Source of the DNA: Owenia fusiformis | Taxonomy: Eukaryota > Annelida > Polychaeta > Sabellida > Oweniidae | Direction of reading: 5' to 3' | DNA length: 64,000 nucleotides | Assembly (NCBI GenBank): GCA_903813345.2 | Contig: CAIIXF020000007.1 | Span: 28,507,564 to 28,571,563 of the forward strand | Shown: positions 1-64,000 of the stretch, piece by piece | How the letters are laid out: each line of letters opens with the position of its first letter | Numbering within the stretch: position 1 is the stretch's first letter | Notes under the pieces: generated by a model | The model's input: only the letters and a program-made list of their open reading frames with translations | Told to the model about the DNA's origin: nothing | Databases searched by the model: none | Position numbers and translations under genes: made by a program

Positions 1-2218
1 TTGTATAACACAAAACTTGTAAAATATATCCCTATGTTATTAGTTGATGAGAGCTGTCAATTAATACAGCTCTTATAAATCTCTTGAAATTGATAATTGG
101 ATTATCAAACACTTGATGAACAGCAAATTAAATAATTATAAGAGCCTTTTCCATGAGATCATGGTCATTTCTACATTTTCATTTTCAAATCATGCTGTAA
201 ATATTTCATTCATTCGTATCTGAATAATTCATTTAACCATTTACTATTAAGGGGTTTCTAAATACTAAAAGGTTCATTTGTTGCTTGACAGGAATAATTC
301 AGCAACATTTTTTTCTCCTTGTTCTTCAATTAGAGTCTCCTTAAGGAGATGCCTTTCTACTTGCTAGAACTTGTTAGAATCTCAAATCACATGTCTCTCA
401 TTTGGGGTTCGTATCATCAATACATCTTCATTAATCACTTAAAACAAAGCACTACAGATTACTTCACTATAACCGTTTACAGGAAATGAACCGATCGAGC
501 AATTTATTTTAAAGGTTTCTTCAGACATTTGTAAATGAATAACCGGATAATATCCTGGAAAAAACTCACTAACGTGTAGAGAACATTCCCTCTTGGGGTT
601 GAATAAGAGGCACACCTAATCAAATACTTTAAAACAGAAGAAAAAGTTGGCCATTGTTGTATTTTTTGTTTATAAACATCCATAAACCTTTGCTATACAG
701 AATATGTAGTTATTTAGATATTTAATATGCGAGTAATATATAGCTCTAAAAGGTAATGTCCTAGATGAATGGTGTGTTAATAATTTTTGTAGGGGTATGT
801 CTTATCTTCAAAGATGTGGTAATATAAAATACATGCCAGAGACCTTAATACTTTATCTTATACACCTCGTTAGGCTTCGAGTATTTTATATCCTTTGACG
901 AACCAAGAAGCAATTTTTCTCTTTTCAGGAAACAAACTCAGAAATTATATTGATAAATGTGAGAAAATCATTCTCGTTTTTTGAAACAATTACTCAATAC
1001 AAATCCCTTGATGTTTAACTTCTTTTAAATGTCAAACAAATATGGAGATAATTGATGATGTAGGTTAGGATTAAATCTTTAGAAATTGAGAGTTATACCA
1101 AAGAACTTTAGAAATATTACATCATGGATTTGAGGAAAGTCTTTGGTTCTACAAACTTTATTTAAGTCCCCAAAAATGAAACTATTATTGACTGAGATAT
1201 TTGGTTGACCTCTAGCTTGGTTAGAGGTCAAATGGATGAATCTCTGGAGACATGAAATCAATGTTTCGGTATTAATAAAATCTGGTAGAATTTGGAAACA
1301 ATATTATTCGATGGTTCATCAAGATATCCCTAAAGTTCAGAATTTGCTACATTACATATTATAAAATAGATTTGTTTGTTACATTTCAGTGAACAAGACA
1401 TAAGAAAGTATAATTTTTGATAACTTGTACACCTTTCAGATAGATAAGTTAATAACTTGAAGACATTCATCGAAACCTTGGCAGTTTAATACTTGAAGTC
1501 ATTTGAAGGTCAATCAGCAATAAATAAAACATTCGTAATTATATTTACATTTTGAAAATATTGCCTATAATATCTGAATTCAGGTATTTAGTTACAATTG
1601 TAACAATGTATGATAAATGGATAAAACCAATTATGTTTCAATGATCAATACAAATGATGAATGACAATATTATCACATTCTTTTATAAAACAATAAACAT
1701 TACTTTTTGAATCCTTTCTCATCAAATCTATTCCCTCTGGCTAAAATATTCCCTTATAAGGAAACTCAGCCTTTAATGACAATGTACTATCCTTTCCCAG
1801 AATGAACACATTTTTCGTATTACCTTTTTGGAATCCAAATGGATAACCAAATGAGGTTTATATGTGAAAAAACGTTCCATATGATGCAATTTCATGGTCA
1901 GCGAATAAACAACTTGGATCATAATCATTGCTTTCCCTCGAATTACTCATCTGATGTCAAATAGAGTCTGCATAAAAATTAAATTGTCGCCCAGGGTCCC
2001 CCAAAGCAATGTCAGTTGATTAGAAGATATTGATTTAGATTAGGTCACCCAGTAAGGTTCGTTATTTTCAAATGAATATGATTGCAATAAAAGAAGCTGT
2101 CTAAATTGTATAAAACTATAATCACAGTTTTATGTTTGTGCTTTATTGCCATTAGTACTGAGAAATGCATCTTGCTTTATACTATGATAGATAAAAGCCT
2201 TCAAACAGTTTCCTTTAG
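1..2218. other. Non-coding AT-rich stretch
   Basis: I see no exon, RNA gene or repeat that I can support here on either strand. Open frames are short, rich in AT codons and lack credible splice sites. It may be intron of a minus-strand gene whose candidate first exons lie at 8.4-33 kb, but that is inference. Confidence 0.5.
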
Positions 2219-2223
2219 AACTG

Positions 2224-2375
2224 CAAGCCCATAGCCAGGGGGTGTGGACGAACTCTCCCAAAAACTTTCAAAACCATGCAGATTTTTCACCATTTTCGTT
2301 TGATTTTGGGCAAAAAATGTGAAATGTAAACACCCCCGAAAGTGACCCCCTTGGCAAAAGCTGGCTACGGGCCAT
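2224..2375. mobile_element. CAGGCCCGTAGC-type MITE, copy A
   Basis: A short non-autonomous element of about 150 bp. The left end reads CAAGCCCATAGCC and the right end GGCTACGGGCCAT, imperfect inverted repeats of the CAGGCCCGTAGCC terminus seen at 14168 and 15981. AACTG flanks both sides (2219-2223 and 2376-2380), giving a 5-bp target duplication. The inside carries the family signature: a C/G-run strand asymmetry and a segment related to TGCAGTTTTTCACCATTTT. No coding capacity. CAGG termini suggest a hAT-like transposase; the 5-bp duplication is shorter than the usual 8 bp, so the superfamily is inference. Confidence 0.75.
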
Positions 2376-2645
2376 AACTGCATGCATATTGCTCGCTGTA
2401 AAACAGGAAGATGTATCAGAATAAGTGTCTTACGTGACTAATATGAAGTCATCATATGAGTATTTTGCAAAAGAGGCCACAGGTGTTTAAAAGAATAAAA
2501 TGTATTGGATATACTATTTCATGCAAGTATATAACTAATTTCAAAGCGAATAACAAAAAGAGGAATGCAGACATTCTGGTCTCATCTCATTTCATATATC
2601 AGACAAGTATCTGGTTGAAATTGCCATAATCAAAAAGTAAGTCAT

Positions 2646-2700
2646 TCAGATACTCATAGCATCTTTCTGAAGAAATGAGTTGTCATGGTTTATCATGAAG
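2646..2700 (+). repeat. Dispersed repeat R1, partial copy
   Basis: Contains GATACTCATAGCATCTTTCT followed by GAAATGAGTTGTCATGGTTT and TATCATGA. The same ordered motifs occur at 4377-4449 (inverted), 12459-12543 (inverted), 26971-27040 (inverted) and 47431-47513. This copy lacks the central GTTTCACC segment. Identity of the family is unknown; no terminal inverted repeats are evident. Confidence 0.6.
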
Positions 2701-3564
2701 ACAGTAAGTTAAAGTTGACAAAAAAGTTGACTAATATCTATAGTTCTTTCAAATATACAAACAAATAGACCAATAAGAAAGAAACTCGGGAATTTTTAGA
2801 GTTAAGTCGCTTGTGTTACGCTCATTATATACTGTTTGTCTCATAAAAAACTTAATTCCTTCATGTACATGTACTTTTAAACATACGCGTAATTGCAATA
2901 GATGGCAATTCCATTAAGCATTTATGTTATAATCTACTATTGCTAGGGATAATTAGAATGAATAAAATATAATTGGTTTCTGGAATAAGCTATTAAATGA
3001 TGTGTGAAGTTATAATATACTGTATAGCTGCTGAATAGCCCTGAGCATACAATGAGATCTAACTTAAATCAATCAAATGGTATTAACCTCCTCATCCTTA
3101 GATAATCTATTATTTTATTAAGCCCAGTATGGTGTAAACGAGATAAAAATCCTCAGCCTATGCTATCATCCTAATGCTTTCTAACATAAATGTCTCCTCC
3201 TATCTATCATAAATGTATAATATAACTGAACCTTTCTGTGAAACCCTGGTTAAAGAATTTGCATCTGTAATAGAACTCCTTTATAAAAATCAAGTTTGAT
3301 AAAAAGTGCTTTCACTGGGGTTCATCGTAAGTAGTTCGTATTTGTATTTAAAAGCATTTAATGTTCACTGCGGCAATCCTATCAAAGCAAATGGAATATG
3401 GATATGAATGCATCCTTGGATGTTACAGAACACAGTCATATCGACCTTTAGTTCAAAATTATTGAAAATCGTTCAACGATTTTTCTAACTTTTGTCCTTG
3501 TTAATCATATGCACTCCTTTACCCTAATGTCAGAGTCTAGTACATTCTATTCAAATTTAGTATT

Positions 3565-3660
3565 TTGGAAAGGGTAATAGAGACGGTAACACACTATATT
3601 GGAAAGAGTAACACACTATATTGGACAGGGTAACATACTATAATGGAAAGGGTAACACTA
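3565..3660. repeat. 22-bp tandem repeat, about 4 copies
   Basis: GTAACACACTATATTGGAAAG recurs with starts at 3586, 3608, 3630 and 3652, an exact 22-bp period with few substitutions. Non-coding. Confidence 0.8.
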
Positions 3661-3677
3661 TCTCATAAAACTTTTGG

Positions 3678-3862
3678 ACAGCAAAACCTGTCTTCAAGTG
3701 GAGCACCTTTGGTAAATCTAAAAAGATTTCTACTAGGGAGGTGTTCCACTTTTTATAGAGGTTCATTTAACAGTAAGTAAGTTGGAGTTGGGACACTGAA
3801 GTGTTCTCTTAAAAGAGGTGTTCCATTTCTAGAGGTGTTCCACTTTACATGTTCCATTGTAC
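3678..3862. mobile_element. AGTGAACACC-family MITE, degraded copy
   Basis: The left end reads ACAGCAAAACCTGTCTTCAAG followed by GTGGAGCACC; the right end has GGTGTTCCACTT in inverted orientation, with further internal GGTGTTCCA motifs. It matches copies at 25430-25525 and 39410-39573 and the unit of the array at 52400-53490. Termini of the CAGTRAAACCTGTCT type are typical of pogo/Tigger-derived MITEs in invertebrates; that assignment is from general knowledge. Confidence 0.55.
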
Positions 3863-4039
3863 ATGTAAATTAAAAGCATTAAATCTGATAAGCATTTTCA
3901 CTGGAGACAGTTCTCTGTCTAATGGAAAGATCATTTCAATTTGTGGAAATCATTATGTAAATGTTATACAATGATGTTACTTAAACATCTTGCATAATGG
4001 CACTTGATTCGGTGTAGATTCAATGAGAATCATGCATAC

Positions 4040-4245
4040 CAGTGCTCTCCCCAGCAGTAAAGCAAGTGGGCGTAGCACTCACATGAGATTTTGAAAATAG
4101 GCTTGTACCCACCTGAAAATCAATTTGCACCCACTTGAAAATGAGAAAAATCATGAAAAATTGGCATATTTTGACCAAATTTGGTCTGAATTGTGAAAAT
4201 GAGAATTTTGCACCCACCTGAGAAAAAATCCTGGGGAGATGACTG
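4040..4245. mobile_element. CAGTGNTCTCCCCAG MITE, copy A
   Basis: The termini CAGTGCTCTCCCCAG and CTGGGGAGATGACTG are near-perfect inverted repeats. CATAC flanks both sides (4035-4039, 4246-4250), consistent with a 5-6 bp target duplication. The interior carries repeated GCACCCACTTG/ACCTG motifs in the antisense sense and a TCATGAAAAATTGGCATATT block. Related copies are at 53837-54057 and 58710-58861, with a degraded one at 4630-4712. No coding potential. Confidence 0.8.
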
Positions 4246-4376
4246 CATACTGTTGTTATTTTTCATCTTAGGCTCGGGTTTATAGATATTTTGAACAATA
4301 TTCAATTTCATTTACGGAGTACTTATAAAAATGACCACATTTAAAAATAACTCAACTTCTAATTATATATCAAACA

Positions 4377-4449
4377 ACATCATGATAAACCACGACATCT
4401 CATTCCTTCTCAGCCCTGGGGTGAAGGTGAAACAGAAAGATGCTATATG
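4377..4449 (-). repeat. Dispersed repeat R1, long copy
   Basis: Inverted copy: ATCATGATAAACCACGACAT, then CTCATTCCTTCTCAGCCCTG and GTGAAACAGAAAGATGCTAT. It aligns with the complement of 47431-47513 over its whole length, which defines the R1 unit at about 75-80 bp. Confidence 0.7.
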
Positions 4450-4629
4450 TAGTCCAACTACATAATTCTACATTCTAAATAAGGTCCATGGATTAATGAA
4501 AAGTAAGGTAAGATAGACTGATAATGAGTGAAACTTAAAACTTATAATTAAATAAGATAATCTATATTCAATTAATTTGTGCCTCAATTTAATTATACTT
4601 TAATTGCTACCCTGCTAAAAATATGTTTA

Positions 4630-4712
4630 CATCTTGTTAAAAAATAAATATTGATATGGTTTGACCAGATTAGGATTTAACCCCCTGTAGAGAAAACCTG
4701 GGGAGATCACTG
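4630..4712. mobile_element. Degraded CAGTGATCTCCCC MITE end
   Basis: Ends in CCTGGGGAGATCACTG and preserves a GTTTGACCAGATTAGG-like block matching the right half of the 4040-4245 copy. The left terminus is not recognisable, so this is a truncated or diverged copy. Confidence 0.5.
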
Positions 4713-7700
4713 TATGATATTAATCAATAATAACAATAATCTAATTAATAACCACTTGACCTGCATATACATCCATTAACATAATTCATTATATTTCAGA
4801 CCACCCCCATCTAAACAAAATTCATACTGAACAGTTATTGATTCTTTTCTTTTTATTACGGATGTCGGCTAATATAAATGTAATAGATCCAACTTCTAAA
4901 AACATCTGAACTGTGTACGTTGGCAATACTAGCAATAATATTGACCTTGTTCTTTTTAACATGATTTATAATAGCAGTATAAGTAAGAATTCTGAAAAAC
5001 AAGTGGTATATCGATATTTTTCATATATGGGTGATAATGATCTATATATGCTGGCTTATGATGTATTACTTTCTCATGTTAATGCAGAAAGGAAACATAA
5101 ATGTGGGAAAGATGGATTTCATATCTGTATAGCATTCGTAATATTACACCAATATAACATGCAATACATATTCTGCATCATCAACTCAGGGTCTCTTGCT
5201 ACAATATGAGTCTTAATAAATATACATTTTCTGTATACTGCACATATATTAATCATGTTCATAAATAAAATGAAATTTTGAAATAATGCAATTTTGACGA
5301 TCAAAACTACAGATATGATAACATTTATGTGTAAGTACTGCTAAATATTTTTTGACAAAACCTTAACATTTCAAATTTGAAACTTTAAAATATTAAAATT
5401 TTACCAGGAATGTCAGAGCCTAATCATTATTGATGAATAAAGATGCAAAATTGAACTATCGAATTTTCAAACGTTAAAAGTTTCATAAAAAGCAATTTTA
5501 GGGTCAGTCAAAATATACTGATTTGGCAGGAGTAAAATGTTATGATAAAGTACTCAATTAGTTCAAATTAATCACAAAAGCAATTTGTCTTTGTTCTTAC
5601 AATATTGTAGTTTAACACAACTTAATATCAAAGCACTATAATGTCAGAATTAGGAAATTAAGTCAATGACAGGAAGATCAAAGTAATTATTACTACTTAA
5701 TAATCATTGTCTCTGTCTTAAGACATAAACAACTGTTCAATGGAGATTGAACCTAATAAAAGTGTAATATACAGGTACCATGGAAAAATGAAGGGAGTTT
5801 CACAGGTAGCATCCAAGGGATTAAAGGTCCCGTGAAACCAAATGTTATTTTGATTCAAAAGAAGAATGCAGAGATGCACACACAGATGCATGTCAATCAG
5901 TATAAGAATGCCTTGGCAATTGATAATTGTTATATGTATTTCTGATTATGACGGATAATTAAAACAAAACTATGTTAAAAATCAATATGATGATGGCATG
6001 TTGCATTTCAAAAAGTTAAATAAGAACTTAACAGTATCTATTAGTAAACAAATATATCCTTTTATCTTAAATTTGCCTTGACTATTTAAATATATATCTT
6101 GGTAAAGGTCCAAACATATATCTCTGACTTTGTCAATAAATCATTAGAAAAATTAATATCTAGGCAGTAAAACAAAAAATCTTAATTACCAGTAATTATG
6201 TTTTGTGAATTATTTAGAGGGAGTTATGAAATTTATTCACTACTATAACAAGAGCAGGAGTTTCACTAGAAACACAGGCTATAGAAATGAAAACAACAGA
6301 CAAAATTAATGGAAATCATGAATTTAACATGGAAAAGATGAAAAGTCCCTAAAAACAACAGGCGATTTTGTGAAAAAAAAACAATGAAAATCGCCTGTTG
6401 CCTGCTGCTAATGAAAACCCTGAAGAGGTTGAAAATACCTCATAATAATTAAATTCTAGCTTGCAGGGACAATATAGATGATGTTTGTCTATGAACACTA
6501 TTCATATTAAACAAATATTTAAAGCATCATAAAAGTATATGACATATGGTGTACCAGCATATTCATATATAAGAAAAGTCTATATTCTCAGTAAAAAGCA
6601 TTACCTTTATTTGATATTTAATAGATTTCTTAAAGTTTCAGAATGCACTATACTGTAATATAGTCCTATGTTAATATCCTGTTTATGTGAGTTAACAGTT
6701 CAGGTCATTTTGTTTTATAAGTAACTATAACATTTAAGCTTCCAGAATTAAGTAACTATAGGTGGTGTATCTAAATAATGATTGGAAAATTGCAATGAAG
6801 CAAGTTAAAAGTCCATATGGAAAGTTTTGAAAATAAAGACATTCTGATAAGCAATTCCGACATTTCCTGGTTTAAATTGATAATGTATCACCATCTTGAG
6901 AAAGGAAACACATTCTGGGAAAACACTGTACACTGTACAAATATTACTCTCATTATTGATTAAAAAGACAGCATTTGTATTGATTTTTTGTGCTCGTGAT
7001 CAAAAGATGCATGTATATAAATATCATAGCTTGTTTCATAGAAATACAGGTAGTGAATCTGATATATCAGTAAGCCTTTCTACCTAGGTTGATGTAAACT
7101 CTAAAAGTACATACCAAGCCTACTGAAAACACAACTAATATACATGAGGTAAATACTATTGCAACTGCTTTCAAGATGTTCAGGAAATCTAATACATTTA
7201 TACAAATGTACAAAAACTTGAAAATCTAACATTCTACTTATAGAAACATGTAACAGAATATCAAGATAATACATATAGTTTATTGTGCTTAGTATTTAAA
7301 GGAAGAATCATATTTGATTTTAAGCGATAGCTTACAGGTCAAAATGTAAGATTCAACAGGTCTTCATCTGCCCCCTTTCCTATACATGTAACATCTCCAA
7401 GATAAGACCAGGTCTAATGATCTAGTCTATTAAAACTGCTAAAGGCTACGTCTTAAATTCTGAAATTAATAAGCACCCGATATCACTTCTTAACACCTGT
7501 ACATAAGAAAACATGGTATAATGTTGAGAATTACGTTAACCCAAGAATTATAAATATACAAAATATAAAACTGCCTAAATAAATTTATAAACTAAACTAG
7601 TATAATAAAGTCTTTATTCTCTGTACTATCATCTACGTACAGGTACTGGTGCTTAAGCCAATAAAAATTTCTCTGTCCCCACTGACCTAGAGCTAATTGC
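4713..7700. other. Non-coding AT-rich stretch with a hairpin
   Basis: No exon is supportable. The only structured item I find is the hairpin at 6356-6400. Open frames at 4913-5209 and 6896-7087 are AT-driven, use non-ATG starts or lack splice context, and resemble nothing known to me. Confidence 0.5.
6356..6400. repeat. 14-bp perfect hairpin
   Basis: CAACAGGCGATTTT (6356-6369) is followed after 17 nt of A-rich loop by its exact complement AAAATCGCCTGTTG (6387-6400). The GGCGA core stands out in AT-rich surroundings. It could be a remnant of a foldback MITE or form a structured transcript. Confidence 0.7.
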
Positions 7701-7703
7701 CAA

Positions 7704-7717
7704 CCCCCCCCCCCCCC
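7704..7717. repeat. Poly-C run (14)
   Basis: A run of 14 C with no recognisable transposon end next to it, unlike the other C/G runs of the window, which sit inside CAGGCCC/CAGGGCC elements. Confidence 0.9.
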
Positions 7718-7772
7718 TTTAAAGCCCTTATAAAGTATATGTACATGAATACCGAGTCTGATGATTTCAGCC

Positions 7773-8167
7773 TAGAGTCCATTTCACTGCTTCATTTCGT
7801 CAGTAGAACTGCAAAAATAAGAAATCGGGAGACCATTGTGCAATAATATATGGAAAAGTATATTCATAATGTACATGAATGACATTTGTATATCTTGGAT
7901 TGCTTCTAGTTTGGCTTATAAAGTGTGTGGCCTCCTATATTTGGATGTTTCTCTGCCATGTTATTTTCAATAAGATTAACATGGCTGAAATTCTTCAAAT
8001 TACAAGACGGCACAGGCTTATTGCACAAAAAACTAAAAAATCTGAAATATACAAATGTCATTCATGTACATTATGAATATACTTTTCCATATATTATTGC
8101 ACAATTGTCTCCCAATTTCTTATTTTTGCCGTTCTACTGACGAAATGAAGCAGTGAAATGGATTCTA
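7773..8167. mobile_element. Foldback element with 121-bp arms
   Basis: The left arm (7773-7893) and right arm (8047-8167) are near-identical inverted repeats, both containing CCATTTCACTGCTTCATTTC or its complement and GTACATGAATGACATTTG. The arms enclose about 153 bp. The enclosed loop has a relative at 49990-50110 (shared TTTCTCTG-CATGT-ATGGCTGAAA order), so arms and loop may have different origins. No coding capacity. Confidence 0.8.
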
Positions 8168-8422
8168 CATACATTCAATAAAACATTATTTGCAGCAAAA
8201 GTAAACATGAATAAATCCTATTCTGTAGACTATTGAATGAAAATCGATTTACCTATTGCAATAAAACTCCGGTTATGTAGGCTATGTTTACACTTACATT
8301 TACTCGTGAATCGTGTACACATCGATTGAACATTCAAATCAATCAATTTAAAAAATGACTAAAATTAACCAGGTTTTAAGTTGTATTCCGACCATTTCCG
8401 TATACTTAAACTAGTAACTTAC

Positions 8423-8551
8423 TTGGTTTTCGATAACTGGACTACTTGTATCCGACATTGCGACTCTATGGTAATGTCTGTGCGGAAATATCCGATTAAT
8501 AACACGATTTATTGATCCAATTCTCTTCAAAATACCCGGCTCTTTTCCCAT
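8423..8551 (-). CDS. Candidate first coding exon E1
   Basis: Reads from an ATG at 8551 (MGKEPGILKRIGSI...) for 43 codons to ...SSPVIENQ, where the frame meets a consensus donor GTAAGT (8422 downward) in phase 0. The frame is also open upstream of the ATG, and a second ATG at 8458 would give a 12-residue version (MSDTSSPVIENQ). The residue mix is balanced, unlike the AT-driven chance frames nearby, and the sequence is CpG-richer than its surroundings. It lies about 715 bp downstream (in minus sense) of another phase-0 candidate first exon. The encoded peptide is basic and I do not recognise it. Calling it a first exon is inference; no acceptor or downstream exon was found in the window. Confidence 0.5.
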
Positions 8552-8760
8552 CGTGTTTGACAGCCTCGTTTTCAAATGTAAACTACCACGACACGCCCCA
8601 AAATGTATTTTCGGATCAAAACACAACCACTGTCAACGTTCCCCAACAAATGCCCATGTCTTAACGCATTGCCTTATATTGTCTTCGAGCTGATTACAAC
8701 TGACGAGAAGCATGATATTAGACTGATTTATATTGTTTTACTTGAAATTACCCTGCTTAC

Positions 8761-8857
8761 TGATTCAGTGATTGTGACCGGCGTGTGCGGCGACTAGAGG
8801 ATCAATCATCTTCCGAGCAGTATCACTATCCGACGTATCCGTAGCCCACCTTTTCAT
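8761..8857 (-). other. Possible 5' untranslated exon
   Basis: A CpG-rich segment ending at a GTAAGC donor (8760 downward). It contains a 30-codon ATG frame (starting MKRWATDTSDSD) that stops 4 nt before the donor, so if it is an exon it is non-coding or carries a short upstream frame. It lies between candidate exons at 8423-8551 and 9266-9460, in the same promoter-like pocket. Confidence 0.25.
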
Positions 8858-9265
8858 TTTGTACAAATTAACGATAGGAATGAGACAAAGTAGGTGTAAG
8901 TATTTCAACCTCTCCTTCTATCCAATAACAGCCTGATCATGTTCAATATACGACGCTGCCATCTATGTAACTCATGATGCCGAATATTGCAATCACTTAG
9001 GCTAGTGGTGACAGTATCACAGCCTGTTTCTTTCATGGCTTTGATGATGAGAATGTGATTGTGACTGAGAAAAAATGAAATGACCAAAATTTAAATCAAG
9101 AACTTAATATCATTCCACCGCCTTCATAGGCTATAATTGGGTCAATTAATAGTCAACTTCTGTACTGTGATATAAAATAAATTAATCTGCCCAACTTCCT
9201 GCGATCATTTATCTTCACATAAGCACTTTAAAATTAAATCGTAAAACCAAAGACGACCACCCTAC

Positions 9266-9460
9266 CTCATATCGTCTAAATGGCACAGGATATCTTAATT
9301 TATTGAGACCCGAAGGGAGATTTATCCAAGGTGTGGTCGACGAATACATATTCTCAGCGCCTTCATCAACATTGCCACTCGCGTCTTCATTGTTATTGTC
9401 GGTCGCATCATCATTAACATGGTGATAATCAACATCAGCTTTAGTCGGAACACAACTCAT
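9266..9460 (-). CDS. Candidate first coding exon E2
   Basis: Starts at an ATG with A at -3 (9460; MSCVPTKADVDYHHV...) and runs 65 codons to ...RYPVPFRRYE, ending at donor GTAGGG (9265 downward) in phase 0. The first 40 residues are acidic and N/D-rich and probably disordered; the last 25 are hydrophobic-aromatic with basic residues (PWINLPSGLNKL...). Codon use and composition differ from surrounding chance frames, and the exon is CpG-rich. No family is recognised. It shares strand and splice phase with E1, E3, E4 and E5, which suggests alternative N-termini on a common body; the common exons are not visible here. Confidence 0.5.
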
Positions 9461-10215
9461 ACTGAATTTAAGTTTTTAATATCGCTAGATGATGACCACT
9501 TCGTATTTTATAACAAATACATGTAGTATTTCAAACTTTAATTGTGTTTTTTTAATAATCAGCCAATTTTGTTCGCAATTTTACTCCAACGACACATTAT
9601 AATTTTCAAACCGTTCTAATTTTACTGTGTTGACCTTCATTGTAATACTGGTGGACTTCCAACATTTGCTCCTTAGCATTATTTGACGTTTGTTCTCGTA
9701 TTTGCTTCTTCATTTAGGCTTGGTGTACTTAATAAATTGACCCTTTGTCCGGATTAAAGTAATAGCGTATTTATATTAACACTCAAGACTTTCAAGGGGG
9801 CTTAACTACAGAAATTAAGCAATATCATTGGCATATGATGCTATTTATTTTCAGACCTTATGTTATAATCCTAAAAGGATATTTTAGTTCAAGTTCAAAA
9901 TAGTTAGTTATTTACATTCAAGGTAGTCTGATCATGGGAAGCCCATGGTCTGATTGATTTCTATAAAGCTGAAAACAAACCTGAAAATAGCCCGAGGAGC
10001 CTACACAAAACATGAAACTCTCCCCCACTCAAGGTAGGAACACTCGTTCTGATAGAAATATATCACTGATTATCCATTTGACTGTCATTACGACAGTTTC
10101 GCCATCTTTCAAAACACAACAAAACTGAAGACATTTATTGTTGCAAGAGTATTATCATAATCAAAGAACAGAAACAAGGCATGCCATCACCTGCCATTTG
10201 TAACAAACGTCTTAC

Positions 10216-10245
10216 GCCGAAAGTGAGACACCAATCGCCGAACAT
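10216..10245 (-). CDS. Possible short first exon (10 codons)
   Basis: An ATG with A at -3 (10245) reads MFGDWCLTFG to a GTAAGA donor, again phase 0, in a local CpG-rich patch. At ten codons it could easily be chance; it is listed because strand and phase match the longer candidates. Confidence 0.2.
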
Positions 10246-10920
10246 CGTCCACAAAAAAAAGTTGACGACTATAACAATATGTCACCTCTTCTTATCGTGT
10301 CTGATCATGATGTATTGATGATAATTATAAGTATAAATCATATTTCACACTGATACTATAAGGTTTCTCCGGAAATTACAATGCCTACAGAATGCCATAT
10401 TGCTTGAGAAAGTCACTCGTATGGGTTGTATTGCAGAGCCATATGTTTCTTTGATCAAAACATGCCATACTACCTCTGATTAAAAATTGTAATGGACCTA
10501 CACAGATGTATTTTGATCAAGCAATTACTGATACGTTTCGCTAGGTTAGCAATATGAGAAGTATGTTGACGAGAGTCAAAATGCCAATTTGACGAAATAC
10601 CTTACATTTGATGGCGAAATTACTTACCCTTTTATGTCGACTAATTTAAGAGCAATTAAGACTTTGTAAGTTATTTATCATGAATTCCATATCATGTTAT
10701 CAGGTTTGCAACATTCCATTGGGTTAAGTGTTAATACCGTTCTTTAGATGTCGTGAGTCTTAAAGTATTATCCCTCAAGTTGACTTTCGCTACACACACC
10801 CCTTCTTAAATATCATGTTGTTCTCGATCTCACATAGGAAATGTTGTTCCCTGATATAAACACAACCCAGACAATAACTGTACGATATTTCAGAAGAGCA
10901 ATCCACACCCTTAAACTCAT

Positions 10921-10975
10921 TGCAATTACCATGACAATCTAGCCTCATAGCAATTACCATGACAATCTAGCCTAT
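10921..10975. repeat. Short 27-bp direct duplication
   Basis: GCAATTACCATGACAATCTA followed by GCCT occurs twice in tandem, with starts 27-28 bp apart. Confidence 0.8.
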
Positions 10976-11194
10976 AGTGCAAAACATAGCGAACGAATCT
11001 TTCCGAGAGTGAAAAATGTTAAAATGAAATCAGCCAATATGCTGTTTTCCATCCAAAATATATGTAGAAATACTCATGGAATAAAAGGACGCATTTTAAA
11101 CCATAGCCAGGAATGGCGTTAGCAATTTGATTCTGAAATGGAAACACGTTTTTGCTCGTTTTTCTCAACCTCTGATGAATTTTACTATACTTAC

Positions 11195-11227
11195 TGTGAC
11201 GGTGAAATCTGCAGTAACAGGTGGCAT
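11195..11227 (-). CDS. Possible short first exon (11 codons)
   Basis: An ATG at 11227 reads MPPVTADFTVT to a consensus GTAAGT donor in phase 0. Its strand and phase agree with the longer candidate first exons, but its length gives little statistical weight. Confidence 0.22.
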
Positions 11228-11633
11228 AACTGGTTGACTTATGTGTCTATTCACTCCTACGTTTATTTATCTTTTCGAAATATTACTTAAGAAGTCTTTC
11301 GCACATTAACAATCTTCGATCAAATTATATACTTTTACATTTATTGCGTCGCCTTCACAGAGTCCCCTAATAAATGCATATGACAATGGTGTCAAAGTCG
11401 CAAGAGGTTCTTGACTAATCTTATCCACTGTCTATGGACAGTATGTTATGAGATCGCATTTGAGAAGTTAATACACTACAAGCTGAGGTGCCTCTAATAA
11501 TGATGTATGAGATACAGTACAGACTAAAGGATATCACGGTTCTAGTCACATACTATTGCTTAATTACAATTTGTCACCTGCAGTATGCTTACAAGTACTT
11601 CTATAGCTGCTAAAACAGTTCTTGAAATCACAG

Positions 11634-12046
11634 GATGATATCTCCGAAAGGGCAGCAAAAAGAACAATGAACATACTCCAGATCTCTCTATCTATCCATA
11701 ATCTTGCCTTACTCAGGAAGTCTGGACGTTTCCTGTCCCGCCCTCAGGTTGTGGAGTTGAGGGGATGGGGAATCACAGGGGTACCTTTAAGATGTGAGAA
11801 CACGTGGAATATAAAGCAGATGCCCTTTTTCAACCCCTACTACCACCCACTTCTATAGCAACTAAAGCTTTCATGACTGCTCTTCAAGATGTCATGCGAA
11901 GAGCCGAACATGTTCCCCTATTAAACAAAAATACGGAAAAAGATTTACAGCATATGCTTCAATATTCAAGACCCCTGAGAGAGGCTGTCATTTGTGACAT
12001 AGTGTCTCTCACATTAGGACATTGCGTTTTATATCCCCTTACAATG
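11634..12046 (+). pseudogene. Possible partial or decayed coding segment
   Basis: Two adjacent plus-strand frames have protein-like composition. The first (about 11634-11800) includes ISERAAKRTMNILQISL and LRKSGRFLSRPQVVELRGWG. The second (11798-12046) includes TALQDVMRRAEHVPLLNK and YSRPLREAVICDIVSLTLG. The second is also readable as a clean exon, 11859-12046, because a long pyrimidine tract ending in TATAG precedes 11859 and a GTACGT donor follows 12046; it would start with one base owed by the previous exon and end in phase 0. Alternatively the two frames form one old coding region broken by a shift near 11800. I do not recognise the product. Confidence 0.35.
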
Positions 12047-12458
12047 GTACGTATACGAATTTGTGAAATTTCCATATAGAATGAAAAATACAGTCATTTT
12101 AGTGATACTTCAATTGATATTCAACTTGCAGAGATGTTTAGCTTTTACAGCCTGGGTCACTAATGAGTCACACAACGTAAAATGTTCTAGACAATCTAAA
12201 ATACAGTAAGCCATGATGAGTCCACCCGTGAGAAAACACTAAGGGCAACATTAGTTGAAAATAAAAATTACAAAACAACTGTGAAGTGACAGCAATTGCA
12301 ACTAGAAGTCACCATTCTCGATTGCCACAGCTATGGAAAGAAGTAAATATCATTGGACCAGGAATGAGGATTGATATTATTCTCACGACACCGATTTATG
12401 ATGCGCAAAGCAACCATAGCATAATCCCTGTTCTCTGTGAATAAACGCATGTTATATG

Positions 12459-12543
12459 GTTCATGACATCGTGGTAATCCACGCCCTCTCCATCTCTATC
12501 CTTCATGCGATGCAACAGAGAGAGATGCTATGAGTATCAGAAT
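12459..12543 (-). repeat. Dispersed repeat R1, diverged copy
   Basis: Inverted copy holding TCATGACATCGTGG at one end and GAGATGCTATGAGTATCAGA at the other, the two R1 hallmarks in the expected order; the middle differs. Confidence 0.55.
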
Positions 12544-12952
12544 GGGTTCATGATAGACCTATCATCTAGAAGCGACACAATTTAAAAGTAAAAGTTAACA
12601 ATGTAATAAACCTTTGTTTAAAGCACATTTTGCCTTGATTTTTTCCTTGTAACCAGTAACACACAACAACATACGCGTTACATCTCGTTGTGTCTAATAA
12701 TACAGTTATTTTAACGTATCTAGGTCTTCGTTTCCAAATAAGTTTTCTAAGAAGGAACTTCACCTCAAGACTAGTCCAAGATCAATGACGGGCTATTCCA
12801 TTAGAATAATATAATATTAGAAATAAAATATTTTATTATATTAGGTATAACAGAACTCTCCATTTACTAACTCTGAAAAGTCAAAGAGCGCATTTTTTTG
12901 AAAAACAACAACATTCTTTAGAACCAAATTGAAAAACTATAGTAAAGCTTAC

Positions 12953-13009
12953 ATCTATTTTATCGACGCCTCCACCTTTAGCGCTGGTCGACGACGTAGC
13001 TTGGTTCAT
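12953..13009 (-). CDS. Candidate first coding exon E3
   Basis: An ATG with A at -3 (13009) reads 19 codons, MNQATSSTSAKGGGVDKID, to donor GTAAGC (12952 downward), phase 0. The exon and its immediate upstream are CpG-rich (several CGACG). Its Ser/Thr/Gly-rich, probably unstructured peptide is typical of a variable N-terminus. No family is assigned. It belongs with E1, E2, E4 and E5 by strand, phase and sequence style. The overlapping upstream open frame (13021-13251) runs into a stop and does not join it. Confidence 0.45.
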
Positions 13010-13544
13010 AATGTTCGACCTTATATCCTTTTCTGGCTAAACTTTTCGTATGACTTTTGGAACAGTAATTCTATAATCCAACAAACAATGTGAAAACCGT
13101 TCCGATTTTCAGATAACGTTTTAGAAGTTGTTTTTGATAGTGGGCGAGTGTCTTTGGCTCCAAAAGAACAAGCGCATGAAGCTACACTGGCATACTTTAT
13201 AACAAAGATTCCAGAGCTTTCCATAATTTCGGAACTGAACAGATTTTCCATGTCTTAGACTTAACACACCTGTTGGCAATAGTTAGAAAGCATCATAACA
13301 AGAAAGTTGTTCTTAAATGATCCCTATTAAACTTACTCGAGAATTGTATAACAACATTTGTTTCGTTAGATCTTTCCAAACTATCAATTTAGACAAATAG
13401 ATTTTGGCTAAGTTCTGTTCATCGTTTATTTTGAACATCATATAATATTTTTCAACTTCATAGCCATTCATGTTAATGTTCTAGCAAAGTTTTTTGGCAG
13501 ATCTGTTCATTCATATCTCTAGAAAATCGAACACTTTTACGCTA

Positions 13545-14380
13545 TGAATCGAACATATCCCGTTTAATTGCCTAAAAAGACATTTAGTATGATTACCACA
13601 TCACCCAATAAAATAATCAAGGAATGCCATAGGAGACAGTTGTGTCCCTTCCCAACATATTCGAACATATTCCGTTCAATAGTAATTGCCTAAAAAGATA
13701 TTTAGTATGATTACCATACCACCCAATAAAATAATCAAGGCATGCCATAGGAGAGTGGTGTCCCTTCCCAACATATTCGAACGTATTCCGTTCAATTGCC
13801 TAAAAAGATATTTAGTATGATTACCACATCACCCAATAAAATAATCAAGGAATGCCATAGGAGACAGTGGTCCCTTCCCAACATATTCGAACATATTCCG
13901 TTCAATTGCCTAAAAAGATATTTAGTATGATTACCATACCACCCAATAAAATAATCAAGGAATGTGCCATAGGAGAGTGGTGTCCCTTCCCAACATATTC
14001 GAACATATTCCGTTCAATTGCCTAAAAAGATATTTAGTATGATTACCATACCACCCAATAAAATAATCAAGGAATGCCATAGGAGAGTGGTGTCCCTTCC
14101 CAACATATTCGAACATATTCCGTTCAATTGCCTAAAAAGACATTTAGTATGATTACCATACCGCCCACAGGCCCGTAGCCAAAAGTGAAAATCATGCAGT
14201 TTTTCACCATTTTGAGCACTTCTCAAGTGATTTTAGCCATATTTGGGCCAAAATTGTCAAATGTGACTCCCCCCCTGGAAATATTTGAAAACTGAACCCC
14301 CCCCCCTTGGCAAATCCTGGCTACGGGATCCAATAAAATAATCAAGGAATGCCATAAAAGACAATGGTCCCTTTCCAAGA
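13545..14380. repeat. ~112-bp tandem array interrupted by a MITE
   Basis: About 6.5 copies of a unit containing CGAACATATTCCGTTCAATT, TTTAGTATGATTACCA, CACCCAATAAAATAATCAAG and GGTGTCCCTTCCCAACATA. Unit starts at 13654, 13770, 13880, 13992 and 14102 give periods of 116, 110, 112 and 110 bp. The last unit is split by the element at 14168-14327 and resumes as CCAATAAAATAATCAAGGAA. Confidence 0.9.
14168..14327. mobile_element. CAGGCCCGTAGC-type MITE, copy B
   Basis: A 160-bp element with ends CAGGCCCGTAGCC and GGCTACGGG, inserted within one unit of the 112-bp array between ...CCGCCCA and CCAATAAAA. The intact units give the empty site (...CCACCCAATAAAA), so the insertion boundaries can be read directly. 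The right end has lost the last bases (GGGAT instead of GGGCCTG), which obscures the duplication. The interior has TGCAGTTTTTCACCATTTT and long C runs. Confidence 0.85.
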
Positions 14381-15782
14381 ACTGTTATAGCCAGAAATCT
14401 CGACAGCTATATAGAGTAAATCTTTGACTTCCTGATGAAGGTCTCATGCGTATATGCCATGTGTCAATTGTATGTGTGAAGACACAGACTTCACGAGAAA
14501 ATCATTTCAGTTATGAAGTAGAATGTGTTGATGCACACAGAACTCTCGATATAATGGTCACCACTGGTGTAGAGGAACAAGACAAGCGTTTATCATAATT
14601 ATTACCATCTCAAATATATTTCATCCTGAACAATTCATAATACCTCATCAATTGCAAATGGTGAAGTTCATAAGATTGCGGATATCACCATTTCACCATC
14701 ATATTTCATTTCATTTCATCACCATCATATCACCAGAGATTCATAGAAAAATGAACTTGGATTTTCATTGAAATATGTATGAAAATGGATTCCAGTCAAA
14801 ACTATATTATATGGAAAGTTTTGAAAGTTTCTCGATCTGTTAAATTGAATTCGATGAAACACAGGAACACCTATACAACAACTGCTAAAAATATAGTATT
14901 TGTCCCTCTACTAGAGACATCTTTGAATCAACGTATCTGTTTTTCCGTATTGTGTAGTGCAACCATTTTTAATCATCGATGTAAACGTTGCTTAATCGTG
15001 AGTAGTAGGAAAAACAAGCGTGTGTGTCCCCTATATAGGAGGGCATATGGGGTTGATACAATAATTGTATGGAATGAGATATTATATCCGATATATTCTG
15101 TTCAGGTAAATTCACCGATTATGATTCTACATCCAAACATTGGATTTATGAATTTGCTCACATATCTCCTTACACGACCATTCCATTATATCATTATGTA
15201 ATGTTGGGATTGATGTAACATGGCCTGGTTATCATTGCTAGTACTTCATGCCACTTACAATAACCAACACAAATTGTCATTGATCTTGATATCAATCCTT
15301 ATTTTAATCATAAACCAATATGTAAACTGTTACATAAAATACTTGCTATCTTTATTCAGCAGAAAAACTGGACACGTGCATTGAGTACATTCTAATCTAT
15401 CAGACACTCTTTTCTATGTAGAAAAACATAGAAACCATGGCTACTACAATGTCATGGCGACAATGGCAAAGAACATTCAACGCTAAAAACGAGGGGTTGT
15501 ATAACTCATCAGTTTTTCTTCAAGAAAAATTGTTTCTGAGCTAGTGATAACACTACAGACAATTTGGCAAAACCACCGTCTATTTTAGTTTGATATGGAG
15601 ATAAAGCTCATTCAATGTGCAATCAGATCAGATCCTATCAACCAAAATAACATCTCTATAATAACTAACAACTACAAACATAACACAATATCATATACAT
15701 AGTCCTTAAATATCGCGAAACAGAAATAGGTACAACTCAAGAAGTTTATTTTGGTCTATAGACTAGAGCAAGCCACGATTTC

Positions 15783-15820
15783 ATACCCTTTGCATTCGTT
15801 CTACTTCGCTTTTTACAAGT
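15783..15820. mobile_element. TACCCTTTGCATTCG MITE, solo end
   Basis: ATACCCTTTGCATTCGTTCT followed by ACTTCGCTTTTTACAAG matches the left end of the 25792 and 46968 elements. The matching AGGGTA right end is not found nearby, so this looks truncated. Confidence 0.5.
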
Positions 15821-15980
15821 TGACCACTTCAAATCGAGACAATTAATTGACCAAAATGAATGTTATTTCAATTAGTTCATGGACAACATGTATACAGTAT
15901 ATAGTCGACTCCGCAATACAACCATGCAATGACAACAATTCAGTACGTGCATTTCGACTTATCAGAGTCTCCTCTTTATC

Positions 15981-16167
15981 CAGGCCCGTAGCTAGGGGGG
16001 TTCGGGGGGTTCAGCCCCCCTGGCCAAAATTTCTTTCAAAATCATGCAGTTTTTCACCATTCTGACTTTTTTGAGTGATTTTTAGCCAAATTTGCCAAAG
16101 TTAACCCCCCTAGATTTTTTGGGAAAAGTGAATCCCCCGCCCTTGGAGAATTCTGGCTACGGGCCTG
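15981..16167. mobile_element. CAGGCCCGTAGC-type MITE, copy C (best preserved)
   Basis: A 187-bp element with perfect 12-bp terminal inverted repeats CAGGCCCGTAGC / GCTACGGGCCTG, flanked by TTATC on both sides (15976-15980 and 16168-16172). It has strong G-run/C-run asymmetry and the internal TGCAGTTTTTCACCATTCT segment. The 5-bp duplication agrees with copy A (AACTG) and with AACAG around 21540-23102. No open frame of interest; mobilised in trans by an unknown transposase, probably hAT-like. Confidence 0.88.
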
Positions 16168-16755
16168 TTATCTGACGTTTAAAAGATAAAGTAGAGGTTT
16201 TGGAACCTACATCGCAGTTTACGACTTTGGTCTTGACTGCATCAAACTAAAATCACAGACCTGAGCAATTCGATAAACTCTTCACTATGGCCTGATTATA
16301 TTAGAATTAAAACTGACCTTACTTTTCAGATTCAATTATTGTTTGGATTAATGTAAATTCTGGAGATGCTCCTACTGGGGCCAATAAAAACCACACTGCC
16401 TGATCACAATAAGAAGACAGCCTTGCTTGTTTCTAATGTTTATATTGATTATTGCTTATATCATTAAACTTAGATTTATCTATCAATTGATTCAATTTTC
16501 CAACTTTATGGCGTATCAAGTTGTATGAAGATGCATTAAAATTATACGGAAATGCTCAGTATTTATAAGGGTATGGACGTGATTATGTGAAAATCTGTTT
16601 CGGAGTACAACCCCGCCATGATACCTAACTGCGAATTTATTACTGGCACATTCTCGAAAATACAAACATGTATATTCAGGTGTTATCAAGGTTCCAAACT
16701 AATAGTACCATTGTTATTTTTCCACCCAGGTATAATTAATATGGCCCCCGCTCAC

Positions 16756-16914
16756 CTTGGGAACCATGACAACAACTACATTCTTGGAGTGCTGTCTATC
16801 CTTGTCTCCAGAAAGGAAGGCTTTGGACATCGCCCTCTCACGTTTACTGACCATTGGGACGTCATCAGACTTTCCCCCTCCAATGCTCATTTCTCTGTGC
16901 CCAACCATATGCAT
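16756..16914 (-). CDS. Candidate first coding exon E4
   Basis: An ATG with A at -3 (16914; MHMVGHREMSIGGGKSDDVP...) runs 53 codons to ...SKNVVVVMVPK and meets a strong donor, AAG followed by GTGAGC (16755 downward), phase 0. Internal in-frame ATGs at codons 3 and 9 are alternative starts; MSIGGGKSDDVPMVSKRERA would be a plausible N-terminus. The peptide is basic with several Ser/Thr sites flanked by Arg/Lys and ends in a short hydrophobic patch. The opposite-strand open frame at 16618-16944 is a shadow. No family recognised. Confidence 0.5.
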
Positions 16915-16954
16915 GATGGCCGATCGTTTGTTCTACGATTATGAGTTACAGTAA

Positions 16955-18598
16955 CGTCCCCCTCGCCTTCTTTGATTTTGCTTTCTTGATAATGAATGAA
17001 CAACTAGCTTTTTATAACAAACACTTTTGTTGCTACTTCCATAGTGATGTAATATTTCCTGTTTTGCACTATATTCTGTAATGTGTTTCTAATGCCTTTT
17101 GACAATCACTTGGTATTGACCAAGGAATTAGCACTGTTCCTTTTTGAACGATTAACCTTGATTTTGCATTCTCCTCCCAGATTGAACGATCGATTAAGTT
17201 CTTCAACACAATAGTTGGTGTCCTCTTTTTGCCCTGCGCTCATTCACAGATAAACAATGTTGTCATGATTTGATTTGAAAATAAGAATCAATTTGCTCAA
17301 TTAATCATAGTTAATTCAAGCAACACAACTTGCGACGACCGTATCAGCTTTCAGGCATCAGAATAATTCAGTTATGTAGAAATATCAATGATGTATCCCA
17401 AGCAAGGTGACCATTCCTTTAGCCACTGTTCGGCTAAATTCCATAAAGTAAACTTAACAAACATTACGCGACGCTCCATTTAGCATGTATACTACTATTC
17501 TAGGTCAATTTTAGATTTTTATTCCAGCTTGGTAATAAGACTTACAGAGCTTTAATCAAAAATGTATTCTCATTGATTCATCCAAGGCTCATCAGGAATG
17601 ATAAATCTGGCATGTAACATCAGAGAAGATTGGCATCACCTTCATCCATTTTTCTACGAACAAATGCCTAACGGGATATCAAAATCAAGGGCGCAATCCT
17701 TTCCCGATATATCAGCTTGCAGAGTATTCGGTTTTATTCCATTTTCTACATTAGCAACCACTTTTACAGCGTCATAAGAGATTGTTCAATGTACATTCCA
17801 TTTCTTTATAGTTATATCCACATGGATGACATTAAAGGATACAGTAGTTCATTATGTTCTTTTATCACAACAACTGTTTTGATTCCAACGGTTTGGCTTA
17901 TCCGCTCATCGACTCGTTCAAAACAATACATTCCCGGTTGAGGCCGCGAGATTCTTCCTCCTTGCATTTGGTATGCTTCATCTCTTCATATCCATCTAGT
18001 ATTCATAGGAATACTTGTAAAGTCCCATTGGTAAGTATATATTGACAAACGATAACAGTTATTACATAATACTATCCCTATAGCATTCCTTAATTGCGAT
18101 TTGTTCCAGTACTAACTTGTCTTTAATTGTTTTTAACAGTATGTGTCACATAAATAGTTACCACAATAGTATTCTTTAATTCCCTAATTGCCATTTGTTC
18201 TAGTTATAAACTTGTCTATTTTTGACCTAATTTGTTTATTCATCTACTTTTTCGACATGTCTTCTTCATTCCCTCGCCTTTACATGGCAGCACATATAAT
18301 ACTACTTTTTCAATGATTCGAGTCAAATACTAAAAATACTATCCCTGAGAAGAACGACAGTCTAAGAGGTCTTTAACGAAGATCATAAACAATCAAATTG
18401 TTATCTACAGTATATCATGCAAATGCCTACCGTAGTGGACTAGTTGGCAGTAGTTGCAATTAGTTTGGTTTGATCAGCACCAGATTCTTCAACACTTTAA
18501 GAGGTGGTAATTTACGTCATACTCTATTCTAGACCTTATTCATGTATTGGTTTAGTCTTCCCCTTTCCCAATTTCTCAACCTCTGTTGTCTCTCTCTT
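16955..18598. other. Non-coding stretch
   Basis: No exon, RNA gene or repeat found. On the minus strand this would be upstream (promoter side) of candidate exon E4; I see no clear TATA box. Confidence 0.4.
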
Positions 18599-18795
18599 AG
18601 CTTGTATTCGCAAATGCAACTACCGACTGTCGGCTACTAGATTAATCTACTATTTTATTTGTCCTATTTTATGGGTAACTTATTTAAATATAAAAAGTAC
18701 CTGCCACTATTCGTTCATATTTAAATGAGTTGTTCATAAAAGTGTAGGTCAATCCGGTAGCCGACAGCCGGTAGTAGCATTCGCAAATACAAGCT
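18599..18795. mobile_element. MITE with TTCGCAAATGC ends, copy A
   Basis: Left AGCTTGTATTCGCAAATGC then AACTACCGACTGTCGGCTAC; right GTAGCCGACAGCCGGTAGTA then GCATTCGCAAATACAAGCT. This gives inverted repeats of about 42 bp around a 110-bp AT-rich core. The terminal arms contain a secondary palindrome (CCGAC-GTCGG). A related copy lies at 24541-24702. I could not define a target duplication. Confidence 0.8.
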
Positions 18796-19424
18796 TTGAC
18801 TCAGCAATACCATGTGGTTATATTTTTACAATTCTAATATAATACTACTCATGGTTTGTGATTATGAGGACACATTAATCACCAATTAAAAGATATTCCA
18901 TCAAATCCTCTCGAACAACAATTTGGTTAAACTTTATAAATATCAGCATTCAAGACATATCTCTTTTCTCATAATCTCTAGAATTCATACTACAGAGTGT
19001 TTCTTTCCAGGGAATCATTTAGAGTCATTTGCAATACATCACAACTTACTAGATAGTAAGATTTATCGACGTTAATGATAACTTGCTTGAAAGGGCTTAT
19101 CAACATCACTTCAAGATATATTCTACATACACTGAAACAGGATAAATCAAAATTATGTATTCTGGTACTAATCACATTTTTCTGTTTTTAAACTATCAAT
19201 ATAGGAAGTGATTGAAGGTCTCTTTTAAAGGCGCAAAACCAACCTATTGGTAAAGTAATGTTGTTGTTGCTTCAGATTGGCATCCAAAACAACGATCATA
19301 ACTAATTCATTCAAATAGATGTCAGGCTGAATCGTATCCAGAGAACAAGCTCGCACTGTCACAACATCAATAGAAAAAATCAAGAGCGGACCCGCTGAAA
19401 ATGAAAATCATACAATACATTTTA

Positions 19425-19495
19425 CCATATTGTATTGTATTGTATTACATTATATTATATTATATTGTCATGTTGTATCATGTTATATTATATAA
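19425..19495. repeat. ATTGT/ATTAT microsatellite
   Basis: Imperfect pentanucleotide run: ATTGT, ATTAC, ATTAT and ATGTT variants over about 70 bp. Confidence 0.8.
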
Positions 19496-20535
19496 CCTAT
19501 TTTTCAAAAGATTTTTCATGCATTATTAAGAGGATAAGATGGACCCCTCAAGTACAATTCAAGGTTTATTGACATAATTATAAAATCATTCCCATTCCGG
19601 TCTTGAATATACATCGGAAGATTACTTTTATGCCAATAGAAAATATAACAGGTAGATTAACATCTCTATATTTGCTAGTACTTTATTTTGTAGTGAAACT
19701 AGGTTAATTATTTCCCGGGAAATAATATGAGGTTTGGTATTCATAATATCTTTGTACACGCGACGGTAATGCAAATGAAGCACATTGCCTTGCCATCAAG
19801 GTACTCGTTAAATATTTTTTATTCTCATCTGTCACGCTATGAGTTGCAATGATCATAAGGGCATATTGTTATAAATGGCAATTGTAATAATGTAATGGAA
19901 GTACTCGAAGTGGCTGTTTCCACCCACCCATTGCCATAATTATTATCCTTCGTTTAGTTTCTTAAAAGATAGCTTCATCTTCTTACTTCACAGGTTTAGA
20001 ACTAACAGTCTTGCATCTGAGCTCAGGGTACCTATGATATAGGAGACTTGAAATGCTTTAAATACCAGTGTCTATATTACGGGAAGCAATCAATGTCGTA
20101 AAATAATACACATGGCATTAAGTGACATTAGATATCAATCGACTAATCTGATTACGAGTTTTGATTGTTATAAAAACAATCAAAATCAATGCCTTGTTCC
20201 GGTTATTGTTCCTGATTATATCTTGAAATGAACGATCATTATGTATCAGAATATGACAATTAGACCCTTGTATGGGGACTAGGTGTTTTGGTAATCTAGG
20301 ATGAAGAATATCCTGATGACACAGAGGTTATTTCCAAAGAAGTTATGCCTTTACTATCCTTTGAAAAACACTAACATTAGATAATGAAGGGCTCTAATAA
20401 ATCAGGATGATGCGAAGGAAAAATGAAGAGGAATAGTCTTGCTTGAAGTCCTATGCACCCCCTCCCATTAACCACCTTCCCCTTCACAAGAAGGTAACGT
20501 AGATATCGGGAGTAAATCCAGAGCCTTGTTGCAAG

Positions 20536-20624
20536 TACATTGCGCGCAGAGTCTAGTTATACACTACTGAAGCAGATGAAACTCTCTTTTCAGAAGCAAA
20601 GTCGAACGAATGCAAAGGGTATGT
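20536..20624. mobile_element. TACCCTTTGCATTCG MITE, inverted copy
   Basis: Right end GTCGAACGAATGCAAAGGGT followed by AT; left end TTGCGCGCAGAGTCTAG. In complement this is the same order (TACCCTTTGCATTCGTTCGA ... GCGC) as the copies at 25792 and 46968. The left terminus is degraded. Confidence 0.55.
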
Positions 20625-21539
20625 TACAAGACTACAAGGTGAAATAAAAACCATATTCCAAATACTATGTCTGTATGAATATAATTTACACCTTCTTCTA
20701 TCAGTTATGTTACCAGTTTAAATGTCAAATATGTTAACACTTTGTTCACTTAGCCCTATCAATGCGAAGGATGCACGAACAGAGTTTCCGTTGATCTCTT
20801 GGAAAGTTGTTGTGTTTACATAACATTCAGACATCTAATATGTGCATGTTTATCAGCATGCCAGGCTACACATTGATAAGGCATTTACTCTTTTGTAGCG
20901 ATACATTTTTTATTTATAGTTTATTGGAGGTTGTAAAGTTTGTCCTTTCTTGTAAAAGAAGCACAGTTTTACCTGGAAACAGTAAAACATTAGGATATCA
21001 TCTTGAGTACAAATGTGGCTGAAAAGTGTGCTTCAATTCAAGACAAGGGAGGGATGAGAAGTAAGATTATGCAATAGATTGATCCAACAAAGCATCAATG
21101 AGATTGCCAAGTAAAAGATGAAGTAAGATGTGAAATAATCTAAGGCTTAAAAAGGCTTTTTAGTCTTTTAGTACTCCCTTGGGTTGTCGGAGATTGTCCG
21201 ATTGATAAATGTTCATAAAAGTGTTTATACGCGCTAGAAATATGCCCCATCTTTGGATCTCTTGTGGACCGATGTCACTCTGGAATTATCTCAGACATAT
21301 CCATCATATATACCCTTTACAATATTGGTTAATTTCGCTTCTTAAAAGAGAATTTCGTCTCCATAGTCATAGCAGTAAGCATTTGGTTCTGCACCCCAGG
21401 GTAATCAACTTAATAAAAGCCATTTTAAAGTGCCCGATAAACTATAAAATGCGCATGCGTCCAGGTGTTGATAAACTATAAATAGCGAAAATCCAGGGTT
21501 TGTCACCACAAGGTAAGCCAGGACGTGTTGAGAGAACAG

Positions 21540-23102
21540 CAGGGCCGTCAGATGGGGGGGGGGGGTGCGATGGGTGCGACCGCACCCCCCTTTGTCACCC
21601 CCCAAAAAATTTGAAAAAAATTTTTTTGAAAAAGAAATTTTTTTTGAAAATTTTTTTTTTGTAATTTTTTTTTATTGACTCATACACTTTGAAAGTACCC
21701 AGAAAGCACCAAATAGCATCTTAAAATTGTAAAATTTTCTAGGGGTATTGGCCACCCCTCACCCCCCCCCACAAAACAATGGAAAAGTTCTAAATTTATT
21801 TTAGTGTTTTGTCTCAGACACTTTTAAAGTGCATAGACACCATCAAATAGCTCCTTGATACAGTTAGTGTTTCTGGGGGACTAATACTTGCTCTCCCTCT
21901 TGCATCTTGCACTTGCATCCCCACACCAACTCCCCCTCTGACCCCCCCCCCCCAAAAAAAAAAAATTAATTTGATAAAAGTTGTGATTTTCTCAAATTCT
22001 TTAATTGACTCATACACTTTGAAAGTCCCCAGAGAGCACCAAATATCGTCGTAAAATTGTAAAATTTTCTAGGGGGAGTGGGCCACCACTCACACCCCAA
22101 ACAAAACAATGGAAAAGTTCTGAATTTGTTTTATGTATTGTCTCAGACACTTTTAAATTGCCCAGACATCATCAAATAGCTCCTTGATATAGTTAATGAT
22201 TCTGGGAGACTAACACTTACTCGCCCTCTGGCATCCCCACTCCACCTCCCCCTCTGGCATCCCCCTTGACACCCCCCCCCCAAAAAAAAATTGAAAAAGA
22301 AATTAAGATTTTTCAAATTTTTTATTGACTCATACACTTTGAAAGTGCCCAGAAAGCACCAAATAGCATCTTAAAATTGTAAAATTTTCTTGGGAAATAG
22401 GCCACAGACACTTTTAAAGTGCCCAGACTTCATCGACTAGCACCTTGATGTTGTAAATGTTTCTGGGGGACAGATACGGTGGACAAACACTTGCTCCCCC
22501 TCTGGCACCCCAACCCCACCTCCCCCTCTGGCACCCTTCCCTCCCCTCCCCTTTGACACCCCCAAAATTTGAAAAAAATTATGATTGTTTTGTTTTTCAA
22601 TGTTTTTATTGACTAATACACTTTAAAAGTGCCTAGAAGCACCAAAATATCATCTTTAAATTGTAAAATTTTCTAGAAGAGTTAGCCACCCCTCACATCC
22701 CCCACCTTGATATGGTCAATGTTTCTGGGGGACAACCCCTTGCTCCCCCTCTGGCACCCCGCCCCACTTCACCCTCTCATCTTTTTTGCCACCCCCAAAA
22801 GAATTTGAAAAAAAATTCACATTTTTCTTATAGACTCATACACTTTGAAAGTGCCCAGAATGCACCAAATAGCATCTCAAATCTGTAAAATCTAGGGGGA
22901 GTGGACAACTCCTCACATCCCCCACAAAACGATTGGAACGTTTTGAAGTTGCATTTGTTAATGCCAAACCGATATAGGGAGTAACCGACCCCCCCCCCCC
23001 TCTGACTTAGGCGATTTGATTTACGCGGCAAAAAATTGACAATTTTATATTCTCTTTAGTAAAAACCGCACCCCCCTTGGAGAAAAGTGTCTTACGGGCC
23101 TG
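21540..23102. mobile_element. CAGGGCCGTCA element with internal satellite, copy 1
   Basis: A 1563-bp element. The left end is CAGGGCCGTCAGATGG, the right end GTGTCTTACGGGCCTG; the outer 13 bp are imperfect inverted repeats. AACAG flanks both ends (21535-21539, 23103-23107), a 5-bp target duplication. Inside, a unit carrying GACTCATACACTTTGAAAGT recurs near 21676, 22008, 22328, 22610 (diverged) and 22832 (periods about 220-330 bp), each with palindromic CACTTTTAAAGTG-type motifs and C-rich CCCCCTCTGGCACCCC blocks. Open frames inside are repeat artefacts. A second, inverted copy is at 41316-46947. It is non-autonomous; termini and duplication match the CAGGCCC MITEs. Confidence 0.82.
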
Positions 23103-24540
23103 AACAGCTAGTGTTGATATTGAATTTATATGTAGCCAGATAAGTTTCCTTATTGAAATTACATATGGCTATTAGCAATACTTTGTAGGTGCTAAATCAT
23201 AAAATATTTAGAGTATATATGAGAGAAATTGGTCATTTCGAACCTGTTGAAAAGTTTGTGGCTCTCGGCTACACCGGGGAATTTACTTCCATGAGTACAC
23301 ACATAAATATGGGGTTCCCCAAGAGGTACGCGACAAGGTGACCTGGCATCAAATGTGCGACTAAATGCTACTATCGAGAAGATAAAATAACGAATACGAC
23401 AATAAGTTATTGCATGTGACAATTCCGAGCCTTCATCTCACTGAAGTATTTTGAAGTGAAAATAGGATTTTTGTTTTGATACATGGATTCAGATGAACGT
23501 AACTTTATTCTGACAACTAATCAAAACTGAACAAAATTGATTGTACGTAACAGACAATTTATTGTTTTACAATGTTTTGATTGGCTAAACGAATGAAACC
23601 AACAAATTATGACATGTAAAATGACAATTTTGAAATGTAAAATTTAAAAGTGACAAACACAACCTCCCTATCCACTCTTTGGGAGCCCTAGTAAATTAGT
23701 AATATGTACATGCAGCAGTGGTAGTGTACAGCTTATTATCACACTACGCTTTGTATTCTAAAGCCTGTTGTTTGTAATAACACTGTTCATTCAACGTATG
23801 TTTTGTGTGTGGGCAGTCAACGATAATCATTGTTTTATCCCGGTTATATGACCTCGGCAATTATAACAAAACCGTACTAAACGAAAAAACGCAAATAAGA
23901 GAAAGCTTTCACACACATATAAAAAATGAACTAGTCTAATCCGACAGCATAAACTCTGTGCTATACGTAGCCGGGTCAGGCGCACACTTTAAGCTCCATA
24001 AAAGATAAAAACATATTGCTACGATCTATAATATTGGCGTTATTGATGTTTGGCAACTCTGAGCCGCTATTTACAATGAATGCAATAAAATTCACGTCTC
24101 TCATCAACGAAAAGAAACTGGAATTTTCTCACCTGAACTGATTGGGGCAAAGATACATTGTCATGTTCCTCGACTGTTTTGAAAAGTCGGGTTGATCGCA
24201 ACCTACCCCGAACGAATGATTAGAGATAATGGCTTATCTTATGTGATGATTGCAATCCTTTGATGATATTATCTGTTTTAATCAGCATAATGGTACTGTT
24301 GGTGATAATTACAACTATATATCTACGCTCGGCAACGATCATTTTAGTATCATTGGTTTTTTATCCCACGATAAGTTGGTATAAACGATGTCTTAATTAT
24401 GATTTAGTATCCGATGAAAGATACCATTAGCAAAAAGTATGATCCATTTATCCATTAACATAAAACAAAAAATAAGAAAACATTGAGACGGCGTACAAAC
24501 AATAGAAATACCAAACTGATCTATCACAACTACTTAGATA

Positions 24541-24702
24541 GCATTCGCGAATTCAACTACGTACCTGCCGACGGCTGTCGGATTAACCAACTATTCTATA
24601 GTCAACTCATTTAAAGAGTACTTGTACTTGCCACCATTTCATTCATATTAAAATGACCTGGCAATAAAAAGGAGGTTAAACCGTCGGCCGGCAGTTGTAC
24701 AT
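24541..24702. mobile_element. MITE with TTCGCAAATGC ends, copy B
   Basis: GCATTCGCGAATTCAACTAC, GACGGCTGTCGG near the left and CCGTCGGCCGGCAGTTGTAC on the right, with a shared core (CTTGCCACCATTTCATTCAT) matching the 18599 copy. More diverged, with worn termini. Confidence 0.65.
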
Positions 24703-24961
24703 TTTGGCCCTAAATCCATCTTCGACTTCTAATTTTTAAGGTGGTTATAACACATTTGAGCAACTGAAACCTTGTGAATAAAAAATCCTCTAGTCCAGAT
24801 GGCATATAACTAACAATTTGTTTGCCTTGTCTAATAGATGCTCAAAGTCAAGTCCAATAAATGTTCGATGCCGACATTACAAATTACAAGTCATCATGAT
24901 CACGTTAGGCTAAAAGCAAGCTACCCTACAGGATGGTAATTGATGGTTCCTGACTAATATT

Positions 24962-25299
24962 TCATTGTGATGACATGAAAGAGTCAATAAAAGTACAACT
25001 TCCTCTATACCATAACCGGGGATATACCATATAACCCTTGCACAGTGTATCATTGTGATGACATGAAAGAGTCAATAAAAGTATAACTTCCTCTATACCA
25101 TAACCGGTGTGAAAGAAATTATGGTCCCCTTTCCTTACGGTCCTTACTGCCCCTGACTGTGTATATAAATAATAAGGAAAATAATTGTAATTAGGTCACT
25201 ATATAAATCAATAGAGAGTAGGACCAAAATTTAATAGGACCACCTACCCTTTTACACCGGGGATATACCATATAACCCTTGCACAGTGTATCATTGGGC
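24962..25299. repeat. 86-bp tandem duplication split by a MITE
   Basis: TCATTGTGATGACATGAAAG to ATACCATAACCGGGGATATA to CTTGCACAGTGTATCATTG occurs once uninterrupted (about 24962-25050) and once with an insertion at CCGG (25048-25299). The uninterrupted copy is the empty site for the 25108-25256 element. Confidence 0.85.
25108..25256. mobile_element. 149-bp MITE with CCGG target duplication
   Basis: Ends TGTGAAAGAAATTATGGTCC and GGACCACCTACCCTTTTACA form imperfect inverted repeats (TGTRAAAG ... GGTCC). CCGG is present once in the neighbouring empty copy and twice around the element (25104-25107 and 25257-25260), proving a 4-bp target duplication. TGT...ACA ends with 4-bp non-TTAA duplications exclude piggyBac; integrase-like Ginger elements are one group I recall with such features, but this is inference. 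Non-coding. Confidence 0.85.
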
Positions 25300-25429
25300 A
25301 CTTTGGGAACTCAAAAGTGTACACAGCTTTACGTAGGTCTTCACTCAGAGACATACTCTGGTTCATTATTCTAGGTTTGTAAACAAACAGATCAAGCATG
25401 CTCCGATTGTGTTTAAGGAGGTGTTTAAT

Positions 25430-25525
25430 ACAGGGTGTTTAAACAGATATTATGGTGTTCAGTGTTCACTGGAGACAGGTGTTTACTAGAGAGCGGTATC
25501 ATTTCCAAAGACATGTTTTACAGTT
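25430..25525. mobile_element. AGTGAACACC-family MITE, partial
   Basis: TACAGGGTGTTTAAACAG near the left and ACATGTTTTACAGTTAA at the right, with GTGTTCACTGGAGACAGGTG in the middle, matching the 39410-39573 copy. Confidence 0.5.
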
Positions 25526-25791
25526 AATGCGTTTCATCGATTGCCGTCATAATTTGATCATTTCAAGTTGGTCTATCGTCCGCACGATCTAGATATAGGG
25601 CTTAGTATTAATCCATATTTCTTAGTAAGACATCACGTAATTCATTGTCAAATCCTGGAAACGAATTGTCCAATTGAGTTTATAATCATGAAAAACTAAT
25701 TGGAGATATTCTAAATAAATCATAACTTCTTAACAATCTTAACAAGTATAAAATGTTTGACAAATATTTATTGAATTAACAATATAATCAG

Positions 25792-25863
25792 TACCCTTTG
25801 CATTAGTTCGACTTCACTTCTTAAAAGAGAGGTAGTTTAGAACTAAAGTTTGTGCGCAGGGTA
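25792..25863. mobile_element. TACCCTTTGCATT MITE, copy A
   Basis: A 72-bp element beginning TACCCTTTGCATTAGTTCGA and ending TTTGTGCGCAGGGTA. ATAATCAG precedes it and (A)TAATCAG follows, a 7-8 bp target duplication of hAT style. It also contains CTTCTTAAAAGAGAGG. Too short to encode anything. Confidence 0.75.
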
Positions 25864-26970
25864 TAATCAGGGTTTAAGTGAAATAAAACAATTCACGTCT
25901 CTCATCATAATAGTCATAATGGTGTTTCCCTAACACTTAGCAATAGCCCTGAAGATAGAAGTAAGCATTATATTGCATAAAGTTAAAAGGACTTGTAAGG
26001 CTAAGGGGAAGATATTAATAGACAATGTCGTCTTGCGTAATGATAACATAACTCAAACCCGAGCATTTGAGGGAAAATCAATCAATAAGATATGACAATT
26101 TGTGATCCATCAATCAATCATGCAATAATGGAGAATGACCATCGAAAATATTAAGAACAACCTGTTTACACAAGATACAATAATTACCACTGACGAGTTT
26201 TACCCAGGTCCTTGATTGACGTGTGGCATTATCTAAGAAACTTTAATCAATTAGAAAAATGCAGAAATAGATTTTGTAATTCCGGTGAATAGGAATTGAA
26301 TATATATCTTTAGTTACATGTAATCCACGCTGATTAACATTGATTTATCTTAGCTAGCTAGGTAGATTCCAGGTGAGTTTATTTACCTGTTATTTCAGAC
26401 TATAGGATTTCTCTAGGATCAAAGAAGTATTAATATATCAGTTGCAACCATCGGTTATTTGAGTAAAATAACGTGAAATGGGTTTGAATTGTGAAAAGGT
26501 TTCTGAACAACTCCCAAGCATCCAAAACAAGAATTTAATGAACAAAGAAACAGTGTCCATCCCTTTACTCCCTTTACCTAGTGACCGACTGCACCAATCT
26601 GTGTTTCTAATACAGGGTCGTAATGGCATTTGTACTAGATTGTCTTGTACTTACAAACTGTATTTGAATTTACCGTACAGAATAAACAGAAACTTGAGAT
26701 TCAAATATCTTAAATGGCTTCTGAATTATTGATAAATAGTTTTTTGTTTCCTCGCATCATTGCCTAAAGATAAGGTCTCTTCATTCAACAGTTATCCAGT
26801 GTTGTGGTAAGTGCCATTGGCATTACTCTCTATCGGCAGAATTATATTAAGTTTTCTTTACACTGGATCGAAACATACTATGATCCCATCACACCTACAG
26901 CCTATGTACAGCAAGCTTAATTGAATATGACATGCAATCATACGGTAATAGTCTGTTAAAACCAGCCGTG

Positions 26971-27040
26971 ACCATCGTGATAAACCATCTCAATTTTTCT
27001 TGGCTTTGTTGAAACAAAAAGGTGCTATGAGTATCAGAAT
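26971..27040 (-). repeat. Dispersed repeat R1, diverged copy
   Basis: Has ATCGTGATAAACCATCTCA at one side and GTGCTATGAGTATCAGAAT at the other, with GAAACAAAAAG between: R1 in inverted orientation. Confidence 0.55.
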
Positions 27041-27283
27041 ACAACTGTTAAACTATTGTGAACTGATACAATAATGAAATATTACTTTTATCCAAAGTAC
27101 AATGTCGAATTACACCTCGTTCTTCATCGTCCAACAAGCTTCCAAAAGTGTAAAGAGCACATCTATAAGTCTTTTTCAACATTGGACGAAGTTCCTGCCT
27201 CGATATCCTCTACGCACCAACATAACTTAGAACTTTGCAAAGCTCGACACATCAATGAGTATCCCCCATTTGCTACACTCTAA

Positions 27284-28975
27284 TGGAGCATCATTGTGTT
27301 TCAAAACACTTTTCAAAAGATCAGACACAGATGAGAGAAAAAGTTCCTAATTAAAAGGTGCCTGTATCAGGTGTGTAGTATATTCGAGTATAAATCTGCA
27401 ATATAATTATAATCAACATTTATAAAATGCAAAATTTGTACAAAAGCTGGTGGCACTTTATTGTACCCAGGAATACAGAGCCTTGTATTGAACAGTAGAT
27501 GAAACTATCTTTAGAAGTGAAATGAAACTTTTGCAAAGAGTCATTGTGGAATTCAAAGCCTTCACTATCCTTTGGAGTACAAAGCTCTATCAAGCATTAG
27601 ATAAAAAATGACTCTGATAAATCAGAATGGCAAAGGCTAGGCACTTGGGTCTGTGATGCCCACTTACTAGACAACTATGACACAGAAGCTAATATACTAT
27701 ATACATATAGTACAAATCATGGACTCTTGAATGATATTCATTCATTTAAAATCTAAGAACTGATAATTCTACATTTACTTAATACTTATTCGTCCTCATT
27801 ATTGGAACAATGGTGTGTCTACTGGAGTGTTCAAAGAAAGATAAGTTTGATTTGTAGACGAGCAGATCGATCGATACGTATCCATTTATTTCCTTTGTTT
27901 TATTCTGAATGTCAAGATGGAATAATATTATAACTTCGTTAGCATTTATTTCAATAATACGGGCAGTGTATCAACTTTTAACGTATAGCCACAAAGATGA
28001 ATAAACGACTCAATAAATGCCAGATATAGTTATACATAGATGATTTAATTAGTATCTATCAAGTCCATCATCGCCGTTCACATAAAACCAATGAAGTCTA
28101 AAATAACAGGATACATCTGTTCAGCAATGCAACGGATTGTTTTATTGAAAGTGATACTGGTACTGCCATGTTTTGTATCATGACATTATTTTTTATCTTC
28201 CTGTTTTTTATTACAGGATTAAAGATTACATGTCATGCAACATGTGCAAATATTGCCTAGGTTGGTTAACAATGTTGACAGTTTGTTAGCAAGATTTATT
28301 TTAGATTATAAGGATGCTCTTGAAATCAAAATAACTGGTATGGGGGAGTAATAACTCCAAGATGAATGCAAAAAAAGGTTGCATTATGTTCTATTAATTT
28401 GTTAATACAATCAAATCGACTAAGTCCCAGCCATAACAAGAAAGAAGAAAACAAATCCTTACTATACTTAACCAAAAATAAATGAAACATGATGAAAAAA
28501 TTCCATCCTTAGTCAACGAATTTCTTAGATAGAGGTCCATGCTTGGTCCAAGGGTATTTTAGTTCTTTCCATCAATACCTATAGCAGTGAAGACCGATCT
28601 TGAAGGATGCCAAAATCCAGGTCTGATCACTTTGGTGTCTTTCTTCTGTGTGTATTTATATCTACCATGTGTCTTCGACATTCAAAACCAAAAATAAATG
28701 GTTATTTCCATCAGAATGTATTCTCCAAAGAGATATTATTTTCTGATCGATACAATATGTAAAGACAATTGTTTAATAAGAAATATGCATAACTTGCTAC
28801 AAACATGAATTCAAAATGACGTTCATTGACGATATATAGGACCCAAGTGTACATTGTTCTCTGTTGATCACAGAGAAGAAACATCATTTATTCACGAATA
28901 GGTATCATTACTGAATTCATTGATAATTGGATCGGGACATTGTGAGATCCACAGCTTTCACTATCCCTTAATGAG
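27284..28975. other. Non-coding stretch
   Basis: No exon or RNA gene found. TTGGTCCAAGGGTATTTTA at about 28550 recurs in related form near 32590 and 35940, a minor dispersed motif. Confidence 0.4.
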
Positions 28976-29076
28976 GGGGGTATCCTCTGTAGTATAACCA
29001 TGGTATCACCATGCGAACCAGTCTAGCTCCATGCCCTTGTCAACAAGTATGAGAAGGTGTTTAGTCAAGTAGAGGG

Positions 29077-29217
29077 GGTCACAGAGGCTTGTAGCTAGAC
29101 TACATCCGGACACAGGCATCTATCTAGAACCCGTACCTCGTTCTCCTTGGAAGAAGGAAGGAACGCAGGGGATGATGCCCGGGGCTCTGCGTTCGGAGGG
29201 TGTAATGGACGGTTGAT
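29077..29217 (+). repeat. Dispersed repeat R2, copy A
   Basis: GGGGGTCACAGAGGCTTGTA, then CATCCGGACACAGGC, CCTTGGAAGAAGGAAGGAAC and CTCTGCGTTCGGAGGG. The second half recurs at 35455-35570 and the first half at 40601-40700, so this is the longest copy. No termini defined. Confidence 0.65.
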
Positions 29218-29288
29218 ATCTCTCAAACGAGTTCCCCCGAGTCAGAAAGCCTTATACTTAGTAATTGAAGTACTTAAGAAGGTACGTA

Positions 29289-29488
29289 CCAGGTCGATCA
29301 ATAAGTTCTGAGAATTTTCCTCTAAAATCAAGAGTTTTGTGAATTTTTATTTGAAATTTTCACAGAACATGTAATATGAATTCAGCAATTAGTGTAAGAA
29401 GTTAAATGCACTTTCCACCTATTGGGCCAAAATTATGGTTACCATGGTAACTCGTGTTTTGGGTAGGCGGGGCAAGTATTTTTAACGT
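29289..29488 (+). repeat. Mariner left terminal inverted repeat
   Basis: About 200 bp, starting CCAGGTCGATCAATAAGTTC. The outermost 34 bp match the right end almost perfectly; divergence rises inside. Includes TGGTTACCATGGTAAC. Confidence 0.9.
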
Positions 29489-29658
29489 AAATAAATTTTT
29501 TAACATCAAGCAACAATCTTATGTTTCAACCAAAGCATTGGATTTCAATGAGGATTTTGTTGTTTTTATAACCATCACTATGGTAACAATTTAATATGAC
29601 ATCATAATTCAGGACAAATTACATAATATTACTATTACATCATAATTCCACAACCTCA

Positions 29659-30936
29659 ATGTACCCTGCCAAAATGGCCGCTCCAAAAGATGCTAAAAAT
29701 TTGGAAGAAAATGAGGAAATGTCAATACAGATGCGCAGTGCCATACGATTTTGCGTGCTTGGTGGCAAAAGTAAACAAGAAACACTCAAGGAGATGTTGG
29801 TAGCCTTTCCAGGCAGGATATCCACTAAAACTATTTACAGATGGTATGGCAAATTCCAAAGTGGGAGAACCAGTGTAAAAGATGAAGCAAGGTCAGGAAG
29901 GCCACTATCTGTTACAAAGCCCACAAATATAATGAAGCTCAAGACTGTCCTTGATGAAGACAGGCGAATAACAATCAGGGAGTTAAGTGAAAAAGTAAAC
30001 TTCAGCTATGGAAGGACACAGTACATACTGAAAGAGAAGCTCCATATGAAGCTTGTGTGTTCTAAATGGGTGCCAAAAGATCTAACCATGGACCAGAAGC
30101 AGTGCCGGGTCGATGTTGCACAAGACTTCCTCAGACGATACCAAGCAGAGGGGGAGGCTTTCTTGGAGCGCATTATTACTGCTGATGAAGTTTATGTTTC
30201 ATATTATGAGCCAGAAGGCAAGAGGGCCACAAGTGGATGGAGAACAAAGGACTCCCCTACCCCTATGACGACCATTGCTAAACTCAATCGTAGAGATGGC
30301 AAGGTTATGTTCATCATTTTCCTGGATATCTACGGGGTACTCCTGGTGCATGCAGTCGCTGAAGGACAAACCATAAACAAAGACTATTATGCTATGGTAA
30401 GTTAGTGTGTGGCTATTGATGCCCTTCAGGATCATGTCTTGCCAGAGAATTTATGTTCACTCTAGTCTAGGTAGTTCAGCTTGAATGTACATGTAGTTTA
30501 AATACATCTAGTGAGGGAATGGTGCCCTAAAAATCACTTCTTTTTTCAGGTATTGAAACGTCATCTTTTAAAGCGGGCTATTGCACGAAAACGCCCTGAA
30601 ACAGAGCTGTCGTCATTACTTAATCATCACGACAATGCCCCGTCCCACACATCTTCGATTGTCAAAAGCACTGTATCTAATGACCTTCAGATGGAACAAC
30701 TACCCCATGCTCCCTATTCACCAGATGTTGCGATCTGTGATTTTGGTGTGTTTGGACCGATGAAAGATGAGCTGAGAGGATTCAGATATGCGAACTTTAC
30801 AGACCTCCACAATGCCGTGCAAAATGCCCTGAAAAAACGTTTCCCAGATGGATTTAGGCACTTGTTCCGCCAGTTGGTTCAACGCCAGGAGAGGTGTATT
30901 AAGAACCGAGGAAATTACTTTGAACATCTTAATTGA
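29659..30936 (+). CDS. Mariner transposase, two exons (29659-30396, 30550-30936)
   Basis: The transposase cuts and rejoins the element's ends in the nucleus. Exon 1 encodes 246 residues and exon 2 128, total 374 (mariners are usually about 345). An in-frame ATG at 29674 has the better context (A at -3, G at +4) and would give 369. Residues ~20-135 form the paired-type DNA-binding helix-turn-helix region (FCVLGGKSKQET, TIYRWYGKFQSGRTS, GRPLSV), followed by WVPKDL, the family's WVPHEL linker motif. Catalytic acids are D176 (ITADEVYVSYYEPE), D274 (HHDNAPSHT) and D310 (YSPDVAICDF). I count 35 residues between the last two, against 34 in canonical mariners. The intron 30397-30549 has GTAAGT and TTTTTTCAG and joins DYYAM to VLKRHLLKRAI exactly where mariners read continuously. 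No stop or frameshift. Confidence 0.93.
30397..30549 (+). other. Intron in the mariner transposase
   Basis: 153 bp, phase 0, donor GTAAGT, acceptor CTTTTTTCAG. Reading through it would hit a TAG at the third codon (GTA AGT TAG), so splicing is needed to make the catalytic second half. Confidence 0.9.
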
Positions 30937-31055
30937 ACCCCCTTGACATCTTACTAGGACTATATGACCAACCCTAATGCAGGAAGCAGCTCAGAACTAT
31001 ATTTATAATTGATTTATAAATGATTTATTTACATTTTATGCGCTTTACTTCTGAC

Positions 31056-31253
31056 ATTAAAATTATTTGCCCCGCCTACCCAAAACACAAGTTACCATAG
31101 TAACCATATTTTTGGTCCAATAAAAGGAAAGTAAGAAAAACTTGGTACACTAATTGCTGAATACATTCTACATATTCTGTGAAAATTTCATTCAAAAAGT
31201 CACAAAACTCTTGATTTTAGAGGGAAATTCTCAGAACTTATTGATCGACCTGG
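31056..31253 (-). repeat. Mariner right terminal inverted repeat
   Basis: Complement of the left repeat, ending GAACTTATTGATCGACCTGG. Contains GTTACCATAGTAAC where the left end has GTTACCATGGTAAC, and TTTGCCCCGCCTACCC. Confidence 0.9.
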
Positions 31254-31349
31254 TACACATCAAACCATTGGAAGAAGTAAGCTGAATGTTTCGTACATTA
31301 GACACTTACCTAGCTTAAGATAAGCAGCTTGCAAAACTAGACCTGTAAC

Positions 31350-32890
31350 TAAAGACAGTTTAAATGAAGAAGAATGCGACAGAGTAACTGAAGAAATCCC
31401 CAATGGACGTTTATAAAGTATGGAATGATTATGCTAACATCACCTCGTTTATCACAATATTTAACACATCTTTCTAACATACGACTAGTTATAGAAATAC
31501 CAACCATTGCTACCGGTGGAATATTTATCGACAAGTATTAAAATAAAGTAAAAACAATACCCTATGATTGGTTTTATATTGATTTGTTTTTCATTTTCTT
31601 TGACATGCCTTTCATAATGTGTTATTACTGATTGTATATAGGGGCATTGAAATGCATTATTGTGTTCTTATTACTATTAGAACGCTGACAATCGATTTGT
31701 TCCTTCTCCCTTTTTATAACTTATTATTAAAAAATAGCTAAACAAAACTGTGGCATCAAATACTTATAGTGAAGAAAAATCCAGTAATTACCCAGTACCA
31801 TTTTATCAAACAGGTACACAAAGCTGTGGTATTTGAAAAAGTAACATCACTTTTGAGGAAGGTATTGCTATTAAATACAAATAGTTTTACTTGATCGTAC
31901 AGGATCAAGAATACAAGGTTAAAGACACAAAACTACAAATAGCGAACTCATTCGTCAATTAGAATCTACAATTGTTCAAATATATTTACTAAACGTGCGA
32001 AACCACGTCCATGTTCTTATTTGCCCAGATCATATATTGACATTAAGTTTCTCATTAGTTGGATGAGAAACAAACTATAATTACCCTAAGCCATTATCAT
32101 GATGTCCAAGACGTATTGGTATCGGATCATATTGGTATCGAAGGTAAAATTAGCATTCGTCGGTAAGCTAGGCATATACAAGTTTATGATTACAGTGAAT
32201 AAGTTTACTGAGGCGCTTTTACCTGCTTGTTGTGATACAGACAGCAACATATGCGTGACGTCCATAACTCAAATCTATCACTCTTACCATGCATGAAATT
32301 ACATTCCTGGCTTTATTTCAGGAATCGTTATGAATTTTCATAATCGTATGATCTAAATACAATCAACGGAGTTATTGATTACACAATGCAAAAAACACCC
32401 ATCCTGAAAAGCACGTGTTAATGCAGTATGGAATAATACAGCAAAAATAACCCAGTATGTTTATGCAAGGAGGGGTATATGTTTAGATTTGTTTACGGAC
32501 ATGCTGTGGAACCTGCAGATTGAACCAACAAGCTAGGTTGAACCAGAGAATATACAGTACATAAGCTATTTAGCGGATCTCTCCATCCTTGCTGCAAGGG
32601 TATTTTACAAGTAGAATTTAGGCATAAATGAAGTCCTTTGAAGAAGGATGGATCTCTCGTAAATGGCCTGTTTCTTGTGCCGCCCTTGCGCGTGAGCTCG
32701 TACCCGAATTTTAACTACTACTACTATTGCAGTATGCTAATTATACCAACTAGATAAAACTCTCCAGAACAAAAGAACAAACTGATATAGCACCACTGCA
32801 CCGACAAATACAAGGGAAAATATCTTGAATCCAGCATCAATAGATGGTTTGATTCATATGTAGTGAGAGAGGTCTATATTTTTCACCAAC
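31350..32890. other. Non-coding stretch
   Basis: No exon, RNA gene or repeat family recognised. It lies downstream (minus sense) of candidate first exon E5, so it would be intron of that gene if E5 is real. Confidence 0.4.
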
Positions 32891-32960
32891 ACACTAGTCT
32901 TGCTCAAAGACTGTATCCACCCCCCCCCCGTCACCTTCACTCTCTTTACCTGGCAATATA

Positions 32961-32982
32961 CAGAGAAGAGAGAGAGAGAGAA
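32961..32982. repeat. AG microsatellite
   Basis: CAGAGAAGAGAGAGAGAGAG run inside the presumed first intron next to exon E5. Confidence 0.9.
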
Positions 32983-33061
32983 GGATAAAGGGGGGAGGAG
33001 TACGGGGTCTTTTAAGCAAGACTACCAACACACGAGTTGTTATGGTATTTATGATACATAC

Positions 33062-33169
33062 CGCTAAATCTGGAGGCAAATCAGACATCTTGTCCAGTTT
33101 TTTGCTCTTGCTTGTCTGGTTCTTTGCCGGGGTCTTCATCCCAGCAGTGCTCGCTCCCCCAACATTCAT
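33062..33169 (-). CDS. Candidate first coding exon E5
   Basis: An ATG with A at -3 (33169; MNVGGASTAGMKTPAKNQTS...) gives 36 codons to ...DKMSDLPPDLA, ending at donor GTATGT (33061 downward), phase 0. The peptide is Gly/Ser/Thr then Lys-rich (KNQTSKSKKLDK), low complexity, as expected for a variable cytosolic N-terminus. The exon is GC-richer than its flanks. If all candidates belong to one gene this would be the most upstream promoter in the window, about 16 kb from E4. No family recognised; the open frame continues past the donor only by chance. Confidence 0.5.
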
Positions 33170-33299
33170 GATGACGTTAAGCTCAGTTAGCCCTAAGTTG
33201 ACTACACACGAAGATCAATGACACAACTGGACACAGCTAAACGAAAGTTGTGTCTAAATCGTTACGTTTTTATCTTTGTGCAGGTGTAGAGGACATTTT

Positions 33300-33720
33300 G
33301 TCAAATGATTTTGTGGAGATTACCTCTTAAGAGTACCTCTTACACTTTAATATTACGATCAACTCCTTTGTTATTGCTATATTCTTGTTATAAACTCCTT
33401 TTCCACTTACATGTCACTCGGGTAGGTCCTATTGCCACCGTGACATGGGTCAATTTCTCTCGAACTACTTTGACACTTAAATTCCAAATGTCCAAGTAAC
33501 ACTACCAGGACGATCTTACACTGAAAGTAGGTACACTAATTTGCTACCAATGTAGGTCAGTTAAATTGACACTTAAAATAAGTCAGCTCATATGCATACT
33601 TCTTAAGTTGATCAACTCCTCTTATTCAAGTATGACACTTAGTAAGTGTACTCCGCTGACACTAAACGTGAGTGAACTTACACTTACGTTAGGTACGTCA
33701 ATACTGGTACACTGACACTC
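33300..33720. promoter_or_regulatory. CACTTA/TAAGTG motif cluster upstream of E5
   Basis: Repeated CACTTA-type motifs in both orientations: CCACTTACATG near 33400, TTGACACTTAAA near 33470 and 33567, ATGACACTTAGTAAGTGTAC near 33640, and GAACTTACACTTACG near 33675. The CACTTAA/TTAAGTG core resembles NK2-class homeodomain sites. The cluster is 0.1-0.55 kb upstream of the E5 start on the minus strand, so a promoter or enhancer role is plausible; a decayed repeat is the alternative. Confidence 0.35.
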
Positions 33721-35448
33721 GGATTCAAAGAATGCATCAAGTATGCTAACTTCTGCTCGTAAATCCAGCACAATCCAACTGTATAAAATCAATTACGTTC
33801 TGGTGTATTAATGTATTAATAATACATGTCCACTGTGCACCTGTTAATCCATATAATCTATTCTCGTTGTTTTTTAATACCAGTTTCAGCAATTTTGCCG
33901 TGCAGAAAATGATATATTATGAACATATATATATACTTCTGTTTTCTATTTATTATAGACCTCCTAGATATGAATACATAACTAAGACACGGTTGCATTT
34001 ACATACCACTCCTAATGGATAGACTTCATATAATCCGACGTTTACTTATCCAAAATTACATGTTCCAATAATAAATCCACCCTAATTTACTCTAACAGTG
34101 GCACCTTCGTCAGTCGTGGGATTCCGCAAATACTAACCATGGCCGGATCAGTAGCTGCCATTTACGCGTGAATCACCCGTTGCATGCATTTCACTTTAAT
34201 AAATAAAGTACGGCGGTTCTGTTTATGAATCCATCATACACACGCACTATTTATGATCATTATGACTTGCTTCGTCACTGGCAGTATCATCTGAAGAATT
34301 ATTTTTCATTCTTGTTATTACTAAATAATTTACTGATAACTTCCAATTTGATTTCTCATGGGCCCCTGTAATAAATAACACTATAAAATCTCTTTCTACC
34401 AATTCACATATCGATGTACGAATAAAAATTATATTTCATAAATTAGAATGTTAATACATCCAGTGCGTACGGTTTCTGTCAATGGATAACAGCTCCAATA
34501 TGCTAGCTATCATTGATGATCTCAATCATCCACATTAAGCGCTTGAATCCTTTTCGAATACACCGAATCGTACTTCTAGTTTTCCTGAACCAGAATGTCC
34601 AACAATAAACGATCGCGGCGTATCGTACGTGTAAAAACACGTAATTCAATTCTGTTCTTTATTCAAAGGCGGATTATCACAATTGGACTTGGATATTTCA
34701 TCTTTGATTCTATTGTTCTCTGATTTGCATGGGTTGATGATTTCTAAATGGTAAAAATCTACCCACACTGTACATCTATGACCTCGCGATACCTGACCAT
34801 AGTTTAACAACAAGCCACGAATGAATCCGGGCCAATCTTATTTCGTTCTGTTATGAAAAGACCCAATGTTATGAACTAATCCATAAGAACTGTTATTGTT
34901 AGTCCTATTTGTTATTTCAATGCAGTTCTATGTGTACAAATTGATTATTCTCCAACATTTCACGGCACTGGTATTAATGTTTTTAATTGCAATATTAATT
35001 ACGTTTATATGGAAGTACAGCTATGGCTGCATTATTCCCATTTGGTCGTCTAATGGATTTTTCTTTGTGATCATTGTAGCTGTTGCAGTCAAGGTAATTT
35101 CATACCAATCTGCTTGCAATGAATGAATACAATTTCATGAATATGACATTGCTTGCAATTAAAATAATAGCGTGCGATCAGAGACAAAATTTGATGCATA
35201 AAAGCAAATACTGGATTTCTACCAATAGCGTTTCTTTTGCATACGTAAGACTAAGAATGCTTTCGGGGCGATGGACTCGTCTTGAACGAACGCTCGTTCG
35301 GGGAGCCGTATTTTAGCAAGCCAGAGTCCTCTTCAGAGTCCGAAGCTTTACACCCGAGCCATAAGGGCAGTCACTACAGTTAAGACTGTAGAAGCAACTT
35401 GCTATCGAGAGTCATAACAATTGTTTCACTTATATGTCAATGTAACCT

Positions 35449-35570
35449 TATATCTGCATGGTGGATCATCCTCCGAACACAGGCCTCCAGAACTCGCACC
35501 TCCTTCTTTTTCTTGGAAGAAGGAAGGAACTTAATGGATGACGTCTGGAACCCTGCGTTCGGATGGGTGG
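35449..35570 (+). repeat. Dispersed repeat R2, copy B
   Basis: GCATGGTGGATCATCCTCCG, CACAGGCCTCCAGAACTCGC, CTTGGAAGAAGGAAGGAAC and CCCTGCGTTCGGATGGG align with 29100-29217. Open frames over it on both strands are artefacts. Confidence 0.6.
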
Positions 35571-36043
35571 TGACATTTTGGCATATAAGTGGCATATTCA
35601 TACCTTGCAATGACTTTCTTTCTACGATAGTCACAGTGACACACACAACCGTATTGAAAAGCAATAACAATGTAGATGTCATAGGCTCAACAGGGACGTG
35701 GTTGGGATGTACGAGAACATTTAGTTCATGATGAAGATAATAAGAAGCTAATTATCGTACCACTTTGTTGGCGCCTTGTTAATCTTAACATTATTGCATT
35801 ATTGCAGCAATTATTGTCGACTTTATCTCATCGTGAGAGATCGCAGCCTTCTTTCAGTATCTTTCTATTGATGGTTCGGAACACAGAGATGTATCATCTG
35901 TCAAGATCGGGCTTCTAGCTAGAGAGCATTGAAATACCCTTGGACTAAGCAAAGACGTCCTTGGACCAAGGATGATCAGAATCATTGAACCATTGTTCCA
36001 TAAGTTCCATTGTAGCTTATCTTCAGCATCGTGATACTGCTAT

Positions 36044-36118
36044 GGCACCCATCTTCGCACGCTCGGTCTTCACTGCGTTCATCGACCGACGGGAGCCGAG
36101 TGAACGAAGATGATGCCA
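36044..36118. repeat. CpG-rich interrupted palindrome
   Basis: GGCACCCATCTTCG ... CTCGG on the left pairs with CCGAG ... CGAAGATGATGCC on the right around CGACCGACGG. It is one of the few CpG-dense spots in the area; possibly a foldback MITE or a structured regulatory site. Confidence 0.5.
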
Positions 36119-37137
36119 CCACAGCCTCTACTAATTCCTTTCGAGAATATTGCTAGTTTTGAAATACTGGCTCCGTATCGCACATTGGAGGGATCGTGTG
36201 CTCGTTTCAAGAAACATTCTCAATGTCACGGGTCACTCTCATTCTGATCTATCAGGCCTTCTCTTTTCTCGTTGCCATAACTATTCCTTAATAAGTAGGA
36301 GCTGTGAATACCATGTCAGTGGCAATTTCCATTACTGTTGAAATGTTAAGTTTCAACGAATTTATTGAACAACCTTGTCAATTCCGATCTTCTATTTTCT
36401 TTATTTATGGGCAGTTCCTATTATTGTTTTATGACAGAATCTAATTATTTTTCATTTGCACTTTTGCTCTTTTTCCGACTGATTATTCTTTCACCTTTAT
36501 CGACTAGAAATAAGTGATATTCAATTCTGATGAAGACCAAATGAAATGGATATCCACATATTATATCTAGCGTGTGTATTTGGGTATTCCACCATCACAT
36601 CTTTCTGCCTTCAACTAGAAAGAAGCCAAAAGAAGCCCATGATTTCTCATAATGGTATACGGGTACCTACAGGTGATCTCCTTATTTACCTTTGATCCAT
36701 AGTCACGTGAAAGGTGCAGCGATACGATGAAACAAGAACTGAATATCATATTTTTTAGTTCTAATTTGAACTGACAACCATGCATAAGGCGCGGTGGTTC
36801 ATAGAAATACCTATCCTTAAGAATCCATCGGAAATCTGGCTTTCGTCCCAAGTTGACCTAAATGTAATTTGGCAACGTTAAAATTGAACAAAGAACAAGG
36901 GAATAGAATTACACTGAACCAAAATGCACCTAATCTAATTCATCACAACCAGGTCACCTTTCAAGATAGAAGGGTTGGTCGATGTAACATCATTGAATCA
37001 TTTATGACGGGGTCGACCACCCCTTGCATAACCTATTCAGATAATCAATTGCCTATCTGACAAAAATGTATTCCAATGAGTTCTGTTAATTTGATTGGTC
37101 ACCACTCTTCCATAATTCATCACCACCCCTCTCCAAG

Positions 37138-37447
37138 TAAGTTTAAACCGAAAGTCCCCATCGGATCTTGTAATGTTTGGATCTCTTTTTCATCAAACTT
37201 TTGGGGCTTTTTGAAAATGTAAGGCCTATTTTTGATAATTTGGCCTAAAAAGGCCCCAAAAGTCAAGTAATGCCCAAAAAGGACCCCAAATTGAGGCCCT
37301 GCAAAATTTCTGGGCCCAGCATTTTTTCTGGGCCCATCCAAGGCGGGGAGTGCACCCCTCCATGATTAGTTACCAAGATTAGTTACACCCCTCCATAATA
37401 AGTTAGGTAACCGGAAATACCCGTTGGATCTGGTTATGTTTGGATCT
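37138..37447. repeat. Direct-repeat-flanked segment
   Basis: A ~48-bp sequence (AAGTTTAAACCGAAAGTCCC ... AATGTTTGGATCT, 37138-37185) recurs imperfectly at 37401-37447 (AAGTTAGGTAACCGGAAATA ... TATGTTTGGATCT). Between them are G/C-block motifs such as AGGCCTATTTTT and CTAAAAAGGCCCC. A short retroelement remnant or a simple duplication are both possible. Confidence 0.45.
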
Positions 37448-38819
37448 TCAATTACAACAGGTTGAAACAAAGGTGTGGGAAGGAGAATTGTAATAAGTAT
37501 CGTCATTTATTTGACAACTTGTACTCAAATTGCTTCCTTGACGTCGATAGATCCAGTTCTCATTAGCTCATATTAATCGGGGCCAGTTGCCATCTGAAAA
37601 GGGGACGATAGCTAACGATCAATTTCGTAAAACTTGGTCGGTATGACATCATGATTTCAGTACGCCATATCGTAAATGTCAATATTCTGTGGGTGTTAAA
37701 ATGACCACCGAATAGGACACTGAATTAATCAGAACTGTTAAATAAATTAAATAAGGATAAAACGCAACGACCTTAGGTGAATTAATTTGGTAGGAGTTGC
37801 ATTTAATTTCATTTTGTTACATGAATTACCTTCCATTGTAACCGGACAAATCTAGAGGGACCCAAAGTGCCTCATTAACTCTATGAAAAGTGTCTCATTT
37901 TGATCAAGTTTTTCATGTGAAATGTAGTAACCTGGTAAACCCGCAGAGCATAAGTTGTCATACAGTCCCCATTCTCCAACCACAGTTCACTGCTAAGATA
38001 AGTAAAGAGGGGGAATACTTATTCTCTGACCCTTGGAGTAAAAAGTCGTGGTACAATTGATCGATTTACTAATCAATGGGGGTCAATCGCAGCCCAACCT
38101 TTGCATATTCTGACCTATTTAGATGGTATTTGGCACCGAAGTTATTATATTAACCTACTTTTACACAGACTGGTATCGAAAAATGTGTCCGCTGTGACGG
38201 AGCATGCTATTTTGCATAGCAACACCAGGAGATCCACACAATTTATTTTTTACTCATGTTTTGCTATATCAAAGAAAATTACTGACTCCATGCAATGAAT
38301 ATATCATTTGCGGGTAACTTTAATTTTTGTTTGAAGTCCAACAACGCTAAGAGTAAAAGCTATCGAAAACGGCGTCGGAGAATCATACTCCAAAATGTAC
38401 CATTTCTTTTATTTCTTTTTAATGGTACAAATAGCGACACGATAATATTTACACATGTTTTCAGCATAACTCTGGAGGTATTAATGAGATCTTTATGTAT
38501 TGGGTATTTTTTATTTTTTTTATAAAAAATAATGTTTAATTTTTTGTCCGCTGTGACGGAGCAGTTTCATATCTGAAATACGTTAAGAATTTAGATTTAT
38601 AATATATCTCTTTACAAGTTCTACGCGTTAGAGGAGGGAGCGTGTCAAATCTCTTTCGTAAAGTATTCTGAAAAATAAAACGTAACACAATCCAAATTCT
38701 GAGATGTATATACGACCACTCTTTAGGCTTCTTTACTCAGTTTGTGTGGTAAAATAAAAAGTATAAACAATAGTTTTTCTCATTTTAATACAAGTAGTCT
38801 ATTTTATACTCCCTGTTAG

Positions 38820-38929
38820 CGCACGATGATGCAATTAATGAAATAATTGGTGATTATTTTACAAGAGTTCACAATATTACCAAAGAGTTGTTAAACAAAA
38901 CTGATGTGAAATCATTTTATGCTGTTTAG
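38820..38929 (+). CDS. Possible 3' terminal exon inside foldback element
   Basis: After a pyrimidine-rich stretch ending CTCCCTGTTAG, a frame reads HDDAINEIIGDYFTRVHNIT then KELLNKTDVKSFYAV and stops at TAG (38927-38929). AATAAA follows at 39055-39060 and a run of 10 A at 39078-39087. The layout looks like a last exon plus 3' untranslated region, either the element's own or a captured host one. About 36 codons is too short to be sure; no upstream exon was found in the element. Confidence 0.25.
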
Positions 38930-39183
38930 TAAAGTACTTAGTGATTGTTAAAATTAGATTGTAAAAATTGTTTTGCCATGCATGTACATGAATGTTTTAT
39001 TTGTTATTTGCTTTATTGGACTTATCTCGATGTACATTACATGTTCAAGAGACCAATAAACTTATTAATAATAATTTAAAAAAAAAACAAACTTAAAGTT
39101 GCAATCCAAGTTATGCATGGTAACTCACGAAAATGATAGTCAACTTCATTTCAGTATAGGGTATTTGCCTTTCGTAGTGCCTA

Positions 39184-39345
39184 TCACCTGACGTGGTCAT
39201 TTTTTACGGTAACTTGATTATTTGAAGAAACATTATTTGCTGAAGATGAAGCTAAAAAATACATATAATGATATGGACTGCGGATTGTTCTACCCCCTTT
39301 AGTCGTTCCAAAAGGTAAGTGGAGTGTATCTTGAAATACGAAAAT
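39184..39345 (-). CDS. Possible terminal coding segment, minus strand, inside foldback element
   Basis: A minus-strand frame ending at 39184 reads LPFGTTKGGRTIRSPYHYMY then FLASSSANNVSSNNQVTVKN and DHVR. An AG preceded by T-rich sequence near 39345 could be its acceptor. Ser/Asn-rich C-terminal tails occur in real proteins, but this may be chance. Confidence 0.2.
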   Translation of the reverse strand: MFVFQDTLHLPFGTTKGGRTIRSPYHYMYFLASSSANNVSSNNQVTVKNDHVR

Positions 39346-39409
39346 GCAAAATTTGATTTTAAGATTGTTCTTTATTTGAATAAGAGTTATGGCTATCTGA
39401 TGCAACTAC

Positions 39410-39573
39410 AGTAAAACATATGTACAGTGAACACATATGGAGCCCAAAAATGTGTTCCCAGTTGGTAGATGTTTACTCCATAGAGGCAATTTCATACAGA
39501 AGTCAGAGGAATATTTGAAAAGATGAGGTGTTCACTAGAGAAAGATATTCATTGATACAGGTTTTACAGTGAA
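39410..39573. mobile_element. AGTGAACACC-family MITE, nested copy
   Basis: Left TACAGTAAAACATATGTACA then GTGAACACATATG; right GAGGTGTTCACTAGAGAAAG then TACAGGTTTTACAGTG. Inverted ends of about 25 bp next to a TA, pogo/Tigger-like by general knowledge. It sits in the centre of the 38164-40369 element, so it arrived later or was carried along. Confidence 0.65.
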
Positions 39574-40600
39574 GCACGTTTACCAAGACTTTTTTTTATA
39601 ATTTTAGTCTATGCAAACCGATGAATTTCAAATAATTACAAATTAAATATTGTATTGGGATCATCTTATATACAGTAATATTATGTGGTAAAAAGGTAAT
39701 GGCATCTGTCGGAATGCAGGATGTCTGTGCGCTGTTTCGAATAAATTCATATTAGCCACACTACACGTGACATTCCAAGACACCGTTGAGTTTACACCAT
39801 GTTGATTTCAGATAAACCTCCGAAAAATGCTAAGAGTGGTCGTTTTTATTTCTCAGATTTACATTACCCCAGATCTCCCAGAGGCTACTTGTCATAATTT
39901 AGGAAAGTGATTTGTGACTTTCTCTCTTCTAAGGGTACTTTTAAAAGATATAATTTGAATCTTAAATTCTTAACGTAGTTCACAGTTAAAACTGCTCCGT
40001 CACAGCTGACAAAAAATGTAAACATTATTTTTAATAAAAAATATTAGAAATACCCAATACATCAAGATATCATTAATACCTTCAGAGTTATGCTGAAAAC
40101 ATGTGTAAATATTATCGTGTCACTATATTGTTCCATTAAAGAGAAATAAAAGAAATGGTACATTTTGGGGTATGATACCCCGGCGCCGTTTTCAATAGCT
40201 TTTACTCTTAGCGTAGTTGGACTTCAAACAAAAGTTAAAGTTACCCTCAAATGATATACCCATTGCAAGGAGTAAGAAACTTTCTTTGGGTATAGCGAAA
40301 CATCTTAGTGTTTCTATGCAAAATAGCACGGTCCGTCACAGCGGACAACTTTTTCGATACCAGCCTGTGTTTTAATTAATACAAAACAAATCACTTTTAG
40401 TCATAGCAAGTTAGTGCATGTCAAAGTAGTATTTTGTGACTTTTGCTTCCTATATAATTTGGCGAGTTTTCATTATAAACTTCAAGTAAAGGAAAATATT
40501 ATCATAAGGTCCAGAATTCTGATTAATCAGAGCCCCTCTATCTAATGCTTGAGTTGGACAGGCTGTGCATTCCAAGGGATATTAAAGGCAGAAGTCTTGC

Positions 40601-40700
40601 TTGGGGGGGGGGGGGTCACAAGGGTTTGTAGCTACCTAGTCTATATAGGCTTTGTATCCCACAATGAAGGCCCGGAGGCAACGTAAACTCTCTGCGAGAA
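40601..40700 (+). repeat. Dispersed repeat R2, copy C (5' part)
   Basis: GGGGGTCACAAGGGTTTGTA followed by GCTACCTAGTC and AGGCTTTGTATCCCACAATG matches the first part of 29077-29217, preceded by a G13 run. Confidence 0.5.
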
Positions 40701-41080
40701 TTTCCACCAATTAGGCGATTGTCAAGATTCACCTCAAAATGTTGCTGGCAACGACAACCTTCTATTTTTGAGTCTGTTTGGCAATGAACAAATTTCATGT
40801 CAATAATCATCTCTCTCATCTCATCAGGGGCAATCAGAAGAAATTGTGTTCAACGAGTTATTACGGGCCTGTCACAATCAGGGAGAGAAATTGCATTTTA
40901 TAACCAATTTGCTCAAAATGATAAATTGAAGCCAAATAATTTGTTTGGTAAATATTCAGACTTTTAAAGGCCTTGTATAATGTTCATCTTGACATGGTGA
41001 TGGATTCATGATTTTTGGCGATTCATCAGTCATCACCCTCTTGTTGTATCCTAGGATCTTCATCCTAGTTGTATCCTAGA

Positions 41081-41100
41081 GTTCGCGGGTTCGAGTACCT
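41081..41100 (+). repeat. B-box-like tRNA-derived motif (SINE remnant?)
   Basis: GTTCGCGGGTTCGAGTACCT is an excellent match to the T-arm/B box of tRNA-derived SINEs. No A box or tRNA fold is visible upstream, so at most this is a broken SINE head. Confidence 0.3.
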
Positions 41101-42787
41101 AGATGTTTTTATTCATTTTTGTCATTGCTCTGCAATAATACGGACTCAGTTCCATACACATGTGCCACTTCTTATTATTCTCAGCCTTGGTGAAACAGAT
41201 GTAACGTTACAGTGTGACACTTGCACGTTCGTTACTTTTGTTACACTTCCGAAGTGTGGGCATATGAAAACTACACTAATATAACAGTTACATGTGGAAA
41301 TTGTGCGGGAAATTGTTTTAGGCCCGTAAGACACTTTTCTCCAAGGGGGTGCGGTTTTAACTAAAGAGAAAATAAAATTGTCAATTTATTGCTGCGTAAA
41401 TCAAATTGTGTAAGTCAAAAAGGGGGGGGGGGGCGAGAACTTTTTCCAGTTCAAGATCACATTCAGTGTTTTCTTGACCCTTTCAAGGTGTTTTAATTGA
41501 AATAGAATAAAGGAGGGCGAGTTGTTTGTAGAATGAATCGGGGGATTTTTTTCATGAATTTCGCTTATGTTTTTCATCCAAAAAACATCAATACACTTTA
41601 AAACATTTTGTTTACTTTAAGATTACACCATGTAATCCAAAAATATATTTCTCATTTTCAAAGATAATCCATGGATTAACACCCAGGTATTTTTATTTTT
41701 CAATCTTCAGAGGGCTGGGAATCAATGATGCTCAACGCTTTTGAATACGATAAATGCTGTTTTAAATAGGTTTTACGTATGCCAATAATTTCTCAAATTA
41801 TGTAAGCTGAATGCATTCCATAATCCCTAGAATATTCTCTTGGAGGAATCCAATGGTAGTTCCAAGCAGATTTTTAGATGGCAGGTAAGTAAATTCTTTA
41901 GTACTCGCCTTATTGGGTTGAGTTAGTTTATATTCAAAAATTATATATGATTCTGTAAAGATGTCAGTGTGGATGCTATATGGATTGCACACGTATGGTA
42001 AGCTGTATAATCCTATATTATGTAATACAAGTACAGTTTTGGTTGACATGATTGTGACTGAGTGAGAGATTAAACTCATTAAGGTAGTTCTGCATGTTGA
42101 TAATTTTTACTAATTTTGGTGATGAATAAATTATCTCATAATTATAAATTGGGCAATATTTTTGACATTTTAAGTGGATATAAAGAATTATGGTAACATA
42201 CACCATGGACCATGCATACACATACACTTACAAATGTGAAAATATTGTCCCTTTCACTGATTATCGGTATTTATAATCATGAAAATTAGTGAAAATATCG
42301 AGACATATCTACCTTAAAATCAGATTGGCTTACAAGTACCCTAAGCTATTTTCACATTTTTATTGCAAGAAAATCTTTTTGCAAGGGTTACAATGGTTGA
42401 AATATTGTGCTGGCTCTATTTGGCTGGAGTTTAATATTCAGACCTAGCTATAGGTATTATTACATTTATATGTACACTAGTATCTTGTTGACCTATATTC
42501 AGCACTGTATTGATGAATGGGCCACTTATTATGGCCAATATTCAATCATAAAGTGTACAGGGGTAGAGATGCCAAACCAAGAAGTCTTTTTGTGTCTGTC
42601 AAAATCCATTTGCATCCTACACATCCCAACATATTATCCAAATATGTTATTAATTAATGAAACATAACAGTATAATCTTTGGATTTACAAAGTTGTATGG
42701 GATTTCATTAGTGTAAAAGTTGCTTTTGAAGCATTTTTCTATAGCCATTTTGTAGGAAAAAAATGTATAATCTTTTAATTTGAAGTA

Positions 42788-42888
42788 TGACCTGAATCGA
42801 TTGCAAACTTTATATTTGCACATCTGATGTGATATACCATTTGTGTCATACTGTGAAATTATTTAATTTGCAATCGATTCAGGTCATA
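42788..42888. repeat. 20-bp perfect inverted repeat
   Basis: TGACCTGAATCGATTGCAAA and its exact complement TTTGCAATCGATTCAGGTCA are separated by about 60 bp of AT-rich DNA. Strong hairpin potential; could be a small nested element or a binding site of the larger element. Confidence 0.85.
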
Positions 42889-43134
42889 GTGTATTTTAGG
42901 TATTTTTGTGAAAATCAATAGAAACCAATGGCCTCTATTGGAATTGATGTTAAGTAAACTAAACTCCACGTTTACCAAACACATAGAACACAACTACTAA
43001 ATTAACTTTCAAATAGTAATGGCCTTGTGGGCGAGTATGACATTTATTCATCAGTCCATTTACATCAAGCAACTATACATCTCGTTCCATATCACAAATC
43101 TCAACTTCTGAATGTTACTCTGAGCAACATTTTT

Positions 43135-43412
43135 GCTGACCGACAGCATCGTACATGTACAATGTCAATATCAAATTCTGTAATATTCGCTTTGCTTGGC
43201 AGCGTTAAACTCTAAATCTGTAAATCATAATATTTTGTTCTGAGCTAATTAAAGGCGTAGTAGCCTTGCTGACCGACAGCGTTACACTCTATGAAAAACT
43301 GTGAATATCAATATTTTGCTCTGAGCAATAAGTAAAGGCGTAGTAACCAAGCTGACCGACAGCGTTATACTAAGCTGACCGACAGCGTTATACTAAGCTG
43401 ACCGACAGCGTT
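43135..43412. repeat. GCTGACCGACAGCG repeats
   Basis: The motif GCTGACCGACAGCGTTA occurs five times; the last three copies are in strict 23-bp tandem (with TACTAA spacers), the earlier ones in a longer ~80-110 bp unit that also contains ATATTTTGTTCTGAGC and AAAGGCGTAGTA. A two-level repeat grown from one motif. Confidence 0.85.
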
Positions 43413-44439
43413 AGTGTACTTTTTTAAATCAGTTCTAACATAATATCTAAATGTTTTTCACTGTAAATACCCTTAGTAACAGGCAAGGCAGCCTTACATT
43501 TACTCTAAAAAGATTGGTAAGCTATTATCATTCCTGAACTTACGGTAAGCTCGTAACAATTAATATTAATAAAACAAATGTTATTCTTAAATGAAATAAA
43601 CGAGGTGAAATCGAAAATTTCTCAACTTCCGGTGACCCAACCTTAACCCCCTTTTTAAGGAGGGAGGAGGTACTCGACTTAAAGTCGGCCCCGTGATCCG
43701 AAATGAAGCAGAGTTACAGACGAGGACTTCGATAAACGATTCACCTGTTCTAACAATGCAATATGATATTTTGAAAATTTTTACAAATATGAAATATCTT
43801 AAAAAACATTTGCCTGTGTAACTTTGTCATACCTCGCTTGCGTGTAAACCGAGAATGACCTTACATTACATACATAATTCACATGTCCAAATGAAATACT
43901 CCAAGCGTGAATACCCTACTCACTTACCACCTACGATCACCCTAATAAAAATGCTACGCAATAAACATTTCGCCTTCCGTAATACTTAAAGTAATTTTCA
44001 AACTGATTCGTTACACTCAAACGTTAGAAAATCTATATATCCACATGTTAAGTCAATGGAGCCCATTCAATGGCAAGTCAATACACCCTTGCTGAACTAA
44101 ATGACCTCAACCTCAGCCCATGTGGGTCCAAACGCTCAAATATTTTCCACAGTATTATGTGACATTGTATTCTTTATGTTACACCTAAAAATGATTCATT
44201 TTGTTCATGGGGATATCATAATGGAAAGTGCACTAGACCCTTATTGTAATTGTATGATATCGTATTTGTGATTTGAATATACACTGTGATATTTGAGAAA
44301 AAGAATGTTTTGTTTTAGTTTCATTGCAATTTATAACCCTAATATCTTAAAGCCAGAATCCTTCCTTGTCTTCCAATTTTCTAATAACCTCAGAAGTTCC
44401 TACTTTTTAAAAAAAATACAATTTTCCATGATCATTTTT

Positions 44440-44565
44440 ATGTCACCACCACAACTTTTTTGTGGACGGTGTTCAGTGGTTGGTGTTTATCATTTGGCAG
44501 TTGGTGTCTGTAACAAATGGCAGGTGTTGACATTTTGCATGTGAATGCCTTGTCTTATAATGTAG
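44440..44565 (+). repeat. Dispersed repeat R3, copy A
   Basis: ATGTCACCACCACAACTTTT, GTGTTCAGTGGTTGGTGTT, GGTGTCTGTAACAAATGGCA and ATTTTGCATGTGAATGCCTT align in order with 63880-64000. Confidence 0.7.
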
Positions 44566-46959
44566 CCAACTGCAATGGATGTAAAACGGATACAGTTAAC
44601 TAATACATTTCTTGGCATCAATTCAAATCATATGCTAATTTTAAATGAAAATGCTTTTTTTCATGTTTTACCACTCATAAATGCCATAATATCTCAATGT
44701 CACATTCAGGAAAATATGGCTATCAACAAGTTTTGAATTCTTACAATCCTGGAAGTTGTACATGTAAGCATACACATCTGTCAGTTCAGTTTATGTGTAA
44801 AAGTTAATCCCCTAAGCCTTAATAACTGATGCATGAAATATTATGGATGAGTTACATAATATGTACTCGTGCTATTTAGGTAAATGTTGTGCTGTTTCAC
44901 CAGATTTGACTGACATCTTTAAATAACAACAATTTGATTTGATGATCAGACAGCAACAAAACAAATTAAGTGGCCAAGACAAAAGAATGTTATTATGATA
45001 GGCATTCTAGGGATTAAGGAATGCATTCAGCTTACATAATTTGAGAAATTATTGGCATACGTAAAACCTATTTAAAACAGCATTTATCGTATTCAAAAGC
45101 GTTGAGCATCATTGATTCCCAGCCCTCTGAAGATTGAAAAATAAAAATACCTGGGTGTTAATCCATGGATTATCTTTGAAAATGAGAAATATATTTTTGG
45201 ATTACATGGTGTAATCTTAAAGTAAACAAAATGTTTTAAAGTGTATTGATGTTTTTTGGATGAAAAACATAAGCGAAATTCATGAAAAAAATCCCCCGAT
45301 TCATTCTACAAACAACTCGCCCTCCTTTATAAAAAATTCAGATTTTTTCAATCAATTTCTTCTAAGGGGAGCGAGGGGACAGCAAGGAAAATTTTACTAA
45401 TTCAAGATGCTGTCTGGTTAATTCTGAGCACTTTTAATGTGTTTGAGTAAATGAATGCTTTAGTTTTTGGGGTGGGCTGCCAGAAATTTTTATGTTTTTA
45501 TGATTTCATTATGTCACTTGGCGACTTCTAGGCACATTTAAAGTGTTTAAAATTAACAAATGCAACTTCCAAACTTGTGAGGAGTGACCCACTCCCCCTA
45601 GAAAATTTTACACTTTTGAGATGCTATTTGGTGCTTTCTGGGCACTTTTAAATTGAATGAGTCAATAAAAAAATGTGATTTTGTTTTTCAAATTTTTTTG
45701 GGGGTGTCAAAGAGAATGAGAGGGTGAAGTGGGGTGGGGTGCCAGAGGGGGAGCAAGGGGTTGTCCCCAAGAAACATTGACCATATCAAGGTGCCATTTG
45801 ATGATGTCTGGGCACTTTAAAAATGTCTGAGACAATACATGAAACTCAGAATGTTCTCAATTGTTTTGTGGGGGATGTGAGGCGTGGCCAACTCTTCTAG
45901 AAAATTTTACAATTTTAAGATGATATTTGGTGCTTCTTGGCACTTTTAAAGTGAATGAGTCAATCGAAAAAAAATGGAAAAACAATTACATTTTTCAATT
46001 TTTTTTTTGGGGGGGGTGCCAGAGGGGGAGCTGGGATTAGGGTGCCAGGGGGAGAGCAAGTGTTTGACCCCCATATCTGTCCCCCAGAAACATTGATCAT
46101 ATCAAGGTGCTATTTGATGAAGTCTGGGCACTTTAAAAGTGTCTGAGACAATGCATGAAATAAATTCAGAATTTTTGTCAATTGTTTTGTGGGGGATGTG
46201 AGGGGTGGCTTACTTCCCTAGAAAAATTTACAATTTAAGATGCTATTTTGGTGCTTTCTGGGCACTTTCAAAGTGTATGACTCAATAAAAAATTTGAAAA
46301 AATCACAATATTTTGGGGGATGTCAAAGGGGGAGGGGGTGCCAGAGGGGAAGGTGGGATGGGAATGCAAGAGGGCGAGTAAGTGTTAGTCTCCCAGAATC
46401 ATTGACTATATCAAGGAGCTATTTGAAGATGTCTGGGTACTTTACATGTGTCTGAGACGATTCATAAAATAAATTCAGAACTTTTCAATTGTTTTGTTCT
46501 GGGTGTGAGGGGTGGCCCATTCCCTCTAGAAAATTTTACAATTTTAAAACGCTGAATTGTGCTCTCTGGGCACTTTTAAAGTGTATGAGTTAATTAAAAA
46601 ATTGAGAAAATCAAAAAAAAATTCAATTTTTTAGAGGGGTGTCAAGGGGGGCGGGAGTGACAGGGGGGAGGTGTGGTGGGGTGGGGATCCCAAAATTTGT
46701 TAGTCCCCCAGAAACATTGACTATATCAAGGAGCTATGTGATGATGTCTGGGCACTTGGGCACTTTAAAAGTGTCTGAGACAATACATAAAATAAATTCA
46801 GAACTTTTCCATTGTATTGAGGGGGTGTGAGGGGTGGCCCACTCCCTCTAGAAAATTTTACAATTTCTTTAAAAAAAATTTGGGGGTGTCAAAGGAGGGT
46901 GCGGTCGCACCCATCGCATGATCGCATCCCTCCATCTGACGGCCCTGTTATGTTGACCA

Positions 46960-47039
46960 TGTGCACCTACCCTTTGCATTCGTTAGAGCTTCGTCATAGT
47001 TAGTTTAAAACTACACTCTGCGCACAGGGTATGTGCACC
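46960..47039. mobile_element. TACCCTTTGCATT MITE, copy B with 8-bp duplication
   Basis: The element 46968-47031 (64 bp) begins TACCCTTTGCATTCG and ends CTGCGCACAGGGTA. TGTGCACC flanks it exactly on both sides (46960-46967, 47032-47039). An 8-bp duplication is standard for hAT elements. It landed about 20 bp beyond the end of the copy-2 CAGGGCC element. Confidence 0.85.
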
Positions 47040-47351
47040 ACAGGGCCATGAAAACAAATTGTTCACTTTGTTTTGCACAAGCAAAAAGTTACAGTATTAC
47101 AAGATCAAGTTGTACTTCTTTTGACTTCCACTCAATTTGAGCAGTGTGGTGATGTTTATTGCATATGGAGTTTAGGTAAACTTATCTTGTGAACATGAGA
47201 GATGAGAGAACATCTGTCAAAAACATTGAACACCAAATCTCGGCACAGAACGTAGATTTGACCTGTTGTACATACCATAACATAAATTCTTTTTCTTCCT
47301 CCTAGATAAGTAAATAAAAATGACGCATCGCAAGATACACAAGTTGAATTT

Positions 47352-47405
47352 TTGCATTCGTTCGACTTCGCCTCAGTTACGACACTTAATACGCGCATGG
47401 TATAA
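47352..47405. mobile_element. TACCCTTTGCATT MITE, degraded copy
   Basis: TTTTTGCATTCGTTCGACTT followed by CGCCTCAGTTACGACACTTA and ACGCGCATGGTAT: the same left-to-right order as copies A and B, termini worn. Confidence 0.5.
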
Positions 47406-47430
47406 AAGGGGGTATTGGCTTTGAACCCCA

Positions 47431-47513
47431 TTCTGATACTCATAGCATCTTTCTGTTTCACCCGAAACATCTCAGGGCTGAGAAGAAATGAGATATCATG
47501 GTTTATCATCATG
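47431..47513 (+). repeat. Dispersed repeat R1, reference copy
   Basis: TTCTGATACTCATAGCATCT, TTCTGTTTCACCC, AGGGCTGAGAAGAAATGAGA, TATCATGGTTTATCATCATG. This is the longest copy together with 4377-4449. The minus-strand open frame 47156-47635 runs across it and is considered an artefact. Confidence 0.7.
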
Positions 47514-47639
47514 TTGGACCCGGGCCGTGAACAAATTGTAACTATTTTGGATTTCAAGGAGAGATTATATGAGAAAACGAAAAGATATGTGTTAATTCTC
47601 ATTTGAGAAAATATTCTCCGATGATCAATAGTCACTGCT

Positions 47640-49470
47640 TACTTTATCAAATACGCTATTGAAATCCAGTCAAGGATCGTTGCAAAAAGTATCCACACGC
47701 CTATTAAATATTGTTCTAAAAATATTGTTCCATAGCTTTGATGCTATCGAATTGCAGTCCCCTGGGCGCAATCCCATTACGACCAATCACGCAATATGGT
47801 CAACTTGGGTCGCAAAATATCAATAGTTTTAATCAAATGAGGTAGCCTGAGAATGGTGAAACGGATGCGAGGCTTTACAACAGGATCCCTAGATGCCTAC
47901 TTGTGAATATCAGATGCATTTGTGATAGCATTTTCTCTGTATTTTAGTTTCAGTAATTCCACGGTTGAATTCGCCCAAGTACATACATTCATCCAAAAGG
48001 AGTTACGATCTTCAATTTTCAAGGTGCTTGGGACAACTGAAACCCTATAATCAAAACGGGTGATTGTGCGTCATCTAGTATTAGATTGTTTCATGACTAT
48101 ACTCCCCGGGCTATACTCCCGAGAGAAAGTGGGTTTGGGACGTCGATAAGGCGATGGGTTGTCCCGCACTCAATCATTGCCTTTCAATGTGGTATAGTAC
48201 TATTCCTCTTGGCCATGGGCAATACGAGAGGAGAGGGATGACTGAGGAGAAGTGGTGCCAATGGGCTTTGCATGTGCTAATCTGTTGTGTCTTTCATGTC
48301 AATGAGCTATTTTTCATCCGGTATGATACGTCGTTCCTTCAATTAATTATTGATGTCAAATTGTGAGAACATGACAATGCTTTCTCCGTGAAAGGTGATA
48401 AATTACATGTACCGGTTTCAGAGGCGTATGCTAGTTATTAATCCACGGTGTCGCGGCAGTAGTGTACTTAAAGCACGCCATAGTGGGAAGAGTAGGACTG
48501 CTTTGATCCTTGATATATCTATTTATTTTTATCTATCACTTATTTAACTTTCTAAATTTAAGCTTTGGTGGTACGGTATTGAACTCATTGATTGTTCAAG
48601 CAGAAAACTCAAAACAGGTCAACTGTATGGCCGAGAATTAATTAAAATTCAATTCTCCAGGGCATTTACCGATCAATCAATTTTTATGTTGTTTGTATAT
48701 ATAGTTGCAATGAAAAATTTAAACATGATATCTATAGTGGCAAAGTGATTTCAGATGACATGTTATTAAAACATTGATTGTTCGATGGATTGTGTTTCGT
48801 TTGATTGGTTGAGACAGTTAAATTTATTTCTGGCTGCTCATGATTACCCAATTAAGCTCTTCCAAAAGGAGGTAGCTTTTTAACTTTAGAAAACTTTTGG
48901 AACAGATGCTTTAAAGTTGCTAGTTAACTAGCTAAGTTTACCAGAAAGCCGTCTCCCGACTCCAGATAGCGTTCTACGATAATTACAACGATACTTTATG
49001 ATGTTATACATCGATTGAATTAGTGTAAGTGTTCCCACGATTTCTAACATTTCTGGATGAATATAAGAGGAAAATGTTGGCCCTGGTGACGGATAAGTAA
49101 AAGCAGTTTTTAGGGGAAAACTGAAAATTTCCTATGCCCAGGGACCTATACCTTGAATTTTATCACTGAAATACATTTTTAGTAAGGACTATTGTATTAG
49201 AACAACTTGTCAAAATTTGGTGTAAAAATACTGAATAGAACTGGAGATATTATCATTTCATCGATGTATATAAATAAAAATTATGGTGCCAAAAGGAGCC
49301 TATCGTCCTGAAAGGTATTACATAATAGGGCTCCATATGGAGCCCATCGTCGTGAAAGGGTTAACATGGGCTGGTGATATTGAGTATAGCCATCTATCTA
49401 AAGATGGCTAGTGCAAATATAGTAACTCACAGTGACCACTATCATCAATCTTCATTATTCAGTTATTAGA
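47640..49470. other. Non-coding stretch
   Basis: No supportable gene. An ATG frame at 48154 (MGCPALNHCLSMWYSTIPLG) has a good start context and CpG-rich upstream but no convincing donor or family. Confidence 0.35.
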
Positions 49471-49476
49471 CTACTA

Positions 49477-49752
49477 TAGGGCGAAGGGGTGTAACATCGA
49501 CACCATTTTGGGGTAACTTCGATATTTGGGGTCAAGGACGTCTATCAAGGACGTCAAGATAGACGTCCTTGGTTGCTCTAATTTCCGATGGAGAGGGAAG
49601 CCATTTTTTCTCGCATGGAATGAGATTTTGCAAGATTTTAATTTTTCCTGAAATAAAACATGGAAGAAAACAGATTTTCTAAAAAGTCAAAATCACCCTG
49701 TCTCTCATGTCGACATTATACCCACATGTCGGCGTTACACCCCTTTGCCCTA
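49477..49752. mobile_element. MITE with TAGGGC(G/A)AAGGGGTGTAAC ends
   Basis: The left TAGGGCGAAGGGGTGTAACA and right GTTACACCCCTTTGCCCTA are near-perfect inverted repeats of about 20 bp, extending to GACA motifs. The interior contains the hairpin CAAGGACGTCTATC (49533-49546) / GATAGACGTCCTTG (49558-49571). No target duplication longer than about 2-3 bp is evident. Confidence 0.78.
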
Positions 49753-49859
49753 GTATACAGCTTACTATTACTTTTCCCTTGGCCTATGGTATTTCTACAA
49801 TGTTATTCTAAAATTGTTAACAATGATTTAAAAATTTAATATACCCAGATTTTGATGAC

Positions 49860-49890
49860 GATCTAAATCTTAATCTAAATCTAAATCTAA
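49860..49890. repeat. TCTAAA microsatellite
   Basis: ATCTAAATCTTAATCTAAAT run of hexamers, about five copies. Confidence 0.85.
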
Positions 49891-49989
49891 TATTGCTGTT
49901 CAGGAACTGCTGTGTTACAGAATATGTCTGAGACACATTCACAAGGATAGTGCAGTATATGCATGGGCTTTCAAGAGATGTATATTTTG

Positions 49990-50110
49990 GATCATTGTAA
50001 TTCTGGAAACAAATCGGTGGCATTTTATATTTTGATGCTTCTCTGACATGTCATTATGGAAAAATTATGGCTGAAACTCCATAATATAATAGATTCTATT
50101 TGGGAAACCC
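49990..50110 (+). repeat. Relative of the 7773-8167 foldback loop
   Basis: GGTGGCATTTTATATTTTGA, GCTTCTCTGACATGTCATTA and TTATGGCTGAAACTCC follow the same order as 7925-8000 (TATATTTGGATGTTTCTCTG ... ATGGCTGAAATTC). Confidence 0.5.
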
Positions 50111-50712
50111 AATAATTGGATTGGTCATCATGACCATCAAGTCCATGCATTAAAGGTCAATACAACCCCCAGAATGCCAGGTTGGGATGCCTCAGTTGAA
50201 ATAACAAAATCCAATACAATACAGGGGGAATCAAAGTATCATTAGTTCATGTTTATATAACAGCATACTTTATTGATCTAGATCTGCAAAATATGATCAC
50301 AGAAAGTTGTAGCAAAAGTCTTTTTTGGTCCTCTATGGGGCATACTTTCAAATGGTACTATAATACCATGACATCAATAATGACATGGTATTGGATAAAG
50401 CTGTGGTATCTCCATGTGGAGGTGCATGTATGTTAGGGATTTTCTGATTCCTTATACCAGGACCTCAAGTCCACATACAAATAGAGTCATTCACCAAAAT
50501 AAACCTATGTTTTGGTAGGTTGGGTTCCAAAACCTGAACTCAGGTTGTGACCATAATGACAAATAGACGAGGCAAAATTAAATAGGTGAGGCAAAATTGA
50601 GGTAAAGGCAATATAATTACTAGCATTAGCATTTTCAGTTTGTTTTAAAAATGCCTATTTTGATATTATTCCTAAAATGTGGGTTCACACCTGGCTATGT
50701 TCATGCTAATCT

Positions 50713-50880
50713 TTCTGGTTGAGGAGTTTTCTGGTTGAGGAGTTTTCTGGTTGAGGAGTTTTCTGGTTGAGGAGTTTCCTGGTTGAGGAGTTTTCTGGTT
50801 GAGGAGTTTTCTGGTTGAGGAGTTTTCTGGTTGAGGAGTTTTCTGGTTGAGGAGTTTTCTGGTTGAGGAGTTTCCTGGTG
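50713..50880. repeat. 17-bp minisatellite, about 10 copies
   Basis: Unit CTGGTTGAGGAGTTTTC with two units carrying TTTCC instead of TTTTC. Because 17 is not a multiple of 3 but 51 is, it yields an endless 17-residue periodic frame on the minus strand, which is not a gene. Confidence 0.95.
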
Positions 50881-51227
50881 AGCTTTAATCCTTCTCTGTC
50901 TGAGTTAAATGCTTGTGACATGTTCTCTTAGAAGCATGGTAATGAAGTATCTACTGCAAAAGATTGACTTCTAGAGACATCTATCAATAAATGTTCAATA
51001 TTTTCTAGTATTTTCTGTAATAGTAAAAGTGTTTCCCTGGCATTTTATATCACTGTGCTTTTAAGCAATATACTTGCACTGTGCACTTATGCATTTTGAT
51101 TAGGTTTTATGATACCTTTAAGTAAAGGAGCAATGAATATACATGTACTTAATCCTCTTATGTTTCTTTCACATTTTAAATATTGTATTATTCAGGTATT
51201 TTTTCCATTGAAAAGGTCATCTTGTCT

Positions 51228-51462
51228 TGCATGTAGCCCTACTGCCCCCCTCCCTATACGTAGACCTTCTCTTGAAGGGAGTAGGTAAGCGAGGGGTGGG
51301 CTTGAAGCAAAACCAGGGGGTTTTGGCCAAAAATTCTCTCAAATTAATCATGCAGGTTTTCACTATAAGCACTTTTCAAGTGAATTTGGACCAAAGTTGT
51401 CTATTGTGAGCCCCCTGGAATTTTTTGAGAAGTTAAAACCCCCCTTGACAAAAGCTTGCAAT
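51228..51462. mobile_element. CAGGCCCGTAGC-type MITE, degraded long copy
   Basis: Contains CATGTAGCCCTACTGCCCCC at the left, the diagnostic ATCATGCAGGTTTTCACTAT, CACTTTTCAAGTGAATTTGG and an AAACCCCCCTTGACAAAAGC right side. Termini are worn, so limits are approximate. Confidence 0.6.
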
Positions 51463-51860
51463 GGAACTAAAGGCCATTACAACACTAATCCTATCTGACA
51501 CTTTAATAATTGAACAATTATTGAATATAGAAACAGCTTACCTAATATATGAAATGTTGCAATTTTTAATCTTGACATTTTTTCAAGATTTAATCAAAGT
51601 ATTAAACAACAACTAACGAGACAAACATTACATTATCAGAACAGATAAAGTGGAGGACAAAACTAGACCTCAACCATCAAAAGTTGTCACAATGAGCTAT
51701 ATTCTAAGCGTCGTGTCTCAAACTCTCCCAAGTGGTAGAAAAATAATTCCCATTTACTTAAAGTGGCACAATAAATGAATCTAAAGCTTGATACCTGCAA
51801 ATGAAGGATAAATCTCTACCAAATCGAACAAATGTTTTTATGAATCACCATGTTTGTGAT

Positions 51861-51992
51861 CCAAGGAGGATTGACTCCCACAATGCAACATCAGTTTACC
51901 TTATTTACTCGTGACAGGTTTCAAAATGGCGGAGCGGCATTTTGAAAGCTGGCACGTGTCATGTTGCATTCTGGGAGCCTATCCTTCCTTGC
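51861..51992. repeat. 31-bp inverted repeat around an ATGGCGGAGCGGCAT dyad
   Basis: CCAAGGAGGATTGACTCCCA then CAATGCAACAT (51861-51891) pairs with ATGTTGCATTCTGGGAGCCT then ATCCTTCCTTG (51961-51991). The loop contains the palindromic CAAAATGGCGGAGCGGCATT, whose halves resemble YY1-type AAAATGGCGG sites, and starts a 38-codon frame (MAERHFESWHVSCC...). Probably a small foldback element or a regulatory cassette; coding is unlikely. Confidence 0.6.
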
Positions 51993-52399
51993 AGCGTAAT
52001 CGGGCTCCAAAATCACCTCAACATTTGAAGAGTCGGCATTAACATGTGAATATCCACTTCAACTTTTTAAGTTCTTATTTGTCATTATGGACACAAATTC
52101 CACTATATTTGGACTTACTAGGACGGAGAAAAAAGAGCAGTGAATACACTGAGATAAGAATTTATTACATGTGCGACAGCATGTAATTTTCATAGCTATA
52201 GCAATTCTTTATGTCCCCCACTGTAATATCATTTTAAGGCGTCTCATTTCTTTGTTTCAATTCTTCATCATTCGTATGATTAAATAACTCTTGTGTTATT
52301 GTTGCAAGCCGTAATTCTTATGATGAAATAACAATTTACTGTTATATGTATATTTTAAATAATTAAAACATATTGAATGCGAATTCTATCTGATATTAC

Positions 52400-53490
52400 A
52401 GTAAACCTGTCTTAGTGAACACCTCTTTATAGTGAACACATGTCTCTAGTAGACACCCTTGCTCCACATATATTGTACTGACTTGTGTATAAATTACCCT
52501 CTCTGTAGTGAACACCTGTCTCTAGTAGACACCCTTCCTCCACACATACTCTACTGACTTGTGTATAAATTACCCTCTCTGTAGTGAACAACTGTCTCTA
52601 GTAGACACCCTTCCTCCACACATACTCTACTGACTTCTGTATAAATTACCCTCTCTGTAGTGAACACATAACACACTGAACATAAACTCATCCCTAGTGA
52701 ACACCTGTCTCTAGTAGATACCCTTCCTCCGCACATACTCCTGACTGACTTCTGTATATGCCCTCTCTGTAATGAACACCTACCAACACTGAACATGAAC
52801 TCATTCCTATTGAACACCTGTCTCTAGTAGATACCCTTCCTCCGCACATACTCCTGACTGACTTGTGTATAAATTACCCTCTCTGTAGTGAACACCTACC
52901 AACACTGAACATGAACTCATTCCTATTGAACACCTGTCTCTATTAGATGCCCTTCCTCCGCACATACCCCTGACTGACTTCTGTATAAATTATCCTCTCT
53001 GTAGTGAACACCTACCAACACTGAACATGAACTCATTCCTATTGAACACCTGTCTCTATTAGATACCCTTCCTCCGCACATACTCCTGACTGACTTCTGT
53101 ATAAATTGCCCTCTCTGTAATGAACACCTACCAACACTGAACATGAACTCATTCCTATTGAACACCTGTCTCTAGTAGATACCCTTCCTCCGCACATACT
53201 CCTGACTGACTTGTGTATAAATTACCCTCTCTGTAGTGAACAACTGTCTCTAGTAGACACCCTTCCTCCGCACATACTCCTGACTGACTTCTGTATAAAT
53301 TGCCCTCTCTGTAATGAACACCTACCAACACTGAACATGAACTCATTCCTATTGAACACCTGTCTCTAGTAGATACCCTTCCTCCGCACATACTCCTGAC
53401 TGACTTGTGTATAAATTACCCTCTCTGTAGTGAACACCTACCAACACTGAACATGAACTCATTCCTATTGAACACCTGTCTCTATTAGAT
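52400..53490. repeat. 76/116-bp minisatellite derived from an AGTGAACACC MITE
   Basis: Begins ACAGTAAACCTGTCTTAGTG, the terminus of the AGTGAACACC MITE family, then repeats units with GAACACCTGTCTCTAGTAGA, CCCTTCCTCCGCACATACTC, TGTGTATAAATTACCCTCTC. Early units are about 76 bp (starts 52441, 52517, 52593); later ones 116 bp (TCATTCCTATT starts 52801, 52917, 53033, 53149, then 53343, 53459) because a 40-bp AACACTGAACATGAACTCAT block was added. Minus-strand open frames here (cysteine-rich looking) are artefacts of the repeat. Confidence 0.9.
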
Positions 53491-53836
53491 GAATTGACTT
53501 ATGTAAGTCTTGCACCAAGCCAGTTTTTATTTTCTAGAGAAAGTAGGATGTACTTATAAAGATGTACAGCTGTAGTTACTAAGAAAAATAAAACTATGTA
53601 CTGTATTTTTCAAAGAATAAATTAAATATGAAATGATGTTTGAAAAGCACGAGTGATGCTGAATGATTCTATATGAATACCATACTATAACATAGAACTA
53701 TGTAATAAAAAATGAATTGAAAACATTTTGAAATTAGATTGAACTATACTCGCTACACTATACTAGAGATACTAATGAATTAAGAACAATGTATCCTAGA
53801 ATGCAAAATGATGAATGTATGTTAGTAAAGATTTGT

Positions 53837-54057
53837 GAGTGGTCTCCCCAGGATAGTGGGTGCAAACAGTTTGTCAAAGAATATCAAAGTTTGTCAAAAT
53901 ACTTTATGCCAATTTTTCGTCATTGTCTGATGTGTAAGTGACTGCAAATAGGTTTTATAAGTGTTTGCAGCTAGGTGCAAGCCAGCGAGGTGCAAGCCTA
54001 TTTTCAAAATCCCAAGTGGGCATACAGCACCATCTGCTGGGCATGGGGAGATCACTG
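53837..54057. mobile_element. CAGTGNTCTCCCCAG MITE, copy B
   Basis: Left GAGTGGTCTCCCCAG, right CATGGGGAGATCACTG, with GGTGCAAGCCTATTTTCAAA inside. Longer than copy A because of internal changes; target duplication lost. Confidence 0.7.
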
Positions 54058-54397
54058 GATGATTTAGTTCTGCTATGCTAAATGCCATAAATAAAGGGTA
54101 TTTAAAAGTAATGTTATAAAAATGATGTTTTAAAAGCAGCTTTGATTACAAATTATATAATAATACTATTATTGTTCTATTTTTTTTATTTATTATGTTA
54201 TTGATATGTTGTTCTTTATTATTCTTTCAGTATTCTTTATGAAAGAAATGGCATGAATTGATAAAGAAGCCGTCAGTCTTTAGACTTGAAGTGCCTACTG
54301 GCTTCACCGACTGAGAATAATTTACGAAGTTCTAGAGAATTTACCAAATAAGGTACAGTTAGGCATATTAGGTTATATTATCAAATGAAGTAATATG

Positions 54398-54445
54398 ATT
54401 GGCTTTGATTAATGTATAAAATGAGAGATTTCTGTTGTCATTAGT
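54398..54445 (+). promoter_or_regulatory. CCAAT/TATA/initiator-like promoter
   Basis: ATTGG (inverted CCAAT) at 54398-54402, TATAAAA at 54415-54421 and TCATTAG, close to an initiator, at 54438-54444, then an ATG at 54468. Order and spacing (about 25 bp TATA to initiator) fit a metazoan core promoter. AT-rich DNA gives TATA by chance, so the combination is the argument. Confidence 0.4.
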
Positions 54446-54467
54446 TGTTTAAGAATCATCACAGATT

Positions 54468-56834
54468 ATGTATCAAACTGTAAGTGATGATAGTAGAACT
54501 GATTTTTATATGCAGGTACTTACAAGGCTATCACTCTTGTCCTTCCACTTGCTTCCCCCAGATCCGCCCGTACCTGAAGCATGCATGTTCTACAAGCTAG
54601 TCGCCCCTTGGGGTATCGCAATATTCAAGTTGGATGATAAACACTCAGTTATGTCCCTAAAGCAGTCGGGAGTTGTAGGAATTCGCCATACGACCGAGGA
54701 TTATATTTCCACTGGGTATGTCCATTGTTATTTGTTTTATTCCCTTTTATGTTCTTCCAGTCTAAATATTTATATTTAGTTTATAATTCTGTATGTTTAA
54801 CAGTTAAATCCAGCACTTTTGATATTTTCAGATTTTTCATTCATGGATTTTGATTGTGCAAGAGATCACTTGACGCTCATCGTTTTAAGTCACGCTGTTC
54901 CGGGTGTATTAACTTGAAATGTATTTGTATTGATTTACTATCATTTATACCCCAGTACCAGAAGTAAGAAGGTATCGGTAAACAATGGCTTTACTGTACT
55001 TTATAAATATAGATTTCTGCAACTATGCATACATGTTTACACTTGTAAACATTGTTTGCAGTTATCAATATATTATAAGATCTTTTGTTAATTCCGGGGA
55101 TGAACAAACATGCAGAATGATTTAATATTCTGTTGCGGAAGGCTGCTTTTGGCAAAAATTACAAATTTTGTATCTGGTATGATGGATCAACCAATTCTAT
55201 TGTAACGCCTGATGTCCATACTGAGTTCAAAGGTCTGATTGAAAGAGAACATACTATAATTTCCTTATCTTATCTATTTCCATCCTCGCTTGAAAAAATC
55301 AATTATATTTAGGATTTCTTTGTTGGTAGGACAATGTAATTTGTGTTAATGGGCTCCACTTATCATTCGTTCACAGCATTCAGGTCTGAGAAAATATATT
55401 TATAGAACATGTAGCTAATCTTAGGAGTTCATGAGATCCTTGAATGAGATTAACATACAGTTCACTTTTATCCTTGTATTCTGATTAATATACAGTTCGT
55501 ACAGTTCCTTTTATCCTTATTATAGTTCAATCCACCACACGATCCTTCAAAATATCCCCTCCAGTTCACTAAATGATTAATTGTCTATGATCTGTTCATG
55601 AACTGTTGTTGAATTATGAATTGTTCATGAACTGTTGTTGAATTATGAATTGTTCATGAACTGTTGTTGAATTATGAATTGTTCACGAACTGTTGTTGAA
55701 TTATGAATTGTTCATGAACTGTTGTTGAATTATGAATTGTTCATGAACTGTTGTTGAATTATGAATTGTTCATGAACTGTTGTTGAATTATGAATTGTTC
55801 ATGAACTGTTGTTGAATTATGAATTGTTCATGAACTGTTGTTGAATTATGAATTGTTCATGAACTGTTGTTGAATTATGAATTGTTCATGAACTGTTGTT
55901 GAATTATGAATTGTTCATGAACTGTTGTTGAATTATGAATTGTTCATGAACTGTTGTTGAATTATGAATTGTTCATGAACTATTCATGATCAATCCTCTC
56001 AGGAAATAATCCCTATCATTCAGTTGATGATCCGTAAAGTCTATGAAATAATCCTTATACATCAACAGTTTATCCTTCAAATCTCTAAATGATCCTTATA
56101 GTTCATAAATAATTCTTACAGTTCATCCTTCAATTTATATGATTATCTTTAATGTTCATGAGAAAATCCATACAGTTCATGAAACTATGTTTCAATTGAT
56201 GAAAAAATGTAATTCCTACATGCAGTCAGTGGAACAATATCTACAGTCCATGACACAGTCCCTGTTGTTTATTAGTCCTTCATTATACAATTATACAGTT
56301 TATTAGATAATCCTCACCCTTACAGTTTATGAGATAATCCTTCAGTTTATGAAATTATCATACAGTAAATGAATTTACCATTATAGTACATGAGACGCTT
56401 ATTCAATGAGGAGTGGGCCTGTTGTTTTGTTCTTTCAATTCATGAAATTATCCTAAATGTCCATGTGTTATCCTTATAGTTCATAAGACATTTCAATTAA
56501 CGAGGTAAGGGTTTTGCGTATAAATCTTTCAATTCATGAAATTATCATATTCCTCATGAACATCTCCCTAAGGTTTTGAGACAACTTTCTCAATTTATGA
56601 GGTAATCAAATATTAAAAATTCATCAGATAATCCCGACTCTTTAATCCTCTTTAAGTTAATAATCCTCGCAGTTAGTGAGACAATCCTCCAATTTATGAG
56701 ATGATACTACAATACATAATGCTGCCAAGATAACACATCTATTCAGTTCTAATAATTATTGTTTTATATTATGCAGGTATAACCATGCAGACTCCCATGA
56801 GACTCCTACATGTCTATATGAGCGGATCGTGTAA
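54468..56834 (+). CDS. Candidate two-exon gene, unknown product (54468-54715, 56777-56834)
   Basis: The ATG at 54468 (A at -3) opens a frame MYQTVSDDSRTDFYMQVLTR...; after a leucine-rich stretch (LSLLSFHLLPPDPPVPE) it reads ACMFYKLVAPWGIAIFKLDD and SLKQSGVVGIRHTTEDYIST to donor GTATGT at 54716. Joined to an acceptor ending ATTATGCAG at 56776 it stays in frame (GYNHADSHETPTCLYERIV) and stops at TAA 56832-56834: 101 residues in all. Alternatively a strong internal acceptor (pyrimidine tract to CCCCCAG, 54561) makes 54562-54715 an internal exon of a larger gene. Only this frame of the exon is open. No family recognised. A GTATGT 26 nt after the stop could start an intron in the 3' untranslated region. 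Confidence 0.45.
54716..56776 (+). other. Presumed intron with 29-bp minisatellite and decayed repeats
   Basis: 2061 bp, donor GTATGT and acceptor TTTTATATTATGCAG. It contains the 55593-55980 array and, to 56720, many scattered CAGTTYATGARATAATCC-like words (for example CAGTTTATGAGATAATCCTT) that look like a decayed older array. Confidence 0.4.
55593..55980. repeat. 29-bp minisatellite, about 13 copies
   Basis: Unit TTCATGAACTGTTGTTGAAT plus TATGAATTG, almost invariant (one CACGAAC variant near 55681). Each unit contains the palindrome TTCATGAA, so single strands can form cruciforms. The homogeneity indicates recent expansion. Confidence 0.95.
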
Positions 56835-58700
56835 CAGTCAGCTCGGAAACGAGAGATCGGGTATGTTTTAAACTATTCGCACTCCTACTCCCCCATATTT
56901 TCTCAAATTAAACATTAATTCCAATGTGCTTTCTCTGTACGTATTTAAGGCTCATGAATTGCTCTATTTAATCAAGTTAATTTATTGATCATTATTCGCT
57001 CTTTATTCATCTATTTAATATTTCTCCGCTTGATTGTTCCTCCATAACTAAGTCGGTAGACATGTCATTGTTTACTTCTTGTAGGTTACGTAATATCCGT
57101 TTTATTTATAGGAACATAATTCTATAGAATCTAAACTCGTTGGTTTAATTTGATCTATCCATCAAATGATGTCCATGTAACGAGTCACAGTTCTAGTCAT
57201 GTCACAGTTCCGATTTCGATTCCTGATTTATAAGCAAGTGTACGGTGTATGTTAAATATATTGAAAATTGTTGTAATGTTTTATTAATGCTGCGCTTGGA
57301 TCTGAAATGCACGTAGCATGTATAGTGTTCCAATATTTAACCTTCTGCAGTAAATGCAACAGATTCATTTCATATGATAATTTTCTCTTTGCTTTGCTTT
57401 AGTATCTCCAAATGATGATTGAGCTATGTATCTTCAAACAGAGGTCTGTTTTTATCAGGATAGAATGCTAGAACATAACATATCTGATTTGTGACATCAT
57501 TGATTTGTTATATCATTGATTTGTGACATCATTATCATATAAGAATCCAATTCACGAATCACTATAAACGATGGTCATAACCTCTTGATTACCAAGGACA
57601 GGGACGAGAACACTTGTCACATTATTTTTCTTAACATTCCTCAATTTGTCAATACTTATCTAAGAACAATTTATGATTTAAAATAAATATTTAGAATAAA
57701 TAGGTCTGTGTTTATGAGAAGCTAATCACACCGAGCCTCAAAAATGTCACATTTATTAAGTTCTTGCATAAAATGGAGAAAGTGACAAAATTTATTAAAC
57801 ACCCTAGTACTCAAGAAGTTAAGGAAATGGCTTTTCTGATTGTCTATTTTGACATTCTCCAATCTCCATGTTAAAAATATAATGTTCCATCCATATAAAT
57901 TCTAAAGTAGAAGCATGTGTATCGCTGATCCCATTTGTTGAGTCCATTAAGCTGTCCAAATAATACACCATTGAAACTGTACAGGTAGACAATTACTTGC
58001 CAACTTAAGCAGTATAATTCACTAGTAGACTAGTACTAAATCAACATTCTAAATCCATATGTGACTTAACAATTGCATCAATTTACCAGACTACTCGAGA
58101 AACATAAATAATCCCCCCCGAAGAAATTTTCCTTACTGAGGGGAAGGTTCTTTATTGTGATATTCATACAATATCGAATCAATCTCGATGAAGCAATTAT
58201 TACGCTATAAACTTCATATATATATAATGATACCTTTTACGTCATATCTTTTCTTTTATCTGTGTGTTCCGATAGCTCTATATGTGAATGTAATGAAAAT
58301 GCATGCAATCCTTCATTCTATTTAGGAAATAGTCATAGTACCATCGAATCATATATTGATATTTCTCCTTGCCTGTTTAGTTTCTATTTTTATCTAATCT
58401 TATTTCTGTCGTCATAGAATCCATTCGTCTCGAGGCTATGTCTTTTAATACATGTAGTTAACTACTTAAGTATTGTTATTTTCATACTTTATGTGGAAAT
58501 TACATGTTTTCAGAAACTGATGTTTCATTTCTGTATGTTCTATAAGTGAATTCACTTGGATAACCAAACTACGAGTGAATGTTCCTGAACTGATATAATC
58601 CTCACGTGGGATCGCCTCTTCGTTTTATAGTTTGCTTTGTGTTAATAACCCATTTTGTCACTCGTTACTCAATTTTGTTCAATAGAAGACTTCGCTATAT
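56835..58700. other. Non-coding stretch
   Basis: 3' flank of the candidate plus-strand gene. No further exon with matching phase was found. TTGTGACATCATTGATTTGT-type short duplications near 57480-57530 only. Confidence 0.4.
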
Positions 58701-58709
58701 AGTCTGAGT

Positions 58710-58861
58710 CAGTCACTCTTAAGTGGTCATAATATGCCAATTTTTCATGATTTTTCTCATTTTCAAGTGGGTGCAAATGGATTTTCATGTGGGTGCAAGG
58801 CTATTTTGAAAATTTCAGGTGGGTGCTGTGCCCACTTGCTTTAATGCTGGGGAGACCACTG
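58710..58861. mobile_element. CAGTGNTCTCCCCAG MITE, copy C (left-truncated)
   Basis: Right end GCTGGGGAGACCACTG; interior GCCAATTTTTCATGATTTTT, CTCATTTTCAAGTGGGTGCA and GTGGGTGCAAGGCTATTTTG are the complement of copy A. The left TCTCCCCAG end is missing. Confidence 0.7.
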
Positions 58862-58869
58862 GATAACAT

Positions 58870-61470
58870 TAAGCAGGCCATTGTTTCTCTCACAGTCCAA
58901 TTTTTCTGATTTTTCTGATTTGAGGTACTTGATCAAATATAGATGTAATTAAAGATATATGATGCAGAAATGTCCAAATTCATTACAATTGAAAATAATT
59001 GCCAGATAATCTTAAAAATTGAGTTTTTTTTAGAAAATAGGACAAGACATGATATTGTGAAAGCAATAAATATTGTGAATTGTGTGTTGTCTCTTCCCTT
59101 TCTATATCCCCCAATTGTTTCTTGGTCTTCATTGTTCAATACCAGACTTCTGATAATTTATGAGCAAAATGAGATAAGAAAAGACAGTAAATCATTGCAA
59201 CAGGTGCAGTTTTGGTATGGTAACCATCACAGATATCAAAACATTGATTTGTGTTATGTTTCAAATTACAATTATTTATACTTTACGAATCAACATTTAC
59301 TGATTAACATGTCATGTTCTATGTTAAGTTTTATTACAGACTTGAATATATCTGAATTGAGATCTTTCTATATTTTGACATAAAATAATAAAGTTATAAT
59401 ATGGCTAAGCAAGAAATAAACATTTTGTATTTGGACACATTTTTACGAAGTTTTCAATCGGCAACTTCATAGCTTATAAGCTAAGTGATCTTCAAATGAT
59501 TTTTGACCAATCAGCAATGATGACGATGATGTCATCAGTCATAGATCAATGAAAAATAGGATCAAATGAAGATACATGTACGGATCATGGTAAAGGTATT
59601 ATCGGAGTTCTCCCCTTTTATCTAGGTGGCAATGGCAATAATTTTCAACTTATCACCTTTAACTTATCAGTTGTATTATTCAGCCCTCATAACTCCTAGA
59701 GATAACACTTAATTGTCCTGTCTGTTAATCGACACTTGAGTTTGTATTGTTATTCCATAGAGATCCAACATGAGGTGGAAATTGAAAAAACAGCCTGTTG
59801 TTCTTACTTATATCTCTCTTGGTAGCATTAGTATAAATGTATTCATGTTGTATGTTTTGTTAATACCCTTAGAGCCCTATGAGGGTATAATTCAGTATCA
59901 TTTTCTCATTCAATAATTGTGTGGTGTAAAACGATCAGAATACTATGACACAGACAGAATTTAAAAAAAATACATAGGATATGAAAATGAACAACCGACA
60001 AAGTAATGTTTCATCAAATAAATTCAGAAAAGTACGATATCTGGAATATTCTATCGTAACAATTACTGAACAAATATAAAACACCAGGTCGTGGTAGTTC
60101 TCAAAAACATGCACTTTTACCCTTTTTACTCAAATTTCACTCCTTCTGTTTTGCTTGTAAATACCAGATTTTCCATTTCCCTAAGCTGTCTGATTTTCAA
60201 TTAACCCAATGGTTTATCTAAGGAATAAAGACTCTAAAATTTCATGTATTGGAAGAGTAGCATCTGGCTTTGACATTATGCTGAAATTGTTCTTATAATT
60301 GAAATGGAAACTGTAGTTTTTTTTGTAGTCTTGCATCAAGTGTATGGATCTCCTTATTTACTTCACCTGGTGAGATGAGAAGAGTATATATTCCGAAAAT
60401 ATGATACCAAGAACGAAAGAAGCGTCTGATGTGTTTTTTAAAACAATATAGAGAAAAGTATATATATATACATGTACATTTCAAATTATAATGTTACCAT
60501 CCAAAAGATGACCATTAAATTGACGATGTGTAAAATTTTCAGAATCTTTTGTTGACTGGTTTAAGAGAAACATGTATTCAAATATTTCACCATATCGATA
60601 CTACTCCTTTCTGATCTGAAAAAATGAAGAGAAGAATTGTATATTTACAGAGACTTGACAAAGAGAATTTTTAGAGACAGTTAATACGCTTACAACAGAA
60701 CACAGAACCCATATGAAATATTAATAGAGGAGAAGATGGCTGTGAACTTCAAAGTATTGTCCCAAGGCTCAGATATTGACCTATGTATTGACAGCATTAT
60801 GTCTTATGTCATTATTGTATATGGCATAATCGTACTAAGCTTGTCTACTTTAACTGTTCTGAAAGTACTTAGACATTCTCTTACTCAATATTCAAACTAC
60901 TTTGGTTTGTTGGTATAACTGCTTTGCCATTCTCCCCTGAGCCTTGTACATTCAAGAGTAGTTACAAAACCCTTTAATAATGATAGATGACTGTCCATCA
61001 GTCAGCCTGTTTGGATCTAAAACAGAAATTGCAGTAAATCTTCAGATTCGATGCATTTGGATATTTCCCTAATTTAACAAAATAAAATGCAAGAATGAGG
61101 GGGGGGGAGATATTGCTGTTTTTTGAATTGGTTCATTTATCAGTATTTTCTAAAGGGGAGCTAGTTTGTAAGTTAGTAAGAGCGGTATAATGTCATTGCT
61201 TTAGACTAAATAGGTAATTTTACCAGTTATTCAATTATAGCTTTGACTGAAGGGGATATTCACCCAGTCCAAGTGTTCATCCTATATACTAGGATCACGA
61301 AAAAGCCTGGAAATTGTGGAAGTAAATACTATACCAAGGTTTCATTAGAATTTCGTACAATGAGCAAAACATAAACACAACAAGAAAAAGTATTTGAAGT
61401 TGTATATTTATCAGTATGATTTGAATTTTTTATTGAATCATTTCTTATGCTTGGAAACAAACATGTCGTA
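58870..61470. other. Non-coding stretch
   Basis: The 137-codon plus-strand frame at 58970-59383 is AT-driven (Ile/Leu/Asn/Tyr-rich) and resembles nothing known to me. The 60-codon frame at 60736 (MAVNFKVLSQGSDIDLCIDS) has a good ATG context after a purine-rich leader and one hydrophobic segment, but no supporting context. Confidence 0.35.
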
Positions 61471-61480
61471 GCACATTAAT

Positions 61481-61890
61481 GTACTTTCCACCTGATCCTG
61501 TATCTTGATATTATCTATAAGGTCAAGGTTATTAAAGTAGGCCAAGGTCATTGGAAAGTCCACTTTATTTTGAATCACTTCTTCATAATACATTCAACTT
61601 CAAAGATTTCCATAGAGAATGTACTTTCTACCTGATCCTGTATCTTGATATTATCTGTCAGGTCAAGGTTATTAAAGTAGGCCAAGGTCATTGGAAAGCC
61701 CACTTTATTTTGAATCACTTCTTCATAATACATTCAACCTCAAAGATTTCCATAGAGAATGTACTTTCTACCTGATCCTGTATCTTGGTATTATCTGTAA
61801 GGTCAAGGTTATTAAAGTAGGCCAAGGTCATTGGAAAGCCCACTTTATTTTTCTTCATAATACATTCAGCTTCAAAGATTTCCATAGAGA
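61481..61890. repeat. 140-bp tandem repeat, three copies
   Basis: Starts at 61481, 61621 and 61761, each GTACTTTC(C/T)ACCTGATCCT ... AAAGATTTCCATAGAGAA. Copies differ by a few bases; the third has a 10-bp deletion (lost TGAATCACTT). Open frames across it are artefacts. Confidence 0.95.
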
Positions 61891-62352
61891 CAAATTAGGA
61901 AAATGTGCTATTCAAAAACTTGAAAGAACAGTGATTTACAAAATCATGCAATTGATGTCTCTAATGGTCAGCCAATTCCCAAGCATTAGAAATTGCCTTT
62001 TCAGAACTTGATTTGTTTGACACGAGGGAATATAATCATTAGGCTACATGCAAGAATACTGTTTCCTGTAATATTTTAGTAAATGGACAATATTTTACTC
62101 TTCCATAAAACTATCTTAATGCGTATTTTAGTTATATAACTTGCTTGAAAATATGGGTAGAGGCTTAATCAGCTAAGAAGTTGCTAAAAACACTAAATAT
62201 TGTGATTTCCTTATTTACGATCAACTGTTAATGACACCATAAAAAGATGCCCAAAGAAGAAATGCATTTAACAGGTTTTTGTCGTGTAATTGGATTTTAC
62301 CATATGTTAGGATGTCAGTTCGTGAAAACATTCATAAAAAGAGCTGCTGCAA

Positions 62353-62491
62353 TTGATCCTGAAGACATACAAGAAGACTTGTGCTACTAAATGATAGTTT
62401 CATAGGTTAGCCTGCTCTTGACTTGTAGTGAAAATGAAACCAATTTCAATTATCCGGAATTCTTTTTATATTGATTTGTTTTAATGAGTAT
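62353..62491 (+). repeat. 139-bp direct repeat, copy 1
   Basis: TTGATCCTGAAGACATACAA to TTGTTTTAATGAGTAT; appears identical to 62874-63012, 521 bp downstream. Confidence 0.95.
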
Positions 62492-62731
62492 TAGTGTAGA
62501 TCGTGATGTGCCATCAGCTGAAAATATTCCATTGGCATCTTAGAATTCAGCAATGTTTCTCTCAGATTCTAAAATATCTGTCGCATTAGGCTGATAGGCT
62601 CACCGTTCGCCACCATGTGAATAATTTTGCGGATTAATTTTTAATCAATTAATTGATTTTTGTATTTGGTGTGAGGGAGAATCTTGCTCTAAAACTATTT
62701 GTTTTCCGCACCTTGTCCATGCTGCAGGGCT

Positions 62732-63306
62732 GTCAACTTGGGACCACCTAATATGAGTGACTTCAAAATGTTGGACACCTAAGTCCAAATCTGAACACTT
62801 TTGTCCAAATTTTGAACACCTTTGGCCAACTTTTAAACACCTTTGGCCAAAGTTTGAGCACCTTTGCCAAACTTTGATCCTGAAGACATACAAGAAGACT
62901 TGTGCTACTAAATGATAGTTTCATAGGTTAGCCTGCTCTTGACTTGTAGTGAAAATGAAACCAATTTCAATTATCCGGAATTCTTTTTATATTGATTTGT
63001 TTTAATGAGTATGGTGGGGGGGGGGGGGGGGTAGGGACGAAAATTTCCAATGGACATGCGTGACATATACGGGATTCGCGTGACAAATCCGAACAAATTG
63101 CGTTCGGTTTTTTTCCGACGTTCGTATTTTTACCGTATCGTAAACATATTTCGAAAAATTTTCTACAGAAATATTTTTGCGTGACAATTACCAGTTAAAA
63201 TGCGTATTTGCGTGACATTTTCTGTCACGCAAAAAAACTGGCGTGACTTCAAATTCTTCAGCAAATGCGTGACAAATACGCAAATTGCGGGACAGTTGAC
63301 AGGCCT
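62732..63306. mobile_element. hAT-like element with GCGTGAC subterminal repeats
   Basis: Left CAGGGCTGTCAACTTGGGAC and right GGGACAGTTGACAGGCCTG form CAGGSCTGTCAACT inverted termini. The right 250 bp contain at least seven GCGTGAC motifs (for example near 63058, 63080, 63180, 63209, 63227 inverted, 63241, 63266), a common layout of subterminal transposase sites in hAT elements. The left half has (A)CACCTTTGGCCAAACTTT tandem words, on which the minus-strand frame 62645-62893 rests. The second 139-bp repeat lies inside, so the element has been rearranged. Confidence 0.65.
62874..63012 (+). repeat. 139-bp direct repeat, copy 2
   Basis: Second copy of 62353-62491, followed by a G-rich run (G17) that marks the breakpoint. 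Confidence 0.95.
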
Positions 63307-63879
63307 GATGCTGTGCTCCGCTATCCCTCCCAAAGTATCCAAATTGTGAATGTTGATCGAGCCCACACAGTCTAACGTGACAGCTCCATAAGAAATAAGG
63401 AAGAGTTAAGTTATACAGAAGCCAATAAAGCAAGCAACAATACTTTGTTTGACTAAAACTCTTTGTCTCTTAATCATTTTCCAGACTTATATTTTGCCCC
63501 ACATCTATAAAATATGTATTTTTATCGATATATTTTACCAAAACTATTATCTAATTATATAACATCGTATTTACCCATAGTGATATTCTCCGTCTTTACT
63601 AGACCGATGAGACTTCATAATCTAATCAAGTAAAAAATATAACCAAAATACAATAATTTGTTTTTAAACCCTTTTAGACAAATTGGGGTTGCCAAGTAAA
63701 ACTTCATCACATGTCGCCCATGGGAGATACATTTCCCATAAATATTTCACTTATTTACGTTCATAGAAAAAATGTCTCATGTTGTCTTGTGCAGAATAAT
63801 TTTGACAAAGATTATCCTGCCCGTCTTCTGTTTGATATTGAATCATAAACTTTTTAAGTGGAAATATTCTAGCTTTATT

Positions 63880-64000
63880 ATGTCACTACCACTAGTTTGA
63901 ATGGTGTTTGGTGTTCTAGATCTATGGTTGGTGGTCGGCATCTGTAACAAAAGCCAGGTGGTGACATTGCATGTTAATGCCTTGTTTGCTATTGTAGTTC
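63880..64000 (+). repeat. Dispersed repeat R3, copy B
   Basis: ATGTCACTACCACTAGTTTG, GGTGTTTGGTGTTCTAG, GGCATCTGTAACAAAAGCCA and ATTGCATGTTAATGCCTTG match 44440-44565; it may continue beyond the window. Confidence 0.7.

Follow-up and report, generated by a model that had tools for sequence, protein, structure and literature searches.

DPP6/DPP10-type membrane proteins tune the potassium channels of nerve cells in other animals, and in the mammalian genes an exon junction falls exactly before the residues ELVG. Mammalian DPP6 and DPP10 possess several promoters and alternative first exons that provide swappable cytoplasmic N-termini (PMC3973911, PMC3366920), with five N-terminal variants described for DPP6 and four for DPP10 (PMC3973911). 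Exon 1a of DPP6a/DPP10a encodes the inactivation motif MNQTA (PMC3366920, PMC9409431). The fly DPP10 (NP_609051) is reported to bind Kv4.3, to alter its gating and to cleave Gly-Pro-MCA, and bears three surface insertions, while human DPP4 is described in the same source as not co-precipitating Kv4 (PMC4873792).

Here, we analyzed a stretch of 64,000 nucleotides from the annelid Owenia fusiformis (the window), in which a sequence-only reading had singled out seven minus-strand frames as candidate alternative first exons. We consider it probable (about 0.83) that, as a whole explanation, these frames are alternative first exons, each with its own promoter, of a single DPP6/DPP10-type gene on the minus strand, the body of which lies below the window. 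This explanation draws on PMC3973911, PMC3366920, PMC4873792 and PMC8566240.

Candidate first exons and their shared phase

Re-examination of the sequence confirmed the ATGs, coordinates, open frames, donors and shared phase 0 for all seven frames. They are given below in window positions, together with a weaker candidate that was absent from the first list.

8423..8551, minus strand: E1, candidate first exon of 43 codons, phase 0, MGKEPGILKRIGSINRVINRIFPHRHYHRVAMSDTSSPVIENQ; donor GTAAGT scoring 8.9, codon score 1.5
9266..9460, minus strand: E2, candidate first exon of 65 codons, phase 0; donor 9.9, codon score 9.0
10216..10245, minus strand: short frame, candidate first exon of 10 codons, phase 0; donor 4.7, codon score 1.5
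11195..11227, minus strand: short frame, candidate first exon of 11 codons, phase 0; donor 6.7, codon score 1.3
12953..13009, minus strand: E3, candidate first exon of 19 codons, phase 0, MNQATSSTSAKGGGVDKID; donor 7.0, codon score 5.1
16756..16914, minus strand: E4, candidate first exon of 53 codons, phase 0; donor 11.4, codon score 12.9
33062..33169, minus strand: E5, candidate first exon of 36 codons, phase 0; donor 8.0, codon score 10.4
54524..54586, minus strand: weaker additional candidate first exon of 21 codons, phase 0; donor 6.7, codon score 6.8 (an alternative phase-2 reading also fits, score 6.3)

The donors of E1 to E5 score between 7.0 and 11.4, and those of the two short frames 4.7 and 6.7. 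For all five long frames, but for neither of the short ones, the claimed frame ranks first among the six, and the support for 10216-10245 and 11195-11227 is not above chance. The codon use of E1 is likewise indistinguishable from chance over its 43 codons, which leaves E1 plausible but unproven as a first exon. No Pfam family matched E1, E2, E4 or E5 at E <= 1 (E3 is too short for this search), and a genome search with E3 returned a single match. The codon scores were trained on a set derived from a kinase search with at least 144 matches (124 of 876 candidates scored); among the matches listed, none lies near the locus.

All of the long frames had been described as lying in CpG-raised pockets. 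This holds for E1, E2 and E3, which fall at the 100th, 88th and 92nd percentile of 1-kb windows, E1 thus occupying the most CpG-rich window of all, but not for E4 and E5, which are average (56th and 46th). Plain GC is high at E5, however, and the short frames sit at the 73rd and 70th percentile for CpG.

The shared phase itself had been assigned odds of about 1%. The arithmetic, (1/3)^4, is correct, but it disregards the fact that the frames had been selected by visual inspection. We therefore scanned the 105 kb from exon 2a (see below) to the upper end of the window without selection, taking every ATG that runs over at least 15 codons to a donor scoring at least 6. At a codon score of at least 8, four loci were found on the minus strand, all four in phase 0; three of them are E2, E4 and E5, and the fourth is located beyond the window. 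A single such locus, within a mariner transposase, was found on the plus strand, and none of 150 order-3 Markov simulations reached four loci (mean 0.03, maximum 2). At a score of at least 5, the minus strand yields six loci in phase 0, E3 and 54524-54586 being added, three in phase 1 and one in phase 2, and three of these last four overlap phase-0 loci; the plus strand gives 1, 2 and 2. The window holds 22 long open frames, one of which was identified, as a mariner-type transposase; scanning it for Rfam families (gathering threshold) and for tRNAs gave no matches.

A paired exon 2 and the gene body below the window

A common phase-0 acceptor exon, sought beyond base 1 of the window, was found 41 kb below it, as exon 2 of a gene of the DPP6/DPP10/DPP4 family. 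It is present in two tandem versions.

G000:C7:28466482-28466596, minus strand: exon 2a, 115 bp, entered in phase 0 and left in phase 1; codes for a DPP6-like transmembrane helix
G000:C7:28465659-28465773, minus strand: exon 2b, tandem twin of 2a with the same length (115 bp) and phases (0 in, 1 out); likewise codes for a DPP6-like transmembrane helix

The exon 2 search used site scores, a length of 70-220, entry in phase 0, exit in phase 1 (fixed by exon 3) and hydrophobicity, without any DPP sequence, and was made when a DPP gene was already suspected. It placed exons 2a and 2b ahead of all others in a table of 14 rows, with helix scores of 3.45 and 3.37, followed by 1.78. Exon 2a lies 49 kb from E1 and 74 kb from E5. 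The earlier proposal of one gene with many promoters and swappable N-termini thus gains support from a phase-0 exon 2 to which all frames could be joined, and by sequence and phase the locus would represent alternative first-exon use in a DPP6/DPP10-type gene.

Joining 2a, 2b and exon 3 leads to stop codons, as does skipping of both copies; therefore, 2a and 2b should be mutually exclusive. Tandem, homologous, of equal phase and frame-breaking when both or neither is included, they have the features expected of a mutually exclusive exon pair. A TATA-like stretch directly 5' of exon 2b was considered as a separate promoter and rejected, as no phase-0 initial exon was found downstream by reading.

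From exon 2 to the last exon, the gene body extends on the minus strand from G000:C7:28466596 down to ~28427307. Its ectodomain combines a DPPIV_N propeller (PF00930, 3.1e-47) with the S9 peptidase fold (PF00326, 1.5e-51), and among solved structures the best matches are DPP6 (E 8.4e-62). The alignment of exon 2a to DPP6 starts at ELVGS (residue 18 in one chain and 76 in another); as the query itself began there, this starting point cannot count as separate evidence for the junction. The DPP6/10-type transmembrane helix is present in 2a by alignment and in 2b by tblastn with a manually entered query. An exon chain with GT-AG sites spans 18 of 20 anchors; model exons 3, 4, 12, 13 and one after -71768 were not cleanly resolved.

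All three motifs of the catalytic DPP4-type triad are present. More specifically, the serine motif SYGG (GW-SYGG) lies at G000:C7:28433733-28433832, the aspartate motif GTADD within the exon chain, and the histidine motif TDKNH in an open frame further down, so that the active site is apparently intact. The serine loss typical of vertebrate DPP6/DPP10 (DPLP) is absent here, and because the catalytic serine is present the gene product falls outside DPP6/DPP10 as strictly defined in vertebrates.

Taken as alternative first exons, each frame would supply its own short cytoplasmic N-terminus, joined in phase 0 to exon 2. A functional mRNA would contain exactly one of the two versions of exon 2, and with it one DPP6-type transmembrane helix, and the remaining exons would add the beta-propeller and the peptidase domain with its catalytic residues. 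By analogy with the known proteins, the helix may dock on Kv4 at its S1-S2 voltage sensor, the promoter-selected N-terminus may tune inactivation, and the ectodomain may have peptide-cleaving activity. The genome contains a gene of the Kv4 type (Kv4 N-terminal family match, 1.9e-12).

Alternative explanations

The gene might be real and yet have only one or two true first exons (e.g., 28497903-28498031, E4 or E5), most frames being chance ORFs in a long first intron. A single start would suffice for the gene, the codon scores of E1 and of the two short frames do not exceed chance level, and E3 has just 19 codons. We nevertheless regard this as unlikely in view of the four phase-0 loci at a codon score of at least 8 against the simulated mean of 0.03, and of the five and four N-terminal variants of mammalian DPP6 and DPP10 (PMC3973911). 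Far less probable is that the frames are part of some other gene on the minus strand with its body elsewhere, be it a KCNIP, PDE4, an ankyrin or one that is unannotated. The sequence-only reading had offered a faint likeness to KCNIP4 as a weak hint, but the downstream gene that was found is a DPP and not a KCNIP, and PDE4 is not supported, all three PF18100 (UCR) matches lying on another contig, C1. Furthermore, the next minus-strand exon found is the phase-0 DPP exon 2. An internal-exon scan of ~130 kb gave 12 minus-strand exons above threshold and none between E1 and exon 2, although the emptiness of this gap is weak evidence because the acceptor threshold would also miss 2a and 2b.

Within the preferred DPP6/DPP10-kind gene, exon 2b could be an unused, decaying duplicate of 2a, and it is indeed the less DPP6-like of the two (tblastn 53.5 versus 59.3 bits, with a manually entered DPP6-type helix as the query). 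Its frame, length, phases and splice sites are all intact, however, and 22 of 38 residues are identical to 2a despite 51 changes in 115 bases, just 8 of which fall at second codon positions. In 20,000 neutral simulations, an open frame alone was kept in 25.7% of runs and an open frame with a comparable helix in 0.06%, which makes decay an improbable account of 2b.

Comparison with known DPP proteins

If separately promoted first exons of one gene are the right reading, the multi-promoter N-terminal design of DPP6/DPP10 also occurs on a relative that retains its active site, which would suggest that the design arose before the vertebrate duplication. In that case, the pair of transmembrane exons would constitute a natural swap experiment on the contact between the DPP helix and Kv4 S1-S2. 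More tentatively, and with somewhat less than even confidence, we propose an invertebrate Kv4 partner that is switched at two independent places, by promoter choice of the N-terminus (at least six first exons) and by a mutually exclusive voltage-sensor-binding helix. A dozen or more isoforms would result, all of one protein that doubles as a peptidase, and the pore-blocking ball of MNQ type carried by one of the first exons would be older than the split between vertebrate DPP6 and DPP10.

What is new here is the duplication of the transmembrane exon. Among the titles and abstract openings listed, which come mainly from the open literature, none describes such a duplicated exon.

Like mammalian DPP6 and DPP10, the locus would combine variable first exons with a shared core to which the transmembrane exon belongs (PMC3973911, PMC3366920), and the ELVG...RNW[KR]GI helix is closely similar. 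In contrast, the mammalian proteins carry Asp or Gly at the catalytic position that is a serine here (PMC4873792), and the present gene has two copies of the transmembrane exon. We noticed no likeness between the first-exon peptides here and the mammalian ones beyond MNQ: E3 starts with MNQAT, the A/T order being swapped relative to MNQTA of exon 1a, and lacks the conserved Cys-13 of DPP6a/DPP10a (PMC3968176). The likeness of MNQAT to MNQTA covers five residues only and was noticed after the exon was known. DPP4 and FAP share the propeller, the S9 peptidase and the GW-SYGG serine motif, but the helix here is of the DPP6/10 type. The fly DPP10 (NP_609051) resembles the present gene in both respects, with a DPP6/10-type transmembrane region and a DPP4-like active site that retains the serine (PMC4873792); the main text of that source, which uses none of the words exon, splice and isoform, makes no statement on duplicated exons or on alternative first exons.

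Identity of the downstream gene

Exons of a dipeptidyl-peptidase-family gene lie on the minus strand below the window, which occupies G000:C7:28507564-28571563 of a 498-Mb genome; positions below it carry a minus sign and are obtained by subtracting 28507563 from the genome position. The joined gene pieces match Pfam PF00930 (3.1e-47) and PF00326 (1.5e-51), and among solved structures (best 60 of 74 distinct sequences) DPP6 ranks first, followed by DPP4 and others. Genome-wide, all four PF00930 matches at E <= 0.001 and two of 11 PF00326 matches fall in this gene. DPP8/9 and other family members are expected to match PF00930 too, and as none of them appeared at that threshold, the search is limited. 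The predicted gene is of the DPP6/DPP10 kind and is not PDE4, which the sequence-only reading had named as an example; KCNIP, also named there, acts on the same channel as DPP6/DPP10.

An exon chain with GT-AG sites spans 18 of 20 anchors and is incomplete: it excludes the anchors at -53284 and -67212, exon 3 runs beyond its likely donor, the exon ends near -70674 and -71143 are doubtful, and an exon after -71768 is not cleanly defined.

Last exon and neighbouring genes (neighbours recognised by eye)
about -80098 to -80256, minus strand: last exon of the DPP-like gene (exon model)
about -84705 to -84421, plus strand: LicD-like protein
about -94476 to -94021, plus strand: actin-related protein 3
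about -118763 to -114550, minus strand: PLAT-lipoxygenase

Candidate first exons in phase 0

The sequence-only reading had proposed same-phase alternative first exons of one gene. All seven of its frames are present on the minus strand in phase 0 at GT donors: E1 (8423-8551), E2 (9266-9460), E3 (12953-13009), E4 (16756-16914), E5 (33062-33169) and two short frames (10216-10245, 11195-11227). The raised CpG described around these frames holds at E1-E3 only. Codon log-odds were trained on this genome's exons (20 kinase stretches, the 19 with an open frame being used). Among the six possible frames they favour the proposed one at each of E1-E5, with a clear margin at E2, E4 and E5 and a slight one at E1; at both short frames, a plus-strand frame scores above it. 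E4, E2 and E5 rank second, third and fifth among minus-strand coding-like segments in a 124-kb scan run independently of that list.

An ATG-to-donor scan of the 105 kb between exon 2a and the upper end of the window yielded four minus-strand loci with codon scores of at least 8, all in phase 0 (E2, E4, E5 and -9675 to -9532, where two donors are possible), and one plus-strand locus, within a mariner transposase. Across 150 order-3 Markov sequences, which preserve base composition only and not repeats or other genes, the number of such loci averaged 0.03 and never exceeded 2, short of the four observed. At a score of 5, the minus strand carries six phase-0, three phase-1 and one phase-2 loci, and three of the four outside phase 0 overlap loci in phase 0. 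On the plus strand the corresponding counts are 1, 2 and 2. Given this excess in an unselected scan together with the simulations, the minus-strand phase-0 bias is real. It is due to E2-E5, and E1 and the two short frames earn no credit.

Further candidate first exons
-9660 to -9532, minus strand: best single extra candidate, outside the original seven; 43 codons, codon score 14.2, donor score 8.9
54524 to 54586, minus strand: weaker extra candidate, outside the original seven; phase 0
90652 to 90744, minus strand: above the window; phase-0 ATG-to-donor frame, codon score 6.1, donor score 12.0
96705 to 96797, minus strand: above the window; phase-0 ATG-to-donor frame, codon score 4.9 (against 5.9 for a phase-2 frame there), donor score 8.2

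In view of the last two frames, the DPP-like gene may begin above the window; its span would be about 113 kb from E5 and about 171 kb from 90744.

Repeats and mobile elements in the window
29608-30936, plus strand: mariner-type transposase in two open frames (frame 1, Pfam Transposase_1 and Mos1-type HTH; frame 2, by eye)
21668-22405 and 45576-46866: tandem arrays, units of about 330 and 322 bp
13549-14167: tandem array, unit 110/222 bp
52422-53490: tandem array, unit 76/116 bp
55586-55981: tandem array, unit 29 bp
61478-61890: tandem array, unit 140 bp

The transposase sits between E4 and E5. By eye, the consensus units of the arrays at 21668-22405 and 45576-46866 look like mutual reverse complements.

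A paired transmembrane exon

Between -47000 and 8423, we looked for 70-220-base exons that combine a hydrophobic stretch with a phase-0 acceptor and a phase-1 donor, the donor phase being set by exon 3. DPP sequence was not used, though a DPP gene was already suspected.

Top two of 14 rows in the exon search
-41081 to -40967, minus strand: exon 2a, 115 bp, helix score 3.45
-41904 to -41790, minus strand: exon 2b, 115 bp, helix score 3.37

The third row scored 1.78. This tandem pair, encoding ELVG...RNWRGIGIALLVILIVCALIVTAVILVTP (2a) and ELIG...RNWKGIGLAALVILLVLSLVVVAVFLVYP (2b), provides a candidate shared phase-0 acceptor of the sort that the sequence-only reading had proposed to look for beyond base 1. 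Genome-wide, a query of 2a plus exon 3 matched only 2a, 2b and exon 3 (up to E 10). Mammalian DPP6 first exons end just before ELVGS. This motif lies at residue 18 in one DPP6 chain and 76 in another, so the chains vary in length ahead of it; the match alone cannot place the first-exon junction, because the query started at ELVGS.

Either copy joined to exon 3 is open, and including both or skipping both hits stops. The copies are unlike at 51 of their 115 bases, with 8 of the changes in second codon positions; they share 22 of 38 residues and have flanks whose longest match is at most 27 bases. In a neutral simulation, the copy stayed open in 25.7% of runs and open with a comparable helix in 0.06%; NG86 gave a dN of 0.42 and an unusable dS, and no dN/dS ratio is claimed. 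From these differences, the unlike flanks and the simulation, we take the pair to be an old duplication, probably maintained by selection. A TATATAAG stretch lies 5' of exon 2b in the 2a-2b intron (G000:C7, between 28465773 and 28466482) and could mark an extra promoter.

Comparison with known DPP proteins

The original observation largely stands, and at the sequence level the analysis supports its reading as a single gene with many starts. Such a many-promoter design is already known from mammals: DPP6 and DPP10 are described as joining variable cytoplasmic N-termini, from alternative first exons, to a shared core of 25 exons, and five and four mammalian variants, respectively, are known (PMC3973911). 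Titles and abstract openings yielded no description of a doubled transmembrane exon in a gene that keeps its catalytic triad.

A Kv4 match (Shal-type N-terminus) is present in the genome at C5:18063627. As the DPP6 helix is reported to touch S1 and S2 of Kv4.2 (PMC8566240), a swap between the 2a and 2b helices could change voltage-sensor coupling. E3 starts with MNQAT, resembling the MNQTA of DPP6a/DPP10a, a start reported to confer N-type inactivation and to be conserved from fish to humans (PMC3366920, PMC9409431). E3 lacks their Cys-13, which is reported to confer redox control (PMC3968176).

The exon chain retains the catalytic serine (AIWGW|SYGG) and aspartate (IHGTAD|DNVHF), and the histidine is retained in YTDKNH. 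In mammalian DPP6 and DPP10, by contrast, Asp and Gly replace the serine that this gene keeps; according to the same source, fly DPP10 resembles DPP4 around the serine, cleaves Gly-Pro-MCA, and both binds Kv4.3 and shifts the gating of that channel (PMC4873792).
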